NCBI GenBank assembly: GCA_024278835.1
Contig: JAJRSK010000065.1
Location: 1 to 64,000, forward strand
Source of the DNA: Campylobacterales bacterium
GTDB taxonomy: Bacteria; Campylobacterota; Campylobacteria; Campylobacterales; QNZT01
Direction: 5' to 3'
Length of the DNA stretch: 64,000 nt
Shown: positions 1 to 64,000 of the stretch, one piece after another
Layout: each line of letters opens with the position of its first letter
How positions within the stretch are numbered: position 1 is the stretch's first letter
Program-made: the position numbers and the translations under genes
The notes under the pieces: generated by a model
The model's input: only the letters and a program-made list of their open reading frames with translations
Told to the model about the DNA's origin: nothing
Database searches by the model: none

Positions 1-1598
1 CTGTTTTTAAGTAGCACGCCACCCTCTTGCATACTTGCCCACTTTTCATTGAGGGCTTTTTCACTCTCTTCGAGTTTTGGAATCTCACCATACTCGATTT
101 CTGCTGCCTTGGTCAAATCTCCAGACTTTTTAGCGAGGTCTGCTTCACGGCGAAGCTCTTCAACCCTTCGCTTGGCATCGGCTATCTCAGAAAAGACAGA
201 TTTTTCATTTTCAAACTGTGTCTCAAGGGCGCGTCTCTTCTCTTCTAAATCTGCCACCTCTTTTTCGATAACTTCTAAGCGCTCATCATTTTTAGCAGAC
301 TGTTCCATCTTTAGTGCCTCTTTTTCCACCAAAAGTTGCTCAATTTCTCGTTTGACTTTAGAGAGGTCAAATGGCTCAGACTCTATCTGCATCTTGAGTT
401 CCGCTGCTGCTTCATCAATCAAATCAATCGACTTATCCGGCAGATATCTATCAGTTATATAACGGCTACTTAATTTCACTGCAGCTATCAAGGCAGAATC
501 CAAAATCTGCACATTGTGGTGCGCTTCTAAACGCTCTTTTATTCCACGCATAATCTGCAAGGCTTCATTTTGGTTTGGTTCATCCACTTTAACAGGTTGA
601 AATCGTCTCTGAAGTGCGGCATCTTTTTCAAAATATTTACGATACTCTTTGAGTGTCGTCGCTCCGATGGTGTGTAACTCTCCACGCGCAAGGGCTGGTT
701 TGAGAATATTTGCCGCATCCATACTTCCCTCACTCGCTCCTGCACCCACGATAGTATGAATCTCATCGATAAAGAGGATGATATTGCCATCTTTTTTCAC
801 CTCTTCTATGATGGCTTTGAGCCTATCTTCAAACTCACCACGATACTTCGCTCCTGCGATAAGTGTACTCATATCTAGCGACATCAAGCGCTTGTTATGC
901 AGACTCAAAGGTACCTCTTTATCGGCGATGCGTTGTGCCAAGCCCTCTGCCAATGCTGTCTTACCCACACCTGGTTCACCTAGTAAAATAGGATTATTTT
1001 TTGTCTTACGGATGAGGATTTGCATCATACGCTGCACCTCTTCATCACGACCTATGACGGGATCTAACTCCCCATCAAGTGCCTTTTGTGTCAAATCAAT
1101 CGCATACTTCTCCAAGGCTTCGAGTTTCTCTTCGGCACTTTTAGAGTCAATACTACGCCCACCTCTCATCGCTTCAAGCGTCTTTTTAAACTCAGCTAAG
1201 TCTAAAAACTTAGCAAGTGGCTCTTTTAACTGTGGATTATCCAAGTTGGCAATAAGCCAAGTATCTACGGAGAGATATTGATCGCCATTTTGCGTCATCA
1301 GACCCTCTGCTCTTTGCAGACTCTCGGCTGTGTTTCGAGAAATTTTGATATTTTCCTTCGTAACAGAAGAGACTTTTGGGAACTTTCCTACCTTACTTTT
1401 AAGTTCCAACTCCAAAGCCGATTTATCAATATTCATCTTATTGAGTGTTTGATTTAAAAGTGAGGCACTGTTTGTTACCTGTCCCCAGAGGATATGAAGA
1501 GGCTCAACCTCTTGATTTTGTGCATGTAATGCAAGAGAGATACCACTTTCGACGGCTTCTGTCATTGCATTTGTTAATTTTTCAAATATATTTTGCAT
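1..1598 (-). CDS. clpB: ATP-dependent disaggregase ClpB, N-terminal ~532 residues (3' end outside window)
   Basis: Hsp100 AAA+ chaperone that pulls proteins out of aggregates together with DnaK. Visible from the N-terminus: the Clp N domain (about residues 1-145), NBD1 with Walker A GEPGVGKT near residue 205 and Walker [10 protein letters not shown] near 275, the sensor segment [15 protein letters not shown], and then a long charged heptad-rich stretch, the ClpB middle coiled coil. That coiled coil separates ClpB from ClpA. The reading frame is open to the left edge, so NBD2 lies outside. The start ATG is preceded by TAAGGAG at good spacing. Family length is about 860 residues. Confidence 0.96.
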
Positions 1599-1663
1599 CG
1601 CTACTCCTTAACTATTTGGAGTATTGTACAGTAAGAGGGATTTTATTTCTGCTACTTTAGTAG

Positions 1664-2953
1664 CTATTGGGATTTTTCTAAAGCATCTACCTCTTCTATG
1701 CTCTGCTCTTTAACTCTATTTTTTAAAACGAGTTCCACTTCCAAGACTTTCTTTTTACTCGATTTTATCACCCTTAAAGAGTAGTTATCTGTCTTGATTT
1801 TATTATTAACCTTTGGAATTTTTCCAAAGTAACTACTGAGATAACCATTGAGATTGGTATAATCCTCTTGAGCATGATTGATATCCAAATCAAACTCTTC
1901 ATTTAAGCGCTCCACATCTATACTTGCAACGATATGATACACATCGCCTGAAACCTGCCTGATAAGCTCCTCTTCTACTTTATCAAATTCATCTACGATT
2001 TCACCGACGAGCTCCTCGATGATATCTTCAAGCGTTACAATTCCCGTAAAATCTCCATGCTCATTGACGATGACAGCCATGTGAGACTTATCCATCTTTA
2101 GTCGCTCTTGCAGGGCAAATATCTTCATCGTTTCAGGGGCATAAAAGAGTGGTCTGAGGATTTTGGATATCGCAAAGTTTTCCTCTTTTCCATGGTATTT
2201 AAAGAGGTCTTTGACATTAATCATCCCGATGATTTCATCCTCATCATTGGCGATAGGAAAACGGGTAAAGCCTGTCTTTTTGGTTATCTCTATCACCCCA
2301 GCAAATGATTCTCGTATATCAATAATCGTCGTCTCGCTTTTGGGTATCATGATAGCATAGGCTTCGATATCATCCATCTCAAAAACATTTTTGATGACAT
2401 CTCTCTCATAAGAGTTGATACTCCCCTCCTCTAGTCCTAAGGTCGCCATCTCTTTTATCTCACCTTCTGAGATAGAGTTTGTCTCATCTGGAGAGATGAA
2501 AAATCCTGAAATTTTATTGAGTATGAAGATGATAGGAGAGAGCAAAGTTGTCAGCCAGATGAGTGGAGAAGCCACAGCCATAGAGATACCAAGAGAGTGT
2601 TTCTATCCAAATATCTTGGGGATGATTTCTGCAAACATAATGATTAAAAAAGTTAATGCTGCCGAGACAATCCCAAGATATACTTCCCCGAAAATCTGCA
2701 CACCAATCACACCCACATAGATACTACCCACGATATTGATGATATTGTTTAAAACGACGATTGTGGCTATATACTTTTGTAAGTCATCTTTGATTTTTAA
2801 AAGAGAGATAGCTTTTAAGTCTTTGGGGTTTTCTCGGGCTATCTCCTTTGCTTTTGTATAGGAAACAGAGAGCAAGGCTGCTTCTGAACCCGAGACAATA
2901 GCACTTGTTACGATAATCGCAACAACCAGTAAAATAAAAAAAACAATTTCCAT
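1664..2953 (-). pseudogene. CNNM/CorC (HlyC) family membrane protein interrupted by an in-frame amber codon
   Basis: Together the two halves make a normal member of the family of DUF21 membrane domain, paired CBS domains and CorC/HlyC C-terminal domain (magnesium/cobalt efflux or hemolysin-like). The DUF21 part is residues 1 to about 175 with several hydrophobic segments, the CBS pair is about 180-325, and the C-terminal domain about 333-410. Codon 117 (2603-2605) is TAG, between EIIPKIFG and KHSLGISMAV. Frame is kept on both sides and relatives usually have E here (IGEKH-like), so a single GAG-to-TAG change explains it. Nothing else is damaged. It could be a recent pseudogene, a sequencing error or a read-through case. 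A start at 2581 would give a protein lacking most of the membrane domain. Confidence 0.85.
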
Positions 2954-2984
2954 ATAGTCTGAAGTAGCCTTTAAAATAATTTAA

Positions 2985-3108
2985 TAGAGCCCTCTGAATA
3001 ATCTCTCATCCTCAAACGGCTTCACGACGGGTACCCCAAAATTTCTCAGAAATTTTGACCCTTCCGTTGCAGAGGTTGTTCGAATGAGAGATTATTCAGA
3101 GGGCTCTA
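2985..3108. mobile_element. 124-bp palindromic element with perfect 25-bp terminal inverted repeats (MITE-like)
   Basis: The left arm 2985-3009 (starting TAGAGCCCTCTGAATAATCT) is an exact reverse complement of the right arm 3084-3108. A shorter inner inverted repeat AAAATTTC/GAAATTTT lies near the middle (about 3038-3056). Both outer ends are TA, which matches the TA target duplication of IS630/Tc1-mariner-type elements. If those are excluded the arms are 23 bp. No ORF of useful size is inside. It sits between corC and the vapBC/recG region and overlaps the end of a small ORF (3096-3158). A non-autonomous element is my inference; a long RNA hairpin is the alternative. Confidence 0.6.
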
Positions 3109-3158
3109 CCATAGTTTAGTGTATATCTTCTTAAGAGTTGCTCTAATAAACGTATCAT
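3096..3158 (-). other. 20-codon ORF, possible residue of the original gene downstream of recG
   Basis: The ATG at 3158 forms an ATGA overlap with the stop that the original recG frame would use after the 30-bp repeat copy at 3168-3197 (reading DEKILAYAKESLS-stop). The peptide begins MIRLLEQLLRRYTLNYG and then runs into the right arm of the 124-bp inverted-repeat element, where it stops. The coupled start suggests a gene once followed recG here and was truncated. It may not be expressed. I do not recognise the peptide. Confidence 0.3.
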
Positions 3159-3167
3159 GATAGACTC

Positions 3168-3197
3168 TCCTTCGCATACGCCAATATCTTCTCATCA
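3168..3197. repeat. 30-bp direct repeat, copy 1 (relic of the recG 3' end)
   Basis: Identical over 30 bp to 3871-3900, which encodes DEKILAYAKE near the RecG C-terminus. This copy lies at the far side of vapBC and overlaps the vapC stop codon. The sequence beyond it reads ESLS-stop with an ATGA overlap to another ORF, so it is probably the original end of recG. Confidence 0.85.
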
Positions 3198-3581
3198 TTT
3201 TCTAAACACATCCAACGCAACATCTGCCAACATCTTATAGTGTTTGTCATTTGCTGTGAGTAGTTTCAAGCCATAGGTTGATGCTGTAGCCCCTATCAGT
3301 GAATCTGCCATCTCCAAAGCGTGACTTAAAAAAAACTCTTCGACATAAAAGATAGCTTTGGCAGAGATTTCTTGGGATATATAGATGGTTTTAATATCCA
3401 TCTCTTTTAAACTCTTTTTAAAAATACGAAGTTCATTTTTATCTCTCATTCCTTGTACTAGTTCCATATATGTTACAGCTGAGATATTGAAACTACCGAT
3501 AGCATGGAGTTTTTTATAAGCTCTTTGATTACCCCTTAGATACCAGATAAATACATCTGTATCCACCAAATACTCACTCAA
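3195..3581 (-). CDS. vapC: VapC-like PIN-domain toxin ribonuclease
   Basis: Type II toxin of the PIN nuclease fold, expected to cleave RNA using Mg2+. The first acidic residue is in YLVDTDVFIWYLRG near the N-terminus. The later acidic residues are in EMADSLIGATA and LLTANDKHY. I place the start at the TTG at 3581, which has GGGAG five bases upstream and overlaps the antitoxin stop; a GTG at 3605 would add eight residues. At about 128 residues it matches the family length. It is transcribed with vapB and ends inside the 30-bp repeat shared with recG. Targets cannot be told from sequence. Confidence 0.88.
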   Translation of the reverse strand: MSEYLVDTDVFIWYLRGNQRAYKKLHAIGSFNISAVTYMELVQGMRDKNELRIFKKSLKEMDIKTIYISQEISAKAIFYVEEFFLSHALEMADSLIGATASTYGLKLLTANDKHYKMLADVALDVFRK

Positions 3582-3807
3582 AAACTCTCCCTTTTCTAAG
3601 TTCACGCAGATGGCTATCTACATCAAAATCCCTGTCTGCCCAAAGTCCAAAGAGTGCATCATCTTTTTTTTGTACACGCTTATCATTAAAGGGGATGAGT
3701 TTTGCTTTTGGCTTTCCTCGGTAAGTTATCACGATATCTTCTTTACTATCCAATATATCAAACAGCATCGAGATTTTAAATCGTAACTCTTTTGCAGAAA
3801 ATGTCAT
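3574..3807 (-). CDS. vapB: VapB/Phd-YefM-like antitoxin
   Basis: A 77-residue protein with the N-terminal MTFSAKELRFKISMLFDIL and the segment DIVITYRGKPKAKLIPF, typical of Phd/YefM-type and VapB antitoxin DNA-binding domains. The C-terminal half (DALFGLWADRDFD...LRKGRVFE) is the expected flexible toxin-binding tail. It lies directly upstream of the PIN toxin and overlaps it. A clear sigma70-type promoter precedes it and a GTATATAC palindrome overlaps the -10, fitting autorepression by the complex. Confidence 0.85.
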   Translation of the reverse strand: MTFSAKELRFKISMLFDILDSKEDIVITYRGKPKAKLIPFNDKRVQKKDDALFGLWADRDFDVDSHLRELRKGRVFE

Positions 3808-3832
3808 AAATAATCCTAAGTTTATATTTGAA

Positions 3833-3865
3833 GTATATACTACAATATTATTTAATTTTTGTCAA
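3833..3865 (-). promoter_or_regulatory. vapBC promoter with overlapping palindrome
   Basis: On the minus strand TTGACA (3860-3865) and TAGTAT (3837-3842) are separated by exactly 17 bp. The palindrome GTATATAC (3833-3840) overlaps the -10 and could be the VapB operator. The -35 lies within the last codons of recG (ENIDKN), that is, in the part of the recG end that appears to have arrived with the insertion. Confidence 0.6.
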
Positions 3866-5663
3866 TATTTTCCTTCGCATACGCCAATATCTTCTCATCA
3901 CTTCTTGGGTCAAACCACTTAAAATGCTTTCCGCTCTGCACATCCCCTTTGAGTAAATCACCCCCTTGGCGAAACTGCAAGTCAAGTTCAGCTATCTCAA
4001 ATCCATCAAGCGTCTGGCAAAAAGCTTCTAAGCGTTCATTTTTGGGTGTTTTGGTAAAAAGATAACAGTAGCCTTTAAGACCATTTCGACTCACCCGTCC
4101 ACGCAGTTGATGAAGCGAAGCGAGTCCTAAGCGTTCAGGGGCTACCAGCACGATAGTAGAAAGATTGGGCAGGGAAACCCCTACTTCTACAAGTGTTGTA
4201 GCGATAAGGATATTGCCATCTTCTTTAAAAGCATTGAGTACATCCTCTTTCTCTTTGTCTTTTCCGTAGGTGACATACACCTTCTCAAAGTTTTTCTCCC
4301 AGTATCCGCGCGCTTGGTCGATGGATTGATAATCTATCATTTCACTCTCTTCTACCAAAGGATAGACGATGATAGTCTGTCTATCATGATGGATTTCCTC
4401 TTTGATATGTGCGATGAGTGCATCAAACGCATTTTTTGTGATGATTTTGGTATCGATATCTTTAGCAAATGGCAACTCTTTTATCTGCGAAATATCGATG
4501 ATACTCGCTTGCATCATACTCAGCGTTCTAGGAATCGGCGTAGCAGAAAACTGCAAAAAATGTGGCTGTTTCTCCCCACTACTGACTAGCTTGGCTATCA
4601 TCGCGCGTTGTTTGGTACCAAAACGGTGTTGTTCATCTATCATGATAAGGTCAGCATCAGGGAGTTCTTTATATAAAAGCGCGTGTGTCCCGATGAGAAA
4701 ATCATACTGCGTTAAATCTTCATTTTTCTTGGTTTTATTAGTAATATACCCTATCTTCAAATCTTGGGGTAAAAACTTATGTGCTTCCTCATAAATTTGA
4801 GAGGCTAGTACCGTAGTCGGTGCCATCAGTATCGCACGGCTTGGTCTTGCCATCATGACAGCAGCAAAGATGACCATCGTCTTTCCACAGCCCACATCTC
4901 CCATGATGACGCGTTTGGCAGCGATGGGTTTTTTAAAATCTTCTTTGATATCTTCGATGGCTTTTAATTGGTCGTTGGTTAGCGTAAAAGGCAAGCCTTC
5001 TATCCATGCAGTGATATCTTGTGTCAATGCTCTTTTAGCAGGGAAATCAACTTTTTTGCTAGAGAGTTTTTGCAGATGATTATAGACTTCTAAATACTTC
5101 AAAAAGAGTATCGTCTCTCGTGAAAATCCATCCGCCTCATAGGCATCGACAAAGGCAATTGTAGGGAAATGAATCCCCAATAAAATCCTATATTTCTTCT
5201 CATCAAGCCCTGCTTCTTTTAAGTTTTCTTTGGTGATATATTTTTTGATAAATTTAATGACGGTTTTGTTTTGTAGCTTGGTTTTGTACTTAGGAAGAAT
5301 GGTGTTGATAGTTTCAACGATTTGGGGCTGGACTATCTGTATGGCATCAAAATTCTCTTCTATTTTCCCATGCAAAAAGAGTCTCTCTCCCGCTTTAAAC
5401 CTATCATGATGATACTTTCTAGGGTGAAAAATGATACCATTTAAATCTCTATTGAGGTTCTCTGCATAAACGCTGAATTTAAAATACTTTGGATGGTATG
5501 AAGTCGTTTTTATCTTGGCATCTATAACATGATGCAGACCCAATTTAAGCCTCTTTGAGAGGTAGAGATTGTCATAACGATGCGGGATGATAAGGGCTAA
5601 GTCTAGCAGTGTCTCCACGCCTAGCTTTTTTAATTGTGCCTTATCCGCCTCATCGAAAATCAC
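3852..5663 (-). CDS. recG: ATP-dependent DNA helicase RecG
   Basis: Helicase that regresses stalled replication forks and processes recombination intermediates. Walker A reads MGDVGCGKT, the DExH box LIMIDEQHRFG, motif III FSATPIPRTL, and motif VI is QLRGRVSRNG. The wedge/OB domain is in the first ~230 residues. The length of 603 residues is short compared with E. coli (693) but usual for Campylobacterota, which lack part of the N-terminus. The start overlaps the upstream M16-like gene by ATGA (5660-5663). The C-terminus (ENIDKN) appears to have been supplied by the vapBC insertion. Confidence 0.96.
   Translation of the reverse strand: MIFDEADKAQLKKLGVETLLDLALIIPHRYDNLYLSKRLKLGLHHVIDAKIKTTSYHPKYFKFSVYAENLNRDLNGIIFHPRKYHHDRFKAGERLFLHGKIEENFDAIQIVQPQIVETINTILPKYKTKLQNKTVIKFIKKYITKENLKEAGLDEKKYRILLGIHFPTIAFVDAYEADGFSRETILFLKYLEVYNHLQKLSSKKVDFPAKRALTQDITAWIEGLPFTLTNDQLKAIEDIKEDFKKPIAAKRVIMGDVGCGKTMVIFAAVMMARPSRAILMAPTTVLASQIYEEAHKFLPQDLKIGYITNKTKKNEDLTQYDFLIGTHALLYKELPDADLIMIDEQHRFGTKQRAMIAKLVSSGEKQPHFLQFSATPIPRTLSMMQASIIDISQIKELPFAKDIDTKIITKNAFDALIAHIKEEIHHDRQTIIVYPLVEESEMIDYQSIDQARGYWEKNFEKVYVTYGKDKEKEDVLNAFKEDGNILIATTLVEVGVSLPNLSTIVLVAPERLGLASLHQLRGRVSRNGLKGYCYLFTKTPKNERLEAFCQTLDGFEIAELDLQFRQGGDLLKGDVQSGKHFKWFDPRSDEKILAYAKENIDKN
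3871..3900. repeat. 30-bp direct repeat, copy 2 (within recG 3' end)
   Basis: Exact copy of 3168-3197, 703 bp away. It encodes DEKILAYAKE in the present recG. The two copies bracket the vapBC unit, as expected for an insertion that duplicates or replaces the end of its target gene. Confidence 0.85.
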
Positions 5664-6946
5664 TTTTTTGTTACGACCGAAAATGAGAGTTTGTTTATCT
5701 CACCATGTTTCTTGATGAAATCATTTAAATCATCTAAAGAGAGAGATTGAATCTTTTTAAGCTCTTCTTTAGCGTGTCCGAGTTTAAAACCGTTGTAATA
5801 CTCTTGGAAACTTTTTGAGAGTCTTTGGGAGAGTGTCTCATTTCGCAAGGGTTCACTTCCTAGTAAAAACTTTTTCGCTTGCTCTAGTTCATCAGCACGC
5901 ACACCATTTTTGACAAAATCTGCGATAATATCTCTGACTAATTTTATCGCCTCATCTTTACTCTCAAGCTTCGTCTGTAGATGCCCTGAAAAATCACTAT
6001 GAGACTTCGCAAAGTTTACCCGTGCATAAGCAGAATACGCCAATCCTCGCTTCACCCTCACCTCTTCCATGAGCCGTGAACCAAATCCTCCAGCCCCCAA
6101 GATAAATGCTGCCACTTTTGCTTTATAGACATCTTTATCCTTAGCAGACAAATCAAAAGGTGCACCAAAATAGACAAATGCCTGTTCTGTCTCTTTATAG
6201 ACTTCTATATCCTTGGCTTTATCTGTTGCTTTAAATGAAGTAAGTGCTGTTTTCTCACCCTTTTTAAGTACAGATAAGAGCTCTTTGGCATAGAGCTTTG
6301 CTTCCTCTTTTTCCATATCGCCACCAGCGATGATAATCACCTGACTTCTCACTAGATGCTTCTTTATAAAGGTTTGGATATCCTCAAGCTTGAGTGCGCC
6401 TATACTCTCCATAGTCCCCCCAGAAGCTTGACCTATAGGTGTATCATGATAGAGGTATTTTTTCAAGTTTAGTGCTGCTACATAATCAAAGTTTGACTCA
6501 TTACGCTTGATAGCCGCTTGCATCAGTATCTTTATCTTTTTGACACTCTCCTGCGTTACATTTGGATCTTGTATCAGTGAAGCTAGCAGTTTAACAGCCT
6601 CAGCAAATTTCTCTTTAAGTGCAGAAATTTCAAATACAAATGTCTCCGTTCCCGCATGTGCAGAGAGATGTATCGCACTATCTTCTAATGCCGTTGCAAA
6701 ACCAACAGAACCTAGCTTTTTAGTCCCCTCGTTAAGGATTTTTGCGGTAAATCTTGCGATACCTGGATGTTTCTTATCTTCGATACTTCCAGCATTTTGA
6801 AAAACCACTTGCATCGACACTATCGGTAGTGTTTTATCCACCTCTATAACCATCGCTGTCTTTTCACCCTCAATCAATAACTCTTCTATACTTGCACTCA
6901 ATAATACTCCTTGTAACACTATCATGATAAATAAAATTCTTTTCAT
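5660..6946 (-). CDS. M16 (insulinase) family protein, non-catalytic type, exported
   Basis: M16 peptidase-fold protein of 428 residues with a signal peptide (MKRILFIMIVLQGVLLSAS). Two M16 domains are visible: N-terminal about 25-210 and C-terminal about 215-420, with the R/Y segment VRVKRGLAYSAYARV in the second. The position of the HxxEH zinc motif reads GIARFTAKILNEGT, so all three metal or catalytic residues are replaced. It resembles the non-catalytic partner subunits known in this family. No catalytic M16 partner is next to it in the window. It is coupled to recG downstream and abuts mqnC upstream (6946). A periplasmic location is inferred. Confidence 0.85.
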   Translation of the reverse strand: MKRILFIMIVLQGVLLSASIEELLIEGEKTAMVIEVDKTLPIVSMQVVFQNAGSIEDKKHPGIARFTAKILNEGTKKLGSVGFATALEDSAIHLSAHAGTETFVFEISALKEKFAEAVKLLASLIQDPNVTQESVKKIKILMQAAIKRNESNFDYVAALNLKKYLYHDTPIGQASGGTMESIGALKLEDIQTFIKKHLVRSQVIIIAGGDMEKEEAKLYAKELLSVLKKGEKTALTSFKATDKAKDIEVYKETEQAFVYFGAPFDLSAKDKDVYKAKVAAFILGAGGFGSRLMEEVRVKRGLAYSAYARVNFAKSHSDFSGHLQTKLESKDEAIKLVRDIIADFVKNGVRADELEQAKKFLLGSEPLRNETLSQRLSKSFQEYYNGFKLGHAKEELKKIQSLSLDDLNDFIKKHGEINKLSFSVVTKK

Positions 6947-8001
6947 TAGGCTTCCTCATACACTTCTAAGATGTCATAGTTGGTGTTGCGTTTTGCAGGT
7001 GTCTCTCCGATGTCACGAATGAGTTTTATCATCTCTTCTTGGTTCATGCGATTGACTGCACCTGCTGCTTTGACGACATTTTCTTCCATCATCGTAGAAC
7101 CCAAGTCGTTGGCACCAAACAGAAGTGCCAGTTGCCCGATATAAGAGCCTTGTGTCACCCATGAACTCTGAATATTTTCAAAGTTATCCAGATAGAGACG
7201 ACTCACTGCTAAAAGACGCAAGTAGCGGTTTGAAGATTGTTTTGTTATCCCTTCCACTTCTTGAGCAAGCTTGGTAAAAGAGGGCTGAAAACTCCACATG
7301 ATAAAGGCACGAAAGCCACCTGTCTCGTCTTGAAGCTTACGGATATGCTCCCAATGTTCGATGATTTCTTCATCCGTCTCAACAGTACCAAACATCATCG
7401 TCGCGGTGGTCTTGATACCCACACCATGCGCTTGTCTATGGATATCTATCCAATTAGCCACATCTAACTTTTTAGGGGCGATGATATCTCGTACCCTATC
7501 ACTTAGTATCTCCGCCCCAGCACCAGGCATTGAGTACATCCCTTTGGCATGCAAGCGCTCTAAGACTTCTTTATAACTTATCTTGGAAATCTTGGCGATA
7601 TAGTCTATCTCGATAGCAGAAAACCCATGAATCGTAATAGTCGGATAATTGGTACTTATCCACGCCACTAAATCCTCATACCACTCTATCTTTAACTTTG
7701 GATGTACCCCACCTTGAAAAAGGATTTGTGTGCCACCGATATCTAAAAGTTCTTGGATTTTTTCACCTATCTCTTCGTATGTAAGTACATAAGCATCATC
7801 ATCTTTGGCATGTCTGTAAAAAGCACAAAATTTACAATCTACCCAGCAGACATTGGTATAATTGATGTTTCTATCGACGATAAATGAGGTGATACCCTCG
7901 GGGTGGAGCTCTTTTTTTCTCGCTGTCGCCATCTCTCCAAGTTCAGCCAATGAGGCATGTTTTATCAGTGCTAGTGCCTCAGCATTTGTCATTCTTCCCA
8001 T
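6946..8001 (-). CDS. mqnC: Dehypoxanthine futalosine cyclase (radical SAM)
   Basis: Radical SAM enzyme of the futalosine menaquinone pathway, forming the spiro ring of cyclic dehypoxanthine futalosine. The cluster motif is NVCWVDCKFCAFYR (CX3CX2C) near residue 52-60. Typical MqnC segments follow: ILFQGGVHPKLKIEWYEDL and SAPAPGAEILSDRVRD-like MPGAGAEILSDRVRD. Length (351) is normal. AAAGGG lies just upstream of the ATG at 8001. Campylobacterota use this pathway rather than MenA-H, so it supports the taxonomic reading. Confidence 0.95.
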   Translation of the reverse strand: MGRMTNAEALALIKHASLAELGEMATARKKELHPEGITSFIVDRNINYTNVCWVDCKFCAFYRHAKDDDAYVLTYEEIGEKIQELLDIGGTQILFQGGVHPKLKIEWYEDLVAWISTNYPTITIHGFSAIEIDYIAKISKISYKEVLERLHAKGMYSMPGAGAEILSDRVRDIIAPKKLDVANWIDIHRQAHGVGIKTTATMMFGTVETDEEIIEHWEHIRKLQDETGGFRAFIMWSFQPSFTKLAQEVEGITKQSSNRYLRLLAVSRLYLDNFENIQSSWVTQGSYIGQLALLFGANDLGSTMMEENVVKAAGAVNRMNQEEMIKLIRDIGETPAKRNTNYDILEVYEEA

Positions 8002-8060
8002 AATATCCCTTTACCCTACATTTTTAGAGGTGTACTAAGGATATTATAGCGATGCTTGGA

Positions 8061-10127
8061 TTAAAAATCAGCGTTTATGGTGTTTGTTTTACCTGCGCGT
8101 ATACGAATGGCATCAAACATACGATTGTTTTTGTGGTCAATCACTTCAATATCATAAGTACCACCTGCAAGAGACAGGGTAGCTACACCAGAAGTTCTAG
8201 ATGAAAAGTCATACGCCACACGCTTTCTTGAACCACTCTTGTACGCTATAACTTTGACATAAAGTGGGCTATCTCCACGACGCGCTACAATACGCAGTTT
8301 TCCATCATGAAAGGCGATAGATTTATTGACACTATCCCCCTCTTTCAAGCGAACACCTTTTATCGTTTTTTGCTGTTTAGTATCACGCGTTCTATAGGTT
8401 GCTCTTACGGTATATGTCCCTGCTGGAAGCTTCACTTTTTTAGTTTTTCTTCCTTTTGAAGTATAAAATGTCTTCACACGTTGTTTCGTTCCATTTTTAA
8501 AGACTTCTATCCATGCTGAGACTGGTCGTGCGTTTTTTGTCACACGCATTCCTAGTTTAGCACTTGAAGCGGCTCCATTGTAACCATTGCCTAATACCCT
8601 ATCATCCATACGTCCTAGCACACGCCCAGCAAATGGGTCAGTTGCGGGCTCTTTTTTATCAATAATTTTTGTAATTACTAATTTGTCACTTGCTTCACTA
8701 GAGCGCGCTGTTGCATTTTGAGGTAAGCTTGTATCTTCGATGACTCTTTGGCGTACTGACTTTTCTTGTACCCTACTGACTCTAGGTTCAAGTGCCTTAT
8801 ACTCCTCTTTATAGCCTGTGTCTGGGTAGGCTTGGGTACGATCATCGCTACGAGTTGCACTTTGACTTGCTACTTCGTTATATGTATTGGCAGGTTCCTG
8901 AACTTCACTCATTTCTCTAGTCATACTCTCTTGTTTGGACTGTGCTTTTATAAGTGGTTTTTCTACTAGTGCTGGATTTGAAAAATGAGGGACATGTTCA
9001 GCTCTAGCCTCTGTTTGTAACTTGTCTGTCGCTATAGGCTCAAGAGATTTAAACGCAGGTACTTTTTCTACCTTATTTGACAACGTCTCTTGGTATAGCT
9101 TTGGTTCTCTACTTCTTAGAGACGAGAACTTCTCTTCTACATGAGTGGGGATCGTAGAGTCTAGCACCATACCTGTTGGGGTGTTAAACACTTTTTTAGA
9201 AACTCTTGCACTTTTCTGTAGTGTCCTATCATCAAAATTCTCACTTAAGCCTCTTTTTGGAGAGGTAAAAGTACTCTCTTCGAGTGTAGCACTATTTTGT
9301 AAACCACTATCATCAAAATGCTTCTCAATACCTCTTTTGGGCTTAGAAAATCTCTCGTCTTCTCTTGTAGCCGCATGCTTTAGCGCATCATCATTAAAAT
9401 GCGGTAAAGTTGCTTTCATTTTTAGAGGTTCCTTTTGGGAAACAAGAGCTTTTTCATTTTCCTGATTGCTACGATTATCTGCCTGTGCGCTAGTAATAGA
9501 TTTAAAGGATAAAGCATGTACCAACTCTTTAAATATCTTTGTAAACTTCTCAAAGAATGTTTTCCCAATAGGACTTTCGTAAGCAATTTCACTCTCTAAT
9601 GGAGGGACATCAACTTCTTGAGGCATAACAACTTCTTCACTCTTTTCCTGAATAAAAGGAGCAACAACGACAGGCTCTTTTTTAGCTACAGTTTTTTTCT
9701 TTTGCTTTTTTGCAACTCTTTTTTGCTTTTTTGCTTTTTCAATCACTTCTGGTTCTAAAACATTTTTAACGATATTGGGTAACTTCAACAAAGGCGTCAA
9801 TGCATAATCAAAATAGCCACGATTGACCTCAATAGTCATGCGATCACCCGCCAACACATCATCATGAAAGACAAGATAGACATCATCAACAAGATTTTTA
9901 TCTTCATAAATCACATCTCCACCATTGACTAATGATAAATTATAACTAGCATGAGAACTCAACATTCCCTTATTTTTGGTTATACTAAAGGCATAATTAT
10001 TTTTAGGCTTTATGGTAACTTTTCCACCACCTTTAAGCGTCCCAGCCATCTCATCTTTGGCAAAAACACTTACAGAAAAAATGGATAAAATTATAAATAA
10101 TTTAATTAATAGTTTATTTACTTTCAC
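8061..10127 (-). CDS. Large exported protein with tandem ~21-residue repeats and two C-terminal beta-sandwich-like domains
   Basis: I do not recognise a named family. The 688 residues start with a signal peptide (ending SVFAKDEMAG). A beta-rich N-terminal domain follows to about 125, then a lysine-rich linker (AKKQKRVAKKQKKKTVAKKE), then three related repeats with the pattern H/NFDDxxLQxSATxExxFxxPKRG (about 240-320), and a long low-complexity region. The last ~160 residues hold two similar modules, each with a G(T/G)YxVxA/E-type strand (LPAGTYTVRATYRT and LAGGTYDIEVIDHK), like carboxypeptidase-regulatory or PEGA-type folds. It stands alone between mqnC and the glycan locus. It is probably anchored or secreted in the periplasm or on the surface, possibly wall-binding; this is inference. 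Confidence 0.7.
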   Translation of the reverse strand: MKVNKLLIKLFIILSIFSVSVFAKDEMAGTLKGGGKVTIKPKNNYAFSITKNKGMLSSHASYNLSLVNGGDVIYEDKNLVDDVYLVFHDDVLAGDRMTIEVNRGYFDYALTPLLKLPNIVKNVLEPEVIEKAKKQKRVAKKQKKKTVAKKEPVVVAPFIQEKSEEVVMPQEVDVPPLESEIAYESPIGKTFFEKFTKIFKELVHALSFKSITSAQADNRSNQENEKALVSQKEPLKMKATLPHFNDDALKHAATREDERFSKPKRGIEKHFDDSGLQNSATLEESTFTSPKRGLSENFDDRTLQKSARVSKKVFNTPTGMVLDSTIPTHVEEKFSSLRSREPKLYQETLSNKVEKVPAFKSLEPIATDKLQTEARAEHVPHFSNPALVEKPLIKAQSKQESMTREMSEVQEPANTYNEVASQSATRSDDRTQAYPDTGYKEEYKALEPRVSRVQEKSVRQRVIEDTSLPQNATARSSEASDKLVITKIIDKKEPATDPFAGRVLGRMDDRVLGNGYNGAASSAKLGMRVTKNARPVSAWIEVFKNGTKQRVKTFYTSKGRKTKKVKLPAGTYTVRATYRTRDTKQQKTIKGVRLKEGDSVNKSIAFHDGKLRIVARRGDSPLYVKVIAYKSGSRKRVAYDFSSRTSGVATLSLAGGTYDIEVIDHKNNRMFDAIRIRAGKTNTINADF

Positions 10128-10178
10128 GTATTGACCTCTTTGATTTTTGATTGGTATAGAGAAAGTATATCGAAAATC

Positions 10179-11948
10179 TTAAAGTTTATGCTCAAACTCA
10201 GGCACAATTTTTTGAAGTGCTTTTATCTTTTCTTGACTCTTTAAAAGAAACTCAATATCATCATTTAACTTCTCTATAGCATATTTCGTGGCATTCGTCA
10301 CGAATATTGAATTATATATCGTCTTTTTATCATTTTCATTGAGTAGCAACTCTTCATAAAGCTTTTCACCAGAGCGAAGTCCTGTAAATTTGATACCCAA
10401 ATCCTCTTTACCATAAAGCTTGAGCATCTTTTTTGCCAAATCAACTATCTTGATAGGCGCACCCATATCAAGGACAAAGAGTTCATTATCTTTGGCGATA
10501 GCGGCCGCTTGAAGAACCAATTGACAAGCTTCAGGGATAAGCATAAAGTAGCGTGTGATATCAGGATGCGTCACGGAAAGAGGCATATTATGCTCTATCT
10601 GATACTTAAACTTTGGTATCACAGAGCCCGAAGAGCCCAAGACATTGCCAAAGCGCACAGCCGTGATAAGGGTATCCCCACTCTGCACATTTTGCGCATA
10701 AAGTTCACACACACGCTTGGTAGCCCCCATGACATTGGTTGGGCGTACGGCCTTGTCTGTTGAGATAAAGACAAATCGCTCTACTCCATACTTGATAGCC
10801 AAATCAATCGTATTTTTCGTCCCGATGATATTGTTTAAGACCGCACCTTCGATATTCTCTTCACAGAGAGGCACATGTTTATAAGCTGCCGCATGAATCA
10901 CTATCTCGGGGCGATGCTTTGCAAAACTTTTTTCAAGCAGTTTTTTATCTACCATCGACTGCATCAAAGTCTCTGTGGGGGCGCGTCTGACTTGCTCATT
11001 TATCTGATAGAGATTGTACTCACTGTGATCGAGCAAAATAAGCTTTTTTGCGCCAAACCTATCACACTGGCGCACTATTTCAGAGCCTATGCTCCCCCCA
11101 GCACCCGTTATCATGATACTCTTATCTTTGATAAATGATTCAATCACTCCAGTATCTAAATCCTTTGGCTTTCGCGCTAACAAATCCTCGATAGAGATAT
11201 TTTGCAGTTTTTCATGCTTATCACCCAAAAGTTTGGAGCGTTTGATATTGGTGACACCTAACTTACTTAAGCTTTCAAACAGATTATCCAAGGCTTGAGG
11301 TTCATACTCTTTGGTGATAATGGCTGCGCTTATGTTTTCACTTTTGATAAGACGCTCCATCGCTTCCATGGGATGGACTTTGATGTTGGAGAGGTAGGAA
11401 TTGACGATGGATTTATCATCATCGATGATGGCACTAGGCGTAAAGTCTATATTGCCTGCTTTGGCGGAGCCGATAATCTGCATCGCTTTTTGATTGGCTC
11501 CGATGATGAGTGTGGGCTTCTCCTCGGATGTGACTGGTAGTGTCATAAAGAGGCGCTTAGAGAGACGAAGCCCCACGATAAAGAGTAAAGAGAGCAGAAA
11601 GTCTATCATGATAACCGTACGCGGAAACTGAGCCGTATAGACAAAGACAATATAAAGCACAAAGAAAAAATAACTCAAAAGCAAAGCATAGAGTATCTTT
11701 TTGACATCGGAGAGAACGAAATAGCGCCATGTGATACGATACACCCCAAAGAGATAAAACATCACAATCTTTATCATGATAAGAGGCAATACAAGATGCC
11801 CAAAAGAGTAAATATGCTCTGGCGGGATGTTCAGATTAAAACGCAAAAGATAAGCAGCTAAAAAGGAGAAATAAAATATCAATCCATCTGCTATCATGAA
11901 AAAAAGTGTCCGCTTCCACGGTGCATTTTCAAAAATATTTTTAAACAT
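10179..11948 (-). CDS. pglF: UDP-N-acetylglucosamine 4,6-dehydratase (PglF/WbpM/CapD family), membrane-bound
   Basis: Converts UDP-GlcNAc to a UDP-4-keto-6-deoxy sugar, the first step to bacillosamine-type N-glycan sugars. Four hydrophobic segments lie in the first ~140 residues, then a CoA-binding-like domain, then the SDR domain with ITGAGGSIGSEI near residue 280. The active-site segment FISTDKAVRPTNVMGATKR has Met in place of Tyr, the mark of this family. I use the ATG at 11948, seven codons after the first in-frame start, because AAAAGG precedes it and it overlaps the upstream gene by only 8 bp. It sits in one operon with the WecA-like gene and pglB. Confidence 0.9.
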   Translation of the reverse strand: MFKNIFENAPWKRTLFFMIADGLIFYFSFLAAYLLRFNLNIPPEHIYSFGHLVLPLIMIKIVMFYLFGVYRITWRYFVLSDVKKILYALLLSYFFFVLYIVFVYTAQFPRTVIMIDFLLSLLFIVGLRLSKRLFMTLPVTSEEKPTLIIGANQKAMQIIGSAKAGNIDFTPSAIIDDDKSIVNSYLSNIKVHPMEAMERLIKSENISAAIITKEYEPQALDNLFESLSKLGVTNIKRSKLLGDKHEKLQNISIEDLLARKPKDLDTGVIESFIKDKSIMITGAGGSIGSEIVRQCDRFGAKKLILLDHSEYNLYQINEQVRRAPTETLMQSMVDKKLLEKSFAKHRPEIVIHAAAYKHVPLCEENIEGAVLNNIIGTKNTIDLAIKYGVERFVFISTDKAVRPTNVMGATKRVCELYAQNVQSGDTLITAVRFGNVLGSSGSVIPKFKYQIEHNMPLSVTHPDITRYFMLIPEACQLVLQAAAIAKDNELFVLDMGAPIKIVDLAKKMLKLYGKEDLGIKFTGLRSGEKLYEELLLNENDKKTIYNSIFVTNATKYAIEKLNDDIEFLLKSQEKIKALQKIVPEFEHKL

Positions 11949-12873
11949 CAAAACCTTTTCTCTTCTCAATCCAAGCTAAAATCGCCCATAATCCTAAAGT
12001 ATAACACAAAAGAGATGTAAGCAAAAAGCCCTTCTCTTTGGCAAAGTACAAAAAGAGCAGGCAAAGTAGATTGAATCCCATCGCTAAAAGCACCACTTTT
12101 TGATGCGAAAAACCACTCTGTACCAAGCGCTGAAAAGCATGTTTTTTGTGAGCGATGGACAACTTTTCTCCACGCAAAAATCGTCTAAAAAGTGTCACCG
12201 TTGCATCAACGATAAAGAGTCCCAAAAGCACAAACCAGATGATGACATCAGCACTATCATGATAGTGATACAATGCCATCACTCCAAAGAAAAAACCCAA
12301 AAATGTACTCCCTACATCTCCCATAAAGATAGAGGCTTTGTGCCAGTTAAAGAGCAAAAATCCAGCCACAGAGAGTGCCATCATGATAAAGAGTCTATCA
12401 TGATAAAAAAGAGAGGCACCCAGCGCAACTACTATCGCTTCACTTCCCGCATAACCATCGATACCATCTAAAAAATTGTACAGATTGACAAGCCATATCA
12501 TCGCAAGTATCACCACCGCTGTGGCATACCAAGGCATCTGCTTTAGCAGATCCAAAAAATATAACGCCATTATGATAGAGACAAACTGTGCGAAAAGACG
12601 AAGAGCGGGAGAGAGTGGTCTATAATCATCCACAAAACTGACTAGCACCAAAATCCCGCCAGAAAGTAAGGCATAAAAAAGCGAACTCTCTATCTCCCCC
12701 CTAAAAAAGAGATACCCCAAGCCCAAATAAAAAGAGAGCACGATTGCCATACCACCACCCGTAGGTGTCGCCACACTATGTGCACTCCTCTCGTTTGGAT
12801 GATCCAATAGTGCCACTTTTTTTACCAAAAGCGTTATCATGATAGAGGTAAAAAAGAGTAAAAGTTCTATCAT
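11941..12873 (-). CDS. WecA/MraY-like undecaprenyl-phosphate sugar-1-phosphate transferase
   Basis: Polytopic phosphoglycosyltransferase of glycosyltransferase family 4 (Pfam sense) that starts a lipid-linked glycan by moving a HexNAc-1-phosphate to undecaprenyl phosphate. Motifs seen are VSFVDDYRPLS (DDxx), NLYNFLDGIDGYAG, FMGDVGSTFLGFF and the cytoplasmic AHKKHAFQRL. About ten membrane segments are spread over 310 residues. Its start overlaps the pglB stop by 4 bp, and pglF follows. It may replace the PglC-type monotopic enzyme used by Campylobacter. The exact sugar is not determined from sequence. Confidence 0.9.
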   Translation of the reverse strand: MIELLLFFTSIMITLLVKKVALLDHPNERSAHSVATPTGGGMAIVLSFYLGLGYLFFRGEIESSLFYALLSGGILVLVSFVDDYRPLSPALRLFAQFVSIIMALYFLDLLKQMPWYATAVVILAMIWLVNLYNFLDGIDGYAGSEAIVVALGASLFYHDRLFIMMALSVAGFLLFNWHKASIFMGDVGSTFLGFFFGVMALYHYHDSADVIIWFVLLGLFIVDATVTLFRRFLRGEKLSIAHKKHAFQRLVQSGFSHQKVVLLAMGFNLLCLLFLYFAKEKGFLLTSLLCYTLGLWAILAWIEKRKGFDV

Positions 12874-14978
12874 CGCTTCAGTTTATAGACCTTTGCATAA
12901 GGACTCATGATAACTGCTTCAAAAAGATTTTTATCATAATTCTCCAAAACAAACATCTGCACAAACAAAGAGTGATACATCGCTTCATCTAACACTAAAA
13001 ATGTACCATAACTCTGCATAAATATCAAGGAAATCTGACCATTAGGATTGACCTCTTGAATATTTTTTTGTAACTTTTGCTTTTGATCATATCCCACTTG
13101 CACAAAGCGTTTGAGCTGTGTTTTATTTGAACCAATCTGCAAGATACTCTTCTCTTTATCAAGAGTAATCCCACTACCAAGATAGAGCATCTTACCCTCA
13201 TCCTTAAACCTATCTGCCTTATAAAAAAACGGCTGTTGCCCCTTTTGTCCAGTCACTAAGTCAATATTTGAAAAAAGCCCCACGGTTGGAAAGATATTGA
13301 GCATTCTATTTGGAAGATAGAGAAAAATATCTCTTGTTTTTTTAGGAAGTTTAAAATCCTCACTCTCCATCTCTTCTAACAGATCATTTGGATTTTTATC
13401 ATTGAATATTCTGTCAGATACTATACCACCATTTTTTGCATAATCCTCTACTGCAAATCGTGCCAAATTTGCTGCTTGGATTTGTGATGTCGTATTTAAA
13501 ATTTTTGAAATAATAAAGTTATCATGATTATGTTTTCCGCCATCTATCAAGGTATTGGTATCTGAATAGTACCAGATTGGATAGCCATAATCCCACCAAG
13601 TTAATGTATAATCTTTCTCACTTGCGATATCATCAAGTTTTTTCAAGATTTTAACTTCATCTTGTGTAAAGACTGTTGGCACTTTATACCCAATGATATG
13701 TGTAATATTAGGATATATCATCAGTGCTGTTAAAACTGCAATCAGTCCATAACGAAACGGCTTTTTATCACTACTATTTGCCAAAACATAAAAGAGATAG
13801 ACTGCACTCATAGCAGCAATTGGCACGGCAAACACAGTAAATCTAAGCCCACCCCAAAGGGAAAAAACACCAATACCGATGAGTGGAAGCGCTAAAATAA
13901 AAGGTCGATATCGAATCACTAGCAACAGATATCCTATCAAACTCACAATCACACCGATAGTCGAACCTGAAATACGATTTGCCATAGTAGAGAAAGGAAT
14001 AGTTCCAGCTTCTCGAATCGTCTGGTTGACTTGGAAAAAGTGTAAGCCCTCTGCATCCACACTTCGTGAAAGATAATAGGTGATTTTACCAAGCACTAAA
14101 GAGAATACATTACCAAAATACAAAAATCCAATCACAGCCAAAGCAGAGAGTAGATAGAGAGTTTTCTTTTGTATCGTTGCCTTTTTTAATAGCAAATATA
14201 CAGCTACTAAGATAAGAGCATTGATGATGTAACTATATGGCGAGGAGATAAACCAAGCAACTGGAAGTGTAGAGAGCGAAACTAAAATGATAGATTTATA
14301 AGTATTATCTTCATCTCTATGATAAACCAAAAGGTAGAGAAAATAGATAACACTCATCGCAAATACAACAGCTCTCCCTTGGTCATAAAGAAAAGGGTAG
14401 ATGACAATCATCAAAGCCGCATAAAGCGCAGACCTCAATGTAAAATGTCGCACAGAAGCGATAAAAAAGTACAATACAAACATCGGAGCCATAGCCGCAA
14501 ACATATCGGTATCATAATATCCTGTCATAGTGCGATTATAATAACTCCATGCAATGCTTCCCAAAAGTGCAGCAAAAAATCCCCAAAGTGTTGCACCAAA
14601 AAGTCGTGCAATCAAAATCATAGGAATCACAACTAAAGAAGAGATGATACTAGGCATATAAAGCGTTACTGTTTCAAGTGAAAATGGCGTTATCTTTGTC
14701 AAAAGCACTGTAAAAAAAGTAACACCATAATTAAGCCAACTAGGTACTCTGTGATTTGGTTCGTGCAATCCAAATAAAATCTCTTGAGCACCACTTGCAA
14801 AAAAATAACCATCATTAGTATTTATCATCAATTCACCGTTGTAGTGAAATGGTGCATAGTCAGCAAACTGATACACCCAGATAAGCCGAATGGCAAAACT
14901 AAAAGCATAAGCTAAAAGCATTAGCCCTAATAGTTGTTTAGTCGAGATATTTTCATTTGGTAGATTTAATAATTTCAT
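12870..14978 (-). CDS. pglB: Oligosaccharyltransferase PglB (STT3 family)
   Basis: Transfers a lipid-linked glycan to Asn in D/E-x-N-x-S/T sequons in the periplasm. The first external-loop acidic motif is INTNDGYFFASGAQE (near residue 55). About a dozen membrane segments follow, and then the soluble domain with WWDYGYPIWYYSD near residue 460, the signature that binds the sequon +2 Thr. Length (702) matches Campylobacter PglB (713). It is followed closely by the WecA-like gene and pglF, so a complete N-glycosylation start and transfer set is present. The MazF-like gene ends 12 bp upstream. Confidence 0.95.
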   Translation of the reverse strand: MKLLNLPNENISTKQLLGLMLLAYAFSFAIRLIWVYQFADYAPFHYNGELMINTNDGYFFASGAQEILFGLHEPNHRVPSWLNYGVTFFTVLLTKITPFSLETVTLYMPSIISSLVVIPMILIARLFGATLWGFFAALLGSIAWSYYNRTMTGYYDTDMFAAMAPMFVLYFFIASVRHFTLRSALYAALMIVIYPFLYDQGRAVVFAMSVIYFLYLLVYHRDEDNTYKSIILVSLSTLPVAWFISSPYSYIINALILVAVYLLLKKATIQKKTLYLLSALAVIGFLYFGNVFSLVLGKITYYLSRSVDAEGLHFFQVNQTIREAGTIPFSTMANRISGSTIGVIVSLIGYLLLVIRYRPFILALPLIGIGVFSLWGGLRFTVFAVPIAAMSAVYLFYVLANSSDKKPFRYGLIAVLTALMIYPNITHIIGYKVPTVFTQDEVKILKKLDDIASEKDYTLTWWDYGYPIWYYSDTNTLIDGGKHNHDNFIISKILNTTSQIQAANLARFAVEDYAKNGGIVSDRIFNDKNPNDLLEEMESEDFKLPKKTRDIFLYLPNRMLNIFPTVGLFSNIDLVTGQKGQQPFFYKADRFKDEGKMLYLGSGITLDKEKSILQIGSNKTQLKRFVQVGYDQKQKLQKNIQEVNPNGQISLIFMQSYGTFLVLDEAMYHSLFVQMFVLENYDKNLFEAVIMSPYAKVYKLKR

Positions 14979-14989
14979 CTATTCTCTTT

Positions 14990-15349
14990 TCATACTGATT
15001 TATATTTTGGATTTAATGTTTTTAAGATTGTGCTATGTACTTGTCTTAACATATTTTCATCAACAGCACCAAGCTTCTTGATAAACCTCTGTGTAGAAAA
15101 GTTTCGCACTTGAAAACAATCGATACTAGAAGCCTTTTTGAGCCCATTTTCTTGTGTATGAATAATCTTCAACATCCAAGGATAGTTAGAAAAGCTTTGT
15201 GACCACTCCGTAATCGGCACTATCGTTTTTAAAGGTAATCGCCCTATCAAGTCATGACTAACCACAACAGCAGGTCTTTTTTTACTTATCTCACTCCCAA
15301 CATTGGGAAAAAATTCCACTTCCCAAATCTCCCCCTGCCTAATACTCAT
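14990..15349 (-). CDS. MazF/PemK-family toxin
   Basis: Type II toxin endoribonuclease of the PemK/MazF fold. It has the N-terminal MSIRQGEIWEVEFFPNVGSEISKKRPAVVVS with the usual G-E-I-W and KKRPAVVVS, and a later segment IVPITEW. I use the ATG at 15349 because the family normally begins just before RQGEIW. The longer frame to 15385 would add twelve residues that lie inside the antitoxin gene. At 119 residues it is family-sized. It sits directly upstream of pglB in the same direction. Confidence 0.88.
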   Translation of the reverse strand: MSIRQGEIWEVEFFPNVGSEISKKRPAVVVSHDLIGRLPLKTIVPITEWSQSFSNYPWMLKIIHTQENGLKKASSIDCFQVRNFSTQRFIKKLGAVDENMLRQVHSTILKTLNPKYKSV

Positions 15350-15590
15350 AAAAATCGCCAACATCTTGTGCAAGTTCATCCACAAACTTCATATATGCTT
15401 CATCCTTCGATGCCAGCAAAGCACCTTTTTCCCAACGCTTCATCTCTTTGCCCTCTAAGTAAGTCTCTAATGCCTCTTTATATATCGAAGAGATGGAGAC
15501 ATTTAACTCTTCTTTCATATCTATTAACTTCTCTTTTAATTCGCTAGGGATGGTTATCGTTACCTTTTCTGACTTTGTTTGTGTTGTCAT
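15339..15590 (-). CDS. Ribbon-helix-helix antitoxin of the MazF-like pair
   Basis: An 83-residue protein with an N-terminal ribbon-helix-helix pattern (EKVTITIPSELKEKLIDM, then NVSISSIYKEALETYL) and an acidic C-terminus (DELAQDVGDFYEY) suited to toxin binding. It overlaps the toxin start by 11 bp, the usual coupling for such pairs. It is expected to repress its own promoter and neutralise the toxin. The partner assignment rests on position. Confidence 0.8.
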   Translation of the reverse strand: MTTQTKSEKVTITIPSELKEKLIDMKEELNVSISSIYKEALETYLEGKEMKRWEKGALLASKDEAYMKFVDELAQDVGDFYEY

Positions 15591-15650
15591 ATAAAATCCC
15601 TTATTTTTTTACTTATTATACTACTTATAAAATCCTCTGTCAAGAGTACT

Positions 15651-16466
15651 CTACTTTCTAAACCTTTTATACAAGTATCTTTTAGCACCTGCTGGCAACA
15701 TAAAAAGCACGAAATGAGCCATAGCATAAATATAGCCTTTGATACCAAAACCAAAAGTTTTAGTTGCATCAAATTTTAAAAACATTACTTCTTTTGCTCT
15801 TTTAACATTTTTTCGCCTTGCAAAAAAGTCATTACTCGTCCGCACTTTTACCAATACTTCTTGCAAACAGTGAAGTTTCAAATCGTTTTTAAATGCCTTA
15901 ATCCACAAATCATAATCTTCATTGAGTTTGCTTGTATCATAACAAGGTATTGTATCAAAAAAGGTATTTCTAAAACATATTGTAACATGTGCAAGAGGAT
16001 TGCGTTTCGCAAGATTTTGTTTTAGTTCATCATGATACTCTCCATAGCGTACTATTTGCCTCTCTCCTGTATCGACATTAAACTCCTCAATCCAGCCACC
16101 CACTGCTACAATATCCTGATGTTCTTCTAAAAAACCAACTTGTTTCTCTATCCGAGTCGGTACTGAAATATCATCGGCATCCATACGGACGATATAAGTA
16201 TATCGTGGCAACACTATCTCTAAAAGCTCATTGAGACTATAAGAGAGCCCTCTATTTTCCTCTCTTTTACCAAGATATGCGATACGACCTGATTGAAACT
16301 CCTCTTCGAGATACTCTTCTATATCACTAGGCAATGCACCATCTTGTTGTATAAAGATATCTGCTTTTAGGGTTTGGTTATAGAGGCTTTCAAGAGCCTC
16401 CTTTAATTCTGGAAGTTTATCGTTTTTATAGACGGATAGGATGATTGAGATTTTCATTATTGACAT
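15651..16466 (-). CDS. Glycosyltransferase family 2
   Basis: GT-A fold transferase of 271 residues. It begins with MKISIILSVYKNDKLPELKEAL and has the metal and nucleotide-binding DxD in TYIVRMDADDISVPTR near residue 95. The pattern NRGLSYSLNELLE precedes it. The C-terminal ~45 residues are more hydrophobic and basic (FGIKGYIYAMAHFVLFMLPAG). It is the last glycosyltransferase before the MazEF-like pair. It overlaps the upstream gene at 16457-16466. The acceptor and donor are not determined. Confidence 0.88.
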   Translation of the reverse strand: MSIMKISIILSVYKNDKLPELKEALESLYNQTLKADIFIQQDGALPSDIEEYLEEEFQSGRIAYLGKREENRGLSYSLNELLEIVLPRYTYIVRMDADDISVPTRIEKQVGFLEEHQDIVAVGGWIEEFNVDTGERQIVRYGEYHDELKQNLAKRNPLAHVTICFRNTFFDTIPCYDTSKLNEDYDLWIKAFKNDLKLHCLQEVLVKVRTSNDFFARRKNVKRAKEVMFLKFDATKTFGFGIKGYIYAMAHFVLFMLPAGAKRYLYKRFRK

Positions 16467-17635
16467 ATCTCAGATCTTTTTAGTATTTTTTTCAAAGAAG
16501 AGATTGATATCGGCTTATTGCCAAAATAATCGGCTTCAACTAAATAGTTTAAAATATAACTTTTTAATCTTTTTTCATCAAATTCTTTGTAAAACGCTTC
16601 ACCAAACATCATAACTTGTTTGTTATATATCTTTGCTTCTAAGCCTACTGTACTGTTATTAACAATTACAAATGAAGCATTTATAATCAACTCATCGGTT
16701 TTATTATTAACAATATGAAACTTGTATATTTTACTTAAATTTACTATCTCTTGTATCTCTTTCCTGCTACTTTCTGCCGGATGAATTTTTACCATAAGTT
16801 CTACATTTCTTTCTTTGCAAATAGAAATAGCCAATTTTATAAGTTCTTTATTATTATATTTGCTAAAAAGCTTTAACTGTGCATCATCGCTAACTTGAAG
16901 TGGCAAAAATGCATAATCAGTATTTAAAGAGACTACTAGAAATTTTGTGTTTATCACTTTATTTATCAATCTTCCTATAACTACCTTTATCCCTATACGC
17001 CTATCTTCCCAAACCGCTTTTTTAAATATATATCCATACCAGTCTATAAACCCATGCCATGGAATTTTTGACCTATTTTTGGATTGCAAAGGCGTTTTTT
17101 TATTGGCAATATATTGACTGAGCCATATTTTATACTTTTTTTCATCAACATCAATTTTATCTAAAACTTCAGGCTTTTGATATAAACAAGAATTAGCATT
17201 GGTTCCTACACAATCAACAAAAATACTTTCTCCCACATTGGATATCTCAAAAAATCTTGTTTTTATATAGTTTTGTTTTGCAAAAACAGATATTGCTCGT
17301 GCTATTGTAGTTGTACCATTCCAAATAAAAAACATATCGATACTTTCTTCTCTATGTAAGTTTTCTAAAAAAACAGATACTTGTGAGGCAATAGTCCTTG
17401 CATTGTCATATGTATGATAGCCATTTAACACACTTAGGCTTTTTGAAAAATCAAATAAATCATACTCTGTTTTTAATTTTGTTCTAGTTAATAGATGGAC
17501 ATTTAATCCTCTTGAGAGTGCCTTTTTATATACTGAATATTTTGCTGTTATAAAAATAAACGAAAAATTTCTTGCTTCATTAAATTTAGAGAAAAAATTT
17601 AATCTCTCCATCACATCTACATAAATAACAATCAT
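16457..17635 (-). CDS. Capsule-synthesis-like glycosyltransferase (KpsS/LipB-like), tentative
   Basis: About 392 residues, poorly conserved. The later half has FLPLQVSDDAQL and then VELMVKIHPAESS and FVIVNNSTVGLEAKIYNKQVMMFG. These resemble capsule polysaccharide/Kdo-transferase type (GT-B) proteins, where an HPxE and a following N-S/T-G motif bind the nucleotide sugar. I start it at the ATG at 17635, preceded by an AGAAGAG, rather than 17692, because the longer form runs 41 bp into the upstream gene. Function within the glycan locus is inferred. Confidence 0.6.
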   Translation of the reverse strand: MIVIYVDVMERLNFFSKFNEARNFSFIFITAKYSVYKKALSRGLNVHLLTRTKLKTEYDLFDFSKSLSVLNGYHTYDNARTIASQVSVFLENLHREESIDMFFIWNGTTTIARAISVFAKQNYIKTRFFEISNVGESIFVDCVGTNANSCLYQKPEVLDKIDVDEKKYKIWLSQYIANKKTPLQSKNRSKIPWHGFIDWYGYIFKKAVWEDRRIGIKVVIGRLINKVINTKFLVVSLNTDYAFLPLQVSDDAQLKLFSKYNNKELIKLAISICKERNVELMVKIHPAESSRKEIQEIVNLSKIYKFHIVNNKTDELIINASFVIVNNSTVGLEAKIYNKQVMMFGEAFYKEFDEKRLKSYILNYLVEADYFGNKPISISSLKKILKRSEICQ

Positions 17636-17651
17636 CTTATATGCTCTTCTA

Positions 17652-18389
17652 CTATCGATAAATATGAAATAACTTAAAAAATGTTCTGCCAATAATATTT
17701 TTTAAAAATCTTTTCAATGCAAAACCTAATCCAACATTTTTCTTATTTGAAACAAAAAGTTCTTTTTGATATGCTAACAAATTTTCACCCTTACCGCCTA
17801 TTCTAAAATTCACCACAACTAAATCTAAATAATAAATATTAAAGTTTTCTCTTAAAAAACGGACTATCATATCCCTGTCAGCAGCTATTTTAAAATTTGT
17901 ATTATACAAGAATTTTTTATGTAATTTAGTTTTAATAAAACATGTCTGATGATGAATATTTTTACCATATTCATGAAGCGTACTCTTTCTTACAACTATT
18001 TCTTTTCCATCTTCAGACACCAATTGGACATTTGCAGTTAACATATCTGGAGATTTTTTTAATAATATCAGTGAGATTTCAGACAAAGAATTTTCTTTAT
18101 ACCAATCATCCGCATTTAAAAATGCAATATATGCACCTTTAGCCAATCTAATCCCCTTATTCATCGCATCATAAATCCCCTCATCCCTCTCACTCACCCA
18201 ATAATCTATATGCTCTTCATACTTTTTGATGATATCCACCGTGCCATCGGTTGAGCCGCCATCTATGATGATGTATTCTATATTTTTGTAGCTTTGATTG
18301 ATGACGCTTTGGATAGTCTCTTCGAGGAATTTTTCACCATTATATACAACTGTGACTATGGAGATGAGAGGTTGGTTATTTTGCATCAT
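17652..18389 (-). CDS. Glycosyltransferase family 2
   Basis: A 245-residue GT-A enzyme. It has the standard start PLISIVTVVYNGEKFLEETI, then IIIDGGSTDGTVDII and the FLNADDWY motif near residue 95 (DxD equivalent). The DEGIYDAMNKGI segment is typical of WcaA/colanic-acid-type GT2 proteins. Its start overlaps the GNAT toxin stop by 14 bp, so the toxin-antitoxin pair has been placed directly in front of it with little disruption to the operon. Confidence 0.9.
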   Translation of the reverse strand: MMQNNQPLISIVTVVYNGEKFLEETIQSVINQSYKNIEYIIIDGGSTDGTVDIIKKYEEHIDYWVSERDEGIYDAMNKGIRLAKGAYIAFLNADDWYKENSLSEISLILLKKSPDMLTANVQLVSEDGKEIVVRKSTLHEYGKNIHHQTCFIKTKLHKKFLYNTNFKIAADRDMIVRFLRENFNIYYLDLVVVNFRIGGKGENLLAYQKELFVSNKKNVGLGFALKRFLKNIIGRTFFKLFHIYR

Positions 18390-18912
18390 ATTTCTCTATC
18401 AAGCCTACAAGCATACCTATAGATAAAAACATAAAGCTCTGTTTTGGATAATGTTTAGTCATCCCTTTATCAATATCAAGTTCTATAAATCCAAGTTTAT
18501 TATAAAAATCTACTGCACTATCTTTTGCATCTACTGCTATGCCAATGCACCCAAACATCTCTTTTTGTTGCAATGCAAGTTTAAACATCGATTTTAGCAG
18601 TTGCTTTCCAACTCCTGTGCTTTTGTATTTTTCATCTACACCTAAGCGAGAGATTCTTAATATAGGCAATGGATAATGAGGAAGCTTCTTTCGCTGTTTT
18701 TGCGGTAAATCCTCTTTTATCAAACTACCAGCACTTACCGTTACAAATCCTAAAATATTTTTGTTATCAGTAGCGATATAAGTTGTACCTATGTAGTGTT
18801 TAAACTGATTTTGTCCAGCAAACCTTTGAAAAAAGTAATCCAAGGATATATCACCACAAGAAAAAGAGTCTCTATCATCCTCTTTTTTAAGAATGCGTAT
18901 CTCAATCTCCAC
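18376..18912 (-). CDS. TacT-like GNAT acetyltransferase toxin
   Basis: GNAT-family toxin expected to acetylate the amino acid on charged tRNAs. Characteristic parts are FSCGDISLDYFFQRFAGQNQ (the CG..LD..F...A.QN pattern), GTTYIATDNKNILGFVTVSAGS, RISRLGVDEKYKSTGVGKQLL (acetyl-CoA loop) and AVDFYNKLGFIEL. Length is 178. It overlaps its antitoxin by 11 bp. It lies inside the glycosyltransferase operon on the same strand. Confidence 0.88.
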   Translation of the reverse strand: MEIEIRILKKEDDRDSFSCGDISLDYFFQRFAGQNQFKHYIGTTYIATDNKNILGFVTVSAGSLIKEDLPQKQRKKLPHYPLPILRISRLGVDEKYKSTGVGKQLLKSMFKLALQQKEMFGCIGIAVDAKDSAVDFYNKLGFIELDIDKGMTKHYPKQSFMFLSIGMLVGLIEKYDAK

Positions 18913-19165
18913 GCATCAGTTCCTTGAGTGCCTCTGTAGGTTTTTGTGAACTTCCTACCATCTCAACAACTTTGTTAAATGAATCATCACTCAAAGTAAT
19001 CCTAGTTGGCACTATGAACTCCTGTGGTATCTCATAAAGAGCTTGAAGATAAAAATTAAGTGCATTCTCTATGATATAACCTTTTTTAACACCATGAATT
19101 GCACTATAATGCTCCATATCATGTTTTGTCTCATCTGAGATATAAGCCGAAATTTGCAAAGACAT
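18902..19165 (-). CDS. TacA-like antitoxin of the GNAT pair
   Basis: An 87-residue protein with an N-terminal DNA-binding, RHH-like portion (SLQISAYISDETKHDMEHYS...KKGYIIENALNFYLQAL) and a C-terminal tail (TEALKELMRGD) for toxin binding. I chose the ATG at 19165: AGGAG sits five bases upstream, and the alternative start at 19180 lies inside the operator palindrome. Its stop overlaps the toxin start. The promoter and a 12-bp inverted repeat precede it, which fits autoregulation. Confidence 0.8.
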   Translation of the reverse strand: MSLQISAYISDETKHDMEHYSAIHGVKKGYIIENALNFYLQALYEIPQEFIVPTRITLSDDSFNKVVEMVGSSQKPTEALKELMRGD

Positions 19166-19176
19166 TTTAACTCCTG

Positions 19177-19218
19177 ACATTTTTCTATTATTTTATAGAA
19201 AAATGTAGATTTTGTCAA
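19177..19218 (-). promoter_or_regulatory. Promoter and operator palindrome of the TacAT-like pair
   Basis: On the minus strand TTGACA (19213-19218) is followed by TATAAA (19192-19197, 15 bp) or TAAAAT (19190-19195, 17 bp). A perfect inverted repeat of 12 bp per arm (ACATTTTTCTAT, 19177-19188, and ATAGAAAAATGT, 19195-19206) with a 6-bp spacer covers the -10 and the start region. This is the expected layout for an antitoxin that represses itself. Confidence 0.65.
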
Positions 19219-19257
19219 TAGCGTGCTTTTTTAGATAAAAAGATATTATCTATCAAA

Positions 19258-20502
19258 TCAACCTTTTTTCAATATCTCTTCATAAAGCTCTATATACTTC
19301 TTAGCCACAACAGAACTATCAAACTCATTAACAACCTTTTCTCGTGCATTTTGACACACTGTTTCATAGCTATCATGATACAAAATCCACTCTATGCCAT
19401 CTGCCAAGTCACCCGTATCAAAAGCCAATGCCAAGTAGCCATTTTGTTTATGTTCTATCATATCACTATTGCCACCTATATCAAAAGCAACCACAGGGGT
19501 AGCACATGACAGACTTTCCATAATGGCATTTGATAAGTTTTCCTGTAAACTTGGCACCACCATAACATCTACCGCACTATAGAGTGTTACCAAACTCACA
19601 TCATCATGTAAAGCTCCTAAATAGTGTGTCTTAAATCCAAAATCAGGAGCATTTTTAGAACGACTACTTCCAAATACTACAAACTCTATATCACTATTTT
19701 TCTCTAACTTTTGTAACGCTTGACTTAACTCTTTAAATCCTTTGTTTATATCAGTTGTCGCACTCATTGCACCAAAGAGAACCAGTTTTTTATCGTATGG
19801 TAAATTCCATAACTCTCTTGCGCTCTTTTTATCAAAAGGTTTGAATATCTCTGTATCTATTGGATTTGGTAACTGTATATGTCTTCTATCTTTTAATAAA
19901 GAGCTCTCTTGCGACGCTTTCAATATCCATCTGCTCAATCCTATAATCGTCAAATTGTTAATTTTTTGATAACTTTTCTCCTTTCTTTGCCATATCTTTC
20001 TACTGAGATCCGCCTCTTTAGTGCTTCCTAACCTTGGACACTCTCCACAATGACTTTTATACTTTTCGCACTCCCATTTTATATGGCAACCACCAGTAAA
20101 AACCCAATTGTCATGCAAACTCCATACGATAGGTGCCTTTATTTTTGACAACTCTTCTATCTTAATCATCCCTCCGCATATCCAGTGCAGATGGACGATG
20201 TCTGGATTTATCTCATTGATTTTGTTTACAATATTTGAAAAAGGAATCCATGCTGGACTAAAAAGTGTTTTAGTTCTGTTTTTGTAAAATTTTATAGGCA
20301 GACTATCCAACGTAGGTCTTAAAAGATTTAAAACTCTTTTGACTTTTCCGCTATCAGCTAAAACGGTAAAATCATCACTACGCTTTTGCTGTACCAGCAT
20401 CTGACTATCTACACCTGCTTGCAAAAGTCCTCGATGCAGTCTATAAGCTGCTCTTGCTGCACCACCATAAATGTCGGATGTATTAATAATGAGGATTTTC
20501 AT
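19258..20502 (-). CDS. Glycosyltransferase family 4 (GT-B)
   Basis: A 414-residue GT-B enzyme: MKILIINTSDIYGGAARAAYRLHRGL at the N-terminus, DIVHLHWICGG in the middle, and in the C-terminal half a Rossmann region with VVPSLQENLSNAIMESLSCATPVVAFDIGGN, the EX7E nucleotide-sugar motif of this family. A cysteine cluster (CHIKWECEKYKSHCGECPRLG) near residue 145-165 is common in GTs of this subtype. The ATG at 20502 forms an ATGA overlap with the deacetylase stop, so I reject the 28-residue longer form. It holds the only TATCATGATA copy (19371) in the 12.85-31.6 kb segment. Confidence 0.9.
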   Translation of the reverse strand: MKILIINTSDIYGGAARAAYRLHRGLLQAGVDSQMLVQQKRSDDFTVLADSGKVKRVLNLLRPTLDSLPIKFYKNRTKTLFSPAWIPFSNIVNKINEINPDIVHLHWICGGMIKIEELSKIKAPIVWSLHDNWVFTGGCHIKWECEKYKSHCGECPRLGSTKEADLSRKIWQRKEKSYQKINNLTIIGLSRWILKASQESSLLKDRRHIQLPNPIDTEIFKPFDKKSARELWNLPYDKKLVLFGAMSATTDINKGFKELSQALQKLEKNSDIEFVVFGSSRSKNAPDFGFKTHYLGALHDDVSLVTLYSAVDVMVVPSLQENLSNAIMESLSCATPVVAFDIGGNSDMIEHKQNGYLALAFDTGDLADGIEWILYHDSYETVCQNAREKVVNEFDSSVVAKKYIELYEEILKKG

Positions 20503-21482
20503 AATGTAACTACTCTTTGTTTTCTTATCTTTCCAATATTTGAAATATGAAAATTTTCTGTAAGCATAACTCTTGGGATACAACAATTTAAATACTTTAT
20601 ATGATCAAAATATACAGTTCCATTTCTCGTTGTAGTCACTGTTTTAAAATTTAAACTTTTAATTATATCAAATTCTATCTTTCCCACCTCACTCCTACCA
20701 CCAAAAGGATAAGCAAAATGTTCTATTTTTTTGTTGATTTTATCTTCAATCTCATTATTGGCATCTATTATCTCTTTATAAATTTCATCCTTATCTAACT
20801 TGTTAAATGCATAATGATTTTTAGTGTGACCACCGATAGTGCACAAATGATCTTGACTTAACTCTATAATATTTTCCCAACTCATACAAACTGTTTCATT
20901 ATTCCTAAACCAATCAATAGTATAGTTTTCAAACAACTCTTGTAATCCATCTAATAAATTCTGTTGTTCTAATTTTAAAATTTTCTCTCTTATTTGTAGA
21001 AAAACTCTATTTTTTTCTTCATAAGTACCACAATAAAAAATTTCTTCTCCTACAATCAACTCATCGTTTTCAATAATCAAATCTTCAATTGCATACCACC
21101 AAAGCAGAGCTTTTTTATTGGGAAATGAAGTAGTTACATAGACAGTAAACGGTACATTATGTTTTTTAAAAACAGAGTATGCTATCTCATAATTGTCTTT
21201 ATAACCATCATCAAGAGTAAAAACAATCTTTTTTTTTACATTTATTTGAGCTTGTAAAATGCTGCAAAGCTCATCTAAGCTAATAAATTCATACCCTTTA
21301 TCTTTGAGTTCTAATATAAATTTTTCTAAAAATTCTGAAGATACCTTCATATTTTCATTTGGAAATAATCTATTTTGTTCAAATGGTGCTACGCGATGAA
21401 GCATAAAAATAGTAGCAATGCCAGAAAAATGATTGTTTATGAACGATATCTTTGATAAAAAATCAAGTATTTGCTTTTTCAT
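20499..21482 (-). CDS. NodB-homology polysaccharide deacetylase
   Basis: Carbohydrate esterase family 4-type protein (327 residues). Motif 1 is VFTLDDGYKDNYEIAYSVFKKHNVPFTVYVTT and motif 2 is TIGGHTKNHYAFNKL (HxxxH metal ligands). The late motif EHFAYPFGGRSEVGKIEF is also present. It would remove acetyl groups from N-acetyl sugars of a surface glycan or from an intermediate. No signal peptide is apparent, so the action may be cytoplasmic. It is one link in a chain of genes with ATGA or abutting junctions. Confidence 0.88.
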   Translation of the reverse strand: MKKQILDFLSKISFINNHFSGIATIFMLHRVAPFEQNRLFPNENMKVSSEFLEKFILELKDKGYEFISLDELCSILQAQINVKKKIVFTLDDGYKDNYEIAYSVFKKHNVPFTVYVTTSFPNKKALLWWYAIEDLIIENDELIVGEEIFYCGTYEEKNRVFLQIREKILKLEQQNLLDGLQELFENYTIDWFRNNETVCMSWENIIELSQDHLCTIGGHTKNHYAFNKLDKDEIYKEIIDANNEIEDKINKKIEHFAYPFGGRSEVGKIEFDIIKSLNFKTVTTTRNGTVYFDHIKYLNCCIPRVMLTENFHISNIGKIRKQRVVTL

Positions 21483-22292
21483 CTATCTTCTTGCACCAAA
21501 AATATTAAGTTGCAAATCCATATTTTCTAATTCCCCTTTATTTATAAACGGATTTTTTCTTTTAGTTAAACTCTCTATATAATATCTAAATTCATTTTTT
21601 TCAAAAATTTCTAAAATTTCACCTAATTTTTGTTCAGTTTTATTCCAAGAGTGATACTCAACAAATAAATTTTCTACATTAGATAAACTATCTTTGCAAT
21701 CTTTCAATACCTCATACTCTGCACCTTCAATATCTATTTTTAACATATCTATATGTTTTTCTCTTTCTAAATAATCTTTTAACCTTATAGTTTTCATTTT
21801 TATTTTATTTTCATCTCCATAAATACTCCCACCATCAGCACCTTCACTTGAAAATTCAATTCCCTTCTCATCTATCCAGACTGCACTATTTAGGATTTCG
21901 ACACCATTTAAAACACCATTTTTAGCTAAATTGTTTTCTAAAACCTTTGCTATTTTAGGATCTGCTTCAAAAGCTTTTATTTTAGCTTTTGGATAAAGCT
22001 TTTTAAAATATAAACAACTCAGACCAATATTTGCTCCACAGTCATAGATGATCGGCTCATTTGAATACACTTTAAACTTATAAAGTTTATCCACAAAAAG
22101 TTCTTTAAACTGCCAAATAAAACTCGGCAAATCTGGGACATCAAAAGAGTATGACAAAAATTTAACATCTTTAACCTCGGTATACCGCTCATACCTCCCC
22201 CAATTATCATATAGTCTATAAAACTCTTTTAAATTTTCATCTTTTGCATAATGGTAAAATGGTCTTATCATATCTTTTAATAAATTTATCAA
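21483..22292 (-). CDS. FkbM-family SAM methyltransferase
   Basis: A 269-residue class I methyltransferase of the FkbM group, which O-methylates sugars of surface glycans. The SAM motif reads IIYDCGANIGLSCLYFKKLYP, followed by IKAFEADPKI (acidic residue of motif II), and MLKIDIEGAEYEVLKD, a mark of FkbM proteins. The start overlaps the upstream gene stop by ATGA (22289-22292). The next gene begins at the base after its stop. The substrate is not determined. Confidence 0.85.
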   Translation of the reverse strand: MINLLKDMIRPFYHYAKDENLKEFYRLYDNWGRYERYTEVKDVKFLSYSFDVPDLPSFIWQFKELFVDKLYKFKVYSNEPIIYDCGANIGLSCLYFKKLYPKAKIKAFEADPKIAKVLENNLAKNGVLNGVEILNSAVWIDEKGIEFSSEGADGGSIYGDENKIKMKTIRLKDYLEREKHIDMLKIDIEGAEYEVLKDCKDSLSNVENLFVEYHSWNKTEQKLGEILEIFEKNEFRYYIESLTKRKNPFINKGELENMDLQLNIFGARR

Positions 22293-22960
22293 TTTTTAAC
22301 TGCCTTTACACATATTGTCACCTGATAATCCTCATCTTTATAGAAAAGTTCTTCCTTTATCAACTCCTCTGCACTAATACCTTGTAAAAATGCAGTAGCA
22401 CTTAAAACATTTCCATAAGCTTCTACTTCAACATTACCATCTCCAAATACTTCCTCAAAAGCTCTTTTTATACTCATATCTGTAAACCTCCAAAAATCTC
22501 CCAATCTTTCATAGTCATATCTGCTTATTTGACTAATCCCTGAGACAGTAACAAGGGCAACACCCCCATTGTTTAACATATGATATATACCTCTTATGGA
22601 ATTTTTATAATCGTAAATAAAATTTAAAGTCTGTGTCAGTATAAAACAATCTATTTTACTTTTCGGAAGTGTAGAAGTATTGCACAAATCTCCTATGATT
22701 GTGGCATTTGGATTATCATCTGTATAGCGAAGAACTTCATAGCATTCCACATCACTTCCAAACTTTTTAGAGTAGTTATTATCAGCTATTTCACAAACTA
22801 CTCCTGTTATTAAATCTCTGTTCTTACTTAAAAAGTCTTCTATATAAACTCTATCAATTGGTGTTCCTCTATCAAGTGAAAATACTTTTGAAATAGGTTC
22901 AAGGCTTCTTAAATTGTGCCAGTTTGCTTGTTTTAGTAGCCGTTTTAGTAGTTTTTTCAC
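22289..22960 (-). CDS. Class I SAM-dependent methyltransferase
   Basis: A 223-residue protein with a methyltransferase type 11 look: VCEIADNNYSKKFGSDVECYEVLRY at the expected SAM region, then DCFILTQTLNFIYDYKNSIRGIYHMLNNGGVALVTVSG, the motif IV to post-motif pattern. The glycine-rich motif I is weak (CEIADNNY). It commonly occurs in polysaccharide loci with the FkbM type. ATGA overlaps on both sides tie it to its neighbours. Confidence 0.78.
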   Translation of the reverse strand: MKKLLKRLLKQANWHNLRSLEPISKVFSLDRGTPIDRVYIEDFLSKNRDLITGVVCEIADNNYSKKFGSDVECYEVLRYTDDNPNATIIGDLCNTSTLPKSKIDCFILTQTLNFIYDYKNSIRGIYHMLNNGGVALVTVSGISQISRYDYERLGDFWRFTDMSIKRAFEEVFGDGNVEVEAYGNVLSATAFLQGISAEELIKEELFYKDEDYQVTICVKAVKN

Positions 22961-23811
22961 TTGATGACATCCGTTATATTTTTAAAAGTATAAATATCTA
23001 ATAAACTTTCATTGGAGCAATTAATGATATTTGCATTTGTATTCCATTTAATTAAGTCATAAAATTCAAACACTTTTCCTGTACCTATAAATTCATCTTT
23101 TTTTGTGAAGTTTATCTTTTTATGTTCTTCTTTCTGATGTAAAGCATTTTTATAAAACCTATAATCACTCTCCTTTTTAATACACATATAGTTGTGATCC
23201 ATCCCCAATAAATAAATCTCTTCAAAGCCCATATATATTGCAAAAATCAAAGCATAGATGCTTACAGTATTTGCACTCCATATCATATTTGTAATATCTA
23301 TATCTTTTTTATTAAATCTATAATACTCATTTAAATTTACTCCAGCATAATACCAATAAATTTTATGCTCTTTGAATAGTTCATGCTTATCAAGAATATA
23401 CTTAATATTTTCTCTATGGCTGTTTAAGCCTAAAACCATATTTACATTTATTGGGATGTATTTTCCCATATCAACAAACCACTCTCTCCATTCATCCTCT
23501 GTTTGAGGAGGATGGATAGGTGCTGTCATATAATATTTATCAACATCTGCACTCATAATATGCGCAAAGTCATCATGAACATAAAAGTTGTTTAAAGCAA
23601 AAACTATTTCATTTTTTAAAGGCTTTAAATCCTCTTTTTTAATTGAAGGACCACTACCAAGTATAAAACATCTCTTGCCTTTATGAGTATCTTTTAACTC
23701 TATATTTTCAGCTACTAAATCTTTGTATTTTAAGAAATTTTTATAGCTTCTTGCATATAATAATTTATCCAGCAATATTGGTGGCATCAGACTTTTTATT
23801 AATTTTTTCAT
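22957..23811 (-). CDS. DUF115/6-hydroxymethylpterin pyrophosphokinase MptE-like protein in glycan locus
   Basis: A 284-residue protein with HKGKRCFILGSGPSIKKEDL near residue 45, then IVFALNNFYVHDDFAHIMSADVDKYY, and YLLGMDHNYM further on. These are shared by the DUF115/Maf-like group, which is frequent in flagellin-glycosylation and polysaccharide loci of Campylobacterota and includes glycosyltransferase-like motility-associated factors. The precise role is not known to me. It is coupled by ATGA to the flippase gene and to the methyltransferase. Confidence 0.7.
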   Translation of the reverse strand: MKKLIKSLMPPILLDKLLYARSYKNFLKYKDLVAENIELKDTHKGKRCFILGSGPSIKKEDLKPLKNEIVFALNNFYVHDDFAHIMSADVDKYYMTAPIHPPQTEDEWREWFVDMGKYIPINVNMVLGLNSHRENIKYILDKHELFKEHKIYWYYAGVNLNEYYRFNKKDIDITNMIWSANTVSIYALIFAIYMGFEEIYLLGMDHNYMCIKKESDYRFYKNALHQKEEHKKINFTKKDEFIGTGKVFEFYDLIKWNTNANIINCSNESLLDIYTFKNITDVIK

Positions 23812-25034
23812 ACAACTAATTCCTTGGAAATTTTATTTCTAATATCAATATAAAAATATTTTCTAACTAAAACAAAATAAATCATTAATGACAAAATTGT
23901 AGAATACCCAAAATAGACAATATCTAAATGGTAATAAGAAAAAATACCATTTAGAATTAAATTTATTGATAAGATAACACTCTGATACTTTAATAATTTA
24001 AAATGTAAATTATTACTTATCATGTAATATATGTACATATTGTTTATGGATAAAAAAATAGATACTATTACCAATATAAAAAATAAAAAGTATGTGCCAA
24101 AATATTTATGCACTATAAATTCCAATAGATATGGATAAACCATAACTACAATAACAGAGGCTACAGATATAAGGATATATAAATTTTTATTGGTATTCTC
24201 TACTATTTCTGTCACTTTTAAAAAATTATTTTCTGCCACTGCCTTGTATAAAAGTTGTGTGTATGGAGAGAAAAAACTCATAGCAACTAACCAGATATTC
24301 ATAGCCAATGCAGAAGCAAAACCATAAGTAGCCAACTCTTTCAAATCATAAAATTGAGATATAAACCATCTATCAGCTGATCTAAATAGAATATCTATAC
24401 CCCATGTCAAATATACAAAAAATCCTATTTTATATATATTTTTTATTATTTCCATATTAAAAGATAATGTGAATTTTATTTTTGTTATAAAAAAAGTAAT
24501 TATACTTACTAAAAAAGTAGTTACTAAATGAGCAATAAAAATTGATTCAATATTTTTATAAAGATAAAATATAATTAGTATGAATACTGGTCTTAGTATT
24601 TGATCTATCGCTTTTAAGATATTTGCTTTTTCAAATAATAGATGTGCATTTAAATATATTTGTCCATTTTCTATATATTTTGATAAGATATAGTTAAAAG
24701 CTATTATCACTAAAATCCAAGGTGATAATTCAATGCTAAATAAAAACAATACAAGAACTGAAATTATTTGTAGCAATATTGAAAATGAATTATAGTTAAT
24801 GAATAACTCTTCTTTTGTCTCTTGATAATTTGTTATATACTTTGGCAATAAAATAGCTATCCCATGCATACTTCCTAACTGAAATAGTGGCAAAAGTGAT
24901 AATATAAGATTAATGTATATAAAATTTCCATATTCTTGCTGTGATAATACTTTTGCTATATACAAAAAAGATATAAAACTAAAAATCTTTGACACTAAAG
25001 CTATAGATAGGTTTTGAATTACTATTTTTTTCAA
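23808..25034 (-). CDS. Wzx-type oligosaccharide flippase (MOP superfamily)
   Basis: A 408-residue highly hydrophobic protein with about twelve membrane segments. The N-terminal KKIVIQNLSIALVSKIFSF and AKVLSQQEYGNFIYINLI match the start of Wzx/RfbX-type flippases. It would move undecaprenyl-linked glycan to the periplasmic face. It is very AT-rich compared with the housekeeping genes in the window, a sign of acquisition. It is the first gene of a run in which each start touches or overlaps the previous stop (to 19258). Confidence 0.88.
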   Translation of the reverse strand: MKKIVIQNLSIALVSKIFSFISFLYIAKVLSQQEYGNFIYINLILSLLPLFQLGSMHGIAILLPKYITNYQETKEELFINYNSFSILLQIISVLVLFLFSIELSPWILVIIAFNYILSKYIENGQIYLNAHLLFEKANILKAIDQILRPVFILIIFYLYKNIESIFIAHLVTTFLVSIITFFITKIKFTLSFNMEIIKNIYKIGFFVYLTWGIDILFRSADRWFISQFYDLKELATYGFASALAMNIWLVAMSFFSPYTQLLYKAVAENNFLKVTEIVENTNKNLYILISVASVIVVMVYPYLLEFIVHKYFGTYFLFFILVIVSIFLSINNMYIYYMISNNLHFKLLKYQSVILSINLILNGIFSYYHLDIVYFGYSTILSLMIYFVLVRKYFYIDIRNKISKELVV

Positions 25035-25112
25035 GATTTTCCTAATAGCCGTTTAATTGTATTTGTTTTGGGAGGATTAACTTCCATATTGGAAATTTTA
25101 TAAAATTATCTA

Positions 25113-26270
25113 TCATTTGTAGCCTTTTAAAATTATATCTACAAATTCCCTTACCACACCATCTCCACCTTGTTTAGATAGATGGATTATATTTGGTATA
25201 TCTTTTACATCAGATAAAGCATTATTCGGGCAAGCACGCATACCCACATTTTCAAGAAGTTCTTTGCAGTTTATATCATCTCCAATATAAGCCACTTCAT
25301 CAAGAGTAATATTTTCCTTCTTACATATCTCTTTGGCTACTTCTAGTTTTCCCTTATGTTCTAAACCTTGGTATAGATAATCTACTTTCATCTTTTTTGC
25401 ACGGTTTTCTACAACTTTTGTATTTTCACTCGTAATAATCCCAGTTTTAATTCCTGCTTTTCTTAAAAGTTCAAAACCTTTCCCATCACGGGTATTAAAT
25501 TTTTTAAATTCTTCACCACTTTCACCATAATACATGCCAGCATCAGTAAGCGTTCCATCTACATCTGAAAGAAACAATTTAATAATTTTTTTTGGTCTAT
25601 TGCTGATTATATATTTATACATAAGCTTTTCAGCTATGTACCAATCATCTTCTTCATCTAATTCTATTGTAGTATATTCAGACATTTCATAAATAGCAAT
25701 TTTTCCACTTAGCCTATTTTTATCTCTTAAAATGTTACCAATACGATTAATGTAAAATGCCCCATTTTCCATTAGCATTCCACAAAAATCTTGTCTTCTT
25801 GGACGATTAGTATAATCATAATTTAAAGGATTACCATTCTCATTCCAAAAAAATCTTTTTGTTCTTACGCAAGTAAGAAGGGAATCTGCTTTGCTACTTA
25901 GTAATAGTTCTAAAGCTTTGTCAAAGTCTTTGGTTTGTGTTAATGGAGATGTTGCTTGAACCAAGAAAAAAAGATCATTATTCTCAAATTGATGCTTGCT
26001 TAAAAACTCAAGTATAACAGATTCGGTACTTGATGTGTCTTTAGCATTTTCTGATTCTCTGTCATAAATTATGACTTTTGAAAAACTAAAGCTTTTTACA
26101 GCCTCTTTTATTTGATCGCAATCGGTTGCTACAATTACCTGATCTATGTTTTTAGAGTCTTGAAGTGCTTTTAAATTCCAGTAGATAAGAGGTTTACCGC
26201 AAAATAATTTTATGTTTTTAAATGGTATAGACTGGCTTCCACATCTTGCTGGTATAAATGCAATATTCAT
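25113..26270 (-). CDS. Acylneuraminate cytidylyltransferase fused to a KdsC-type HAD phosphatase
   Basis: Residues 1 to about 220 are a CMP-nonulosonate synthetase: AFIPARCGSQSIPFKNIKLF (the R-x-G-S-x-x-x-P-x-K-N motif), ATDCDQIKE, and LVQATSPL. Residues about 230-385 are a KdsC/NeuA-C HAD phosphatase with FLSDVDGTLTDAGMYY (DxDGTLTDG-like) and GDDINCKELL. The fusion could activate a nonulosonic acid with CTP and remove the phosphate from the 9-phosphate product. NeuB is directly upstream (4 bp). The exact sugar (sialic, legionaminic or other) cannot be told. Confidence 0.9.
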   Translation of the reverse strand: MNIAFIPARCGSQSIPFKNIKLFCGKPLIYWNLKALQDSKNIDQVIVATDCDQIKEAVKSFSFSKVIIYDRESENAKDTSSTESVILEFLSKHQFENNDLFFLVQATSPLTQTKDFDKALELLLSSKADSLLTCVRTKRFFWNENGNPLNYDYTNRPRRQDFCGMLMENGAFYINRIGNILRDKNRLSGKIAIYEMSEYTTIELDEEDDWYIAEKLMYKYIISNRPKKIIKLFLSDVDGTLTDAGMYYGESGEEFKKFNTRDGKGFELLRKAGIKTGIITSENTKVVENRAKKMKVDYLYQGLEHKGKLEVAKEICKKENITLDEVAYIGDDINCKELLENVGMRACPNNALSDVKDIPNIIHLSKQGGDGVVREFVDIILKGYK

Positions 26271-26274
26271 TAGC

Positions 26275-27162
26275 TTACTTTGTATATTTTAGTTTATCTC
26301 GTTGCACTTGTTCTATAGGTAAAATCTCTTCTTCCTTATAGTGCAATGCTTCATAAGCCACATTAAGATCTCTTACTAGTTTTTGTAATCCACCTGGTTC
26401 TAATGAAGCAGCGTGATCAGTTCCTTTCCAAGTTCTGTCTTTTGTAAAATGCCGCTCTATCCATCTTGAGCCTAATGTATATGCTGCAACATCCAGTGCT
26501 ATTCCAAGATGATGACCAGAAAATCCAATTTCACTTACTCGATTGTCATAGTTTTCATACAACCAATTAATCTCAAGCAAAGCAACATCTTTTGCCGGTA
26601 CAGGATAACCAGAAGTACAAGAATAGATAAGCAATCTATTTTTTGCTTGATCTGCCTCTTCAAAAAATTTAACAATCTCTTCTACTTCTGCTCTGCTTGT
26701 CATCCCTATGGACAATTGAACTTGACCTTTGTATTCATCTCTTAAAATCTTTAGCATATTAAAGTTATTATTACAAGCAGAAGGTACTTTAATGAACTCT
26801 GGATTAATAACACTTATCTCTCTTGCACTGTTTTCATCCCAAACAGATGTACTATATACCATCCCTATCTCATCACAATATTTTTTTAATTCAGCGTGTT
26901 GTTCTGGAGTAAACTCTAACGCTTCTCGATGAGATAGATACGTGTCTCCATAACTGTTATATGGGTTAGGATGTGGTGCATTGTATTGTTCGGGTTTAAT
27001 TTTTGCCCACCATTTATTGTCTCTTTTTTGAAATTTTACATATTTTGCACCTGCTTGTCCTGCTAACTTTATTAACTCTTTTGCTATACTCATTTGTCCC
27101 ATATGATTACAACCTATTTCAGCTATAATTTTTGGTTGCTGATAATCAAATTTAAATGCCAT
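26275..27162 (-). CDS. NeuB-like nonulosonate synthase lacking the SAF domain
   Basis: A 295-residue TIM-barrel enzyme condensing phosphoenolpyruvate with an N-acyl sugar. It carries IIAEIGCNHMGQMSIAKELI, AKYVKFQKRDN, STSVWDENSA, FIKVPSACNNNFNML, YSCTSGYPVP and ERHFTKDRTWKGTDHAASL. Most NeuB proteins (about 345 residues) add a C-terminal antifreeze-like SAF domain that contacts the sugar. Here the protein ends soon after the barrel (...RDKLKYTK) with no SAF. It resembles short NeuB relatives of some surface-glycan loci. The neighbour NeuA-HAD gene supports the pathway. Confidence 0.88.
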   Translation of the reverse strand: MAFKFDYQQPKIIAEIGCNHMGQMSIAKELIKLAGQAGAKYVKFQKRDNKWWAKIKPEQYNAPHPNPYNSYGDTYLSHREALEFTPEQHAELKKYCDEIGMVYSTSVWDENSAREISVINPEFIKVPSACNNNFNMLKILRDEYKGQVQLSIGMTSRAEVEEIVKFFEEADQAKNRLLIYSCTSGYPVPAKDVALLEINWLYENYDNRVSEIGFSGHHLGIALDVAAYTLGSRWIERHFTKDRTWKGTDHAASLEPGGLQKLVRDLNVAYEALHYKEEEILPIEQVQRDKLKYTK

Positions 27163-27182
27163 TTAATTTCCTTATTGCTAAT

Positions 27183-27932
27183 TTAATTTTTTACTCTGCC
27201 ATATTTATCTGAATAACGAATAATATCATCTTCACCAAAATATTCACCAAGCTGAACTTCTGAGAAAATAATATTTTCGTTGGTGTTATTAATAATTTGA
27301 TGTTTACATCCTTTTGGAATATAGATATATTTTCCTGGGTATACATCTATAACAGATTCTCCTAAAACCACTTTTCCTATTCCTTTTATAATTACCCAAT
27401 GTTCTTCTCTCCTTTTGTGTTCTTGTAAACTAATTTCAGAATTTGGAAATACGGTAATTATTTTAGATTGAGCGTGTGCAGTCAATATAGTGCTTTTATA
27501 GTAACCCCAAGGACGATTGTAAATTTCGTGTTCAAGTTTTTGGTTATCAAATAATGAAAAATCATACGTTAAATCAAAATCAATATTTTCCAAAAGCATA
27601 ATATGGAATTGTTTTTTCGTTAATACATTAATAAATTTTTTGTTAACATCAACTATAGGTAAAAAATCTATTTTATCAGACCTAAATAATGCACAAACTT
27701 CATCGAAAGAAGAGAACAAAGTTAAATACTTAAATTGTGTATTATGGATTTTATCTATTCTATCATTAATATTAAAACCATTTAAAAATGATCTTCTTAT
27801 ATCTCCGTCACTAATAACACCCTTTACACACTTATTTTCATCAATACAGATAAGAAATCTTTTTTTATTCTTTTGGAGCATTTGTAGTGCTTGATGTACA
27901 GAATCATTATATTTGATAGTTGTATCGTTCAT
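27183..27932 (-). CDS. CBS-pair protein fused to a mannose-6-phosphate isomerase type II cupin
   Basis: Residues 1 to about 115 form two CBS motifs (DTTIKYNDSVHQALQML... GVISDGDIRRSFLNG... and DFLPIVDVNKKFINVLTKKQF). Residues about 135-249 form a cupin of the ManC/type II PMI kind: YNRPWGYYKSTIL, KIITVFPNSEISLQEHKRREEHWVIIKG and EVQLGEYFGEDDIIRYSDKYGR. In nonulosonate loci the CBS pair is normally joined to a nucleotidyltransferase (PtmE-like). Here that domain is absent and a cupin takes its place. It is the first gene of the neuB/neuA group. Confidence 0.78.
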   Translation of the reverse strand: MNDTTIKYNDSVHQALQMLQKNKKRFLICIDENKCVKGVISDGDIRRSFLNGFNINDRIDKIHNTQFKYLTLFSSFDEVCALFRSDKIDFLPIVDVNKKFINVLTKKQFHIMLLENIDFDLTYDFSLFDNQKLEHEIYNRPWGYYKSTILTAHAQSKIITVFPNSEISLQEHKRREEHWVIIKGIGKVVLGESVIDVYPGKYIYIPKGCKHQIINNTNENIIFSEVQLGEYFGEDDIIRYSDKYGRVKN

Positions 27933-28354
27933 TATATGACGCCTTCAAAATATTATGTATTTAATCTTCTCACCAAATAGCCATGAAGTGTTTTTAAAGT
28001 ACTTCATTAAGCCTTGATGATTTTTTAGGGTGTTTAGTTTATCTATCACTACTATATCCAGACAAAATTAAAATTATTATGCGGTGAAAATATCTCTCTA
28101 AACAACTATTGCCTTTAATCAATTATAAATATTATTCATTATATTTAACAAATCATAAAAAGGTGTTGAATAGTTTTAGTTTTGTTATGGCGATATGATT
28201 TGATTTTGTTGCTATCTCCTTGATTATCACGAGCTTGCAATACCTTAAGCCACCCACTTCAGCTCCTCTACCAAAATCTCTATCTAGGAAATAGACTTCA
28301 GCGATATTTTTGCGTCTAAATGCAAACTCTTTGTTATCTCACCCCTATCCAAGC
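27933..28354. other. Gene-free stretch with possible decayed coding sequence
   Basis: About 420 bp without an intact gene. The part next to the Uma2 gene (about 28190-28340) keeps two short open stretches on the minus strand, one reading NIAEVYFLDRDFGRG and another reading LHLDAKISLKSIS, then a stop, then IEILVEELKWVA. They look like remains of a small gene, but I cannot name it. A weak TGAAGT/ACTTCA hairpin lies near 27984-28006. A promoter for the neuB group is expected in the AT-rich part but I see no convincing match. Confidence 0.35.
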
Positions 28355-28909
28355 CTATCTCCTAAACCTTTCAAAAACTTTCCCAAACGATATCTCCAAT
28401 ACACACCCCTCAACCTCAAAGGCATAACTCTCTTCTCGAAAATCCCCAGCTTTCACCAATCTCTCACCATTACTCTTATAGACCTTTGCCAATAGCTCAT
28501 CAGGATAGACCAGTACATAATACCCCACACCTTCATCTTCGTAGATGGAAAATTTTACCTTTTCATCAATTTTCGCCGTCGATTTACTCACCACTTCTAC
28601 GACGATTTTGGGAGCTTTGGTAATATAGGGCTTATCTATCTCATCGCATACCAGCACCACATCGGGTCTAAGCACCGTATCATCACTCACTTTATAATCT
28701 ACCTCATGGGCGATATAACACTCCTCGCACTCTTCATCAATCTCATTGGCTAACAATCTTGCGATCTCTGTTGCAATATTTTGATGCTTCACCATAGGAG
28801 CAGGAGCCATGGCATATGCGATACCGTCGATAAGTTCCCAATCCCCCTCCCAAAGTCTATAATCCTCGTATGTATAATGCGGCAACATATCAAGTTTTGC
28901 TACGCTCAT
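28355..28909 (-). CDS. Uma2-family (DUF820) putative restriction-like nuclease
   Basis: A 184-residue protein with YTYEDYRLWEGDWELIDGIAYAMAPAP at the N-terminus, the ELIDG motif, and the PD-(D/E)xK core LRPDVVLVCDE followed by PKIVVEVVSKST. The fold is that of Uma2/DUF820 proteins, abundant in cyanobacteria and scattered elsewhere and often mobile. The cellular role is unsettled. It sits between the nonulosonate and fucose parts of the glycan locus, on the same strand. Confidence 0.85.
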   Translation of the reverse strand: MSVAKLDMLPHYTYEDYRLWEGDWELIDGIAYAMAPAPMVKHQNIATEIARLLANEIDEECEECYIAHEVDYKVSDDTVLRPDVVLVCDEIDKPYITKAPKIVVEVVSKSTAKIDEKVKFSIYEDEGVGYYVLVYPDELLAKVYKSNGERLVKAGDFREESYAFEVEGCVLEISFGKVFERFRR

Positions 28910-28943
28910 GGTTGCACCTCCATTTTAGGTATTATAGCAGATT

Positions 28944-30017
28944 TTAAAGATACCACGCATAAACCCTTCTTATCCCCTCTTCTAATTCCACCTTATGCCT
29001 CCAGCCAAGAGCGTGAAGTTTGCTCACATCAGTAAGTTTTTTGTAAGTACCGTCTGGTTTGTCGGTATTAAAGTAAAAATCACCCTCAAAACCGACTATC
29101 TTTTTGATAAGATATGCCAACTCTTTTATTGATATATCTTCTCCCGTGCCAATGTTGATATGGGTATTTTTTATCATTTTTTGTGAAGCTAAAGCATCAC
29201 TTCCAACGATATCTTTAAAATCTCTATTTTGCATGATAAACAGACAAGCATCTGCCATATCATCACTATACATAAACTCTCGTCTAGGCTCTCCGCTCCC
29301 CCAAATCTCCACCTCTTTCTTGCCTTCAATCTTTGCTTCATGGATTTTTCTAAGCAGTGCGGGGAGAACATGGGAGGTTTCTAAATCAAAGTTATCATTC
29401 TCTCCATAGAGATTGGTCGGCATCACTGAGATGAAGTTGGTGCCATACTGGAGGTTATAACTCTCACACATTTTGATACCTGCTATCTTGGCTATGGCAT
29501 AGGGTTCGTTTGTATATTCTAACTCATCGGTGAGCAGATACTCTTCTTTCATAGGTTGTGGAGAGTTTTTGGGATAGATACAAGTGCTACCTAAAAACAG
29601 TAGTTTTTTTACACCGTTTAGGTAGCTTTGATGGATAACATTGTTTTGAATTTGCAAGTTTTCATAGATAAAATCTGCTCTATATGTGTTGTTGGCGACG
29701 ATGCCTCCCACTTTTGCAGCTGCCAAGAAAACAAATTCTGGTTTCTCGGTGTTGAAAAAATTTTCTACTTCGATTGTGTCTAGAAGATTTAGCTTTATCC
29801 ACTTTATAGAATTTGTTTTTAATGTTGAATTTTGAATGTTGAATGTTGAATTGTTTGGTTTTCTGTTGTGATAGGTTGTTATTATGTTTGTGTAGCCTTT
29901 TGATTGGAGGTTTTTTATGATTGCAGAACCTACAAGTCCTGTTCCTCCGGCTACAAAAACACGGGAGTGTTTTTGTAATTTTGAATTTTGAATTTTGAAT
30001 TTTGAATTATTTTGCAA
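28944..30017 (-). CDS. fcl: GDP-L-fucose synthase with repeat-derived insertions
   Basis: Epimerase/reductase making GDP-L-fucose from the Gmd product. The NADP motif is VFVAGGTGLVGSAI, the catalytic part FLGSTCIYPKNSPQPMKEE with YAIAKIAGIKMCE (S, Y, K), and DDMADACLFIM is typical. Two segments foreign to the family, NNSKFKIQNSKLQK at the N-terminus and NNSTFNIQNSTLKTN near residue 55, come from 7-bp repeat tracts. The first start available is TTG at 30017, with AGGGA upstream and 11 bp overlap with the S23 gene. The native start may have been lost to the repeats. Length 357 against the usual ~320. Confidence 0.9.
   Translation of the reverse strand: MQNNSKFKIQNSKLQKHSRVFVAGGTGLVGSAIIKNLQSKGYTNIITTYHNRKPNNSTFNIQNSTLKTNSIKWIKLNLLDTIEVENFFNTEKPEFVFLAAAKVGGIVANNTYRADFIYENLQIQNNVIHQSYLNGVKKLLFLGSTCIYPKNSPQPMKEEYLLTDELEYTNEPYAIAKIAGIKMCESYNLQYGTNFISVMPTNLYGENDNFDLETSHVLPALLRKIHEAKIEGKKEVEIWGSGEPRREFMYSDDMADACLFIMQNRDFKDIVGSDALASQKMIKNTHINIGTGEDISIKELAYLIKKIVGFEGDFYFNTDKPDGTYKKLTDVSKLHALGWRHKVELEEGIRRVYAWYL
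29821..29853. repeat. 7-bp repeat tract inside fcl
   Basis: About four units of the type ATTTTGA/ATGTTGA on the plus strand (ATTCAAA or ATTCAAC on the coding strand). They encode NSTFNIQ and NSTLKTN, a 7-residue period, between the second and third strands of the Rossmann fold. Confidence 0.8.
29977..30009. repeat. 7-bp repeat tract at the fcl start/S23 end
   Basis: Four near-perfect GAATTTT units. On the coding strand they give NSKFKIQNSK at the beginning of the fcl reading frame, just after the stop of the four-helix-bundle gene. Confidence 0.85.
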
Positions 30018-30375
30018 CTTTGTTTCCCTGACTTGATTTTACTATTGAAGTTAATAGTTTTATTATCTCTTCAATATCATTCAATAAACTTTTTGTATGT
30101 TTTTCTTTTATGTCTAAGTAGTTTGTTTTTATTAGTAAATCTATCCAGTATTTGCTTTCTCTTGCTTCTTTGCTTGATATTGCCATTTTGGATATGAAGT
30201 CTGCTTTTGATTGTCCTGCTTGAGCTTCATTTATATTTGCTCCTATTGATGTTCCGCATCTTAATAGTTGTTTGGACAATACATACTCTTTTTTCTCATC
30301 ACAAAGATATTTGTAAAGTTTCACAACTCTTATATCAAATTCAAATGATTTATCTAAAATTATATTATCTTTCAC
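30007..30375 (-). CDS. S23/four-helix-bundle protein (23S rRNA intervening-sequence family)
   Basis: A 122-residue all-helical protein of the family first seen in 23S rRNA intervening sequences. It has KSFEFDIRVVKLYKYL, then LSKQLLRCGTSIGANINEAQAGQSKADFISKMAISSKEARESKYWIDLL, which is the family signature (RxxTSIGAN and E-x2-E-x3-W). The same fold is used by Avd of diversity-generating retroelements, but no reverse transcriptase is present in the window. It sits between gmd and fcl with 7-bp repeat tracts on both sides. Function here is unknown. Confidence 0.88.
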   Translation of the reverse strand: MKDNIILDKSFEFDIRVVKLYKYLCDEKKEYVLSKQLLRCGTSIGANINEAQAGQSKADFISKMAISSKEARESKYWIDLLIKTNYLDIKEKHTKSLLNDIEEIIKLLTSIVKSSQGNKVAK

Positions 30376-30384
30376 ATCTTCTCC

Positions 30385-30417
30385 AATTCAACATTAAACA
30401 TTCAAAATTCAACATTA
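30385..30417. repeat. 7-bp repeat tract between gmd and the S23 gene
   Basis: Units ATTCAAC, ATTAAAC, ATTCAAA, ATTCAAC in a row on the plus strand, fitting ATTNAAN. It lies upstream of the S23 gene start, in the spacer to gmd. Confidence 0.8.
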
Positions 30418-30425
30418 TCTCCACT

Positions 30426-31541
30426 CTACTCAAAATAGTTCAGTATCTTATAACCACCATCTCTAAGATACTGATCTTTTGTCATCAAATGCAAATCACT
30501 CTCCATCATATCATCTACTAACTCTTTAAGTTTGTATTCTCGCTTCCATCCAAGCTTTTTCTCTGCTTTGCTAGGGTCTCCCAAGAGCAAATCTACCTCT
30601 GTTGGACGAAAATATTTTGGATCTACAGCGACTACTTCTTTTCCTATCTCTACTGGGTAGTTTGGATTTGTAGAAGATTTCACATACCCTTTTTCATCTA
30701 CGCCCTCTCCTTTAAACTCCAACTCTACCCCCACATAAGCAAATGCCATCCTCACAAACTCTCTTACCCTTGTCGTCTCTCCAGTAGCGATGACCCAATC
30801 TTCAGGTTTTTCGTATTGTAAAATCATCCACATCATCTTGACATAATCTTTCGCATGCCCCCAATCTCTCTTGGCATCTAAATTTCCAAGATAGAGTTTA
30901 TCTTGCAAGCCAAGTGCTATTTTAGATACTGCTCTTGTAATCTTTCTTGTGACAAATGTCTCACCTCTGACAGGAGACTCATGGTTAAAGAGTATCCCAT
31001 TGCAAGCAAACATCCCATACGCTTCACGATAATTTACCGTAATCCAATAGGCATACATCTTTGCCACTGCATAGGGTGAACGAGGATAAAAAGGTGTCGT
31101 TTCGCTTTGTGGTGTCTCTTGTACTTTTCCATATAACTCGCTTGTGCTTGCTTGATAAATCTTAGTTTTTTTCGTAAGCCCTAAGAGCTTCACAGCCTCT
31201 AAAATCCTAAGCGTTCCTGTTCCATCTGCATTTGCAACATATTCAGGCATCTCAAAACTCACCGCCACATGGCTCATCGCAGCAAGGTTATAAATCTCAT
31301 CAGGTTGCACCTCTTGGATGATACGCGTCAAGTTCATACTATCGGTCATATCACCATAGTGAAGGATAAAGTTTCTATTTTCAACATGTGGGTCTTGATA
31401 GAGATGATCTATACGATCTGTGTTAAAAAGCGAAGTTCTTCTTTTTATGCCATGAACTTCATACCCTTTTTTGAGTAAAAACTCTGCAAGATAGCTTCCA
31501 TCTTGTCCTGTTATCCCTGTGATAAGTGCCACTTTTTTCAT
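30426..31541 (-). CDS. gmd: GDP-mannose 4,6-dehydratase
   Basis: Makes GDP-4-keto-6-deoxymannose, the precursor of GDP-fucose. NADP motif [19 protein letters not shown] at the N-terminus, [14 protein letters not shown], the catalytic region [17 protein letters not shown] (T, E) and [15 protein letters not shown] (YxxxK), and [19 protein letters not shown]. Length of 371 is standard. It starts one base after manC ends (31542/31541). Fcl lies downstream beyond the S23 gene, so the two-step fucose route is interrupted by that insertion. Confidence 0.96.
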
Positions 31542-32963
31542 CTATTTATAGATCCTTTCAAAATCATCTTCTATTCTTACGATATCATCTTCACCCGTAT
31601 ATTCACCCACTTGTGCCTCTATCATGATAACAGGTATTTTACCCCTGTTTTCAACTCTATGCACCTCTCCCATCTTGATATAAGTCGATTCATTGGGTCT
31701 TATTAGTTTTACTTCATCTCCAACTGTAACTGTTGCCGTGCCACTGACAACTATCCAGTGTTCACTTCTATGAAAATGTTTTTGAAGTGAGAGTCTTTTT
31801 TCTGGTTGGACGATGATGCGTTTTATCTTATAGTTTTTATGTTCAAGCAACACTTCATAAGTGCCCCATGGACGGTGAGCAAGGGTGTGGATATTTGTAA
31901 GTTCACTCTTTTGCTCTTTTAGTTTTTCAACAACTTTTTTCACCTTTTGGCTTGATCCCTTTTTGCTGATAAGTAGTGCATCGTTGGTATCGACGATGAT
32001 AAGATCTTCGACATCAATCGTGGCGATATCTTTATCATTGGTGATGATGAGATTGTTTTTTGAATCGATGGAGATATGTTTTTGGCTCTTAGTGTTGCCA
32101 TGTCTATCTTTAGGGAGTTCATCATAGAGAGCATCAAAGCTTCCTACATCGCTCCAGCCTATATCGCACGGGACGACTTTGACTTTTTTACTCTTTTCCA
32201 TCACCGCATAATCGATACTGTCACTTGGAATTGCAAGCATATCTTCATGGATGATGCGTTTTTGGTTTTGGGTGATTGTTTGGCTCTTCTCATAGGCTTT
32301 TTGACAGGCTTCATAGATATCCGGGGAGTGTTGTTGCAGTTCTTCTAAAAATACTCCTGCTTTAAAGAGAAACATCCCACTGTTCCAGTAGTATTTTAAT
32401 GGTAAATTTTGAATGCTTAATTTTGAATTTTCTTCTATATATTGAGTAGCTATTTCTAGGTTTGGTTTTTCTTTGAATAATTCAACATTTAAAATTGAAC
32501 ATTTATCATTTTCAGGCTTTGCCTGAATATATCCAAAGCCTGTTTCAGGATATTGTGGCTTTATGCCAAAGGTTACAAGATTATCCTCTTTTGCCAAAAT
32601 TTTAGCTTCTTTGAGTGCTTTTTCATAAGCTTTTTCATCTTTGATTAAATGATCTGATGGAGTGACTAAAACTAACTCTTCTGGTTCTATATCCATGCAA
32701 GCTAATGCGATAGCAGGGGCAGTATTTCTTCCAACTGGCTCAAGGAGAAATTTTGAATCTTCTTCAAGTTGATCTATTGCTAAAAAGTACTGCTCTGTAT
32801 TTGATACGATATAGAAGCTTTCACACACTTTTTTGTTTCTTTGTGCTGTTAGTTGAAAGAGTGATTTATCGTCAAAAAGTTTGACAAACTGTTTTGGCAT
32901 GAGTGTACGGCTGATAGGCCAGAGTCTTGTGCCGCTGCCACCACAGAGGATGAGATTTATCAT
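31542..32963 (-). CDS. manC: Mannose-1-phosphate guanylyltransferase/mannose-6-phosphate isomerase
   Basis: Bifunctional enzyme making GDP-mannose. The nucleotidyltransferase domain starts LILCGGSGTRLWPISRTLMPKQF and has VTPSDHLIKDE. The C-terminal cupin is RPWGTYEVLLEHKNYKIKRIIVQPEKRLSLQKHFHRSEHWIVVSG. Length is 473. Two atypical segments, PENDKCSILNVELF and ENSKLSIQNLPLK, align with 7-bp repeat tracts at 32477-32505 and 32404-32430. The ATG at 32963 lies inside a TATCATGATA copy and overlaps the algC-like stop by ATGA. Confidence 0.95.
   Translation of the reverse strand: MINLILCGGSGTRLWPISRTLMPKQFVKLFDDKSLFQLTAQRNKKVCESFYIVSNTEQYFLAIDQLEEDSKFLLEPVGRNTAPAIALACMDIEPEELVLVTPSDHLIKDEKAYEKALKEAKILAKEDNLVTFGIKPQYPETGFGYIQAKPENDKCSILNVELFKEKPNLEIATQYIEENSKLSIQNLPLKYYWNSGMFLFKAGVFLEELQQHSPDIYEACQKAYEKSQTITQNQKRIIHEDMLAIPSDSIDYAVMEKSKKVKVVPCDIGWSDVGSFDALYDELPKDRHGNTKSQKHISIDSKNNLIITNDKDIATIDVEDLIIVDTNDALLISKKGSSQKVKKVVEKLKEQKSELTNIHTLAHRPWGTYEVLLEHKNYKIKRIIVQPEKRLSLQKHFHRSEHWIVVSGTATVTVGDEVKLIRPNESTYIKMGEVHRVENRGKIPVIMIEAQVGEYTGEDDIVRIEDDFERIYK
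32404..32430. repeat. 7-bp repeat tract inside manC (a)
   Basis: On the coding strand ATTCAAA, ATTAAGC, ATTCAAA in register. It encodes NSKLSIQNL just before the conserved YYWNSGMFLF. Confidence 0.7.
32477..32505. repeat. 7-bp repeat tract inside manC (b)
   Basis: On the plus strand ATTCAAC, ATTTAAA, ATTGAAC in register. Orientation is opposite to tract (a). It encodes DKCSILNVEL before the conserved FKEKP. Confidence 0.65.
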
Positions 32964-34330
32964 GATAGTGCCTTTTGGGCTGTTTGTATGAGTTGATTAA
33001 CTTCTTTCTCATACTCTTTTGCCAATGCTTCATCGCTGGATTCAAAGCGTGTGACAAGTATAGGTGTGGTGTTACTTGCTCTTACCAATCCCCACCCTTT
33101 TTCAAAGTGGATTCTCACCCCATCGATATCGATGATACGAACTACTTTTGGAAAGCTTTCTGGTGGGTTTTTAAGCATCTCTTTGATTTTATCGATGATG
33201 AGAAACTTCTCAGCTTCTGTTGTCTCTACTTTTATCTCTTCGGTAGAGTAAACTTTTGGGAGTGTATCAAGCTCTTTATCTAAGTCTATACCATCATGGA
33301 TGAGTTCAAGGATTCTAAGTGTAGCATAGATAGCATCGTCATAACCAAAGTAACGATGCTTGAAAAAGATATGTCCACTCACTTCACAGGCAAGGTCTGC
33401 ATTTGTCTCTTTCATCTTTACTTTGAGGTTTGAGTGACCGGTTTTGTACATAATCGTTTTAGCACCTCTTTTTTCTAACTCATCATACATGACTTGGGAG
33501 CATTTAACCTCTCCGATAATAGTGGGGTTTTTCATCTTTTTAGCAAAAAGAAGTGCCATCTGATCGCCTTTGATATTGTACTTATGGGTTAGCACTGCGA
33601 TACGATCAGCATCTCCATCATACGCAAAGGAGATATCTCCCTCTTGTTTTAGGGCAGTTTTGATATCTTCTAAGTTTTTCTCCACCGAAGGGTCTGGGTG
33701 ATGATTAGGAAAAGAGCCATCAGGTTCACAATAAAGCCCTTTGTATGTGAGATGCAGTGCATCAAATATATCAGTCAGCACGGTATCTGCCACGCCATTA
33801 CCACAATCTATCATGATAGTTGTATCCATCCCTTTAAGATGTGCAAATGACTCTATCATAAAGTTTTTATAAGGGGTTTTGACATCGATATCTATTTTTG
33901 TAAGATTATCAGGAATCTGTTTATCTCTGTTTTGCAAGATAGTATCACCAAGTCGATAGATATCATCTCCAAAAAACGGTGCTTTATCAATAGTGATTTT
34001 AAAGCCATTATATTCGCTAGGATTGTGTGAGCCTGTTATCATGATAGAAGCATCGATATTGAAATCATTATGATAATTTGCAAAATAGTTTACAGGTGTC
34101 GCTACCATCCCCATATCCAACACTACACATCCAGCAGCATTGAGTCCGGAAGTGAGATAATCTCTAAGAAGTGGAGAGTGACTTCTTGCATCATAGCCGA
34201 TAGCAACGCGTTTGTTACCTTTGATCAGTTCTCCTAAATAGTAACCAATAAGCTTTACACTCTGCTCATGGAGCTCTTTTTCGTAAATACCTCGTATATC
34301 GTACTCTCGGAAGATGGATTTTGTTATCAT
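32960..34330 (-). CDS. manB: Phosphomannomutase/phosphoglucomutase
   Basis: Interconverts mannose (or glucose) 6- and 1-phosphates, feeding manC. The N-terminal FREYDIRGIYEKEL, the phosphoserine loop SIMITGSHNPSEYNGFK, the metal site SFAYDGDADRIAVL and the sugar-specificity loop CEVSGHIFFKHRYFGYDD are all present. Length of 456 is normal for the AlgC/ManB group. Its ATG at 34330 lies in a TATCATGATA copy. It is the promoter-proximal gene of the fucose group. Homologues are also called algC or pmm. Confidence 0.93.
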   Translation of the reverse strand: MITKSIFREYDIRGIYEKELHEQSVKLIGYYLGELIKGNKRVAIGYDARSHSPLLRDYLTSGLNAAGCVVLDMGMVATPVNYFANYHNDFNIDASIMITGSHNPSEYNGFKITIDKAPFFGDDIYRLGDTILQNRDKQIPDNLTKIDIDVKTPYKNFMIESFAHLKGMDTTIMIDCGNGVADTVLTDIFDALHLTYKGLYCEPDGSFPNHHPDPSVEKNLEDIKTALKQEGDISFAYDGDADRIAVLTHKYNIKGDQMALLFAKKMKNPTIIGEVKCSQVMYDELEKRGAKTIMYKTGHSNLKVKMKETNADLACEVSGHIFFKHRYFGYDDAIYATLRILELIHDGIDLDKELDTLPKVYSTEEIKVETTEAEKFLIIDKIKEMLKNPPESFPKVVRIIDIDGVRIHFEKGWGLVRASNTTPILVTRFESSDEALAKEYEKEVNQLIQTAQKALS

Positions 34331-34396
34331 GATACTCTTTATCTTAAAATTATTTTATATATTATATTTAATAAAGTATAAATAAAAGCTAAATAG

Positions 34397-35047
34397 TTAA
34401 CTAATCCGCAAACTCTCCTCCAAAATATCCAAGAACTCATCCCTCTCCATCTCGATAGCCCCCATAGACTTCAAGTGTTCAGAAGGGACTTGACAATCAA
34501 TTAATTCATAGCCATTCTCTAGCGCATACTGCGCCAAATAGACTAGTGCCGTCTTGGAAGCATCACTCTTTGTCTGAAACATCGACTCCCCGCAAAATAT
34601 CTTCCCCAAATCGATACCATACAAGCCCCCGACAAGTTCATTATCATGATAGACTTCAAAAGATTTTGCCAAGCCTTGCTTGTGTATCTGCACATAGGCA
34701 TCTATCACCTCTTCGAGTATCCAAGTGCCTTCCTCTTTTTCTACGCGTACTTCACGGCATTTTTGCATCACTGTTTCAAAATTTGTATCGATTCGTACTT
34801 CAAATTTTTTCATACTTCTTTTAAGCGATTTGGAGATTTTGATATCTTTAGGGTAGAGGATGAGACGCGGATCTGGTGACCACCAAAGAATCGGGTCATT
34901 TTCATTGTACCAAGGAAATATCCCTTTCATATAGGCAGAGAGGATACGGTTGGGGTTTAAGTCTCCTCCCCACGCAATGAGCCCTTCGGGTGAAGAGAGG
35001 CGTGGGTTGGGAAAGATATAACTGTACTTACTAACTTGAGGAATCAA
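34397..35047 (-). CDS. aat: Leucyl/phenylalanyl-tRNA-protein transferase
   Basis: Adds Leu or Phe to N-terminal Arg/Lys, making an N-degron for ClpS-ClpAP. Signature parts are FPNPRLSSPEGLIAWGGDLNPNRILSAYMKGIFPWYNENDPILWWSPDPR, ESMFQTKSDASKTALVYLA and ELIDCQVPSEHLKSMGA. Length of 216 is normal. It lies two bases after clpA, which follows clpS, so adaptor, unfoldase and modifier are one operon. Confidence 0.96.
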   Translation of the reverse strand: MIPQVSKYSYIFPNPRLSSPEGLIAWGGDLNPNRILSAYMKGIFPWYNENDPILWWSPDPRLILYPKDIKISKSLKRSMKKFEVRIDTNFETVMQKCREVRVEKEEGTWILEEVIDAYVQIHKQGLAKSFEVYHDNELVGGLYGIDLGKIFCGESMFQTKSDASKTALVYLAQYALENGYELIDCQVPSEHLKSMGAIEMERDEFLDILEESLRIS

Positions 35048-35049
35048 GC

Positions 35050-37239
35050 CTATTTGTCACTTTTATAGGTGATAACAAGTTCACCATCTTTTTCATCAAG
35101 ATGCACCGTGCCACCATGTTGAAGTTCTCCAAAAAGCACTTCATCGGTGAGTGGTGTTTTTACTTCATCTTGGATGACCCTAGCCATCACACGCGCACCG
35201 AGTGTATCGCTATAACCTTTTTTGGCAAAGTACGCTTTGGCTGCATCACTTGCTTCAATCGTCACTTTTTTATCTTTGAGTAACATCTCTAATTCAACAA
35301 GCTGTTTCTCTACGATATTTATCATGATATCTCTGCCAAGTGGTGCAAAGTGTACCGTTGCATCAAGTCTATTTCTAAACTCAGGTGCAAAAAAGTCACC
35401 TATAGCAGACTCTGCCTTGTGTGTTTCATCTTTGTTAAAGCCCATTTTTGGCGCTGCTTTGACACCTAGGTTACTTGTCATGATAATGATGACATTTCTA
35501 AAATCCGTCTTGACACCATCATTGTCCGTCAATGTAGCATTGTCCATCACTTGAAGCAATATATTCATCACATCAGGATGCGCTTTTTCGACTTCATCAA
35601 GTAAAAGAACACTATAAGGGTGCTTTCTGATGGCTTCTGTCAACTGTCCACCCTCTTCATAGCCTACATAGCCTGGAGGCGCACCGATGAGTCTTGCTAC
35701 ATTATGTTTTTCCATATATTCAGACATATCAAAACGCTCAAAATGAATACCCATCGTATCTGCAAGCTGTTTTGCTACCTCTGTTTTACCCACACCTGTT
35801 GGTCCTGCAAATAGAAATGAACCGATAGGTGAATTTGGACGACCTAGACCTGCTCGTCCACGCTTGACAGCCTTGGCAAGTTGCATGATGGCTTCATCTT
35901 GTCCAAATACTTTAGTCTTGAGTTGTGTTTCTAAATCTTTAAGTACTGCGACATCATCAGAACTCACTTGCCTTGAAGGGATATTTGCCATCTTTGCGAT
36001 GATGGCTTCGATATCCTTAACAGTAACAGAGGTACGCTTTCGCTCAGAAATGTGAAATGACGCTCCTACTTCATCGATAAGGTCGATAGCTGAGTCAGGT
36101 AAAAACCTATCATTGATATATTTTTTCGCAAGTTCTACCGCAGCACGTAGTGCCTTTGGCGAATACTTGATATCATGATGTTCTTCATACTTATCTTTTA
36201 AACCAAGTAAAATTTTATAGGTATCGTCAACACTTGGTTCATCAACATCAATCTTGGCAAATCGTCTTGAGAGTGCTTTATCTTTATCAAAAAAGTTTCT
36301 ATATTCACTATAGGTCGTCGCACCCACACACTTGATACCGCCACTTGCCAGTGCTGGTTTGAGAAGGTTTGACAAATCCATAGAACCACCACTCGTTGAA
36401 CCTGCTCCCACGATAGTATGAATCTCATCGATAAATAACACAGCATTATCAATCTCTTCGAGCTCTGTTAAAACACCTTTGAGGCGTTTTTCAAAATCAC
36501 CACGATATTTTGTCCCTGAAAGCAATCCACCGATATCTAAAGAAAAGAGTGTTGCACCTTTGAGAATTTCAGGCGTTTCTTCATTGATGATTTTAAGCGC
36601 CAATCCTTCTACAACCGCGGTTTTACCTACACCAGGCTCACCCACTAAAAGAGGGTTGTTTTTCTTTCTACGACACAACACTTGCATCACACGATCAAGT
36701 TCTTGGTCACGACCGATGACTGGATCTATCTTGCCAGACTTGGCCAATTCATTGAGGTTTATCGTATAGTTGGCTAAATCCCCATCTTCTTTTGGCGCAG
36801 CCGCCTCTTTTTCATGTTTCTCTTCCGTGATACTTTCAATCACATTGAGTCTCGAAACCCCTTGTTGCTTGAGTAGATAAACACTGTAACTTCTCTCTTC
36901 TTCGAAAAGCGCCACCAATAAGTCTGCTACTGAAGCTTGTTTTTTATCAGCGCCTTTGATACTCGTTATCATGTTGTCAATCACACGCGCTAAGGCAACC
37001 GTTTCAAAAGGGTCATGATAGTTCTCTTCTGGTAGTGGTTTAAAGACAGAGTCAAGGTGTGTTTTGATTCTCTCGTGTAAAAACTCAGTATCAGCACCAC
37101 ATTTTTTAAGCACTTCTATCGCTTGGTCATTGGTGAGTAGACTATAAAAGACATGTTCTATCGTCACATACTCATGTCTGCTTTTTTTCGCAAACTCCAA
37201 TGCTTCATTTAGTACTGAATTTAACTCTTTATTTAACAT
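35050..37239 (-). CDS. clpA: ATP-dependent Clp protease ATP-binding subunit ClpA
   Basis: AAA+ unfoldase that partners ClpP. N domain in the first ~145 residues (LNSVLNEALEFAKKSRHEYVTIEHVFYSLL), NBD1 Walker [20 protein letters not shown] near residue 200, NBD2 Walker A FLFAGPTGVGKTEVAKQL near 480, and no long middle coiled coil. The IGL-type ClpP loop lies in the NBD2 region. Length of 729 is a little under E. coli ClpA (758). ClpS is just upstream. Confidence 0.96.
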   Translation of the reverse strand: MLNKELNSVLNEALEFAKKSRHEYVTIEHVFYSLLTNDQAIEVLKKCGADTEFLHERIKTHLDSVFKPLPEENYHDPFETVALARVIDNMITSIKGADKKQASVADLLVALFEEERSYSVYLLKQQGVSRLNVIESITEEKHEKEAAAPKEDGDLANYTINLNELAKSGKIDPVIGRDQELDRVMQVLCRRKKNNPLLVGEPGVGKTAVVEGLALKIINEETPEILKGATLFSLDIGGLLSGTKYRGDFEKRLKGVLTELEEIDNAVLFIDEIHTIVGAGSTSGGSMDLSNLLKPALASGGIKCVGATTYSEYRNFFDKDKALSRRFAKIDVDEPSVDDTYKILLGLKDKYEEHHDIKYSPKALRAAVELAKKYINDRFLPDSAIDLIDEVGASFHISERKRTSVTVKDIEAIIAKMANIPSRQVSSDDVAVLKDLETQLKTKVFGQDEAIMQLAKAVKRGRAGLGRPNSPIGSFLFAGPTGVGKTEVAKQLADTMGIHFERFDMSEYMEKHNVARLIGAPPGYVGYEEGGQLTEAIRKHPYSVLLLDEVEKAHPDVMNILLQVMDNATLTDNDGVKTDFRNVIIIMTSNLGVKAAPKMGFNKDETHKAESAIGDFFAPEFRNRLDATVHFAPLGRDIMINIVEKQLVELEMLLKDKKVTIEASDAAKAYFAKKGYSDTLGARVMARVIQDEVKTPLTDEVLFGELQHGGTVHLDEKDGELVITYKSDK

Positions 37240-37242
37240 TTA

Positions 37243-37566
37243 TTACTCTTCCTCCATGATTGCTTTCAATGGATATTCATTTTCTTTTGCGCGTTTTTCA
37301 ACCTGAGAAATCTTCGTCTCGGCCACTTCATAGGTATAAAAGCCACAAACACCGCGTCCAGCACGATGAATCTGAAGCATAATGTTGATAGCTGAGTCGA
37401 CAGAGTGATCAAAAAGCTCCATCAAAACTTCAACAACAAAATCCATGCTGGTAAAATCGTCATTTAGTAGAACAACTTTATACCTCTTGGCTTCAAAAAG
37501 TGATTCTGCTAGTTCTTCATTCACTTCTTCTTCGTTTTTGTAGCCCACATTTATACCTTTTTGCAT
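37243..37566 (-). CDS. clpS: ClpS, N-degron adaptor for ClpA
   Basis: A 107-residue adaptor with YKVVLLNDDFTSMDFVVEVL (the ND-D-F/Y-T-x-M substrate-pocket motif), and AINIMLQIHRAGRGVCGFYTYEVAETKI. It delivers proteins with N-terminal Leu, Phe, Tyr or Trp to ClpA. A TATACT -10-like hexamer lies 15-20 bp before the ATG. A GTG six codons in, with AAAAAGG upstream, is an alternative start. It is first in the clpS-clpA-aat operon. Confidence 0.94.
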   Translation of the reverse strand: MQKGINVGYKNEEEVNEELAESLFEAKRYKVVLLNDDFTSMDFVVEVLMELFDHSVDSAINIMLQIHRAGRGVCGFYTYEVAETKISQVEKRAKENEYPLKAIMEEE

Positions 37567-37671
37567 TTATAATCAAGCCATAGTATACACTTTTTTTGTA
37601 AATAAGATGTTAATAATGATAAATTTTATCCACAACTAGACTCAAAGTTGTAGTTTGGTAAACTTTTTATC

Positions 37672-38313
37672 ATGATAAATATATATATAACCGCCACCAA
37701 TACAGATATCGGAGAAACTTATACGACTGCAAAACTCATACACGCCTTTGCATCCCTAGGATATCGTGTTGGTGTGATGAAACCTATAGAGACTGGTGTC
37801 TGTGGCGAACCTGAAGATGCTACATTACTACTCAATGAAGCAAAAAAGTACAACCCAGACTTTGCCTCTATCATGATAGAAGATATCTCTCCTATACAGT
37901 TTACTCTCCCTGCTGCCCCTTTTGTAGCAAAAGCAGAGGAAAAAATTGATTTTGAAAAACTAAAAAATGCCCACAATAAACTTACAAAGTATTGTGATAT
38001 TTTACTGATTGAGAGTGCAGGCGGGTTGATGACACCTGTGGAAGATGACTTTATCATGATAGATTTCGCAGCATTTTTTAAGACAAAAACTCTTTTAATC
38101 ACCGACGACCAACTAGGTTGCATTAACAATACCCTACTCAATAGGGAACTCTTACACACTTACAATGAAAAATTTATCTTTTGTGTCAATCAAAAATCAA
38201 GTGATGGCTCTTTTGAAACAGTGAGCCTTCCCTACTTTAAAGCAAAGTTTGACAAGGTACTCACCGTCCAAAAGGATATCAAAGAAATCGCTAGTAATCT
38301 ACTGTCACTGTAA
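37672..38313 (+). CDS. bioD: Dethiobiotin synthetase with altered P-loop
   Basis: ATP-dependent ring closure of 7,8-diaminopelargonate to dethiobiotin (biotin step 3). It has the BioD N-terminus YITATNTDIGETYTTAKL, VMKPIETGV, and LLIESAGGLMTPV. The Walker A Lys of the usual G-K-T is Glu (codon GAA where AAA is expected), which would be expected to cripple phosphate binding. The rest is intact at 213 residues. The ATG is inside TATCATGATA (37668-37677). It overlaps the convergent glycine-zipper gene by 23 bp. Confidence 0.88.
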   Translation: MINIYITATNTDIGETYTTAKLIHAFASLGYRVGVMKPIETGVCGEPEDATLLLNEAKKYNPDFASIMIEDISPIQFTLPAAPFVAKAEEKIDFEKLKNAHNKLTKYCDILLIESAGGLMTPVEDDFIMIDFAAFFKTKTLLITDDQLGCINNTLLNRELLHTYNEKFIFCVNQKSSDGSFETVSLPYFKAKFDKVLTVQKDIKEIASNLLSL

Positions 38314-38800
38314 TTGGAATCGAAGTTAATTTCTCATTAGAATACTTGACAATCTTTTTCCCTTTATAATAGGCTATATTTTTATAACCAACAAATTGCC
38401 TCTGACTCGTGCTTTGACGATACTTGGTGACACAATTTCTACGTGTTTGATACTGGGGTTGGTTATATTGCTGGTTTGCACCGATAGTATTCCCCCCTAC
38501 AATAGTTCCCAAAATCGCCCCACCTACAGTCGCGATATCATTCCCTTTTCCATCTCCAATTTGATGTCCCAGAACCCCACCGATGGCTCCTCCCAAGATG
38601 GAACCTCCAACATTATTGGTACCACTATTAGTTCTTCCTACTGGCACTTGTTCATCATAGCACTCCTGATAAGGGACACGCTGCTGCACCGTTTGATACT
38701 CAGGCGTCGAAGAACGCACAGAAACATACTCTGTAAATTGCAATGTTTCTGCATTTAATACACTTGCTAACGCAAGTAACGATAATAATTTTAATTTCAT
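38291..38800 (-). CDS. Glycine-zipper 2TM exported protein
   Basis: A 169-residue exported protein (signal peptide MKLKLLSLLALASVLNAE). The centre has two glycine-zipper helices: GGSILGGAIGGVLGHQIG and VGGAILGTIVGGNTIG. The pattern is shared with SlyB/Rick17kDa-type outer-membrane lipoproteins, but there is no lipobox Cys, so it is probably periplasmic or integral. Two Cys residues flank the zippers (PYQECYDE and RRNCVTKY). The C-terminal ~50 residues are Tyr- and Lys-rich. Envelope integrity is the likely area. Confidence 0.8.
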   Translation of the reverse strand: MKLKLLSLLALASVLNAETLQFTEYVSVRSSTPEYQTVQQRVPYQECYDEQVPVGRTNSGTNNVGGSILGGAIGGVLGHQIGDGKGNDIATVGGAILGTIVGGNTIGANQQYNQPQYQTRRNCVTKYRQSTSQRQFVGYKNIAYYKGKKIVKYSNEKLTSIPITVTVDY

Positions 38801-38830
38801 GATAAATCCTTTTTTATTTTATTTGTCATC

Positions 38831-38857
38831 TTTCATAGGGGCAAAGCCCCTATGAAA
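38831..38857. other. Perfect 12-bp stem-loop in a divergent intergenic region
   Basis: TTTCATAGGGGC, loop AAA, GCCCCTATGAAA. It lies between the glycine-zipper gene (minus) and pyrB (plus), so both transcripts run away from it, and a normal terminator is not expected here. It may be a 5' UTR structure, a protein site or a short repeat. Confidence 0.6.
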
Positions 38858-38980
38858 TTCACGCGCTACTAAAGCACAATACTTCGCATCGTAAAAAATC
38901 ATCTATTTAGATGCCCAATTTTACTCTTGTAATGTGAAGCGATTGTGAATGTTAACCCCTCTTTTGATAAAATCAATTTT

Positions 38981-39865
38981 ATGAAACATTTAACCAATAC
39001 CAGAGATTTGAGTAGCCAAGAAGTTGAGGATATCTTCACCCGTGCTAAGGCACTTAAAAACAACCATCATGATAGCACCCTAGAGGGAAAGCTTATCATC
39101 ACCATATTTTTTGAAAACTCTACAAGAACAAGAAGTTCTTTTGAAATCGCAGCCAAAAGACTCGGCGCGAGCGTTGTTAGCTTGGATGTCTCAAAAAGCT
39201 CTGCTAGTAAGGGAGAAACTTTGTTTGACACGGCAGCAAACTTAGATGCGATGGAACCTGATGCCATCATTGTACGCCACAAGGATTCAGGTGTTCCAAA
39301 GATTCTCTCAAATTATGTCAATTGTCCCATTCTCAATGCAGGAGATGGTGCACATGCACACCCAAGCCAAGCACTACTTGATCTCTTTACCATAAAAGAA
39401 CATTTTAATTTTGCTGATGTGCGTGGTAAAAAGATAGCTATCGTAGGTGATATCAAAAACTCCCGTGTAGCAAACTCCAATATTGAACTTTTAAACCGTT
39501 TTGGCTTGGAAGTGATATTGGTCGCACCACCACATTTTATGCCTCCTCTCACAGGGCTTAAAACGACACATAAATTAGAAGAAATTATCGATGAAGTGGA
39601 TATCATCATGTCTCTTCGCACCCAAACAGAACGTCACACTAACCAATCTTATGCATCGCTCAAAGACTATGCTGCTGATTTTTGTATCACGGCGCCACGC
39701 ATAGGAGATAGAGACATTCTACTGCTACATCCCGGTCCCGTTAACCGAAACATTGATATCGATGATGCGATGCTCAGCGATAGCCGCTGTAAAGTATTGA
39801 CCCAAGTCAAAAACGGTGTCTACGTGCGTATGGCAATTTTGGAGAAGTTGATATTAACCTCTTAA
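38981..39865 (+). CDS. pyrB: Aspartate carbamoyltransferase, catalytic subunit
   Basis: Joins carbamoyl phosphate and aspartate in pyrimidine synthesis. The carbamoyl-phosphate loop reads [20 protein letters not shown], with [18 protein letters not shown] (HPxQ) and LHPGPVNRN near the C-terminus. I start it at the ATG at 38981 ([15 protein letters not shown]), as relatives begin at this point; an in-frame GTG at 38945 would add 12 residues and no clear ribosome site decides. It overlaps the probable pabB start (ATT at 39853). Confidence 0.94.
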
Positions 39866-40806
39866 AAAATCTCTTAAATAGCTATGGCAAAAAAAGAGAA
39901 CCTTTTTTCTTTGTTATTGATTTCTCTTTACAAGAATTTACCGTTTCACCCTTAAGCACCTTAGATAAAAACATCAAATTTTCTATGGATGCGCCCAAAT
40001 CCACAGCTTATCATGATAAGAAAATCCACTACGATTACGAGCCCATACCCTTGGCGCGTTATGAAAAAGCATTTCAGCAAGTGCAAGAAGAGATAAAAAA
40101 AGGAAACAGCTATCTCATCAATCTCACCTTTCCTTCAAAGCTCAACATCGACTACTCACTTTTGGAGATTTATAACTACACCGATGCCAAGTTTAAACTA
40201 CTCATGGATGATAAATTTGTCTGCTTTAGCCCCGAACGCTTTGTGAAAATCGAAAATAATACTATCTATACCCACCCCATGAAAGGCACCATCGACGCTA
40301 AAATCCCTCAGGCAAAAGAGAAGATTTTAGCCAATGAAAAAGAGATGGCAGAACATACTATGGTCGTGGATTTACTACGAAATGACCTCTCTATGGTTGC
40401 CAAAAAAGTGCGTGTAGAAAAGTTTCGTTATGTCGAGCGCATCAAGGCAGGAGAGCGAGAACTGTTGCAAGTGAGTTCCAAAATCCGTGGAGAATTAGAA
40501 GAGGATTGGCAAAATAGCGTGGGAGATATCCTCTGCGCTATGCTTCCTGCTGGATCTATCACAGGCACACCCAAAAAAAGCACCATTGAAATCATCAAAA
40601 AAGTAGAAGGGTATGCGCGTGGTTTTTACTCAGGGGTGTTTGGTCTGTTTGATGGAGAGAGTTTGGATTCGGCTATCATGATACGCTATATCGAAAAGGT
40701 AGGAGATAAGCTCTACTATAAAAGTGGTGGAGGTATCACTATAGATAGTGATATGATGGAGGAATATAATGAGATGTGTGAAAAGATTTATGTGCCGTTT
40801 TTATAA
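39853..40806 (+). CDS. pabB: Aminodeoxychorismate synthase component I, probable ATT start
   Basis: Makes 4-amino-4-deoxychorismate for folate. C-terminal chorismate-binding domain: [36 protein letters not shown] and [12 protein letters not shown], ending [18 protein letters not shown]. The first ordinary start in frame is ATG at 39985, but the frame upstream is open and reads like a PabB N-terminus ([23 protein letters not shown]). The best start with a ribosome site is ATT at 39853, with GGAG eight bases before it, overlapping the pyrB stop. That gives 317 residues, a usual size in Campylobacterota. Confidence 0.85.
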
Positions 40807-40842
40807 GATACGCCATAGGAACAAAGCTATTGGAAATGCTAG

Positions 40843-41418
40843 ATGACTTTCTTTGAAACACTAAAAATCACGCAGGGGGAAATTCAAAATCTCTCTTTAC
40901 ATAATAAAAGGCTCAATCACACAATCAAAGAAAACTTTGGTGTAGATGCCAATATTGACCTAAGTAAGCATGTTCAGCAAGAGGATTATGGACTTCGTCG
41001 CTGCAAAGTCATCTATGGAAAATCGATAAAAGAGATACAATTTTTCCCATTAATCCCAAGAATTTTTCAATCATTTAAAGTTTTAGAGGCAGATATTGTA
41101 TATAATTTTAAAAATGTCGATAGAGAGGATATAACATCACTTTTTAACCAAAAGGGTACATGTGATGACATTATCATGATAAAAGATGGTTTGGTAACGG
41201 ATACCTCTATCGCCAATATCGCAATGTATGATGGTCTGAAGTGGATAACACCAAAAAGTCCTCTTCTTAAAGGCACCTTTCGAGAAAGTATGTTAGAAAA
41301 ACAATTACTTTTAGAAAAAGATGTTAAAATTAAAGATATTAAAAATGTAACCCGTTTTGCATTGATGAATGCCCTTATCGGATTTTATGAAGTCAAAAGG
41401 GTGAAGTTTATATTTTAA
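40843..41418 (+). CDS. pabC: Aminodeoxychorismate lyase-like class IV aminotransferase
   Basis: PLP enzyme that splits aminodeoxychorismate to 4-aminobenzoate. Short at 191 residues, as in other Campylobacterota. The PLP lysine is probably in RRCKVIYGKSIKEIQFFP, and the phosphate/PLP loops are DIIMIKDGLVTDTSIANIAMYDG and SPLLKGTFRESMLE. It follows pabB by 36 bp. A branched-chain-type activity cannot be ruled out on motif alone, but the neighbour points to folate. Confidence 0.85.
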   Translation: MTFFETLKITQGEIQNLSLHNKRLNHTIKENFGVDANIDLSKHVQQEDYGLRRCKVIYGKSIKEIQFFPLIPRIFQSFKVLEADIVYNFKNVDREDITSLFNQKGTCDDIIMIKDGLVTDTSIANIAMYDGLKWITPKSPLLKGTFRESMLEKQLLLEKDVKIKDIKNVTRFALMNALIGFYEVKRVKFIF

Positions 41419-41427
41419 GGAGAGAGT

Positions 41428-41871
41428 ATGGCACAACGAATCTTAGGAGATAGTGAATTTTCACAACTGATGAAGATGCATATTGCTGAGATACTAGAAT
41501 TGTTGATGCAAAGAGGTCAATTTTTCTCTATTTTGACCAATATCGCAAATATCACTTTCGAACCCGCACTGCCAGCTGAAATCACCTCAAATTTCAAACC
41601 CATTACACTCTTTGTTATTGCAGAGTATACCTTTGAGAGTTCTTCCATTGATGATGATTTTCTCTATTTTGAAGCAGGATTTGGGCAACAAAATATAGGC
41701 TCTGTCGTTACCATTCCGCTCAACGCCATCGTACAAATTCTCATTGAAGAGACACCAATTTTTATCAACTTAGCGATGGAGTTAGTAGCTGAAAATAAAG
41801 AAGAAAATGTCAAGAAATCAACGAATATATTTTTATCAAACCCAGAAAATCAAGGCTTGATAAAGCGTTAA
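41428..41871 (+). CDS. Uncharacterised 147-residue protein, possible SspB-like fold
   Basis: Not recognised as a named family. A strong AAGGAG precedes the ATG. The layout is an N-terminal helix (MKMHIAEILELLMQRGQFF), an ITFEPALPAEI segment, two strands PITLFVIAEYTFESS and DDFLYFEAGFG, then SVVTIPLNAIVQILIEET, and a flexible polar tail (KEENVKKSTN...). The order helix, LP.E, strand, F-A-x-F-G, V-x-(V/I)-P-x-x-A-(V/I) matches SspB, the ClpXP adaptor, but similarity is faint. It is next to pabC and near smpB/clp genes. Confidence 0.5.
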   Translation: MAQRILGDSEFSQLMKMHIAEILELLMQRGQFFSILTNIANITFEPALPAEITSNFKPITLFVIAEYTFESSSIDDDFLYFEAGFGQQNIGSVVTIPLNAIVQILIEETPIFINLAMELVAENKEENVKKSTNIFLSNPENQGLIKR

Positions 41872-41880
41872 CAGCTCTAG

Positions 41881-42786
41881 CTAAGCTTTACGACTTCTAC
41901 CCATGATAAAGTCAGAAACTTTTGCGATGAAAGCATCGTGTTTACGCTCTTTAAGATAAACAACATGGAAATATCTTTTAAATTTTAACCCTTTTATCGG
42001 TGCTGAGTGCAACAAGCCCGCATTTAACTCATCTTCGATAACAAACTTAGACAGTAATGATACGGTAGGCGTGTCACCACTCTTAGAAGCCTTCATGACG
42101 GTCTGTTTCACACCCGTTTGGCTGGAAACCGTACTGAGAATATTAAAGCGCTTACACTCCAAGCCCACTTCTCCAAACACTTCTGCCGCCAACTTCCTTG
42201 TATGAGAATCTTCTTCTCTACATATCCAATTAAAATTATTTAAATCTTCAGGCTTCACTTGTCTTGGCAACTCAGAGTTTGAGAAAAGTACTAACTCATC
42301 TTCTAACCACTCTTTATAGATAACACCATCTCTAGTGACTGGTGTCTCTATCAATGCCAAATCAATTTTTTTATCTAAAAGCTTATCCAATATATGCTCT
42401 GAAGTATCCACATCTATTAAAACTTCATTATTGATAGCCTCTCTAAGGTCATTAAGACAATAAGGAAGCACATAATTTCCGATAGTAAAAGATGCCCCTA
42501 TTACAAAGGTTAGCTCTTTGTTAATGATACGTATGATATCTTTCTCCACGTGTGAGACACACTTATCCAATCTCAATGCTACGCGATAGAGCTCCTCCCC
42601 TGTTTTCGTCAAAGTGATACCATTTTTCTTTCGCTCAACAATGCGATTATCCAGATAATCCTCAAGCCATTTTATCTGCTGTGTCACCGCTGGCTGTGAA
42701 ATACCCAACTTTTTAGAGGCTTTTGAAAAACTTTTCTCTTTTACAACGGTTAAAAATGTCTCTAATTTCGCAAAATCTTTTAACAT
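41881..42786 (-). CDS. LysR-family transcriptional regulator
   Basis: A 301-residue LysR protein with an N-terminal wHTH: KLETFLTVVKEKSFSKASKKLGISQPAVTQQIKWLEDYL (the LysR signature). The C-terminal half is a periplasmic-binding-like effector domain. It is convergent with the 41428 gene and divergent from uvrD. An inverted repeat upstream (42891-42916) may be its site. The effector and targets are not known; relatives in Campylobacterota are CysB/CbbR-like in sequence. Confidence 0.92.
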   Translation of the reverse strand: MLKDFAKLETFLTVVKEKSFSKASKKLGISQPAVTQQIKWLEDYLDNRIVERKKNGITLTKTGEELYRVALRLDKCVSHVEKDIIRIINKELTFVIGASFTIGNYVLPYCLNDLREAINNEVLIDVDTSEHILDKLLDKKIDLALIETPVTRDGVIYKEWLEDELVLFSNSELPRQVKPEDLNNFNWICREEDSHTRKLAAEVFGEVGLECKRFNILSTVSSQTGVKQTVMKASKSGDTPTVSLLSKFVIEDELNAGLLHSAPIKGLKFKRYFHVVYLKERKHDAFIAKVSDFIMGRSRKA

Positions 42787-42890
42787 ACTGTTTATATTCC
42801 CTTCATTATTTATGTATAACTATGATTTATATACTTTAGCATATTATAACAAAGTATAATATAAAGTTTCATTATAAAATAATTTTATAG

Positions 42891-42916
42891 GCGTAAAAAT
42901 AGTATAATTTATACGC
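42891..42916. promoter_or_regulatory. Inverted repeat in the LysR-uvrD divergent region
   Basis: GCGTAAAAAT and ATTTATACGC (9 of 10 positions pair) around a 6-bp centre AGTATA. The position between divergent genes and the size suit a LysR-type site. A -10-like TATAAT (within AGTATAATTT) overlaps its right half. Confidence 0.4.
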
Positions 42917-42989
42917 AAAATATAAAAATATAGATGCACCCTTTAAGATGATTTATCATATAATGAAAAGAAATAGATAGAAGTAGCTT

Positions 42990-45038
42990 ATGGATAAGAT
43001 ATTTGACAATTTAAATGACTCTCAAGAGGCGGCTGTTAAACAGATAGATGGTTCACTGCTTATTTTAGCGGGTGCTGGTAGTGGTAAGACAAAAACTATT
43101 ACTTCTAGGGTTGCCTATCTCATTGCCAATGGTATTCCTCCTTCTTCTATTCTCACGCTCACTTTTACCAACAAAGCAGCAGCAGAGATGCGACACCGCG
43201 CTTTATCTCTCATCGAAAATGAGATATCTTTTAGCCCACTTTTATGCACATTTCATAAGTTTGGTCTACTTTTTCTAAAGTTTCATATGCAAAAGATAGA
43301 TCGTTCCAACGCGTTTGTCATCATCGATACGGATGATAAAAAGCGTATCATTAAAAGTTTTGATATTGATTTGCCTATCGCCCTTGTCACGAGTGAAATT
43401 TCGCGTTTTAAAAATAATCTCATCACACCCGAGGAGGCTATCGCGGGTGCAGAACTCTTAAACTATAAAAAAATTGCCAATATCTATAAAAAGTATGAAG
43501 CCTATATCACACAAAACAACTTGGTTGATTTTGATGATTTACTTGCCCTCCCCTACAGAATCCTTGATGAAAATCCAGAGCTCTGTAAAGAGACAAGCCA
43601 AAAATATCAATACATCATGGTTGATGAGTATCAAGATACCAATGACTTACAGTTAAAACTTTTACAAAAACTTACTTCATCACATCGAAACCTCTGTGTT
43701 GTTGGTGATGATGATCAGAGCATCTACGGCTGGCGTGGGGCAAATATCAAAAATATTTTAGAGTTTCATAAACAATTTGACGATACCAAAGTCATCAAAC
43801 TTGAGACCAATTACCGTTCCACCAACAACATTTTAAAAGCTGCCAATGAACTTATCGAACACAACAGAAACAGACATGGCAAAAAACTTGTAGGTGTTAA
43901 GGGAGAAGGCAAAGAGGTAGAGGTTATCTCTTCTGATAATGAAACCATAGAAGCAAGCACTATAGCAAGACGAATTTCTAGACTGATAGATGAAGGCGTT
44001 AACCCAAGAGATATCGCCATACTTTACCGTATCAACGCCCTTAGTCGCTCTATCGAGGAGGGTCTCAATAAGGCAGCTATTTCCTACAAGATGGTTGGCG
44101 GATTGAAGTTTTATGAAAGAGCAGAAATTAAAGATGTTATCTCCTATCTACGCCTTATTGCCAATCCTCATGATGACTTTTCCCTTAAAAGAATCATCAA
44201 CAAACCAAAGCGTGGACTAGGTAAAGCAACGATTGATAAATTACTCCTAGGGGCACACGAAAAAGAGTGCTCTGTGTTTCACTTCATCTCTCAAGAGCAT
44301 GATGCTGTCAAAGAGATGACCACTAAAAAAGCCTTTACAACGCTTGAAACATTTGTGAGTGATATCTTAAAGATAAAAGAGTCTTTATCAGAGTCCCTTT
44401 ATAACCTTATAGATGATATAGAAGATACTTTTGGTATCAAGGCGTATTATGAGTCTTTACCAACTTCATTAGAGAGAGTACTCAATATCGAAGAGTTTTA
44501 TGGGCTATTTCGTGATTTTGTTATGCAAAATCCAGAGGCTTCCTTAGATGAATTTTTAAATGACATCTCTCTTCAAAGTGATCAAGACCAGATAGAAGAG
44601 GATGCGATTTCTGTGATGAGCATCCATGCCTCAAAAGGACTAGAGTTTGATCATCTTTTTGTGATAGGACTAGAGGAAGGGTTTTTCCCACTATTGGGAG
44701 ATGGCACTGATTTAGAAGAGGAGCGACGCTTAGGTTACGTGGCACTCACACGGGCTAAAAAAGAGTTAACCCTCAGCACCTCCTCAAGCCGTTTTTACAA
44801 AGGGAAGCGTGCAGGGCTTATGAAGAGCCGATTTCTAGCAGAAGCCGGGGTTATCAAAGGATCACTAAAAATTGCCAAAAGCACCTCCTCCTTTAAAAAA
44901 GGCACACTTGTAAAACATAAGATATTTGGTGTGGGACGCGTGATAGAGGTGAGTAAAGTCAAAAGAGAGACAAAATTAAAAATCAATTTTCAAGGTACGC
45001 ATAAAGATATATTAGCCTCCTTTGTAGAAAAGATTTAA
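42990..45038 (+). CDS. uvrD: UvrD/Rep-family DNA helicase
   Basis: Superfamily 1A 3'-5' helicase of 682 residues for excision or mismatch repair or replication restart. Walker A LILAGAGSGKTKTITSR near residue 28, motif Ia LTLTFTNKAAAEMRHRA, motif II YIMVDEYQDTND, motif III GDDDQSIYGWRGANI, VISVMSIHASKGLEFDHLFVIGLEEGFFP and VALTRAKKEL. It ends one base before truB begins. The family name is sure; the split between Rep, UvrD and PcrA is not. Confidence 0.94.
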   Translation: MDKIFDNLNDSQEAAVKQIDGSLLILAGAGSGKTKTITSRVAYLIANGIPPSSILTLTFTNKAAAEMRHRALSLIENEISFSPLLCTFHKFGLLFLKFHMQKIDRSNAFVIIDTDDKKRIIKSFDIDLPIALVTSEISRFKNNLITPEEAIAGAELLNYKKIANIYKKYEAYITQNNLVDFDDLLALPYRILDENPELCKETSQKYQYIMVDEYQDTNDLQLKLLQKLTSSHRNLCVVGDDDQSIYGWRGANIKNILEFHKQFDDTKVIKLETNYRSTNNILKAANELIEHNRNRHGKKLVGVKGEGKEVEVISSDNETIEASTIARRISRLIDEGVNPRDIAILYRINALSRSIEEGLNKAAISYKMVGGLKFYERAEIKDVISYLRLIANPHDDFSLKRIINKPKRGLGKATIDKLLLGAHEKECSVFHFISQEHDAVKEMTTKKAFTTLETFVSDILKIKESLSESLYNLIDDIEDTFGIKAYYESLPTSLERVLNIEEFYGLFRDFVMQNPEASLDEFLNDISLQSDQDQIEEDAISVMSIHASKGLEFDHLFVIGLEEGFFPLLGDGTDLEEERRLGYVALTRAKKELTLSTSSSRFYKGKRAGLMKSRFLAEAGVIKGSLKIAKSTSSFKKGTLVKHKIFGVGRVIEVSKVKRETKLKINFQGTHKDILASFVEKI

Positions 45039-45869
45039 ATGTCCACCATCAATCGTCTCTTTGTGGTTAACAAACCACCCAACATTGGTTCAAACCGCTA
45101 TCTCTCCTACATAAAGAGAAAATACGGCATCAAAAAAGCTGGATTTTCTGGCACACTTGACCCTTTTGCACAAGGGGTACTCATCGTTGCATTTGGACAA
45201 TTTACCAAGCTTTTTCAATTTTTAAAAAAGGCACCAAAAACGTATCGTGCGACACTTTGGCTAGGAGCAGAAAGTGAAACATTTGATATCGAAAAGGTCT
45301 CACGTGTTGAGATGCTGCCTGCATTTCCTACTATCATGATAGAAGAAATCATCCATAGTCTCAAAGGAGACATCACCTATCTACCTCCCAAATACTGCGC
45401 CAAAAAAATAAATGGACAAAAAGCCTACACCTTGGCACGCGCCAACAAGGAAGTCAATTTACATGAAATCACTAGCCATATCTCTTTGGTAAAACTCTTA
45501 CACTATCAACACCCCTTTATCACTTTTGAAATCACCATTACAGAGGGTGGCTATATACGTAGCATGGGGCAAATCATCGCTGAAAAATTAGGCACCTTTG
45601 GCACACTTTCCGCACTGGAAAGATTGCATGAGGGGGACTTTATTTATGAGGGAGAAGTGGCACTTGACCCGCTAAAGTTTTTAGATTTAGAAGAGAATTT
45701 TTACTTAGGTGATGTAGAAGATATCTATCTAGGGAGAAAAGTCTCCATAGAGCATTTTCAAAAGCAAAACGAAGGGGATTATTTTCTAAATTTGGATACA
45801 ATGCTAAGCGTTATCACCATCGCAGATGGTAAAGTAAACTATAGATTAAATGGAGTTAAACTATGTTAA
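45039..45869 (+). CDS. truB: tRNA pseudouridine-55 synthase TruB
   Basis: Makes pseudouridine at position 55 in the T-loop. KKAGFSGTLDPFAQGVLIVAFGQFTKL holds the catalytic Asp (GTLDP). Later parts LPPKYCAKKINGQKAYTLAR and ITEGGYIRSMGQIIAEKLG are family-typical. Length is 276. It abuts uvrD without a gap and overlaps the csrA start by 7 bp. Confidence 0.94.
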   Translation: MSTINRLFVVNKPPNIGSNRYLSYIKRKYGIKKAGFSGTLDPFAQGVLIVAFGQFTKLFQFLKKAPKTYRATLWLGAESETFDIEKVSRVEMLPAFPTIMIEEIIHSLKGDITYLPPKYCAKKINGQKAYTLARANKEVNLHEITSHISLVKLLHYQHPFITFEITITEGGYIRSMGQIIAEKLGTFGTLSALERLHEGDFIYEGEVALDPLKFLDLEENFYLGDVEDIYLGRKVSIEHFQKQNEGDYFLNLDTMLSVITIADGKVNYRLNGVKLC

Positions 45870-46093
45870 TACTAGGAAGAAAAGAAGATGAGACTATCAT
45901 GATAGGCAATGATATCACGATCTCTGTCAAAAGCATCACCAAAGGAATGGTAAAGATAGGCATAGATGCCCCTAAAGATATCATGATATTAAGAGGTGAA
46001 CTAAAAAATAGAATCATAGAGTCAAACCTCAAGGCAAGCAATCAAGCCAGTAGTGCACAACTAAAAGATATCTCAAAGCTCTTAAAAAAATGA
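45863..46093 (+). CDS. csrA: Carbon storage regulator CsrA
   Basis: RNA-binding dimer that controls translation by binding GGA sites near ribosome sites. MLILGRKEDETIMIGNDITISV at the N-terminus and R44 (in ILRGEL) are present, the key binding residues. Length 76 is normal. It overlaps truB and ispE at both ends. Two TATCATGATA copies fall inside it, coding IMI in both cases. Confidence 0.95.
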   Translation: MLILGRKEDETIMIGNDITISVKSITKGMVKIGIDAPKDIMILRGELKNRIIESNLKASNQASSAQLKDISKLLKK

Positions 46094-46857
46094 GAGAAAA
46101 ATCTCATGCAAAAGTCAATATCTTTTTAAAGATGCTTGGTACAAGAGGTGATTATCATACTCTGACATCACGATTTATGCGTGTTGATGCACTCTATGAC
46201 ACCCTTACATTTCAAAAAAAAGTCAAAGCAGATGATAGCTTTACCCTTATCGGTGATTTTGGTTGTAGTATAGAAAAAAATACGATTTATAAAGCATTTT
46301 CACTCCTCTCTTACGCTAGCCCAGCTATAAAAAACTTCTTTTATGAGCACAAGGTTCTTGTAGAAAAAAATATACCAGAATTTGCTGGTCTTGGAGGTGG
46401 TAGTTCCAATGCTGCTGCCTTTTTACGCTTATCCAATCGCTTGTTAAATTTAAAACATAGCCCAGAGACACTTGCTAGTATTGGTGCCAAAATAGGTGCT
46501 GATGTTCCTTTCTTTGTCTATGACTATTCCTCAGCCAATGTTTCAGGCATAGGAGAAATCGTAGAGCCCTTTGAGGAAGAGATACTTCCCATAGAGACAT
46601 TCACCCCAGAAATTCTCTGTGATACAGCAAAAGTCTATCAACAATTTAGAGCAAACTATATAAAAGATATAGATACAACAAAGGCAAAAACTCTTGCAGT
46701 AGAATCTTCAGAAAATCTTTTAGAGAGATATGATGCGCTTTTTCTCAATGACCTTTTTGCCCCTGCACTTGATATCTATCCTGACTTAAACGCCTATCAT
46801 GATAATAACTTTTTTTCAGGCTCAGGCAGTACATTTTTTAGGATTAACCATGGGTGA
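46090..46857 (+). CDS. ispE: 4-diphosphocytidyl-2-C-methyl-D-erythritol kinase
   Basis: GHMP kinase of the MEP isoprenoid pathway. [23 protein letters not shown] at the start and [19 protein letters not shown] as the ATP motif, with [12 protein letters not shown] near the end. Length is 255. The start overlaps the csrA stop by ATGA, and its last 8 bp overlap smpB. Confidence 0.94.
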
Positions 46858-47302
46858 AACAGTAGCAAGAAATAAAAAAGCATTTCATGATTATGAAATA
46901 TTGGAGAAGTTTGAAGCAGGTATTTCACTCCAAGGAAGTGAGGTAAAAGCACTTCGTGCCAGTCGTGTCAATATCAAAGATTCATTTGTAAAAATCATTA
47001 AAAATGAAGCCTTCTTGATGAATGCCCATGTCTCTTACTTTGAAACCACCAATGCCCACTTCAAACCAGATGAGAGACGTCCTAGAAAGCTCTTACTCCA
47101 TAAAAAACAGATAAATAAACTCTTAGAGAAAGTGATGCGTGAAGGCTCCACCATCGTACCACTCTCCATCTACTTTAACCATAAAAACCTTGCAAAAGTA
47201 CAAATAGCCTTGGCAAAGGGTAAAAATCTACATGATAAACGTCAAACATTAAAGAAGAAAGAGGCGGATAGAGCGGCAAGAGCTGCCATGAAGAATTATT
47301 AA
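46850..47302 (+). CDS. smpB: SsrA-binding protein SmpB
   Basis: tmRNA partner in ribosome rescue. [36 protein letters not shown] and the basic C-terminal tail ([24 protein letters not shown]). I use the ATG at 46850, giving 150 residues; an upstream ATG at 46799 would fuse 17 residues encoded inside ispE. No tmRNA gene is recognised next to it. Confidence 0.95.
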
Positions 47303-47340
47303 CAATTAATTTAGAGTGAATGCGTTTATTTTATAGCTAG

Positions 47341-47432
47341 CATCGAACGCTAAGCGTCGATGAAGCTTGATAGGGAGAGAGGAAGAATCTAAAGATTCTA
47401 TTTAATTGTGCTCTAGAGCCACAATTAAATAG
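47341..47432. terminator. Convergent terminator region between smpB and rplS
   Basis: Three hairpins. CATCGA/TCGATG with inner CGC/GCG at 47341-47362. AGAATC/GATTCT at about 47384-47399. The largest is CTATTTAATTGTG (47398-47410) pairing with CACAATTAAATAG (47420-47432) around CTCTAGAGC. The last ends one base before the rplS stop and could end both transcripts. Confidence 0.6.
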
Positions 47433-47433
47433 A

Positions 47434-47793
47434 CTATTTTCTTTTTAACTCTTTAATTCTTGCTGCTTTACCTTTTAACTCTCTAAGGTAGAACAATTTA
47501 GAACGTCTAACACGTCCTCGTCTAAGTACTGTGATACTATCGATACTATCTGAAAGGATTGGGAAGATTCTCTCAACACCGATATTGTTAGCACCCATTT
47601 TTCTTACCATGAAAGTTTCACCCGTACCTTGTCCACGTCTAGCGATGCAGACACCTTCAAAATTTTGAATTCTAGTTTTATCACCTTCTTTAATTGTTAC
47701 AGCAACTCTCAGTGTATCTCCAGCTCTAAAATCTGGAATACTTTTACCTTCTGCTTGTTTTGCTTCAAAAGCTTCGATGTACTTGTTTCTCAT
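47434..47793 (-). CDS. rplS: 50S ribosomal protein L19
   Basis: Ribosomal protein at the 30S-50S interface. [36 protein letters not shown] and [22 protein letters not shown] are the L19 signature. Length 119. The start overlaps the trmD stop by ATGA (47790-47793). It is the last gene of the ffh-rpsP-khpA-rimM-trmD-rplS order. Confidence 0.97.
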
Positions 47794-48503
47794 CGTTTAT
47801 TTCCTTGAAATTTATTGTTCGTTTTTACTTTTTTATAAAGGTCTGGTCTAAAGTATTTAGTCTTTAAAACTGATAAGTCCTTTTTAAGAGCCGTGATTTT
47901 ACTATGATTTCCCTTTAAGTATTCTTTGATGATGGGAGATTTGTTAAAAATATTTGGTTTTGTGAAGGCAGGTGCTTCTAAAAGTGCATTTTCAAAACTT
48001 TCAACCTCCAAGGAAGCCTCATTTCCAAGTACTCCTGTGATATTTCTGCTGATAGCATCACAGATACAAAGACTAGGTAATTCACCCCCTGTAAGGATAA
48101 AATCACCGATAGAAAAGAGTTCATCCGCATACTTTTCAACCACTCTCTCATCGATACCTTCATAACGGCCACTCACAAGAACCACATGTTTTTTACTTGC
48201 CAACCTCTTCGCATCTACTTGTCTAAAGGGTTTTCCAGCAGGCGCAACAAAGATAAAGTAAGCATTATCATCCTCTTGTTTGATGGCATCAAGTGCCTGC
48301 GAGAGCGGTGCTGCTTTCATCAAGAGCCCTGCACCACCACCCGCTTGATAGTCATCTACTTTTTGATGTTTATCCGTAGCAAATTTTCTAGGGTTGACAT
48401 ATGAAACAGACATCAAGTCCGCCTTTATCGCACGTGAAAGAATAGAGTCGTTAAAATAATCTTTGATAAGGCTATCAAAGAGTGTCACAAAGGTAAATTT
48501 CAT
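47790..48503 (-). CDS. trmD: tRNA (guanine-37-N1)-methyltransferase TrmD
   Basis: Methylates G37 of tRNAs to keep the reading frame. Trefoil-knot motif [37 protein letters not shown] is clear; [35 protein letters not shown] comes before it. Length 237. The start overlaps the rimM stop. Confidence 0.97.
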
Positions 48504-49036
48504 GAAGCCTCTAGTAAAAGAAAAGCATCTTTCGTATAAAGTTTTTTAGCTTCCATATCAAAACGTTCTATATACACATCCATGATATAGGGGATATAAA
48601 ATGAGGTAGCTAGCCCCTCTGAAACAAAGGCTTGGTCAGTCGTAATTTTTAGATAATCCATCGTTGTGATACGCTCGATATCTTTCACTACACCCAATAC
48701 TTTACCCTCTTCAATCACTTCTGAGCCTATAATATCAAACCAAAAGTATTGGTTTTCGCTTAAGTGACAGTTTTCTCTGCTCTCTTCTTGACTAAGGTAA
48801 AGTTTTTGATTGGTAAGGACTGCAGCATCTTCACGGACATTATACAGTGTAAATTTAACTAATCCTCGATTGGGATTGTAAGTATCAATCTCCAAAGATT
48901 GACCATTTTTAAGTGTGAACTTTGCACCAGCAACAAACTGCTCCGCAAAGTCCGTTTGCAAGTGAAGTTTTAACTCTCCACCCAAGCCCACTACCTTGCC
49001 TATAGTGGCAATCTCAACCTTTTGACTATTCGCCAT
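48500..49036 (-). CDS. rimM: 16S rRNA maturation factor RimM
   Basis: Assembly factor for the 30S head. N-terminal [23 protein letters not shown], with a PRC barrel in the C-terminal half ([23 protein letters not shown]). Length is 178. It overlaps the KH gene by 11 bp at its start and trmD by ATGA at its end. Confidence 0.94.
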
Positions 49037-49271
49037 TGGCTTTGATCGTAACGCGGTATGCTCTACCCTCTTTTGCTTTACAGCCAGAGATAATCGTCTT
49101 TAGTGAAGAAATCATCTTCCCATTTTTTCCGATTAATTTCCCCGTATCACCTTTGTCAGCCCAAAGAAATATTTCAGAAAATGTTTCATCAACATCTTCT
49201 CTTTTGATAGTTATTTCTTCGGGCTTATCAGCAATGAGGCGTGCAAAAGAGAGTATAAATTTATCAGCCAT
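49026..49271 (-). CDS. khpA: KH-domain RNA-binding protein KhpA
   Basis: An 81-residue single KH domain with DKGDTGKLIGKNGKMISSLKTIISG, the GxxG loop (GKNG). These small proteins bind RNA and ribosomal regions, and are found between rpsP and rimM in many bacteria. It is transcribed with both here. Confidence 0.9.
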   Translation of the reverse strand: MADKFILSFARLIADKPEEITIKREDVDETFSEIFLWADKGDTGKLIGKNGKMISSLKTIISGCKAKEGRAYRVTIKANGE

Positions 49272-49276
49272 AATGA

Positions 49277-49513
49277 CTAGAATTTTCCACCAGTGATTCT
49301 GTTAACTCTATCACTACACTTAGCGCCAACACCTTTCCAGTATGCCAAACGCTCTTCATCAAACTTGATTGTCTCAGGTTCTGTTAAAGGGTTATAATAG
49401 CCGATTGACTCAATCCAACCACTATCTCTTCTCTTTCTACTATCTGTTACTACGATTCTATAAAAAGGTTTTTTCTTTCTGCCCATTCTTGTTAATCTTA
49501 CTACGGTTGCCAT
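49277..49513 (-). CDS. rpsP: 30S ribosomal protein S16
   Basis: [40 protein letters not shown] is the S16 pattern. Length 78. It is the first gene after the ffh spacer, followed by khpA at 5 bp. Confidence 0.97.
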
Positions 49514-49594
49514 ATTGTTTATCCTTTAATTTTATTATTTATTGTCATATCATGATAGTAGCTTTTGACGGTTCACTATCATGATAAAAGTTGA

Positions 49595-49632
49595 GGACTA
49601 TACTATCATGACCATGCATGACACTATAGTCC
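49595..49632. terminator. Long hairpin just after ffh
   Basis: Arms of 16 bases (49595-49610 and 49617-49632) pair at 14 positions: GGACTATACTATCATG against CATGACACTATAGTCC. It starts a few bases after the ffh stop. The minus-strand sequence after it is only moderately T-rich. Two exact TATCATGATA copies lie in the rest of this spacer (49548, 49577). Confidence 0.5.
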
Positions 49633-49640
49633 CCACGCTC

Positions 49641-50984
49641 TTATCTAGGTATATTTGACCCTTGCTGACTCATAAGGTTTTGCAAATCTTGCATCCCTTT
49701 TTTGCCTGAAAACTTCTTCGCCATTTTTGCTGCATTTTTAAACTGCTTTAAAAAACGATTCACTTCCATTTGGGAGAGTCCTGCCCCCTGAGCAATCCTC
49801 TTTTTACGAGAATTATTTAGTAAATCAGGCTTTTCACGCTCTTTTTTGGTCATTGAACTTATCATAGCTTTTATCGATTTGATTTCTGCTGAATTTTCCA
49901 AGTCCATATCGCCTAGCTTTGATGCCATACCTGACATCCCTGGTATCATCCCCATCAGAGATTTCATAGAACCTAGCTTCTTCATACTCTCAAGTTGCGC
50001 TAGAAAATCATTAAAGTTAAATTGCCCTTTTTTAATTTTACTCGTCATCTTTCGGGCTTCTTTTTCATCGATGATATCTGCTGTCTTTTCAGCTAAACCT
50101 TCTAAATCACCCTCATCCATCAGTCTACTTGCAATTCTCTCAGGTACAAATAGTTCTAAATCAGCAACTTTTTCACCTACACCGATGAAACGAAGTGGTA
50201 TATGTAGTTGTGAAGCAAGCCCAAGTGCTACACCACCTTTACTGTCACCATCATATTTACTGAGGATAACACCAGAGATTTGCATCTTTTCATTAAATGT
50301 GCCTGCTGAGCGGATCGCATCTTGTCCAGTCATAGAGTCTGCGACATAAAATACTTCATCTGGCTCTATCGTTGTTTTAATGTTTGAGAGTTCACTCATC
50401 AATTCTTCATCGATGGCCAATCGTCCCGCAGTATCAACTATGAGTACATCATAAAGTCCTTCTTCTGCTTTTTGCTTTGCCAACTTTGCTATCATGATAG
50501 GATCATTCAGTGACTCATCAGCATAAAGGTCTATCTCATTTTGGCTACAAAGTTGTTTGAGTTGTTCTACCGCGGCCAAACGCTGTAAATCACAAGCAGC
50601 CACCAAAACTTTTTTCTTCTTTTGTTTTAAATGTACTGCTAGTTTAACCGTAGTTGTTGTTTTACCAGAACCTTGAAGTCCACACATTAAGACTTTTGTA
50701 GGTGGTTTAGAGGCATATATAAACCCTACTTTGCCACCTTCAACTGTGAGTAAGTCCATAAGATTACTTTTAAGAGCAAGTAAAAAACTCTCTTTACCTA
50801 TGCCCTTCGCTTTAACATCACTCTCTATCTCTTTGAGTAATTCTTTGACTATTTTGTGGTGTACATCTGCTTTTAAAAGTGATTTTTTGAGCGTATCAAG
50901 CGCTTTTTTTAGAGAGTTTTCATCATCAGCAAAACGCATTTTATTGATAGCCGTTTTAAACGAGTCAGTTAAAGCTTCAAACAC
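49641..50984 (-). CDS. ffh: Signal recognition particle protein Ffh (SRP54)
   Basis: GTPase and signal-sequence binding subunit of SRP. G1 MCGLQGSGKTTTTVKLA, DTAGRLAIDEELMSEL as G3, SKYDGDSKGG as the G4/insert motif (usual TKLDGDAKGG), then a Met-rich M domain (MKKLGSMKSLMGMIPGMSGM). Length 447. The rpsP operon follows after a hairpin. Confidence 0.97.
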   Translation of the reverse strand: MFEALTDSFKTAINKMRFADDENSLKKALDTLKKSLLKADVHHKIVKELLKEIESDVKAKGIGKESFLLALKSNLMDLLTVEGGKVGFIYASKPPTKVLMCGLQGSGKTTTTVKLAVHLKQKKKKVLVAACDLQRLAAVEQLKQLCSQNEIDLYADESLNDPIMIAKLAKQKAEEGLYDVLIVDTAGRLAIDEELMSELSNIKTTIEPDEVFYVADSMTGQDAIRSAGTFNEKMQISGVILSKYDGDSKGGVALGLASQLHIPLRFIGVGEKVADLELFVPERIASRLMDEGDLEGLAEKTADIIDEKEARKMTSKIKKGQFNFNDFLAQLESMKKLGSMKSLMGMIPGMSGMASKLGDMDLENSAEIKSIKAMISSMTKKEREKPDLLNNSRKKRIAQGAGLSQMEVNRFLKQFKNAAKMAKKFSGKKGMQDLQNLMSQQGSNIPR

Positions 50985-51136
50985 ATGTATCCTTTATAGT
51001 CATTAAAAAAGTGGGATATTCTACAAAAACAATGCTTTATATAATATAAGAGCAGGAAATTTTTAATAATTTTTTTGCTTTACCCAAAATTTACACCTAA
51101 ATTGCTACAATATACGAAAGAATACAAAAGGTTATC

Positions 51137-51751
51137 ATGATATATAGACAAGTAATGCTTACACTTATGATTGTGCTTCTCTTTTTTTCTGCATGTTCTT
51201 ATAGAATAACACAAACGTCACTCGATGATGGTGATTTAACTGCCTTTACAGCAGGAGATTATGAGATTGCACAAGTAGCAAAAGAGTTATCTAAAAGTCT
51301 CTCTGTCCCCCTGCAAGAAAAAAATTATGATACCAACCAAAGTACACCTTTGGATGAAGTCACACTCATCAAAGTAGATGGTTCACTCTGTCTCATACTC
51401 AATGGAAAGATTTTTCAAAAAAATAAAGCTATTCCTATAGAAAATGCTCTCTATATCGTCCAAGAAATAACAGATATCATCAAAAAATATCCCCATATCA
51501 TTATCCAAGTCACAGGACATACAGATAGCCAAGAAGAGACTAAAAAACATCAAGATCTCTCTGATAATCGTGCCATCAGTATCGCTGAAATCCTCTATAA
51601 ACTAGATGCCAAAAATGAAACCTATGCCAAGGGTTGCGCGGATAAAAAGCCACTTTTTTCTGACACAAGCAAAGATGATGCTTTATCCAATGCCCGCGTA
51701 GAAATCTACCTCTATGCCAACAAAGAAAAGATGGTAGATCACTGCAAATAA
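51137..51751 (+). CDS. OmpA-family lipoprotein (a)
   Basis: A 204-residue lipoprotein: signal MLTLMIVLLFFSAC with a lipobox ending in Cys. The OmpA domain is in the last ~115 residues (IIIQVTGHTDSQEETKKHQDLSDNRAISIAEIL), which binds peptidoglycan. The ATG falls in a TATCATGATA copy with AAAAGG before it. It is followed by a similar but larger OmpA lipoprotein and shares its C-terminal pattern (RVEIYLYANKE...DHCK). Confidence 0.88.
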   Translation: MIYRQVMLTLMIVLLFFSACSYRITQTSLDDGDLTAFTAGDYEIAQVAKELSKSLSVPLQEKNYDTNQSTPLDEVTLIKVDGSLCLILNGKIFQKNKAIPIENALYIVQEITDIIKKYPHIIIQVTGHTDSQEETKKHQDLSDNRAISIAEILYKLDAKNETYAKGCADKKPLFSDTSKDDALSNARVEIYLYANKEKMVDHCK

Positions 51752-51819
51752 AAGAGTTATTTTTCATATTAATATATATTAGCTATAATTATCAAAACTA
51801 GATAAAAAGGATATATATT

Positions 51820-52530
51820 ATGATAAAAACAAAATTTTTAGCCCCCTTAGTTATTCTCCCTCTTCTTAGTGGTTGTGTATCACAAATGCCACAATCAGTA
51901 CAAGGTGAAAAAACGCAAAGCGGTGCCGCTATTGGTGCAGTTGCAGGTGCTATATTGGGTGCAGTCACGAGTAAACACCATAAGGGTAAAAATGCTGCTA
52001 TCGGTGCCGCCGCAGGTGCAGCGCTTGGTGGCGTGATAGGGTACAATATGGATCAACAAGCTGCTGAAGTGGCGCGTGCTTTGGATACACAGGTTGATAA
52101 TTCACCAGGTGCGGAATTAAACAGAGATCAAGATATCATTGTTACCAACAACGATAAATATGTCAAGATTACCTTTAGAGAGGCGATGATGTTTCCAACT
52201 GGTTCATCAAACTTAACACCTTCAGCCAGCGCAAAAATTCACAAATTGGTCAATATTTTACAAAATTACCCTACAACCTTGGTGCAAGTTGTGGGGCACA
52301 CAGACAATAGAGGATCTCATAGTTTCAATCAAAATCTCTCAGAAAAACGTGCTGGTAATGTTGCCAATATCATCCGTCGAAGTGGCATCAACAATAGTAT
52401 CTATAAAAGAGGCTGTTCATTTGACAAGCCTGTCGTGCCAAATACAAATGCTTCAAACATGAGTTTAAACAGAAGAGTGGAGATTTTTCTCTATCCAAGT
52501 CAAGAATTTGTGGTAGATCAGTGTATTTAA
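51820..52530 (+). CDS. OmpA-family lipoprotein with glycine zipper (b)
   Basis: A 236-residue lipoprotein (LLSGCVSQ lipobox). After the lipid anchor come glycine-zipper helices (SGAAIGAVAGAILGAVTS, AAIGAAAGAALGGVIGYN) and a C-terminal OmpA domain (LVQVVGHTDNRGSHSFNQNLSEKRAGNVANII). The layout is that of YiaD-type proteins. Its C-terminus is related to the neighbour (a), suggesting a tandem duplication followed by divergence. Confidence 0.9.
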   Translation: MIKTKFLAPLVILPLLSGCVSQMPQSVQGEKTQSGAAIGAVAGAILGAVTSKHHKGKNAAIGAAAGAALGGVIGYNMDQQAAEVARALDTQVDNSPGAELNRDQDIIVTNNDKYVKITFREAMMFPTGSSNLTPSASAKIHKLVNILQNYPTTLVQVVGHTDNRGSHSFNQNLSEKRAGNVANIIRRSGINNSIYKRGCSFDKPVVPNTNASNMSLNRRVEIFLYPSQEFVVDQCI

Positions 52531-52588
52531 GTTTAAATTAAGTAAAAAAAAATATACTGAAGTTAACATTAAGAAAAAAGGAAAATGA

Positions 52589-53320
52589 ATGAAAAATGTA
52601 TTACTAGGTTCGATCGTCTTAGCTGCGATATTTACAGGGTGTGGGAGTAGCAGTTCTTGTTGTAATGCTGATTCAAACAACAACCAAACCCTTGGCAATA
52701 AAATCCCACCGGTTGCTGCAATCACGGGCTTAGCCAACAGCACAACTATTAGCGTAGGTCAATCACTATCCGCCAATGGAACTAGTAGTTCAGATAGAGA
52801 TGGTTCCGTCATTACCTATAGTTGGGCTGTAGATGGCGTTGCTACCTCTACGTCTACAAATCCAACATTTACATTTAATTCTGCTGGCACGCATGAAGTA
52901 TGTTTAACCGTTACAGATAATGACAACTTAAACTCTGCAAATACTGAATGTAGAACCGTTATCGTAGAGGCACCTGCAGATACAGTAACACCTATTGCTC
53001 CAACAGCTGTTATTACATTGACGGATTCTGATGGACCACTAGTCCTTTATTCGCAACATACATTTTCATGTACAGACAGTCATGATAATGATACCTTAGG
53101 GACAGGTGACGAGATAGTCTCTTGTGATTGGAACATACAAAGTTACAGAATCGTGAATGGTGTAGAAGTACCATATAGAAACTGTACTCCTGAAACGATG
53201 ATAGGTAATCCAGTTGAAATCTGTGGTTCAGTTTCTAGAATTGTTGCAACACTAACCGTTACAGACAACGATGGTCAAACAGCGAGTACAAGTACAGAAT
53301 ATACTGAGTTTACACAGTAA
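52589..53320 (+). CDS. PKD-domain lipoprotein
   Basis: A 243-residue lipoprotein (signal ending AAIFTGCGSS). A PKD-like beta-sandwich is at about 40-125 (VGQSLSANGTSSSDRDGSVITYSWAVDG, FTFNSAGTHEVCLTVTDNDNLNSANTECR), and a second, weaker one follows (HTFSCTDSHDNDT... IVATLTVTDNDGQTAST). Such domains are protein-protein or carbohydrate contacts on the surface. AAAAAGG precedes the ATG. The three lipoprotein genes in a row share strand and spacing. Confidence 0.88.
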   Translation: MKNVLLGSIVLAAIFTGCGSSSSCCNADSNNNQTLGNKIPPVAAITGLANSTTISVGQSLSANGTSSSDRDGSVITYSWAVDGVATSTSTNPTFTFNSAGTHEVCLTVTDNDNLNSANTECRTVIVEAPADTVTPIAPTAVITLTDSDGPLVLYSQHTFSCTDSHDNDTLGTGDEIVSCDWNIQSYRIVNGVEVPYRNCTPETMIGNPVEICGSVSRIVATLTVTDNDGQTASTSTEYTEFTQ

Positions 53321-53348
53321 CAAAAGTGGGGGGGAGGTTAACTCCCCG

Positions 53349-53876
53349 CTAGTTCACAACCTTCACAACGTCCTTCACACTTTTAACGCTATAACTTGCC
53401 TCGTTTGAGCTAGATTTTTGTGATACAAAAATCCTATTTTCAACCCCTGCATTTTTCCCCACCAACATGTCTGACTCTTTATCACCTATCATCCATGAGT
53501 TTTTCATGTCTATCTTAAATTGTTTTTTTGCAGCTTTTAGCATCCCCGTTTGGGGTTTTCGACATTTACATTTTTCTTCAGGTGCATGAGGACAATGATA
53601 AACAGCATCTATCTTGATACCTACTTTCATCAACGCTTCAACCATAAACGACGTCAATGTCATATACGCCTCTTCTGTATAATACCCTCGTCCAATACCT
53701 GATTGATTGGTAACAATGATTAGTAAATAACCTTGGGATTGTAGAGATTGAAGCACTTCAAAGATACCATCATTAAATTCAAAATCTTTGATTTGTGAAA
53801 CGTAACCATGGTCTACGTTGATGATGCCATCTCTGTCTAAAAAGATGGCTCTTTTTTGATGTTTTTTAGAGCTCAT
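53349..53876 (-). CDS. gmhB: D-glycero-beta-D-manno-heptose-1,7-bisphosphate 7-phosphatase
   Basis: HAD phosphatase in ADP-heptose formation for LPS. AIFLDRDGIINVDHGYV (DxD), IVTNQSGIGRGYY, YHCPHAPEEKCKCRKPQTGML (zinc-binding Cys/His cluster) and MIGDKESDMLVGKNAGV. Length 175. It overlaps the TPR gene by 11 bp. No other heptose genes are in the window. Confidence 0.9.
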   Translation of the reverse strand: MSSKKHQKRAIFLDRDGIINVDHGYVSQIKDFEFNDGIFEVLQSLQSQGYLLIIVTNQSGIGRGYYTEEAYMTLTSFMVEALMKVGIKIDAVYHCPHAPEEKCKCRKPQTGMLKAAKKQFKIDMKNSWMIGDKESDMLVGKNAGVENRIFVSQKSSSNEASYSVKSVKDVVKVVN

Positions 53877-54597
53877 TTTTCAAATCATTTTCTAAAAAAG
53901 ATTTTTCATCTTCATTGTCAAATTCGGGATCACCATAGTGAAAGATATAATCCGCCATCATGATATATTTTAAGCCCTCTTTTTCATTGCCAAGTTCATT
54001 TTTAAGCACTTTACCATAGTAGTAATTGGCATAAAAGTCATAGGGTTCTCTTTGCACTATCTTTTGCAAAAGTGTTGCTGACTTTTTCATCTCATTAAGA
54101 TTGCCATAACAAAGTGCTAAAAGCGTCTCTACTTTAGTTTGTGTCTCATCTAGCTTTATACTCTCTTCAAAGGCTTCTTTTGCCTCTTTGAAGATACCCA
54201 TATCAAAGTAAGTATTTCCTAGTTCATTCCAGAGCTCTGCATCAGAGTTTTTATCAGCCAACTCTTTGAGGCGACTAAGTCGCAATGCCAAATCCAATAC
54301 TTTAGAGATATTTCTCTTTTCTACGTAACTTGGATTGAGTGCATAGGCTCGACGTACAAGATCAAAACCATTGGCGACTTTATTGTTTCGAAAATAGACC
54401 GAAGCGAGTTTTAACATGCACTCTACATCATTGGGGTTTTCTTGAAGAATTTTTTCTAAAAAGGATTGTTTTGAAGCAGTTTTACCCTCTTCTATAAAGT
54501 AGTACTCCTTACAGACAGGAAACTCTGTCGCGTGGGCTTGCTGGAAAGCAAAAAGGAGCGATATAAATGTAAGAAAAGTGCCACGATTTTTAATCAA
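53866..54597 (-). CDS. Exported TPR-repeat protein
   Basis: A 243-residue protein with a signal peptide (FLTFISLLFAFQQAHA). TPR-like pairs of helices run from about 45 to 215: AELWNELGNTYFDMGIFKEAKEAFEESIKLD is a textbook unit and YDFYANYYYGKVLKNELGNEKEGLKYIMMA another. It probably acts as a scaffold in the periplasm. The next genes are gmhB downstream and ccoS upstream. Confidence 0.8.
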   Translation of the reverse strand: MIKNRGTFLTFISLLFAFQQAHATEFPVCKEYYFIEEGKTASKQSFLEKILQENPNDVECMLKLASVYFRNNKVANGFDLVRRAYALNPSYVEKRNISKVLDLALRLSRLKELADKNSDAELWNELGNTYFDMGIFKEAKEAFEESIKLDETQTKVETLLALCYGNLNEMKKSATLLQKIVQREPYDFYANYYYGKVLKNELGNEKEGLKYIMMADYIFHYGDPEFDNEDEKSFLENDLKNEL

Positions 54598-54751
54598 GTT
54601 TTCAATACCTTAAACTCTTACCAAAACATGCGTCCATGCTCTCGTAAAATAGTCATTTTATTTTTACTTGATTATTATATAGGATATTGATTAAAGTTGA
54701 TTATTCTTTTCTTTTAATTTTTTAATTTTAAGCTAATATAAAGCTCTTTTT

Positions 54752-54982
54752 CTAGTCAGGAGGGCCATAATTTCTATCTCTATTTTTAGCAGCATTTTTT
54801 TTATCTTGCATCGCTGCTGCATCACGTAAAGCCTCTTCATCATCAAACTTGGTTGCATCCAAAAACTTCTTTTCATCATCAAATTGACCCGTCTTAACCC
54901 CCCATAAAAGCGCAATTAGCCCTAATACTCCTAAGAAGGTAGATACCCCTATCATCATCGCTATAATTCCACTACTCATCAA
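54752..54982 (-). CDS. ccoS: cbb3-type cytochrome oxidase assembly protein CcoS
   Basis: A small membrane protein (76 residues) with one N-terminal helix (IAMMIGVSTFLGVLGLIALLWGVKTGQFDD). The W-G-x-K-x-G-Q-F-D-D-x-x motif that follows is a CcoS mark. The tail is charged. It is needed to insert cofactors into cbb3 oxidase. It lies 50 bp after ccoI, its usual partner. Confidence 0.9.
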   Translation of the reverse strand: MMSSGIIAMMIGVSTFLGVLGLIALLWGVKTGQFDDEKKFLDATKFDDEEALRDAAAMQDKKNAAKNRDRNYGPPD

Positions 54983-55032
54983 AATCCTTTTTTTATTCTT
55001 ATGGCATTTGCTATCACTAAAAGTGAACTGAG

Positions 55033-57372
55033 TTACATCGAAAGTGCCGCCACCAATGGTATCACATACCCTGCCACAGCCAGGGGAATTGTAATCAAAT
55101 TATACAACAATGAGATACTTAAATTTTGCTTGATATTGGTATAAGTTTTTTGACTTAATTTCTGTGCAAGAGCCAAAGAAGTGATACTATCATCTAAAAG
55201 CACCACATCACTCACTTCCACAGAGATGTCAGCTCCCGAACCCATAGCAATAGCGATATCACTTTTTGAGAGTGCCAAGGCATCATTGATACCATCTCCC
55301 ACCATAATGACTACTTTACCTCTATCATGATAGCTATCCACCGCTGCTGCTTTATCTTCAGGAAAGAGTGAATATTTAAACTTTTTTATACCCACTTCAT
55401 CCGCTATTTTTCGAGCAACCTTCTCATGGTCACCCGTTAACATCACTATCTCAACACCTCGCCCTGCTATCTCCGCTAAGGCTTCTTTTGCACCTTCTTT
55501 AATTTTATCTTCCAAGGCAAACATATCCACGATATCCCCATCTATAGCAAAAATAAATAATGACCCATCTGACTTAGTTTCTATCTTGATATCATCAAAC
55601 AAAGAGAGATTGCCGCCTTTGAGTTCTCTACCTTGATAGTATGCACGTAAGCCCTTAGCTTGCAGATGCTTTACACTTTCTAATTCTAACATTTCCAGCT
55701 TATCATGCTGACTCTCTAAATAAGTTGCAATCCCTTTTGATATAGGATGTGAAGAGCTTTTTACCAATGCATAAAGGAGGTTGATATCATACTCTTTTTT
55801 ATTATCATGATAGACAACTTCTGGTTTGCCCTCAGTTATCGTACCCGTCTTATCAAGTAACAGCACATCCGCCTTTGCCATCGTCTCTAAAAAACTAGCT
55901 TCTTTGAACAATATACCTTTTTTTGCGCCTACAGAAAGCCCTATCAATGTTGCCATCGGTGTTGCCAGCCCCAACGCACAAGGACAAGCGATAACAATAA
56001 CAGAAATTCCCACAATCAACGCATGTTCAAAATCTCCCTTGAAAAAATACCATCCCAAAAATGTTGCTAGTGCGATAAGTAAAATCCCAGAGGAAAAATA
56101 GCCAGAAATTTCATTGGCTAGTTTTTCAATACGTGGTTTTTTTGTCAGTGAGTTTTCAAGTAAAGAGACGATAGTAGAGAGCGTCGAATCCCCATAAAGT
56201 TTCGTTGCACGATAACGCACCACAGAGTCCAGCGATATCGCACCAGAGGTGAGTAAATCATCTTTTTTCTTATATATTGGGCGTGATTCACCCGTGAGAC
56301 TTGCCTCATCAAAAGAGCCATCTCCACTTATCATGATACCATCGATAACGATTTTATCACCTGCTTTAACTTCGATAATATCTCCTACTTCTACCTCTTC
56401 TACCCCCACAATCACTTTTTCATTTCCACAAATCTTTGTTACTTCTGTAGGTAAAGAAGAGGTGATGGTATCGAGTGTATCGACCGCTTTTTTCTTACTG
56501 AGTACCTCCAAGTACTTACCGACAAAAACAAAAGTGATTATCATGACAACAGAATCAAAATAAGTCTCTCCATGACCACTGATTAACACATATATAGAGT
56601 AGATATAGGCTAAAGACGCACCCGTAGCAACCAATGAGTCCATATTTACAAAATGGTTTTTAAGACCAAAGTAGGCACCTTTAAAGTAAATCCATCCCGT
56701 ATAAAAAAGTACTGGTGTTGCCAAGACAAACTCCGCCACCTGGATGATAAACTTGATATCTTCTCGCATTCCTGTAAAATAACCGCCATATTGTGCGATA
56801 GCAAGCCACATGATATTCATCGTACCAAATACACCGACTAAAAGCCGCATATAATAATCTTTTCTACTGGCATTAGCTTTTTGCTCTTGCAAAGAAGCAT
56901 CGTAAGGATAAGCATTGTAACCGATAGATTGGATTTTCACGATAATATCTGAGAGTTTTAACACACTTGGATCCCAGACGATTTTAGCTTTATGGTTGGT
57001 ATAATTTATCTCTGCTTCAATGATACCGTCAGTTTTATAAAGTACTTTTTCATTGAGCCAGACGCAAGCAGAACAGTGTATGCCTTCGATTATGAGTGAT
57101 ATCTCATGTAAGCCATCCACCTCTTTGATATACTTTTTAGTAAAACCATCATGGTCATACTTCTCCAAATCAGAAGAAATTTCTGCAGCAGGGTTGAGCT
57201 TTATATCGCCAACTTTATCATAAAAATCATCTAGCCCCTCGGAGGAGAGAAGATGATAAACACCTTGACAGCCTTTACAGCAAAAATACTTTTCACTCTC
57301 ACCTATCATTTCAGAGATAAGCATCTCTTTGGGAAATTCTAAATGGCAATGATCACAGGGGATTTTATTCAT
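55033..57372 (-). CDS. ccoI: Copper-translocating P-type ATPase CcoI/FixI
   Basis: P1B ATPase that supplies Cu to cbb3 oxidase. N-terminal Cys-rich segment CDHCHLEFPKEM... FCCKGCQGVYHLL, then HMA domain with GIHCSACVWLNEKVL. The membrane motif is VIACPCALGLATPMATLIGL and the phosphorylation site LLDKTGTITEGKPEV. GDGINDALALSKSDIAIAMGSG is the hinge. Length 779. The association with ccoS supports CcoI over generic CopA. Confidence 0.94.
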   Translation of the reverse strand: MNKIPCDHCHLEFPKEMLISEMIGESEKYFCCKGCQGVYHLLSSEGLDDFYDKVGDIKLNPAAEISSDLEKYDHDGFTKKYIKEVDGLHEISLIIEGIHCSACVWLNEKVLYKTDGIIEAEINYTNHKAKIVWDPSVLKLSDIIVKIQSIGYNAYPYDASLQEQKANASRKDYYMRLLVGVFGTMNIMWLAIAQYGGYFTGMREDIKFIIQVAEFVLATPVLFYTGWIYFKGAYFGLKNHFVNMDSLVATGASLAYIYSIYVLISGHGETYFDSVVMIITFVFVGKYLEVLSKKKAVDTLDTITSSLPTEVTKICGNEKVIVGVEEVEVGDIIEVKAGDKIVIDGIMISGDGSFDEASLTGESRPIYKKKDDLLTSGAISLDSVVRYRATKLYGDSTLSTIVSLLENSLTKKPRIEKLANEISGYFSSGILLIALATFLGWYFFKGDFEHALIVGISVIVIACPCALGLATPMATLIGLSVGAKKGILFKEASFLETMAKADVLLLDKTGTITEGKPEVVYHDNKKEYDINLLYALVKSSSHPISKGIATYLESQHDKLEMLELESVKHLQAKGLRAYYQGRELKGGNLSLFDDIKIETKSDGSLFIFAIDGDIVDMFALEDKIKEGAKEALAEIAGRGVEIVMLTGDHEKVARKIADEVGIKKFKYSLFPEDKAAAVDSYHDRGKVVIMVGDGINDALALSKSDIAIAMGSGADISVEVSDVVLLDDSITSLALAQKLSQKTYTNIKQNLSISLLYNLITIPLAVAGYVIPLVAALSM

Positions 57373-57506
57373 ACAAATATTATCCTAGAAATTCGCTTGT
57401 AGGTGGCTGAAAGAGCGCACACCTAAAGGTAAACTATTTTTTCATAATTAAGATTTATTTATCATGGAAAGTGCTACCATGATACAGATCAATTAAGGAG
57501 GATCAT

Positions 57507-58913
57507 ATGAGAAATAGTTTAACAAAGAGTATCATAATAGTACTCTTTAGTGTGGTATTAGCTGGCTGTGGGAGCAGGGAACCCCTTACTGAAGATATTA
57601 GTGCTGAAATAACTATGCAAGGTGTAGAGGTAGACATTAGTGAAGATGTTGCTGTTGGTACGCTTTTGTCTCGAACTATCACTATCAATAACATTACTGT
57701 GCCACTTACAGATGTCGCCATTGTGCTAACTGGAACAGGCAGTGAAGACTTTAATGTCACCTTGGAGAGTGCTGGTGTTGCAAACACTTATATTGGAAAG
57801 GTCGTACTTTTACATTCACTTGAAGGCAAAGGTGGTGCATTTTATGAGCTCAATGCTACTGCTACGGCAGATACTCAGAGTATTGGACCAGTTTTGGTGA
57901 AAATACATATCATCGATGTGCCTAAGCAGACTATTGTGGAGATGTGTGATGACGTCAATGGCTCAGAACCTTGGATAACTGATGGTACAGCTTTAGGGAC
58001 AAAACCTCTGGCAAATCTCAATCCAGAAGGAAGTAGCCGGCTTTATAGTGTACCTGTACGCGTAGGTTCTATGCTCTATTTTCTCTTAGATGATGGTATC
58101 AGTGGTACAAATTTATGGCAAAGTGATGGTACAACGGCGGGAACAGAAAAAGTGAAAGATTTCGATACAACAAGTATCAATGAACGTGCTAACGATCTCA
58201 TCCTCCTTGGTGAGACACTTTTTTTCTCTGTTTCGGGACATCAACTCTGGCGTAGTGATGGTTCTGAAGCAGGAACACAGATGATAAAAGATATCAATGC
58301 CAGCGAAATAAGTCATTTTACCAGCTATCATGATAAGCTCTACTTCATCAAGATAGATAGAGCAGAAAGTATCGGTCTCGCAACAAAAACCAGAATCGCT
58401 CCGATACTTGGTGCCGCTGCACTCTGGGAAAGTGATGGTATCGCTGAGGGAACAAAACTTGTCATGACATTGCCTGAGGGTTTAAATAAACCAAGAGGTC
58501 TTAGCGTCGTGGGGGATACGCTCTATATGGCTATACCAGATTATGGTGAGAATGCTCTTGAGATAAAAAAGATTGACATGACACAAGCTAGCTTAAGCTT
58601 GGAAGATGATGATACTTTAGACAATACAGGGCTTAGATGGATGGGCGTCTATAAAGATAAATTACATTTAGTCACATTTCACTCAGGTATTTGGGTAAAA
58701 GAAGCTGGTACCTATACCAAACTCCCTCTTGATATAGACTTTGACGTTGGTAATATACAAGTGTTTAATGGTCTTTTCTTATTTAACAGTTTTAGATCAG
58801 GAGAAGTGGAAGATACGAACAGATATATGCAACTATGGGATAGTGATACCACAGAAGAAGGTTCACACATCATCAAAGAGAACCCATGCACTATGGAATC
58901 AGAATCTATGTGA
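57507..58913 (+). CDS. Lipoprotein with cadherin-like and ELWxxDGT-type repeats
   Basis: A 468-residue lipoprotein: signal ending VVLAGCGSR, then a beta-sandwich (cadherin-like, residues ~30-150) with VEVDISEDVAVGTLL-type pattern, then repeats of the kind W(I/Q/R)(T/S)DGT..GT (EPWITDGTALGTKPL, NLWQSDGTTAGTEKV, QLWRSDGSEAGTQMI, ALWESDGIAEGTKLV). These are the ELWxxDGT/hyalin-like units seen in surface proteins and form a beta-propeller-like array. AAGGAGG is ideally placed before the ATG. Function unknown, probably outer-membrane or cell-surface binding. Confidence 0.8.
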   Translation: MRNSLTKSIIIVLFSVVLAGCGSREPLTEDISAEITMQGVEVDISEDVAVGTLLSRTITINNITVPLTDVAIVLTGTGSEDFNVTLESAGVANTYIGKVVLLHSLEGKGGAFYELNATATADTQSIGPVLVKIHIIDVPKQTIVEMCDDVNGSEPWITDGTALGTKPLANLNPEGSSRLYSVPVRVGSMLYFLLDDGISGTNLWQSDGTTAGTEKVKDFDTTSINERANDLILLGETLFFSVSGHQLWRSDGSEAGTQMIKDINASEISHFTSYHDKLYFIKIDRAESIGLATKTRIAPILGAAALWESDGIAEGTKLVMTLPEGLNKPRGLSVVGDTLYMAIPDYGENALEIKKIDMTQASLSLEDDDTLDNTGLRWMGVYKDKLHLVTFHSGIWVKEAGTYTKLPLDIDFDVGNIQVFNGLFLFNSFRSGEVEDTNRYMQLWDSDTTEEGSHIIKENPCTMESESM

Positions 58914-58921
58914 GAGATACC

Positions 58922-59113
58922 CTAAAGTATCTCTTTGACCCTTCCTACTTCACCACTCATGAGTCTCACTTTGATACCATGAGGGTGTGTGGGTGATTTA
59001 GTGAGGATGTCACGCACGACACCCTCTGTCAATGTACCTGTTCTTTGGTCTTGTTTTAAGACGATATTGACAGTGATGCCTGAACGAATATTGGCGCGTT
59101 TGGTGCCGTCCAT
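58922..59113 (-). CDS. YwbE-family protein (DUF2196)
   Basis: A 63-residue protein: RANIRSGITVNIVLKQDQRTGTLTEGVVRDILTKSPTHPHGIKVRL is the YwbE pattern. The role is unknown; the compact beta fold suggests nucleic acid binding, but this is inference. It begins right after the desaturase stop (59114), so the two are co-transcribed. Confidence 0.9.
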   Translation of the reverse strand: MDGTKRANIRSGITVNIVLKQDQRTGTLTEGVVRDILTKSPTHPHGIKVRLMSGEVGRVKEIL

Positions 59114-60292
59114 TTAAACACCTTCTGAACGTAGTACTTTGGTTTTACCAACCATCAGTTCTATGGTCATCCATGCCCGTTTCCAAACGGATTCTTGTCT
59201 ATACTCCAAGTCATACTTTTTACAGATATCCTTGACGATAGGTTGCATCTGTTGGTAGAAACTATGTGGCATGTTAGGAAAGAGATGATGCTCTATCTGA
59301 TAGTTTAAAAACCCCTGCCCAAAGTCTATCAAATCCGTTCCTGTGTTATAGTTGACTGATCCCATGATTTGCCTGAGGTAAAACTCGCCTTGAGACTTGT
59401 GTGGCTTTGAAAACTGATAGATATCTTCTGCTGAGTGATTAGGCACTATCACGATAAAAGAGTGGACATTTGCCACGACTTCACTAAGCAAAAGGATAAT
59501 AAATGCATTCGTAACACCAACCCAACCAAAAGGAAACCAAAAAACTAAAGGCAATAGAACAAACTTTACCAAAGGGTAAGGAAGATAATAATTTTTCCAA
59601 AGCTCCAAGCCATTCTTTGTAAGTGGGCTAAATTCATATACATCTAACTCTGGCTCTTTTCTCTTGCGTCTCTCTTTATTTTCTAAGATACGAAGTGTGT
59701 TGGGTGCATAATAGGTAAATTTCCACGTCATTGCCAAAAGAGCAATCAGCGTGTATCTCAAAAACATAGGGGTATTTGACTCTGTAAGCCACTTCATATT
59801 TCGCTCAACATTGTCGGGATCATCATCTTCACCTAGATGATAGTGATGCATGATATTGTGCTCAAACTCCCAAGCTTCTGGCTTAATCCAATCTAACCAA
59901 TGCCAATAGCGACTCCAACCTCTTGCATACCCTGCTTTTGTATATTCGTAAGGGATATTGGGGACTTTATCATACGCACCATGGAGGATAGGATGGGTGA
60001 CATTTGCCCATCTTGCTGTGTTTCCTATCCCAATGAGCAGCGCAGCCACCAAAGCTAATCCCCAAAAAGCAAAACCACTCATATCCCAAAAACTTACAAT
60101 ACCAATAAGCACAATCCCAGCAAAAACAGCACCAGACCCCCAGCGCTCTAGTTTTAGTAAATGTTGAAAATCATCCCAATTTGGCGCAGGAATTGTATCT
60201 TTGATAGCATCTATATCTTTTTGAAGTGCATCTTGATCGATATCTTCATAGCGTGTGTAGCTCACAGAGCCCATTTTTTGTGTCATGCCCAT
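59114..60292 (-). CDS. Membrane fatty acid desaturase
   Basis: Di-iron acyl desaturase of 392 residues. Three His boxes: HPILH (~95-100), HNIMHHYH (~145) and QIEHHLFP (~330). Membrane segments lie between them (SFWDMSGFAFWGLALVAALLIG and others). It would introduce double bonds into acyl chains of lipids. It is close to the DesA-type group. The start ATG at 60292 is followed by a second possible start at residue 3. Confidence 0.9.
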   Translation of the reverse strand: MGMTQKMGSVSYTRYEDIDQDALQKDIDAIKDTIPAPNWDDFQHLLKLERWGSGAVFAGIVLIGIVSFWDMSGFAFWGLALVAALLIGIGNTARWANVTHPILHGAYDKVPNIPYEYTKAGYARGWSRYWHWLDWIKPEAWEFEHNIMHHYHLGEDDDPDNVERNMKWLTESNTPMFLRYTLIALLAMTWKFTYYAPNTLRILENKERRKRKEPELDVYEFSPLTKNGLELWKNYYLPYPLVKFVLLPLVFWFPFGWVGVTNAFIILLLSEVVANVHSFIVIVPNHSAEDIYQFSKPHKSQGEFYLRQIMGSVNYNTGTDLIDFGQGFLNYQIEHHLFPNMPHSFYQQMQPIVKDICKKYDLEYRQESVWKRAWMTIELMVGKTKVLRSEGV

Positions 60293-60339
60293 CCTTTAAA
60301 AATTTTGAATGGGCGCATTATAGTATAATTATATGAAAG

Positions 60340-62313
60340 TTATAAGCCTTCTATTTTTAATATTACATTTTTAAGGTTTTTATCGATGGCAAAACAATTA
60401 TCTATCTTGCAGGCTAAAAAATTTTCATCTGCACTTGGCTTTAACAGTATATAAGGATAATGGATAGCATTCAAGGTTTCTTTCTGTTTTGACAAATTTT
60501 GTTTGCTAGATTTGATAACTACTGGGGAGAGTAAACTCTGCAGATAAGTTGTTAGTCCTGAAGGATACTGACTCGGTACAGATTTTAAAGCAGCAAGTTG
60601 CGTATCTAGATTATTTTGGGCAAAAGCATACAGTTTTTGATTGTCAGTCAAAAGCGCTATCTTAAGAAGATTTTCTATCATGATAGCCAAGGAGGAAGCA
60701 TATGAAGCGTCATAAAACTCAGCCTTAGCTTTGAAATCATCATCAGACATATACCAAACACTGTTTTTGTAAAATTTTGCAACCGCTTTATCACTCAAAG
60801 TTTTCGCTAAAGTGAGATACTTATCTTCAAAGTCCACCGCATACCCTTCCATCAATGCTGAAATTAAAAAAGCATAATCTTCTAAGTAACCTTTTACTTT
60901 TGCTGCTTTTGAGATGATGATTTGGTGATAAAGTTCTCCATCTCGATAGAGATTTTCAATCAGTACATCCAAAGAGTGTAAAGCCTCTTTTTCATACACT
61001 TTGTCTACATATTTTGCTGCCTTAAAAAGCCCAACAAGATACATCCCATTCCATGAGGTTTGCACTTTATAGTCGATAAAAGGATAATTTTTCTTTTGGC
61101 GATTGGCACGAAGGATGGCTTTGCCTTTTTCTAAATCTTTTGGCGCATTCATCCCCGAGAGATAAGGATTGGTCTGTTTGTGTTCAAAGTTACCCTCTGG
61201 ATAGATAGAAAAATAATCCAAAATATCCTTAGAAACCCCAGCACTTTTGAGATCCTTCATACTATCATGATAGTCAAAAACAAAGTATTTTCCCTCTTTT
61301 CCATCACTGTCCGCGTCACTGGCAGAGTAAAACATCCCCTCTTTAAAAAAGCGCTCGTTGATGTTTTGTATCGTCTCTTTTACAACTGTTTTAAAACGTG
61401 GCTCTTTGGTGAGTGCATAGGCATTGGCATAGGCTGAAAGTAATTCCGCATTGGTATAAAGCATCTTTTCAAAATGCGGTATCAACCACATCTCATCTAC
61501 ACTATAGCGGTAAAATCCACCCTCTATCTGATCATAAATCCCACCTTTGCTCATCGCTATCAAGGTATCAATTGACATCTGCAGGGCTTTTTTATCATCA
61601 GAGATACGATAAATATCTAAAAGTGTATCCAAGGTTGAAGCATGCGGGAACTTCGGTGAAGTTCCAATACCCTTATTTTTAGTATCAAAATTTGCTTCTA
61701 TCTCTTGCACAAAATGCTTCGTTATGGAGAGATCCAAGCTTACTTTTTGATTGGCTGTGGCTGCGCCCATCCTGGCGACTGCCTCCTCGATGGAAGTAGC
61801 AGACTTTAACACCTCTTCTTTTTTATTTTTATAAGCATCCACCAAAACCTTCATCATTCCTTTTAGACCAGCACGTCCAAATTTATCATCAGAAGGCATA
61901 TACGTCGCAGAAAAGAAAACACGTCTATCTGGTGTCATCACAATAGTCAGTGGCCATCCTCCCCCTCGTCTATTCATCAAAGCATAGATATCTTGATAGT
62001 GTCTATCGATATGTGGATATTCTTCTCTATCTACTTTAATAGCGATAAAATCCTTATTGAGCACCTTTGCGACAGAGTCATTTTCAAAGCTCTCCTTCTC
62101 CATCACATGACACCAATGACAGGTACTGTACCCAATAGATAAAAAAATGAGTTTATCCTCTTTTTTAGCCTTCTCAAAAGCTTCATCACACCAAGGATAC
62201 CAGTTCACTGGGTTATGTGCATGCTGTTGTAAATAGGGAGAATCTTCGTGCTTGAGTCTGTTTGCATCTGCATCTATCATGATAAGAAGTCCTAATAATA
62301 ATATTTTCAGCAT
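60340..62313 (-). CDS. YyaL/SSP411-type thioredoxin-domain protein (DUF255)
   Basis: A 657-residue protein: N-terminal thioredoxin-like domain with [22 protein letters not shown] and [16 protein letters not shown] (CHWC site), followed by an (alpha/alpha)6 glycosidase-like barrel ([30 protein letters not shown]). It is related to human SPATA20. The first residues form a possible signal sequence ([17 protein letters not shown]), so export is possible; the family is normally cytoplasmic. Activity is not established in the family. Confidence 0.9.
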
Positions 62314-62431
62314 AACTTGCCTTTAAATAACTTTTTCTTATTATAGCACAATTAGGACTAATAGACTCTTATTTGAGTGAAACTATTTAATAGATATACC
62401 GATATACTCCCAATAAAACAGAAGAGATACC

Positions 62432-63622
62432 ATGAAAAAAATAGTCATCATCGGGGCGGGTTACGGTGGATTACGTGCACTTGAACACTTAGCCAAAAAT
62501 CCAGCCTTTAGTATCACACTCATCGATAAAAATCCTTATCATTACATGCAAACCGAGGCTTATGGTTATATCGCTGGACGATTTGATATCTCTGATATTG
62601 CGATTGATTTAGCCTCTTTTGTGGATGGCTTTTCTGATAATGTCACTTTTATAAAAGAAAAAGCACTCCATATTGATAAAGAAAAAAATCTCCTTATCTT
62701 GGAAACCCAAGAACTTCATTTTGACTATGCTATCGTCGCTGTAGGTGCCCAAACAAACTTTTTCTCCTTTATAAAAGGGGCAAAAGAGCATACCCATGGG
62801 GTAAAAAACATCCAACGTGCTTTTGAGTTTCGCCAAGCATTTGAAAAACGACTCTACCTAAAGTTGGAAGATAAAAAACTCAACCGTGATGGTGACTTAC
62901 ACATCGCTATCGCAGGGGCTGGTCTCTCAGGCGTGGAGATAGCGGCTGAGATGGCATATACATTAAAACGCTACCATAAAATCCTCTCCAAAGAGAGTAT
63001 AGAACTCAAAATCTCATTGATTGATGCGGCAACAAACATTTTACCAGGCATGGATAACTATATCATCAAAAAAACCGAAAAAAGATTACATGATTTAGGT
63101 GTTAAAATCTACACAAACGCTTTTATACATGAGATAAGCTCTCGAAGAATCACCTATAAAGATGGTACGTCATTGGCTTTTGATTTTATCATCTATACCG
63201 CGGGTATCAAAGCTTCTCTTTTTGTAGAAAATCTAGCTTGTGCAAAAAATAGACAAGAACAAATCATCCCAGATGCATTTCTACGACTCCAACAAGCTAA
63301 AAATATCTATGTCATCGGAGATTGCGCAGAGATAAAAGATGCAACAGGCGCACTCCTCCCACCTACCGCACAAATAGCAGAAAAAAGTGCCGCCTATGTT
63401 GCCAAGTCCATTACACGATGTGAATGTCACGAAACCTGCCTTCCTTTTGATGCCAAGGTAGATGGTGTCTTTGTTGCCCTTGGTGGAGAGTATGCGGTAG
63501 GGCTACTCAAAGGACTCAAAGTGGAAGGCTATATCGCATATATGCTCAAAAAGCTACTCACACGATTTTACCGATTGGGGCTAGAGATAAAAGTCAATGT
63601 AGGGTATAAAAAGCGCGACTAG
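62432..63622 (+). CDS. NADH dehydrogenase type II-like FAD oxidoreductase
   Basis: A 396-residue flavoprotein with two dinucleotide motifs: KIVIIGAGYGGLRALEHL at the N-terminus and IAIAGAGLSGVEIAAEMAYTL near residue 160. The FAD end motif IYVIGDCAEIKDATGALLPPTAQIAEKSAAYVA is present. The C-terminus is basic and amphipathic (LLTRFYRLGLEIKVNVGYKK), as in NDH-2, which sits on the membrane. It could pass electrons from NADH to menaquinone. Sulfide:quinone reductase is less likely, as the matching Cys pattern is absent. Confidence 0.85.
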   Translation: MKKIVIIGAGYGGLRALEHLAKNPAFSITLIDKNPYHYMQTEAYGYIAGRFDISDIAIDLASFVDGFSDNVTFIKEKALHIDKEKNLLILETQELHFDYAIVAVGAQTNFFSFIKGAKEHTHGVKNIQRAFEFRQAFEKRLYLKLEDKKLNRDGDLHIAIAGAGLSGVEIAAEMAYTLKRYHKILSKESIELKISLIDAATNILPGMDNYIIKKTEKRLHDLGVKIYTNAFIHEISSRRITYKDGTSLAFDFIIYTAGIKASLFVENLACAKNRQEQIIPDAFLRLQQAKNIYVIGDCAEIKDATGALLPPTAQIAEKSAAYVAKSITRCECHETCLPFDAKVDGVFVALGGEYAVGLLKGLKVEGYIAYMLKKLLTRFYRLGLEIKVNVGYKKRD

Positions 63623-64000
63623 AAATCATACTTAAGTACCATTTCTATCGCTTCTTTATCTAAAAGCCGAATGATATTGGTCGCACCTTTGTAGACACCA
63701 CCATCACCCATCGTTACCACAAAGCGTTTACTTTTCTCGATACGATTTTCATCCAATAGTTTTTTGACAAAGTCATGTAACAATTGGCTAGGATTGCTTA
63801 TCTCTTCCATCACAAAAAGTGGATGAATACCCCAGACGAGATTTAACTGACGTTGCACTTTTAAGGAGTGTGAAACCGCGTAAATATTCTCTTTTGGGCG
63901 GTATTTTGCCAATGATTGGGCACTATATCCTGTGCCCGTAAAGGCAACCAATGCTTCTTTTTTTAAATTAGTAGAGAGTTGCACCGCTGCTTTTGCGATG
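63619..64000 (-). CDS. pyk: Pyruvate kinase, C-terminal part (5' end outside window)
   Basis: The frame is open to the right edge. The last ~127 residues include ALVAFTGTGYSAQSLAKYRPKENIYAVSHSLKVQRQLNLVWGIHP, the C-terminal allosteric domain pattern of pyruvate kinase, and RFVVTMGDGG with the end VLKYDF. It ends with a 4-bp overlap with the convergent NDH-2-like gene. Confidence 0.88.
   Translation of the reverse strand, partial: IAKAAVQLSTNLKKEALVAFTGTGYSAQSLAKYRPKENIYAVSHSLKVQRQLNLVWGIHPLFVMEEISNPSQLLHDFVKKLLDENRIEKSKRFVVTMGDGGVYKGATNIIRLLDKEAIEMVLKYDF

Follow-up and report, generated by a model that had tools for sequence, protein, structure and literature searches.

The most familiar highly iterated palindromes are those of cyanobacteria. 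HIP1 came to light in 1995 and, to our knowledge, has no agreed function; it belongs to a single phylum, in which the effects of drift, repair and methylation are difficult to disentangle. In Campylobacter jejuni, the CtsM motif is short and frequent in the genome and is not known to be a long word iterated to excess. According to the part of the source consulted, DNA uptake by C. jejuni requires this motif, printed as RATTY, in its CtsM-methylated form (PMC8468864). Finally, iceA1 adjoins hpyIM, an arrangement that the consulted portion of one study likens to the NlaIII system (PMC13340068).

Here we analyzed a 64,000-nucleotide stretch (the window) of a 2.5 Mb genome (G000) whose closest named relatives are Campylobacterota. 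A sequence-only reading had reported about 40 copies of a palindrome against roughly 0.2 expected, and had taken them for a genome signature. The palindrome, TATCATGATA, has exactly 40 copies between 2345 and 62284; it ranks first among the window's 10-mers (an order-3 Markov model predicts 1.05 copies), and in 100 dinucleotide shuffles it averaged 0.23 copies, with a maximum of 3 and none reaching 40. The whole genome carries 1549 copies (one per 1.6 kb, about 620 per Mb) against 7 for the reversed-letter control, and a 682 kb sample, which is 27% of the genome and includes the window, carries 463, where an order-2 Markov model predicts 4.0 (~115-fold); the signature is therefore genomic, with counts far from expectation and not limited to the window. 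Among 398 genomes of the order, G000 included, the nearest count is that of its genus-mate G001 (1009 copies), and the palindrome is near genus-specific, in a Campylobacterota genus near Sulfurospirillum. The idea that base or codon composition, or a dispersed mobile repeat, produced the palindrome as an artefact has practically no credibility. Nothing in its favor was found for G000, where it is refuted by nearly random flanks beyond +1, by the use of two reading frames (codon bias had already been discounted on such grounds), by the ~115-fold excess and by the control count of 7.

Exact copies were counted and overlaid on ORFs of at least 100 aa. As had been described, they fall in coding frames, on start codons and between genes: 20 are in the I-M-I frame, 10 in the Y-H-D frame, 5 on start codons and 5 between called ORFs, while the third frame, which would place TGA in frame, is unused. 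Copies in the I-M-I frame include 2345-2354 in ORF 1664-2581(-), 4638-4647 in ORF 3852-5663(-), 6920-6929 in ORF 5660-6946(-), three in ORF 10179-11969(-) (11109-11118, 11604-11613 and 11772-11781), 12835-12844, 31620-31629 (GMP/PMI gene), 33809-33818 (a 12-mer, PgmG-like ORF), 34037-34046, 56329-56338, 60676-60685 (12-mer) and 62275-62284. The Y-H-D frame is occupied at 6442-6451 in ORF 5660-6946(-), 12255-12264 (as the 12-mer CTATCATGATAG), 12396-12405, 19371-19380 (glycosyltransferase-like ORF), 34642-34651, 55323-55332 (12-mer, heavy-metal P-type ATPase), 55803-55812, 58326-58335 and 61263-61272 (12-mer). Start codons are covered at 32958-32967 (ORF 31542-32963(-)), 34325-34334 (ORF 32960-34330(-)) and 51133-51142 (ORF 51137-51751(+)), among others. 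Copies at 3153-3162, 45895-45904 (12-mer) and 45979-45988 lie between called ORFs, and the intergenic copies at 49548-49557 and 49577-49586 form the left and right arms of a hairpin predicted at -16.9 kcal/mol for RNA.

In the larger sample, start-codon copies occur at 40/664 called genes, and density is 0.89/kb in noncoding DNA versus 0.57/kb within genes. Spacing is near random except that pairs separated by 20-40 bp are overrepresented (18 versus 6.4 expected). Eleven of the 25 pairs no more than 45 bp apart are intergenic, and each of these folds as a hairpin (-13.5 to -21.6 kcal/mol), the two copies of any palindrome being inherently able to pair. TATCATGATA extends to a 12-bp consensus, cTATCATGATAg. 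This length and its dyad symmetry would suit a dimer, and the preference for noncoding DNA and start codons would likewise fit an abundant nucleoid or chromosome-organizing protein that binds the 12-bp palindrome as a dimer, the CATG methyltransferase being incidental. We consider such a protein rather unlikely to be the cause, given that the roughly 1550 sites are mostly genic, near-randomly spaced and sharply limited to one genus.

The palindrome is conserved between the two genus members beyond background: 23/54 aligned G000 copies are identical in G001, compared with 7.7% of control 10-mers. Window copies intact in G001 are those at 35320-35329 in clpA (exact in 0/6 outgroup homologues, which have 1-5 mismatches), 37668-37677 on the start codon of ORF 37672-38313(+), 38052-38061 in the I-M-I frame, 40009-40018 in the Y-H-D frame of a pabB-like ORF, 45332-45341 in truB (a 12-mer; seven outgroups have 4-8 mismatches and different residues) and 46795-46804, which is both the Y-H-D of one ORF and the start codon of the next. 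The I-M-I copies at 37869-37878 (12-mer) and 41172-41181 are absent from G001. At 40674-40683, I-M-I is replaced by V-M-I in 8/8 homologues shown, G001 among them, and at the ffh copy (50490-50499, a 12-mer) the 8 homologues shown have K, T, S or I in place of Met.

The effect extends to the proteins. I-M-I occurs 208 times in sampled proteins versus 30 expected (7x), with 200 palindromes in that frame, and Y-H-D 160 times versus 10 (16x), with 139 palindromes; the palindrome has altered the peptide content of the proteome. Because the peptides that it encodes are many times commoner than expected, the evidence argues for strong directional selection or drive. At 84 palindrome sites, identity to outgroups was 0.295, whereas matching residue types at other positions of these alignments gave 0.513; the low value may partly reflect settling at variable positions. 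These excesses bear on Elhai's proposal for HIP1, a by-product of methyl-directed mismatch repair in which repair near methylated sites ratchets neighboring bases toward the palindrome. One-base variants in the 682 kb sample of G000 do cluster at the outer positions (T1C 12.2x and A2G 10.8x, other substitutions 0.8-2.7x), as is typical of the HIP class and as reported for HIP1 in the portion of the source consulted (PMC4390886). However, a mutational ratchet would hardly yield I-M-I 7-fold and Y-H-D 16-fold in proteins, and MutL had no match at E 0.001 in G000 or G001, whereas each of 14 control genomes gave one (11 above the threshold; only sub-threshold in G056, G012 and G019). A repair by-product is thus very unlikely here.

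Conservation between species and the protein-sequence effect, like the one copy per 1.6 kb and the hairpin-forming close intergenic pairs, could also be expected of a DNA uptake sequence in the Haemophilus or Neisseria sense, whose bare sequence is read by the competence machinery irrespective of methylation. We regard this as unlikely: H. influenzae and N. gonorrhoeae have uptake sequences that are non-palindromic as given in the consulted part of PMC1939737, and C. jejuni, in the same phylum, discriminates via methylation according to the consulted part of PMC8468864.

An orphan methyltransferase, which the sequence-only reading had envisaged, does have a candidate in G000: a solitary D12 N6-adenine methyltransferase gene (PF02086, E 8e-52) at 12916-13923 of contig C77, outside the window. 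The neighborhoods read in G000 and G001 contain no adjacent IceA/NlaIII-type endonuclease gene, and within them D12 is solitary in the genus. The DPPY motif is present in 30/30 D12 sequences, and IceA homologues adjoin D12 in 6/30 loci, five of them clear and one at only 23% identity (the IceA query gene matches Pfam ICEA at 5e-121). Because IceA/NlaIII-type genes adjoin some of its homologues, we infer that D12 is of the HpyIM/M.NlaIII kind and recognizes CATG. The earlier guess of a TCATGA-recognizing enzyme was therefore close, the predicted site being the center of that hexamer rather than the whole of it.

Both genus members carry D12, as do G016, G008, G006, G056 and G328; G011 has it in two pieces. 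With a minimum of 55% identity, D12 occurs in 79/398 genomes; besides the two genus members these all have at most 166 palindromes, mostly fewer than 40, and with so many carriers lacking the palindrome D12 is insufficient for it. The TCATGA core is iterated in some relatives with different flanks: TTCATGAA in G016 (34 versus 1.8 expected) and G011 (7 versus 0.7), and a form with relaxed flanks, TATCATGA, in G056. Alternate palindromes in relatives are a further mark of the HIP class. TCATGA is also raised without a D12 match in G039 and in the g4 genomes G004, G018 and G020 (completeness 90, 100, 87 and 84%, respectively), and D12 is perhaps unnecessary for this. A one-sided test, run within genera, of whether D12 goes with TCATGA gain gave p 0.98 (0.54 with four genera dropped). 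In a two-sided test devised after the data had been seen (153 genomes, 13 genera, homologues at 47-54% identity scored absent), TCATGA density in D12 carriers departed from the genus median in either direction beyond shuffled labels, with p 0.00005, and up to 0.0035 when genera were left out. On the f1 plus G056 side of the tree, the nine D12s belong to genomes whose TCATGA density is 283-1236 per Mb, and no IceA lies beside them in the stretch read; the clade uniting G056 with the f1 orphans has support of 79/96, which is not decisive. G006 is TCATGA-rich, yet has an adjacent IceA homologue. The lack of a simple correlation between palindrome and methyltransferase favors the DNA-binding protein, whereas the recurrence of TCATGA with other flanks in D12-carrying relatives would be unexpected from a single conserved protein.

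The HIP1-like character first suggested holds up in a palindrome that occurs genome-wide, is tolerated in either permitted frame, has been selected or driven, and is graded and variant in relatives. We propose, with somewhat less than even confidence, that it is a HIP outside the cyanobacteria whose core is methylated by the solitary D12 and which perhaps marks self DNA for natural transformation. D12 would methylate CATG at the palindrome center. A second component, a reader, would be needed because CATG outside the palindrome is unenriched (0.77 of expectation) and because the recognized word exceeds the usual methyltransferase site; it would recognize methylated CATG in palindrome context and favor, or preferentially recombine, DNA that carries it. 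The likeliest reader would be self-DNA recognition in natural transformation, as with the CtsM-methylated motif of C. jejuni. Mutation would supply new copies, to be driven up where protein constraint permits, namely intergenic DNA, hairpin pairs, start codons and variable protein positions. More tentatively still, the whole may be a methylation-dependent self-DNA mark, written by the CATG methyltransferase, read by the competence machinery and spread by biased transformation at a cost to proteins, the HIPs of the two phyla then being convergent. A search of the 27% sample of G000 for competence genes, using regexes and tblastn with the ComEC (PF03772) present in G056, found nothing.

This unrelated HIP family, with its different core, its several variant flanks and a candidate writer, and with no MutL found in G000 or G001, can serve as a separate natural experiment, and it argues against a MutL-dependent repair by-product. 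If the mark is methylated, HIPs would be linked to the methylation-dependent DNA uptake of Campylobacter; if it marks self DNA, cyanobacterial and Campylobacterota HIPs would be convergent, and a solitary methyltransferase plus a reader would constitute a molecular drive.

Among known systems, HpyIM/M.NlaIII shares with D12 its class, the DPPY motif and the IceA/NlaIII-type genes beside some homologues, but neither genus member has an adjacent endonuclease in the stretches read. The CtsM motif of C. jejuni differs in sequence; it comes from the same phylum and is a methyltransferase site marking self DNA for uptake, as the palindrome possibly does. The DUS of Neisseria and USS of Haemophilus resemble it in density, in occupying genes and intergenic hairpin pairs, and in interspecies conservation; unlike them it is palindromic and is apparently centered on a methyltransferase site. 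It is not HIP1 proper (GCGATCGC), which is cyanobacterial: the sequence differs, and the kin of the host are Campylobacterota. Compared with HIP1 and the alternate cyanobacterial HIPs, it occurs in another phylum, is AT-rich and 10-12 bp long, has a CATG rather than a GATC core, and is accompanied by a strong measured effect on protein sequence and by no MutL found in G000 or G001; its density is about 620 per Mb, against 1000-2000 per Mb in the consulted part of PMC4390886. Like them, it is a short palindrome in gross excess, both genic and intergenic, with an internal sequence that a solitary methyltransferase is predicted to recognize, deviations at the outer positions and alternate palindromes in relatives.

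The window contains exactly 40 copies of the 10-letter palindrome TATCATGATA (core TCATGA, centre CATG), while dinucleotide shuffles contain a mean of 0.23 and a maximum of 3, which bears out the sequence-only reading of about 40 copies in 64 kb against roughly 0.2 expected. That reading also proposed a genome signature, and a count against a Markov model agrees with it. The draft of the source genome (G000; 2,507,854 bp in 77 contigs, with the window at positions 1-64000 of contig C1) has 1549 copies, against 7 of a reversed-letter control, and a 682 kb sample of it has 463, where an order-2 Markov model predicts 4.0. The palindrome signature is thus real and strong. In the sample, the position +1 flanking the palindrome is G in 0.60 and A in 0.25 of copies, and the flanks beyond are nearly random; the consensus is therefore cTATCATGATAg. 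The 12-mer CTATCATGATAG occurs 583 times. Among single-base variants in G000, those at the two outermost bases stand out (T1C enriched 12.2-fold, A2G 10.8-fold; all others 0.8- to 2.7-fold). CATG alone is ruled out as the whole signal, since with the palindrome masked CATG in G000 falls to 0.77 of expectation, with TCATGA at 1.17 and the other NCATGN words at 0.43-0.91. Separately, GATC stands at 0.18 of its Markov expectation in the G000 sample (0.62 in its genus-mate G001 and 0.38 in G056, a genome of another family), which suggests avoidance of a GATC-cutting system in G000.

To place the copies, 664 genes were crudely called over the 682 kb. As had been noticed in the window, copies occur in differing reading frames, between genes and on start codons: 343 lie wholly inside genes (203 in the frame encoding I-M-I and 140 in that encoding Y-H-D), 72 are intergenic and 48 span gene boundaries. 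Among the boundary copies, 40 coincide exactly with a start codon, 18 include a stop codon, and some do both. Density is 0.57 per kb in genes and 0.89 per kb for wholly noncoding copies. Spacing is near random (coefficient of variation 1.10; null 0.91-1.09), with the exception of 18 pairs 20-40 bp apart, where 6.4 are expected. Of 25 pairs at most 45 bp apart, 11 are intergenic, and an RNA hairpin is predicted for all 11 (-13.5 to -21.6 kcal/mol); two palindrome copies pair by nature anyway, and in several of these hairpins the predicted stem extends past the repeats. The largest palindrome-free gap in the window (19380-31620) holds surface-glycan genes; under random placement, its length exceeds the 95% point and stays below the 99% point. 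This 12.2 kb locus (19381-31619), with zero copies, was probably acquired, in which case a copy-free gap is expected.

A comparison with relatives, as had been put forward, points to selection or drive acting on the palindrome. Over 93 kb of G000-G001 alignment at 74% identity (after removal of alignments shorter than 400 bp or overlapped by better ones), 23 of 54 copies are identical and 12 fall in gaps, against 7.7% identity for control 10-mers; in the reverse direction, from G001 to G000, 23 of 37 are identical. Just 4 of the 54 are one mismatch away in G001, against 20% of control words. For more distant comparisons we removed proteins under 90 aa and homologues below 35% identity (50% for G001 in the site comparison) or below half the top score. 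The exact palindrome was present in at least one outgroup homologue at a single one of 84 sites. Residues encoded by the palindrome match the outgroups with an identity of 0.295, whereas residues of these types at other positions of the alignments reach 0.513 (p<0.00005); against G001 the values are 0.604 and 0.697 (44 sites, p 0.064). TruB, for example, has T-I-M-I in G000 where outgroups have D-E-K-I, K-D-E-I or Q-K-E-I, and Ffh has P-I-M-I in place of the P-I-K-I or P-L-K-I of others. Palindrome-bearing positions are also variable among the outgroups, and part of the low identity may reflect the palindrome settling at protein-tolerant positions. The peptide census is unaffected by this doubt: in the sampled G000 proteome I-M-I occurs 208 times where 30 are expected, and 200 palindromes lie in its frame; for Y-H-D the count is 160 where 10 are expected, and 139 palindromes lie in its frame. 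The palindrome has reshaped the proteins of G000. I-M-I is at expectation in G056 (27 against 25).

By Ffh, the nearest named genomes are Campylobacterota, the closest being the MAG 'Sulfurospirillum sp. isolate bin10080' at 87%. We surveyed 398 genomes of the order, G000 included, drawn from a larger group. TATCATGATA is present in 1009 copies in G001, 166 in G056, 88 in G006, 66 in G021 and 49 in G019, and most genomes have 0-20; the TCATGA counts reveal further high outliers with few copies of TATCATGATA. In G056 the TCATGA core itself is about twice as frequent as expected (425 against 210), its flanks are relaxed, and TATCATGA reaches 109.5 per strand against 20.7. In G016 the iterated palindrome is instead TTCATGAA, with 34 copies in 80 kb where 1.8 are expected; two congeners, sampled on a small scale, agree: TTCATGAA at 7 against 0.7 in G011, and AG half-sites enriched 22-fold (10 sites) in G008. 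The genus of these three (L268-L278) is a sister genus in the same family as G000. G039 has 20 TCATGA against 5 in 16 kb. Iteration of one core with differing flanks across relatives therefore defines a family of TCATGA-core palindromes. G224 was not confirmed as a further member: in its sample TCATGA is not clearly in excess (15 against 11.3), and TCATGAGC words form a repeat-like run; together with a TAAACGCAG-type repeat (L282-L284), these are probably a dispersed repeat element with no palindrome signature. Genomes of genus g47 almost lack AGTACT (11 of 15 have 5-22 copies each) and are not likewise depleted in TCATGA, as if these genomes were shaped by a GTAC or AGTACT restriction system. 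Phage origin or carriage of the palindrome was also rejected: 18 viral stretches have a close pair, each with 2-4 copies, and none is motif-dense.

A TCATGA-recognizing partner had been suggested, with an orphan methyltransferase as the thing to look for. We searched four Pfam methyltransferase families; for two of them the search covered 22 genomes of the family, and for the other two a selection of 12 genomes. Apart from PF02384, only a D12 adenine methyltransferase exceeded the cut-off in both G000 and G001; the two copies are 78% identical, open throughout and contain DPPY. The other families were set aside as writers: PF01555 gave sub-threshold matches only in G000 and none in G001, PF00145 is present in G000 and not in G001, and the PF02384 matches in both genomes look type I-like, a class whose sites, to our knowledge, are not palindromes. 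The D12 gene appears solitary: no ICEA homologue was found in the 20 kb examined around it in G000, nor beside it in the stretches examined from G000, G001, G016, G008, G056 and G328. In G075, the gene preceding the D12 homologue is ICEA by Pfam (E 5e-121), and ICEA homologues adjoin 6 of 30 D12 loci, five at 58% identity or more (query included) and that of G287 at 23%. According to an excerpt of PMC13340068, hpyIM of Helicobacter pylori adjoins iceA1, an arrangement compared there with the NlaIII system, and the available text of PMC4687069, as well as a cited title, describes HpyIM as CATG-specific. Because ICEA adjoins some D12 homologues as iceA1 adjoins hpyIM, D12 is predicted from sequence to be CATG-specific. 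A candidate for the suggested orphan enzyme is thus present in both genomes, with a putative specificity for the centre of the palindrome in place of TCATGA. PDB searches with D12 and IceA gave nothing useful. Plasmid records contain D12 homologues, the nearest (61%) on a Sulfurospirillum plasmid and annotated merely as DNA adenine methylase, and one weak match to IceA. A transposase-like ORF, its translation read by eye, lies near the D12 gene of G001 (L121:3284-3799).

We then compared D12 with TCATGA density, taken as raw counts over rounded genome sizes with no correction for base composition. D12 was scored present at 55% identity or more; G050 (two internal stops), the split gene of G030 and weaker homologues counted as absent. 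D12 occurs in 8 of the 10 TCATGA-richest genomes among 190 tested, against 79 of all 398. As a simple cause, however, D12 presence failed: a one-sided within-genus test on the 190 gave p 0.98, or 0.54 without four genera, because carriers deviate both ways. A carrier has the lowest TCATGA of its genus in g4, g9, g18, g25, g44, g50, g55 and g59, and the highest in g4, g5, g21, g33 and g62. A two-sided test, devised post hoc, gave p 0.00005 (153 of those genomes, 13 genera) and p 0.0003-0.0035 with genera omitted. Such deviation fits a CATG site that is avoided where an endonuclease acts and is otherwise free to accumulate. In the D12 tree, eight orphans of family f1 and G056 fall on one side, with a support of 79/96 that does not settle the matter; a tree that pairs G056 with its congener G293 was marginally rejected (p 0.046), and uniting all f1 copies, G006 included, was rejected (p 7e-7). 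These nine genomes have 283-1236 TCATGA per Mb against 7-850 in the other 21, a post hoc comparison that ignores kinship. Exceptions are G006, at 850 per Mb despite an adjoining IceA, and four genomes in which TCATGA is raised and D12 gave no match (G004, G018, G020 and G039); D12 can thus supply one of two parts at the most.

We know of no methyltransferase that reads palindromes of 10-12 bp, and a second reader is therefore needed. Elhai's repair model needs MutL, for which neither G000 nor G001 had a match, and 14 of 14 control genomes did. Tentatively, and as something short of probable, we propose that the palindrome could be a self mark that is methylated and has been driven either by biased transformation or by direct selection. 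The phylum offers a precedent in C. jejuni CtsM, where recognition of self DNA at uptake depends on methylation (extract of PMC8468864). We consider the uptake version of the mark, on its own terms, somewhat less likely. Regexes for ComEC and DprA, and a tblastn search using the ComEC of G056, gave no match in the sampled 27% of G000 and 17% of G001, a result that counts neither for nor against uptake. Titles and abstract openings of the open-access literature searched, including for TATCATGATA, describe no highly iterated palindrome (HIP) outside cyanobacteria, and by that literature the present one belongs to a different phylum from the documented cases. The TCATGA-core palindromes with changing flanks found here are comparable to the alternate HIPs that cyanobacteria have, as presented in part of PMC4390886. 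In H. pylori, CATG methylation at start codons affects transcripts (accessible portion of PMC7379913), and 40 palindromes likewise sit on start codons in the G000 sample.
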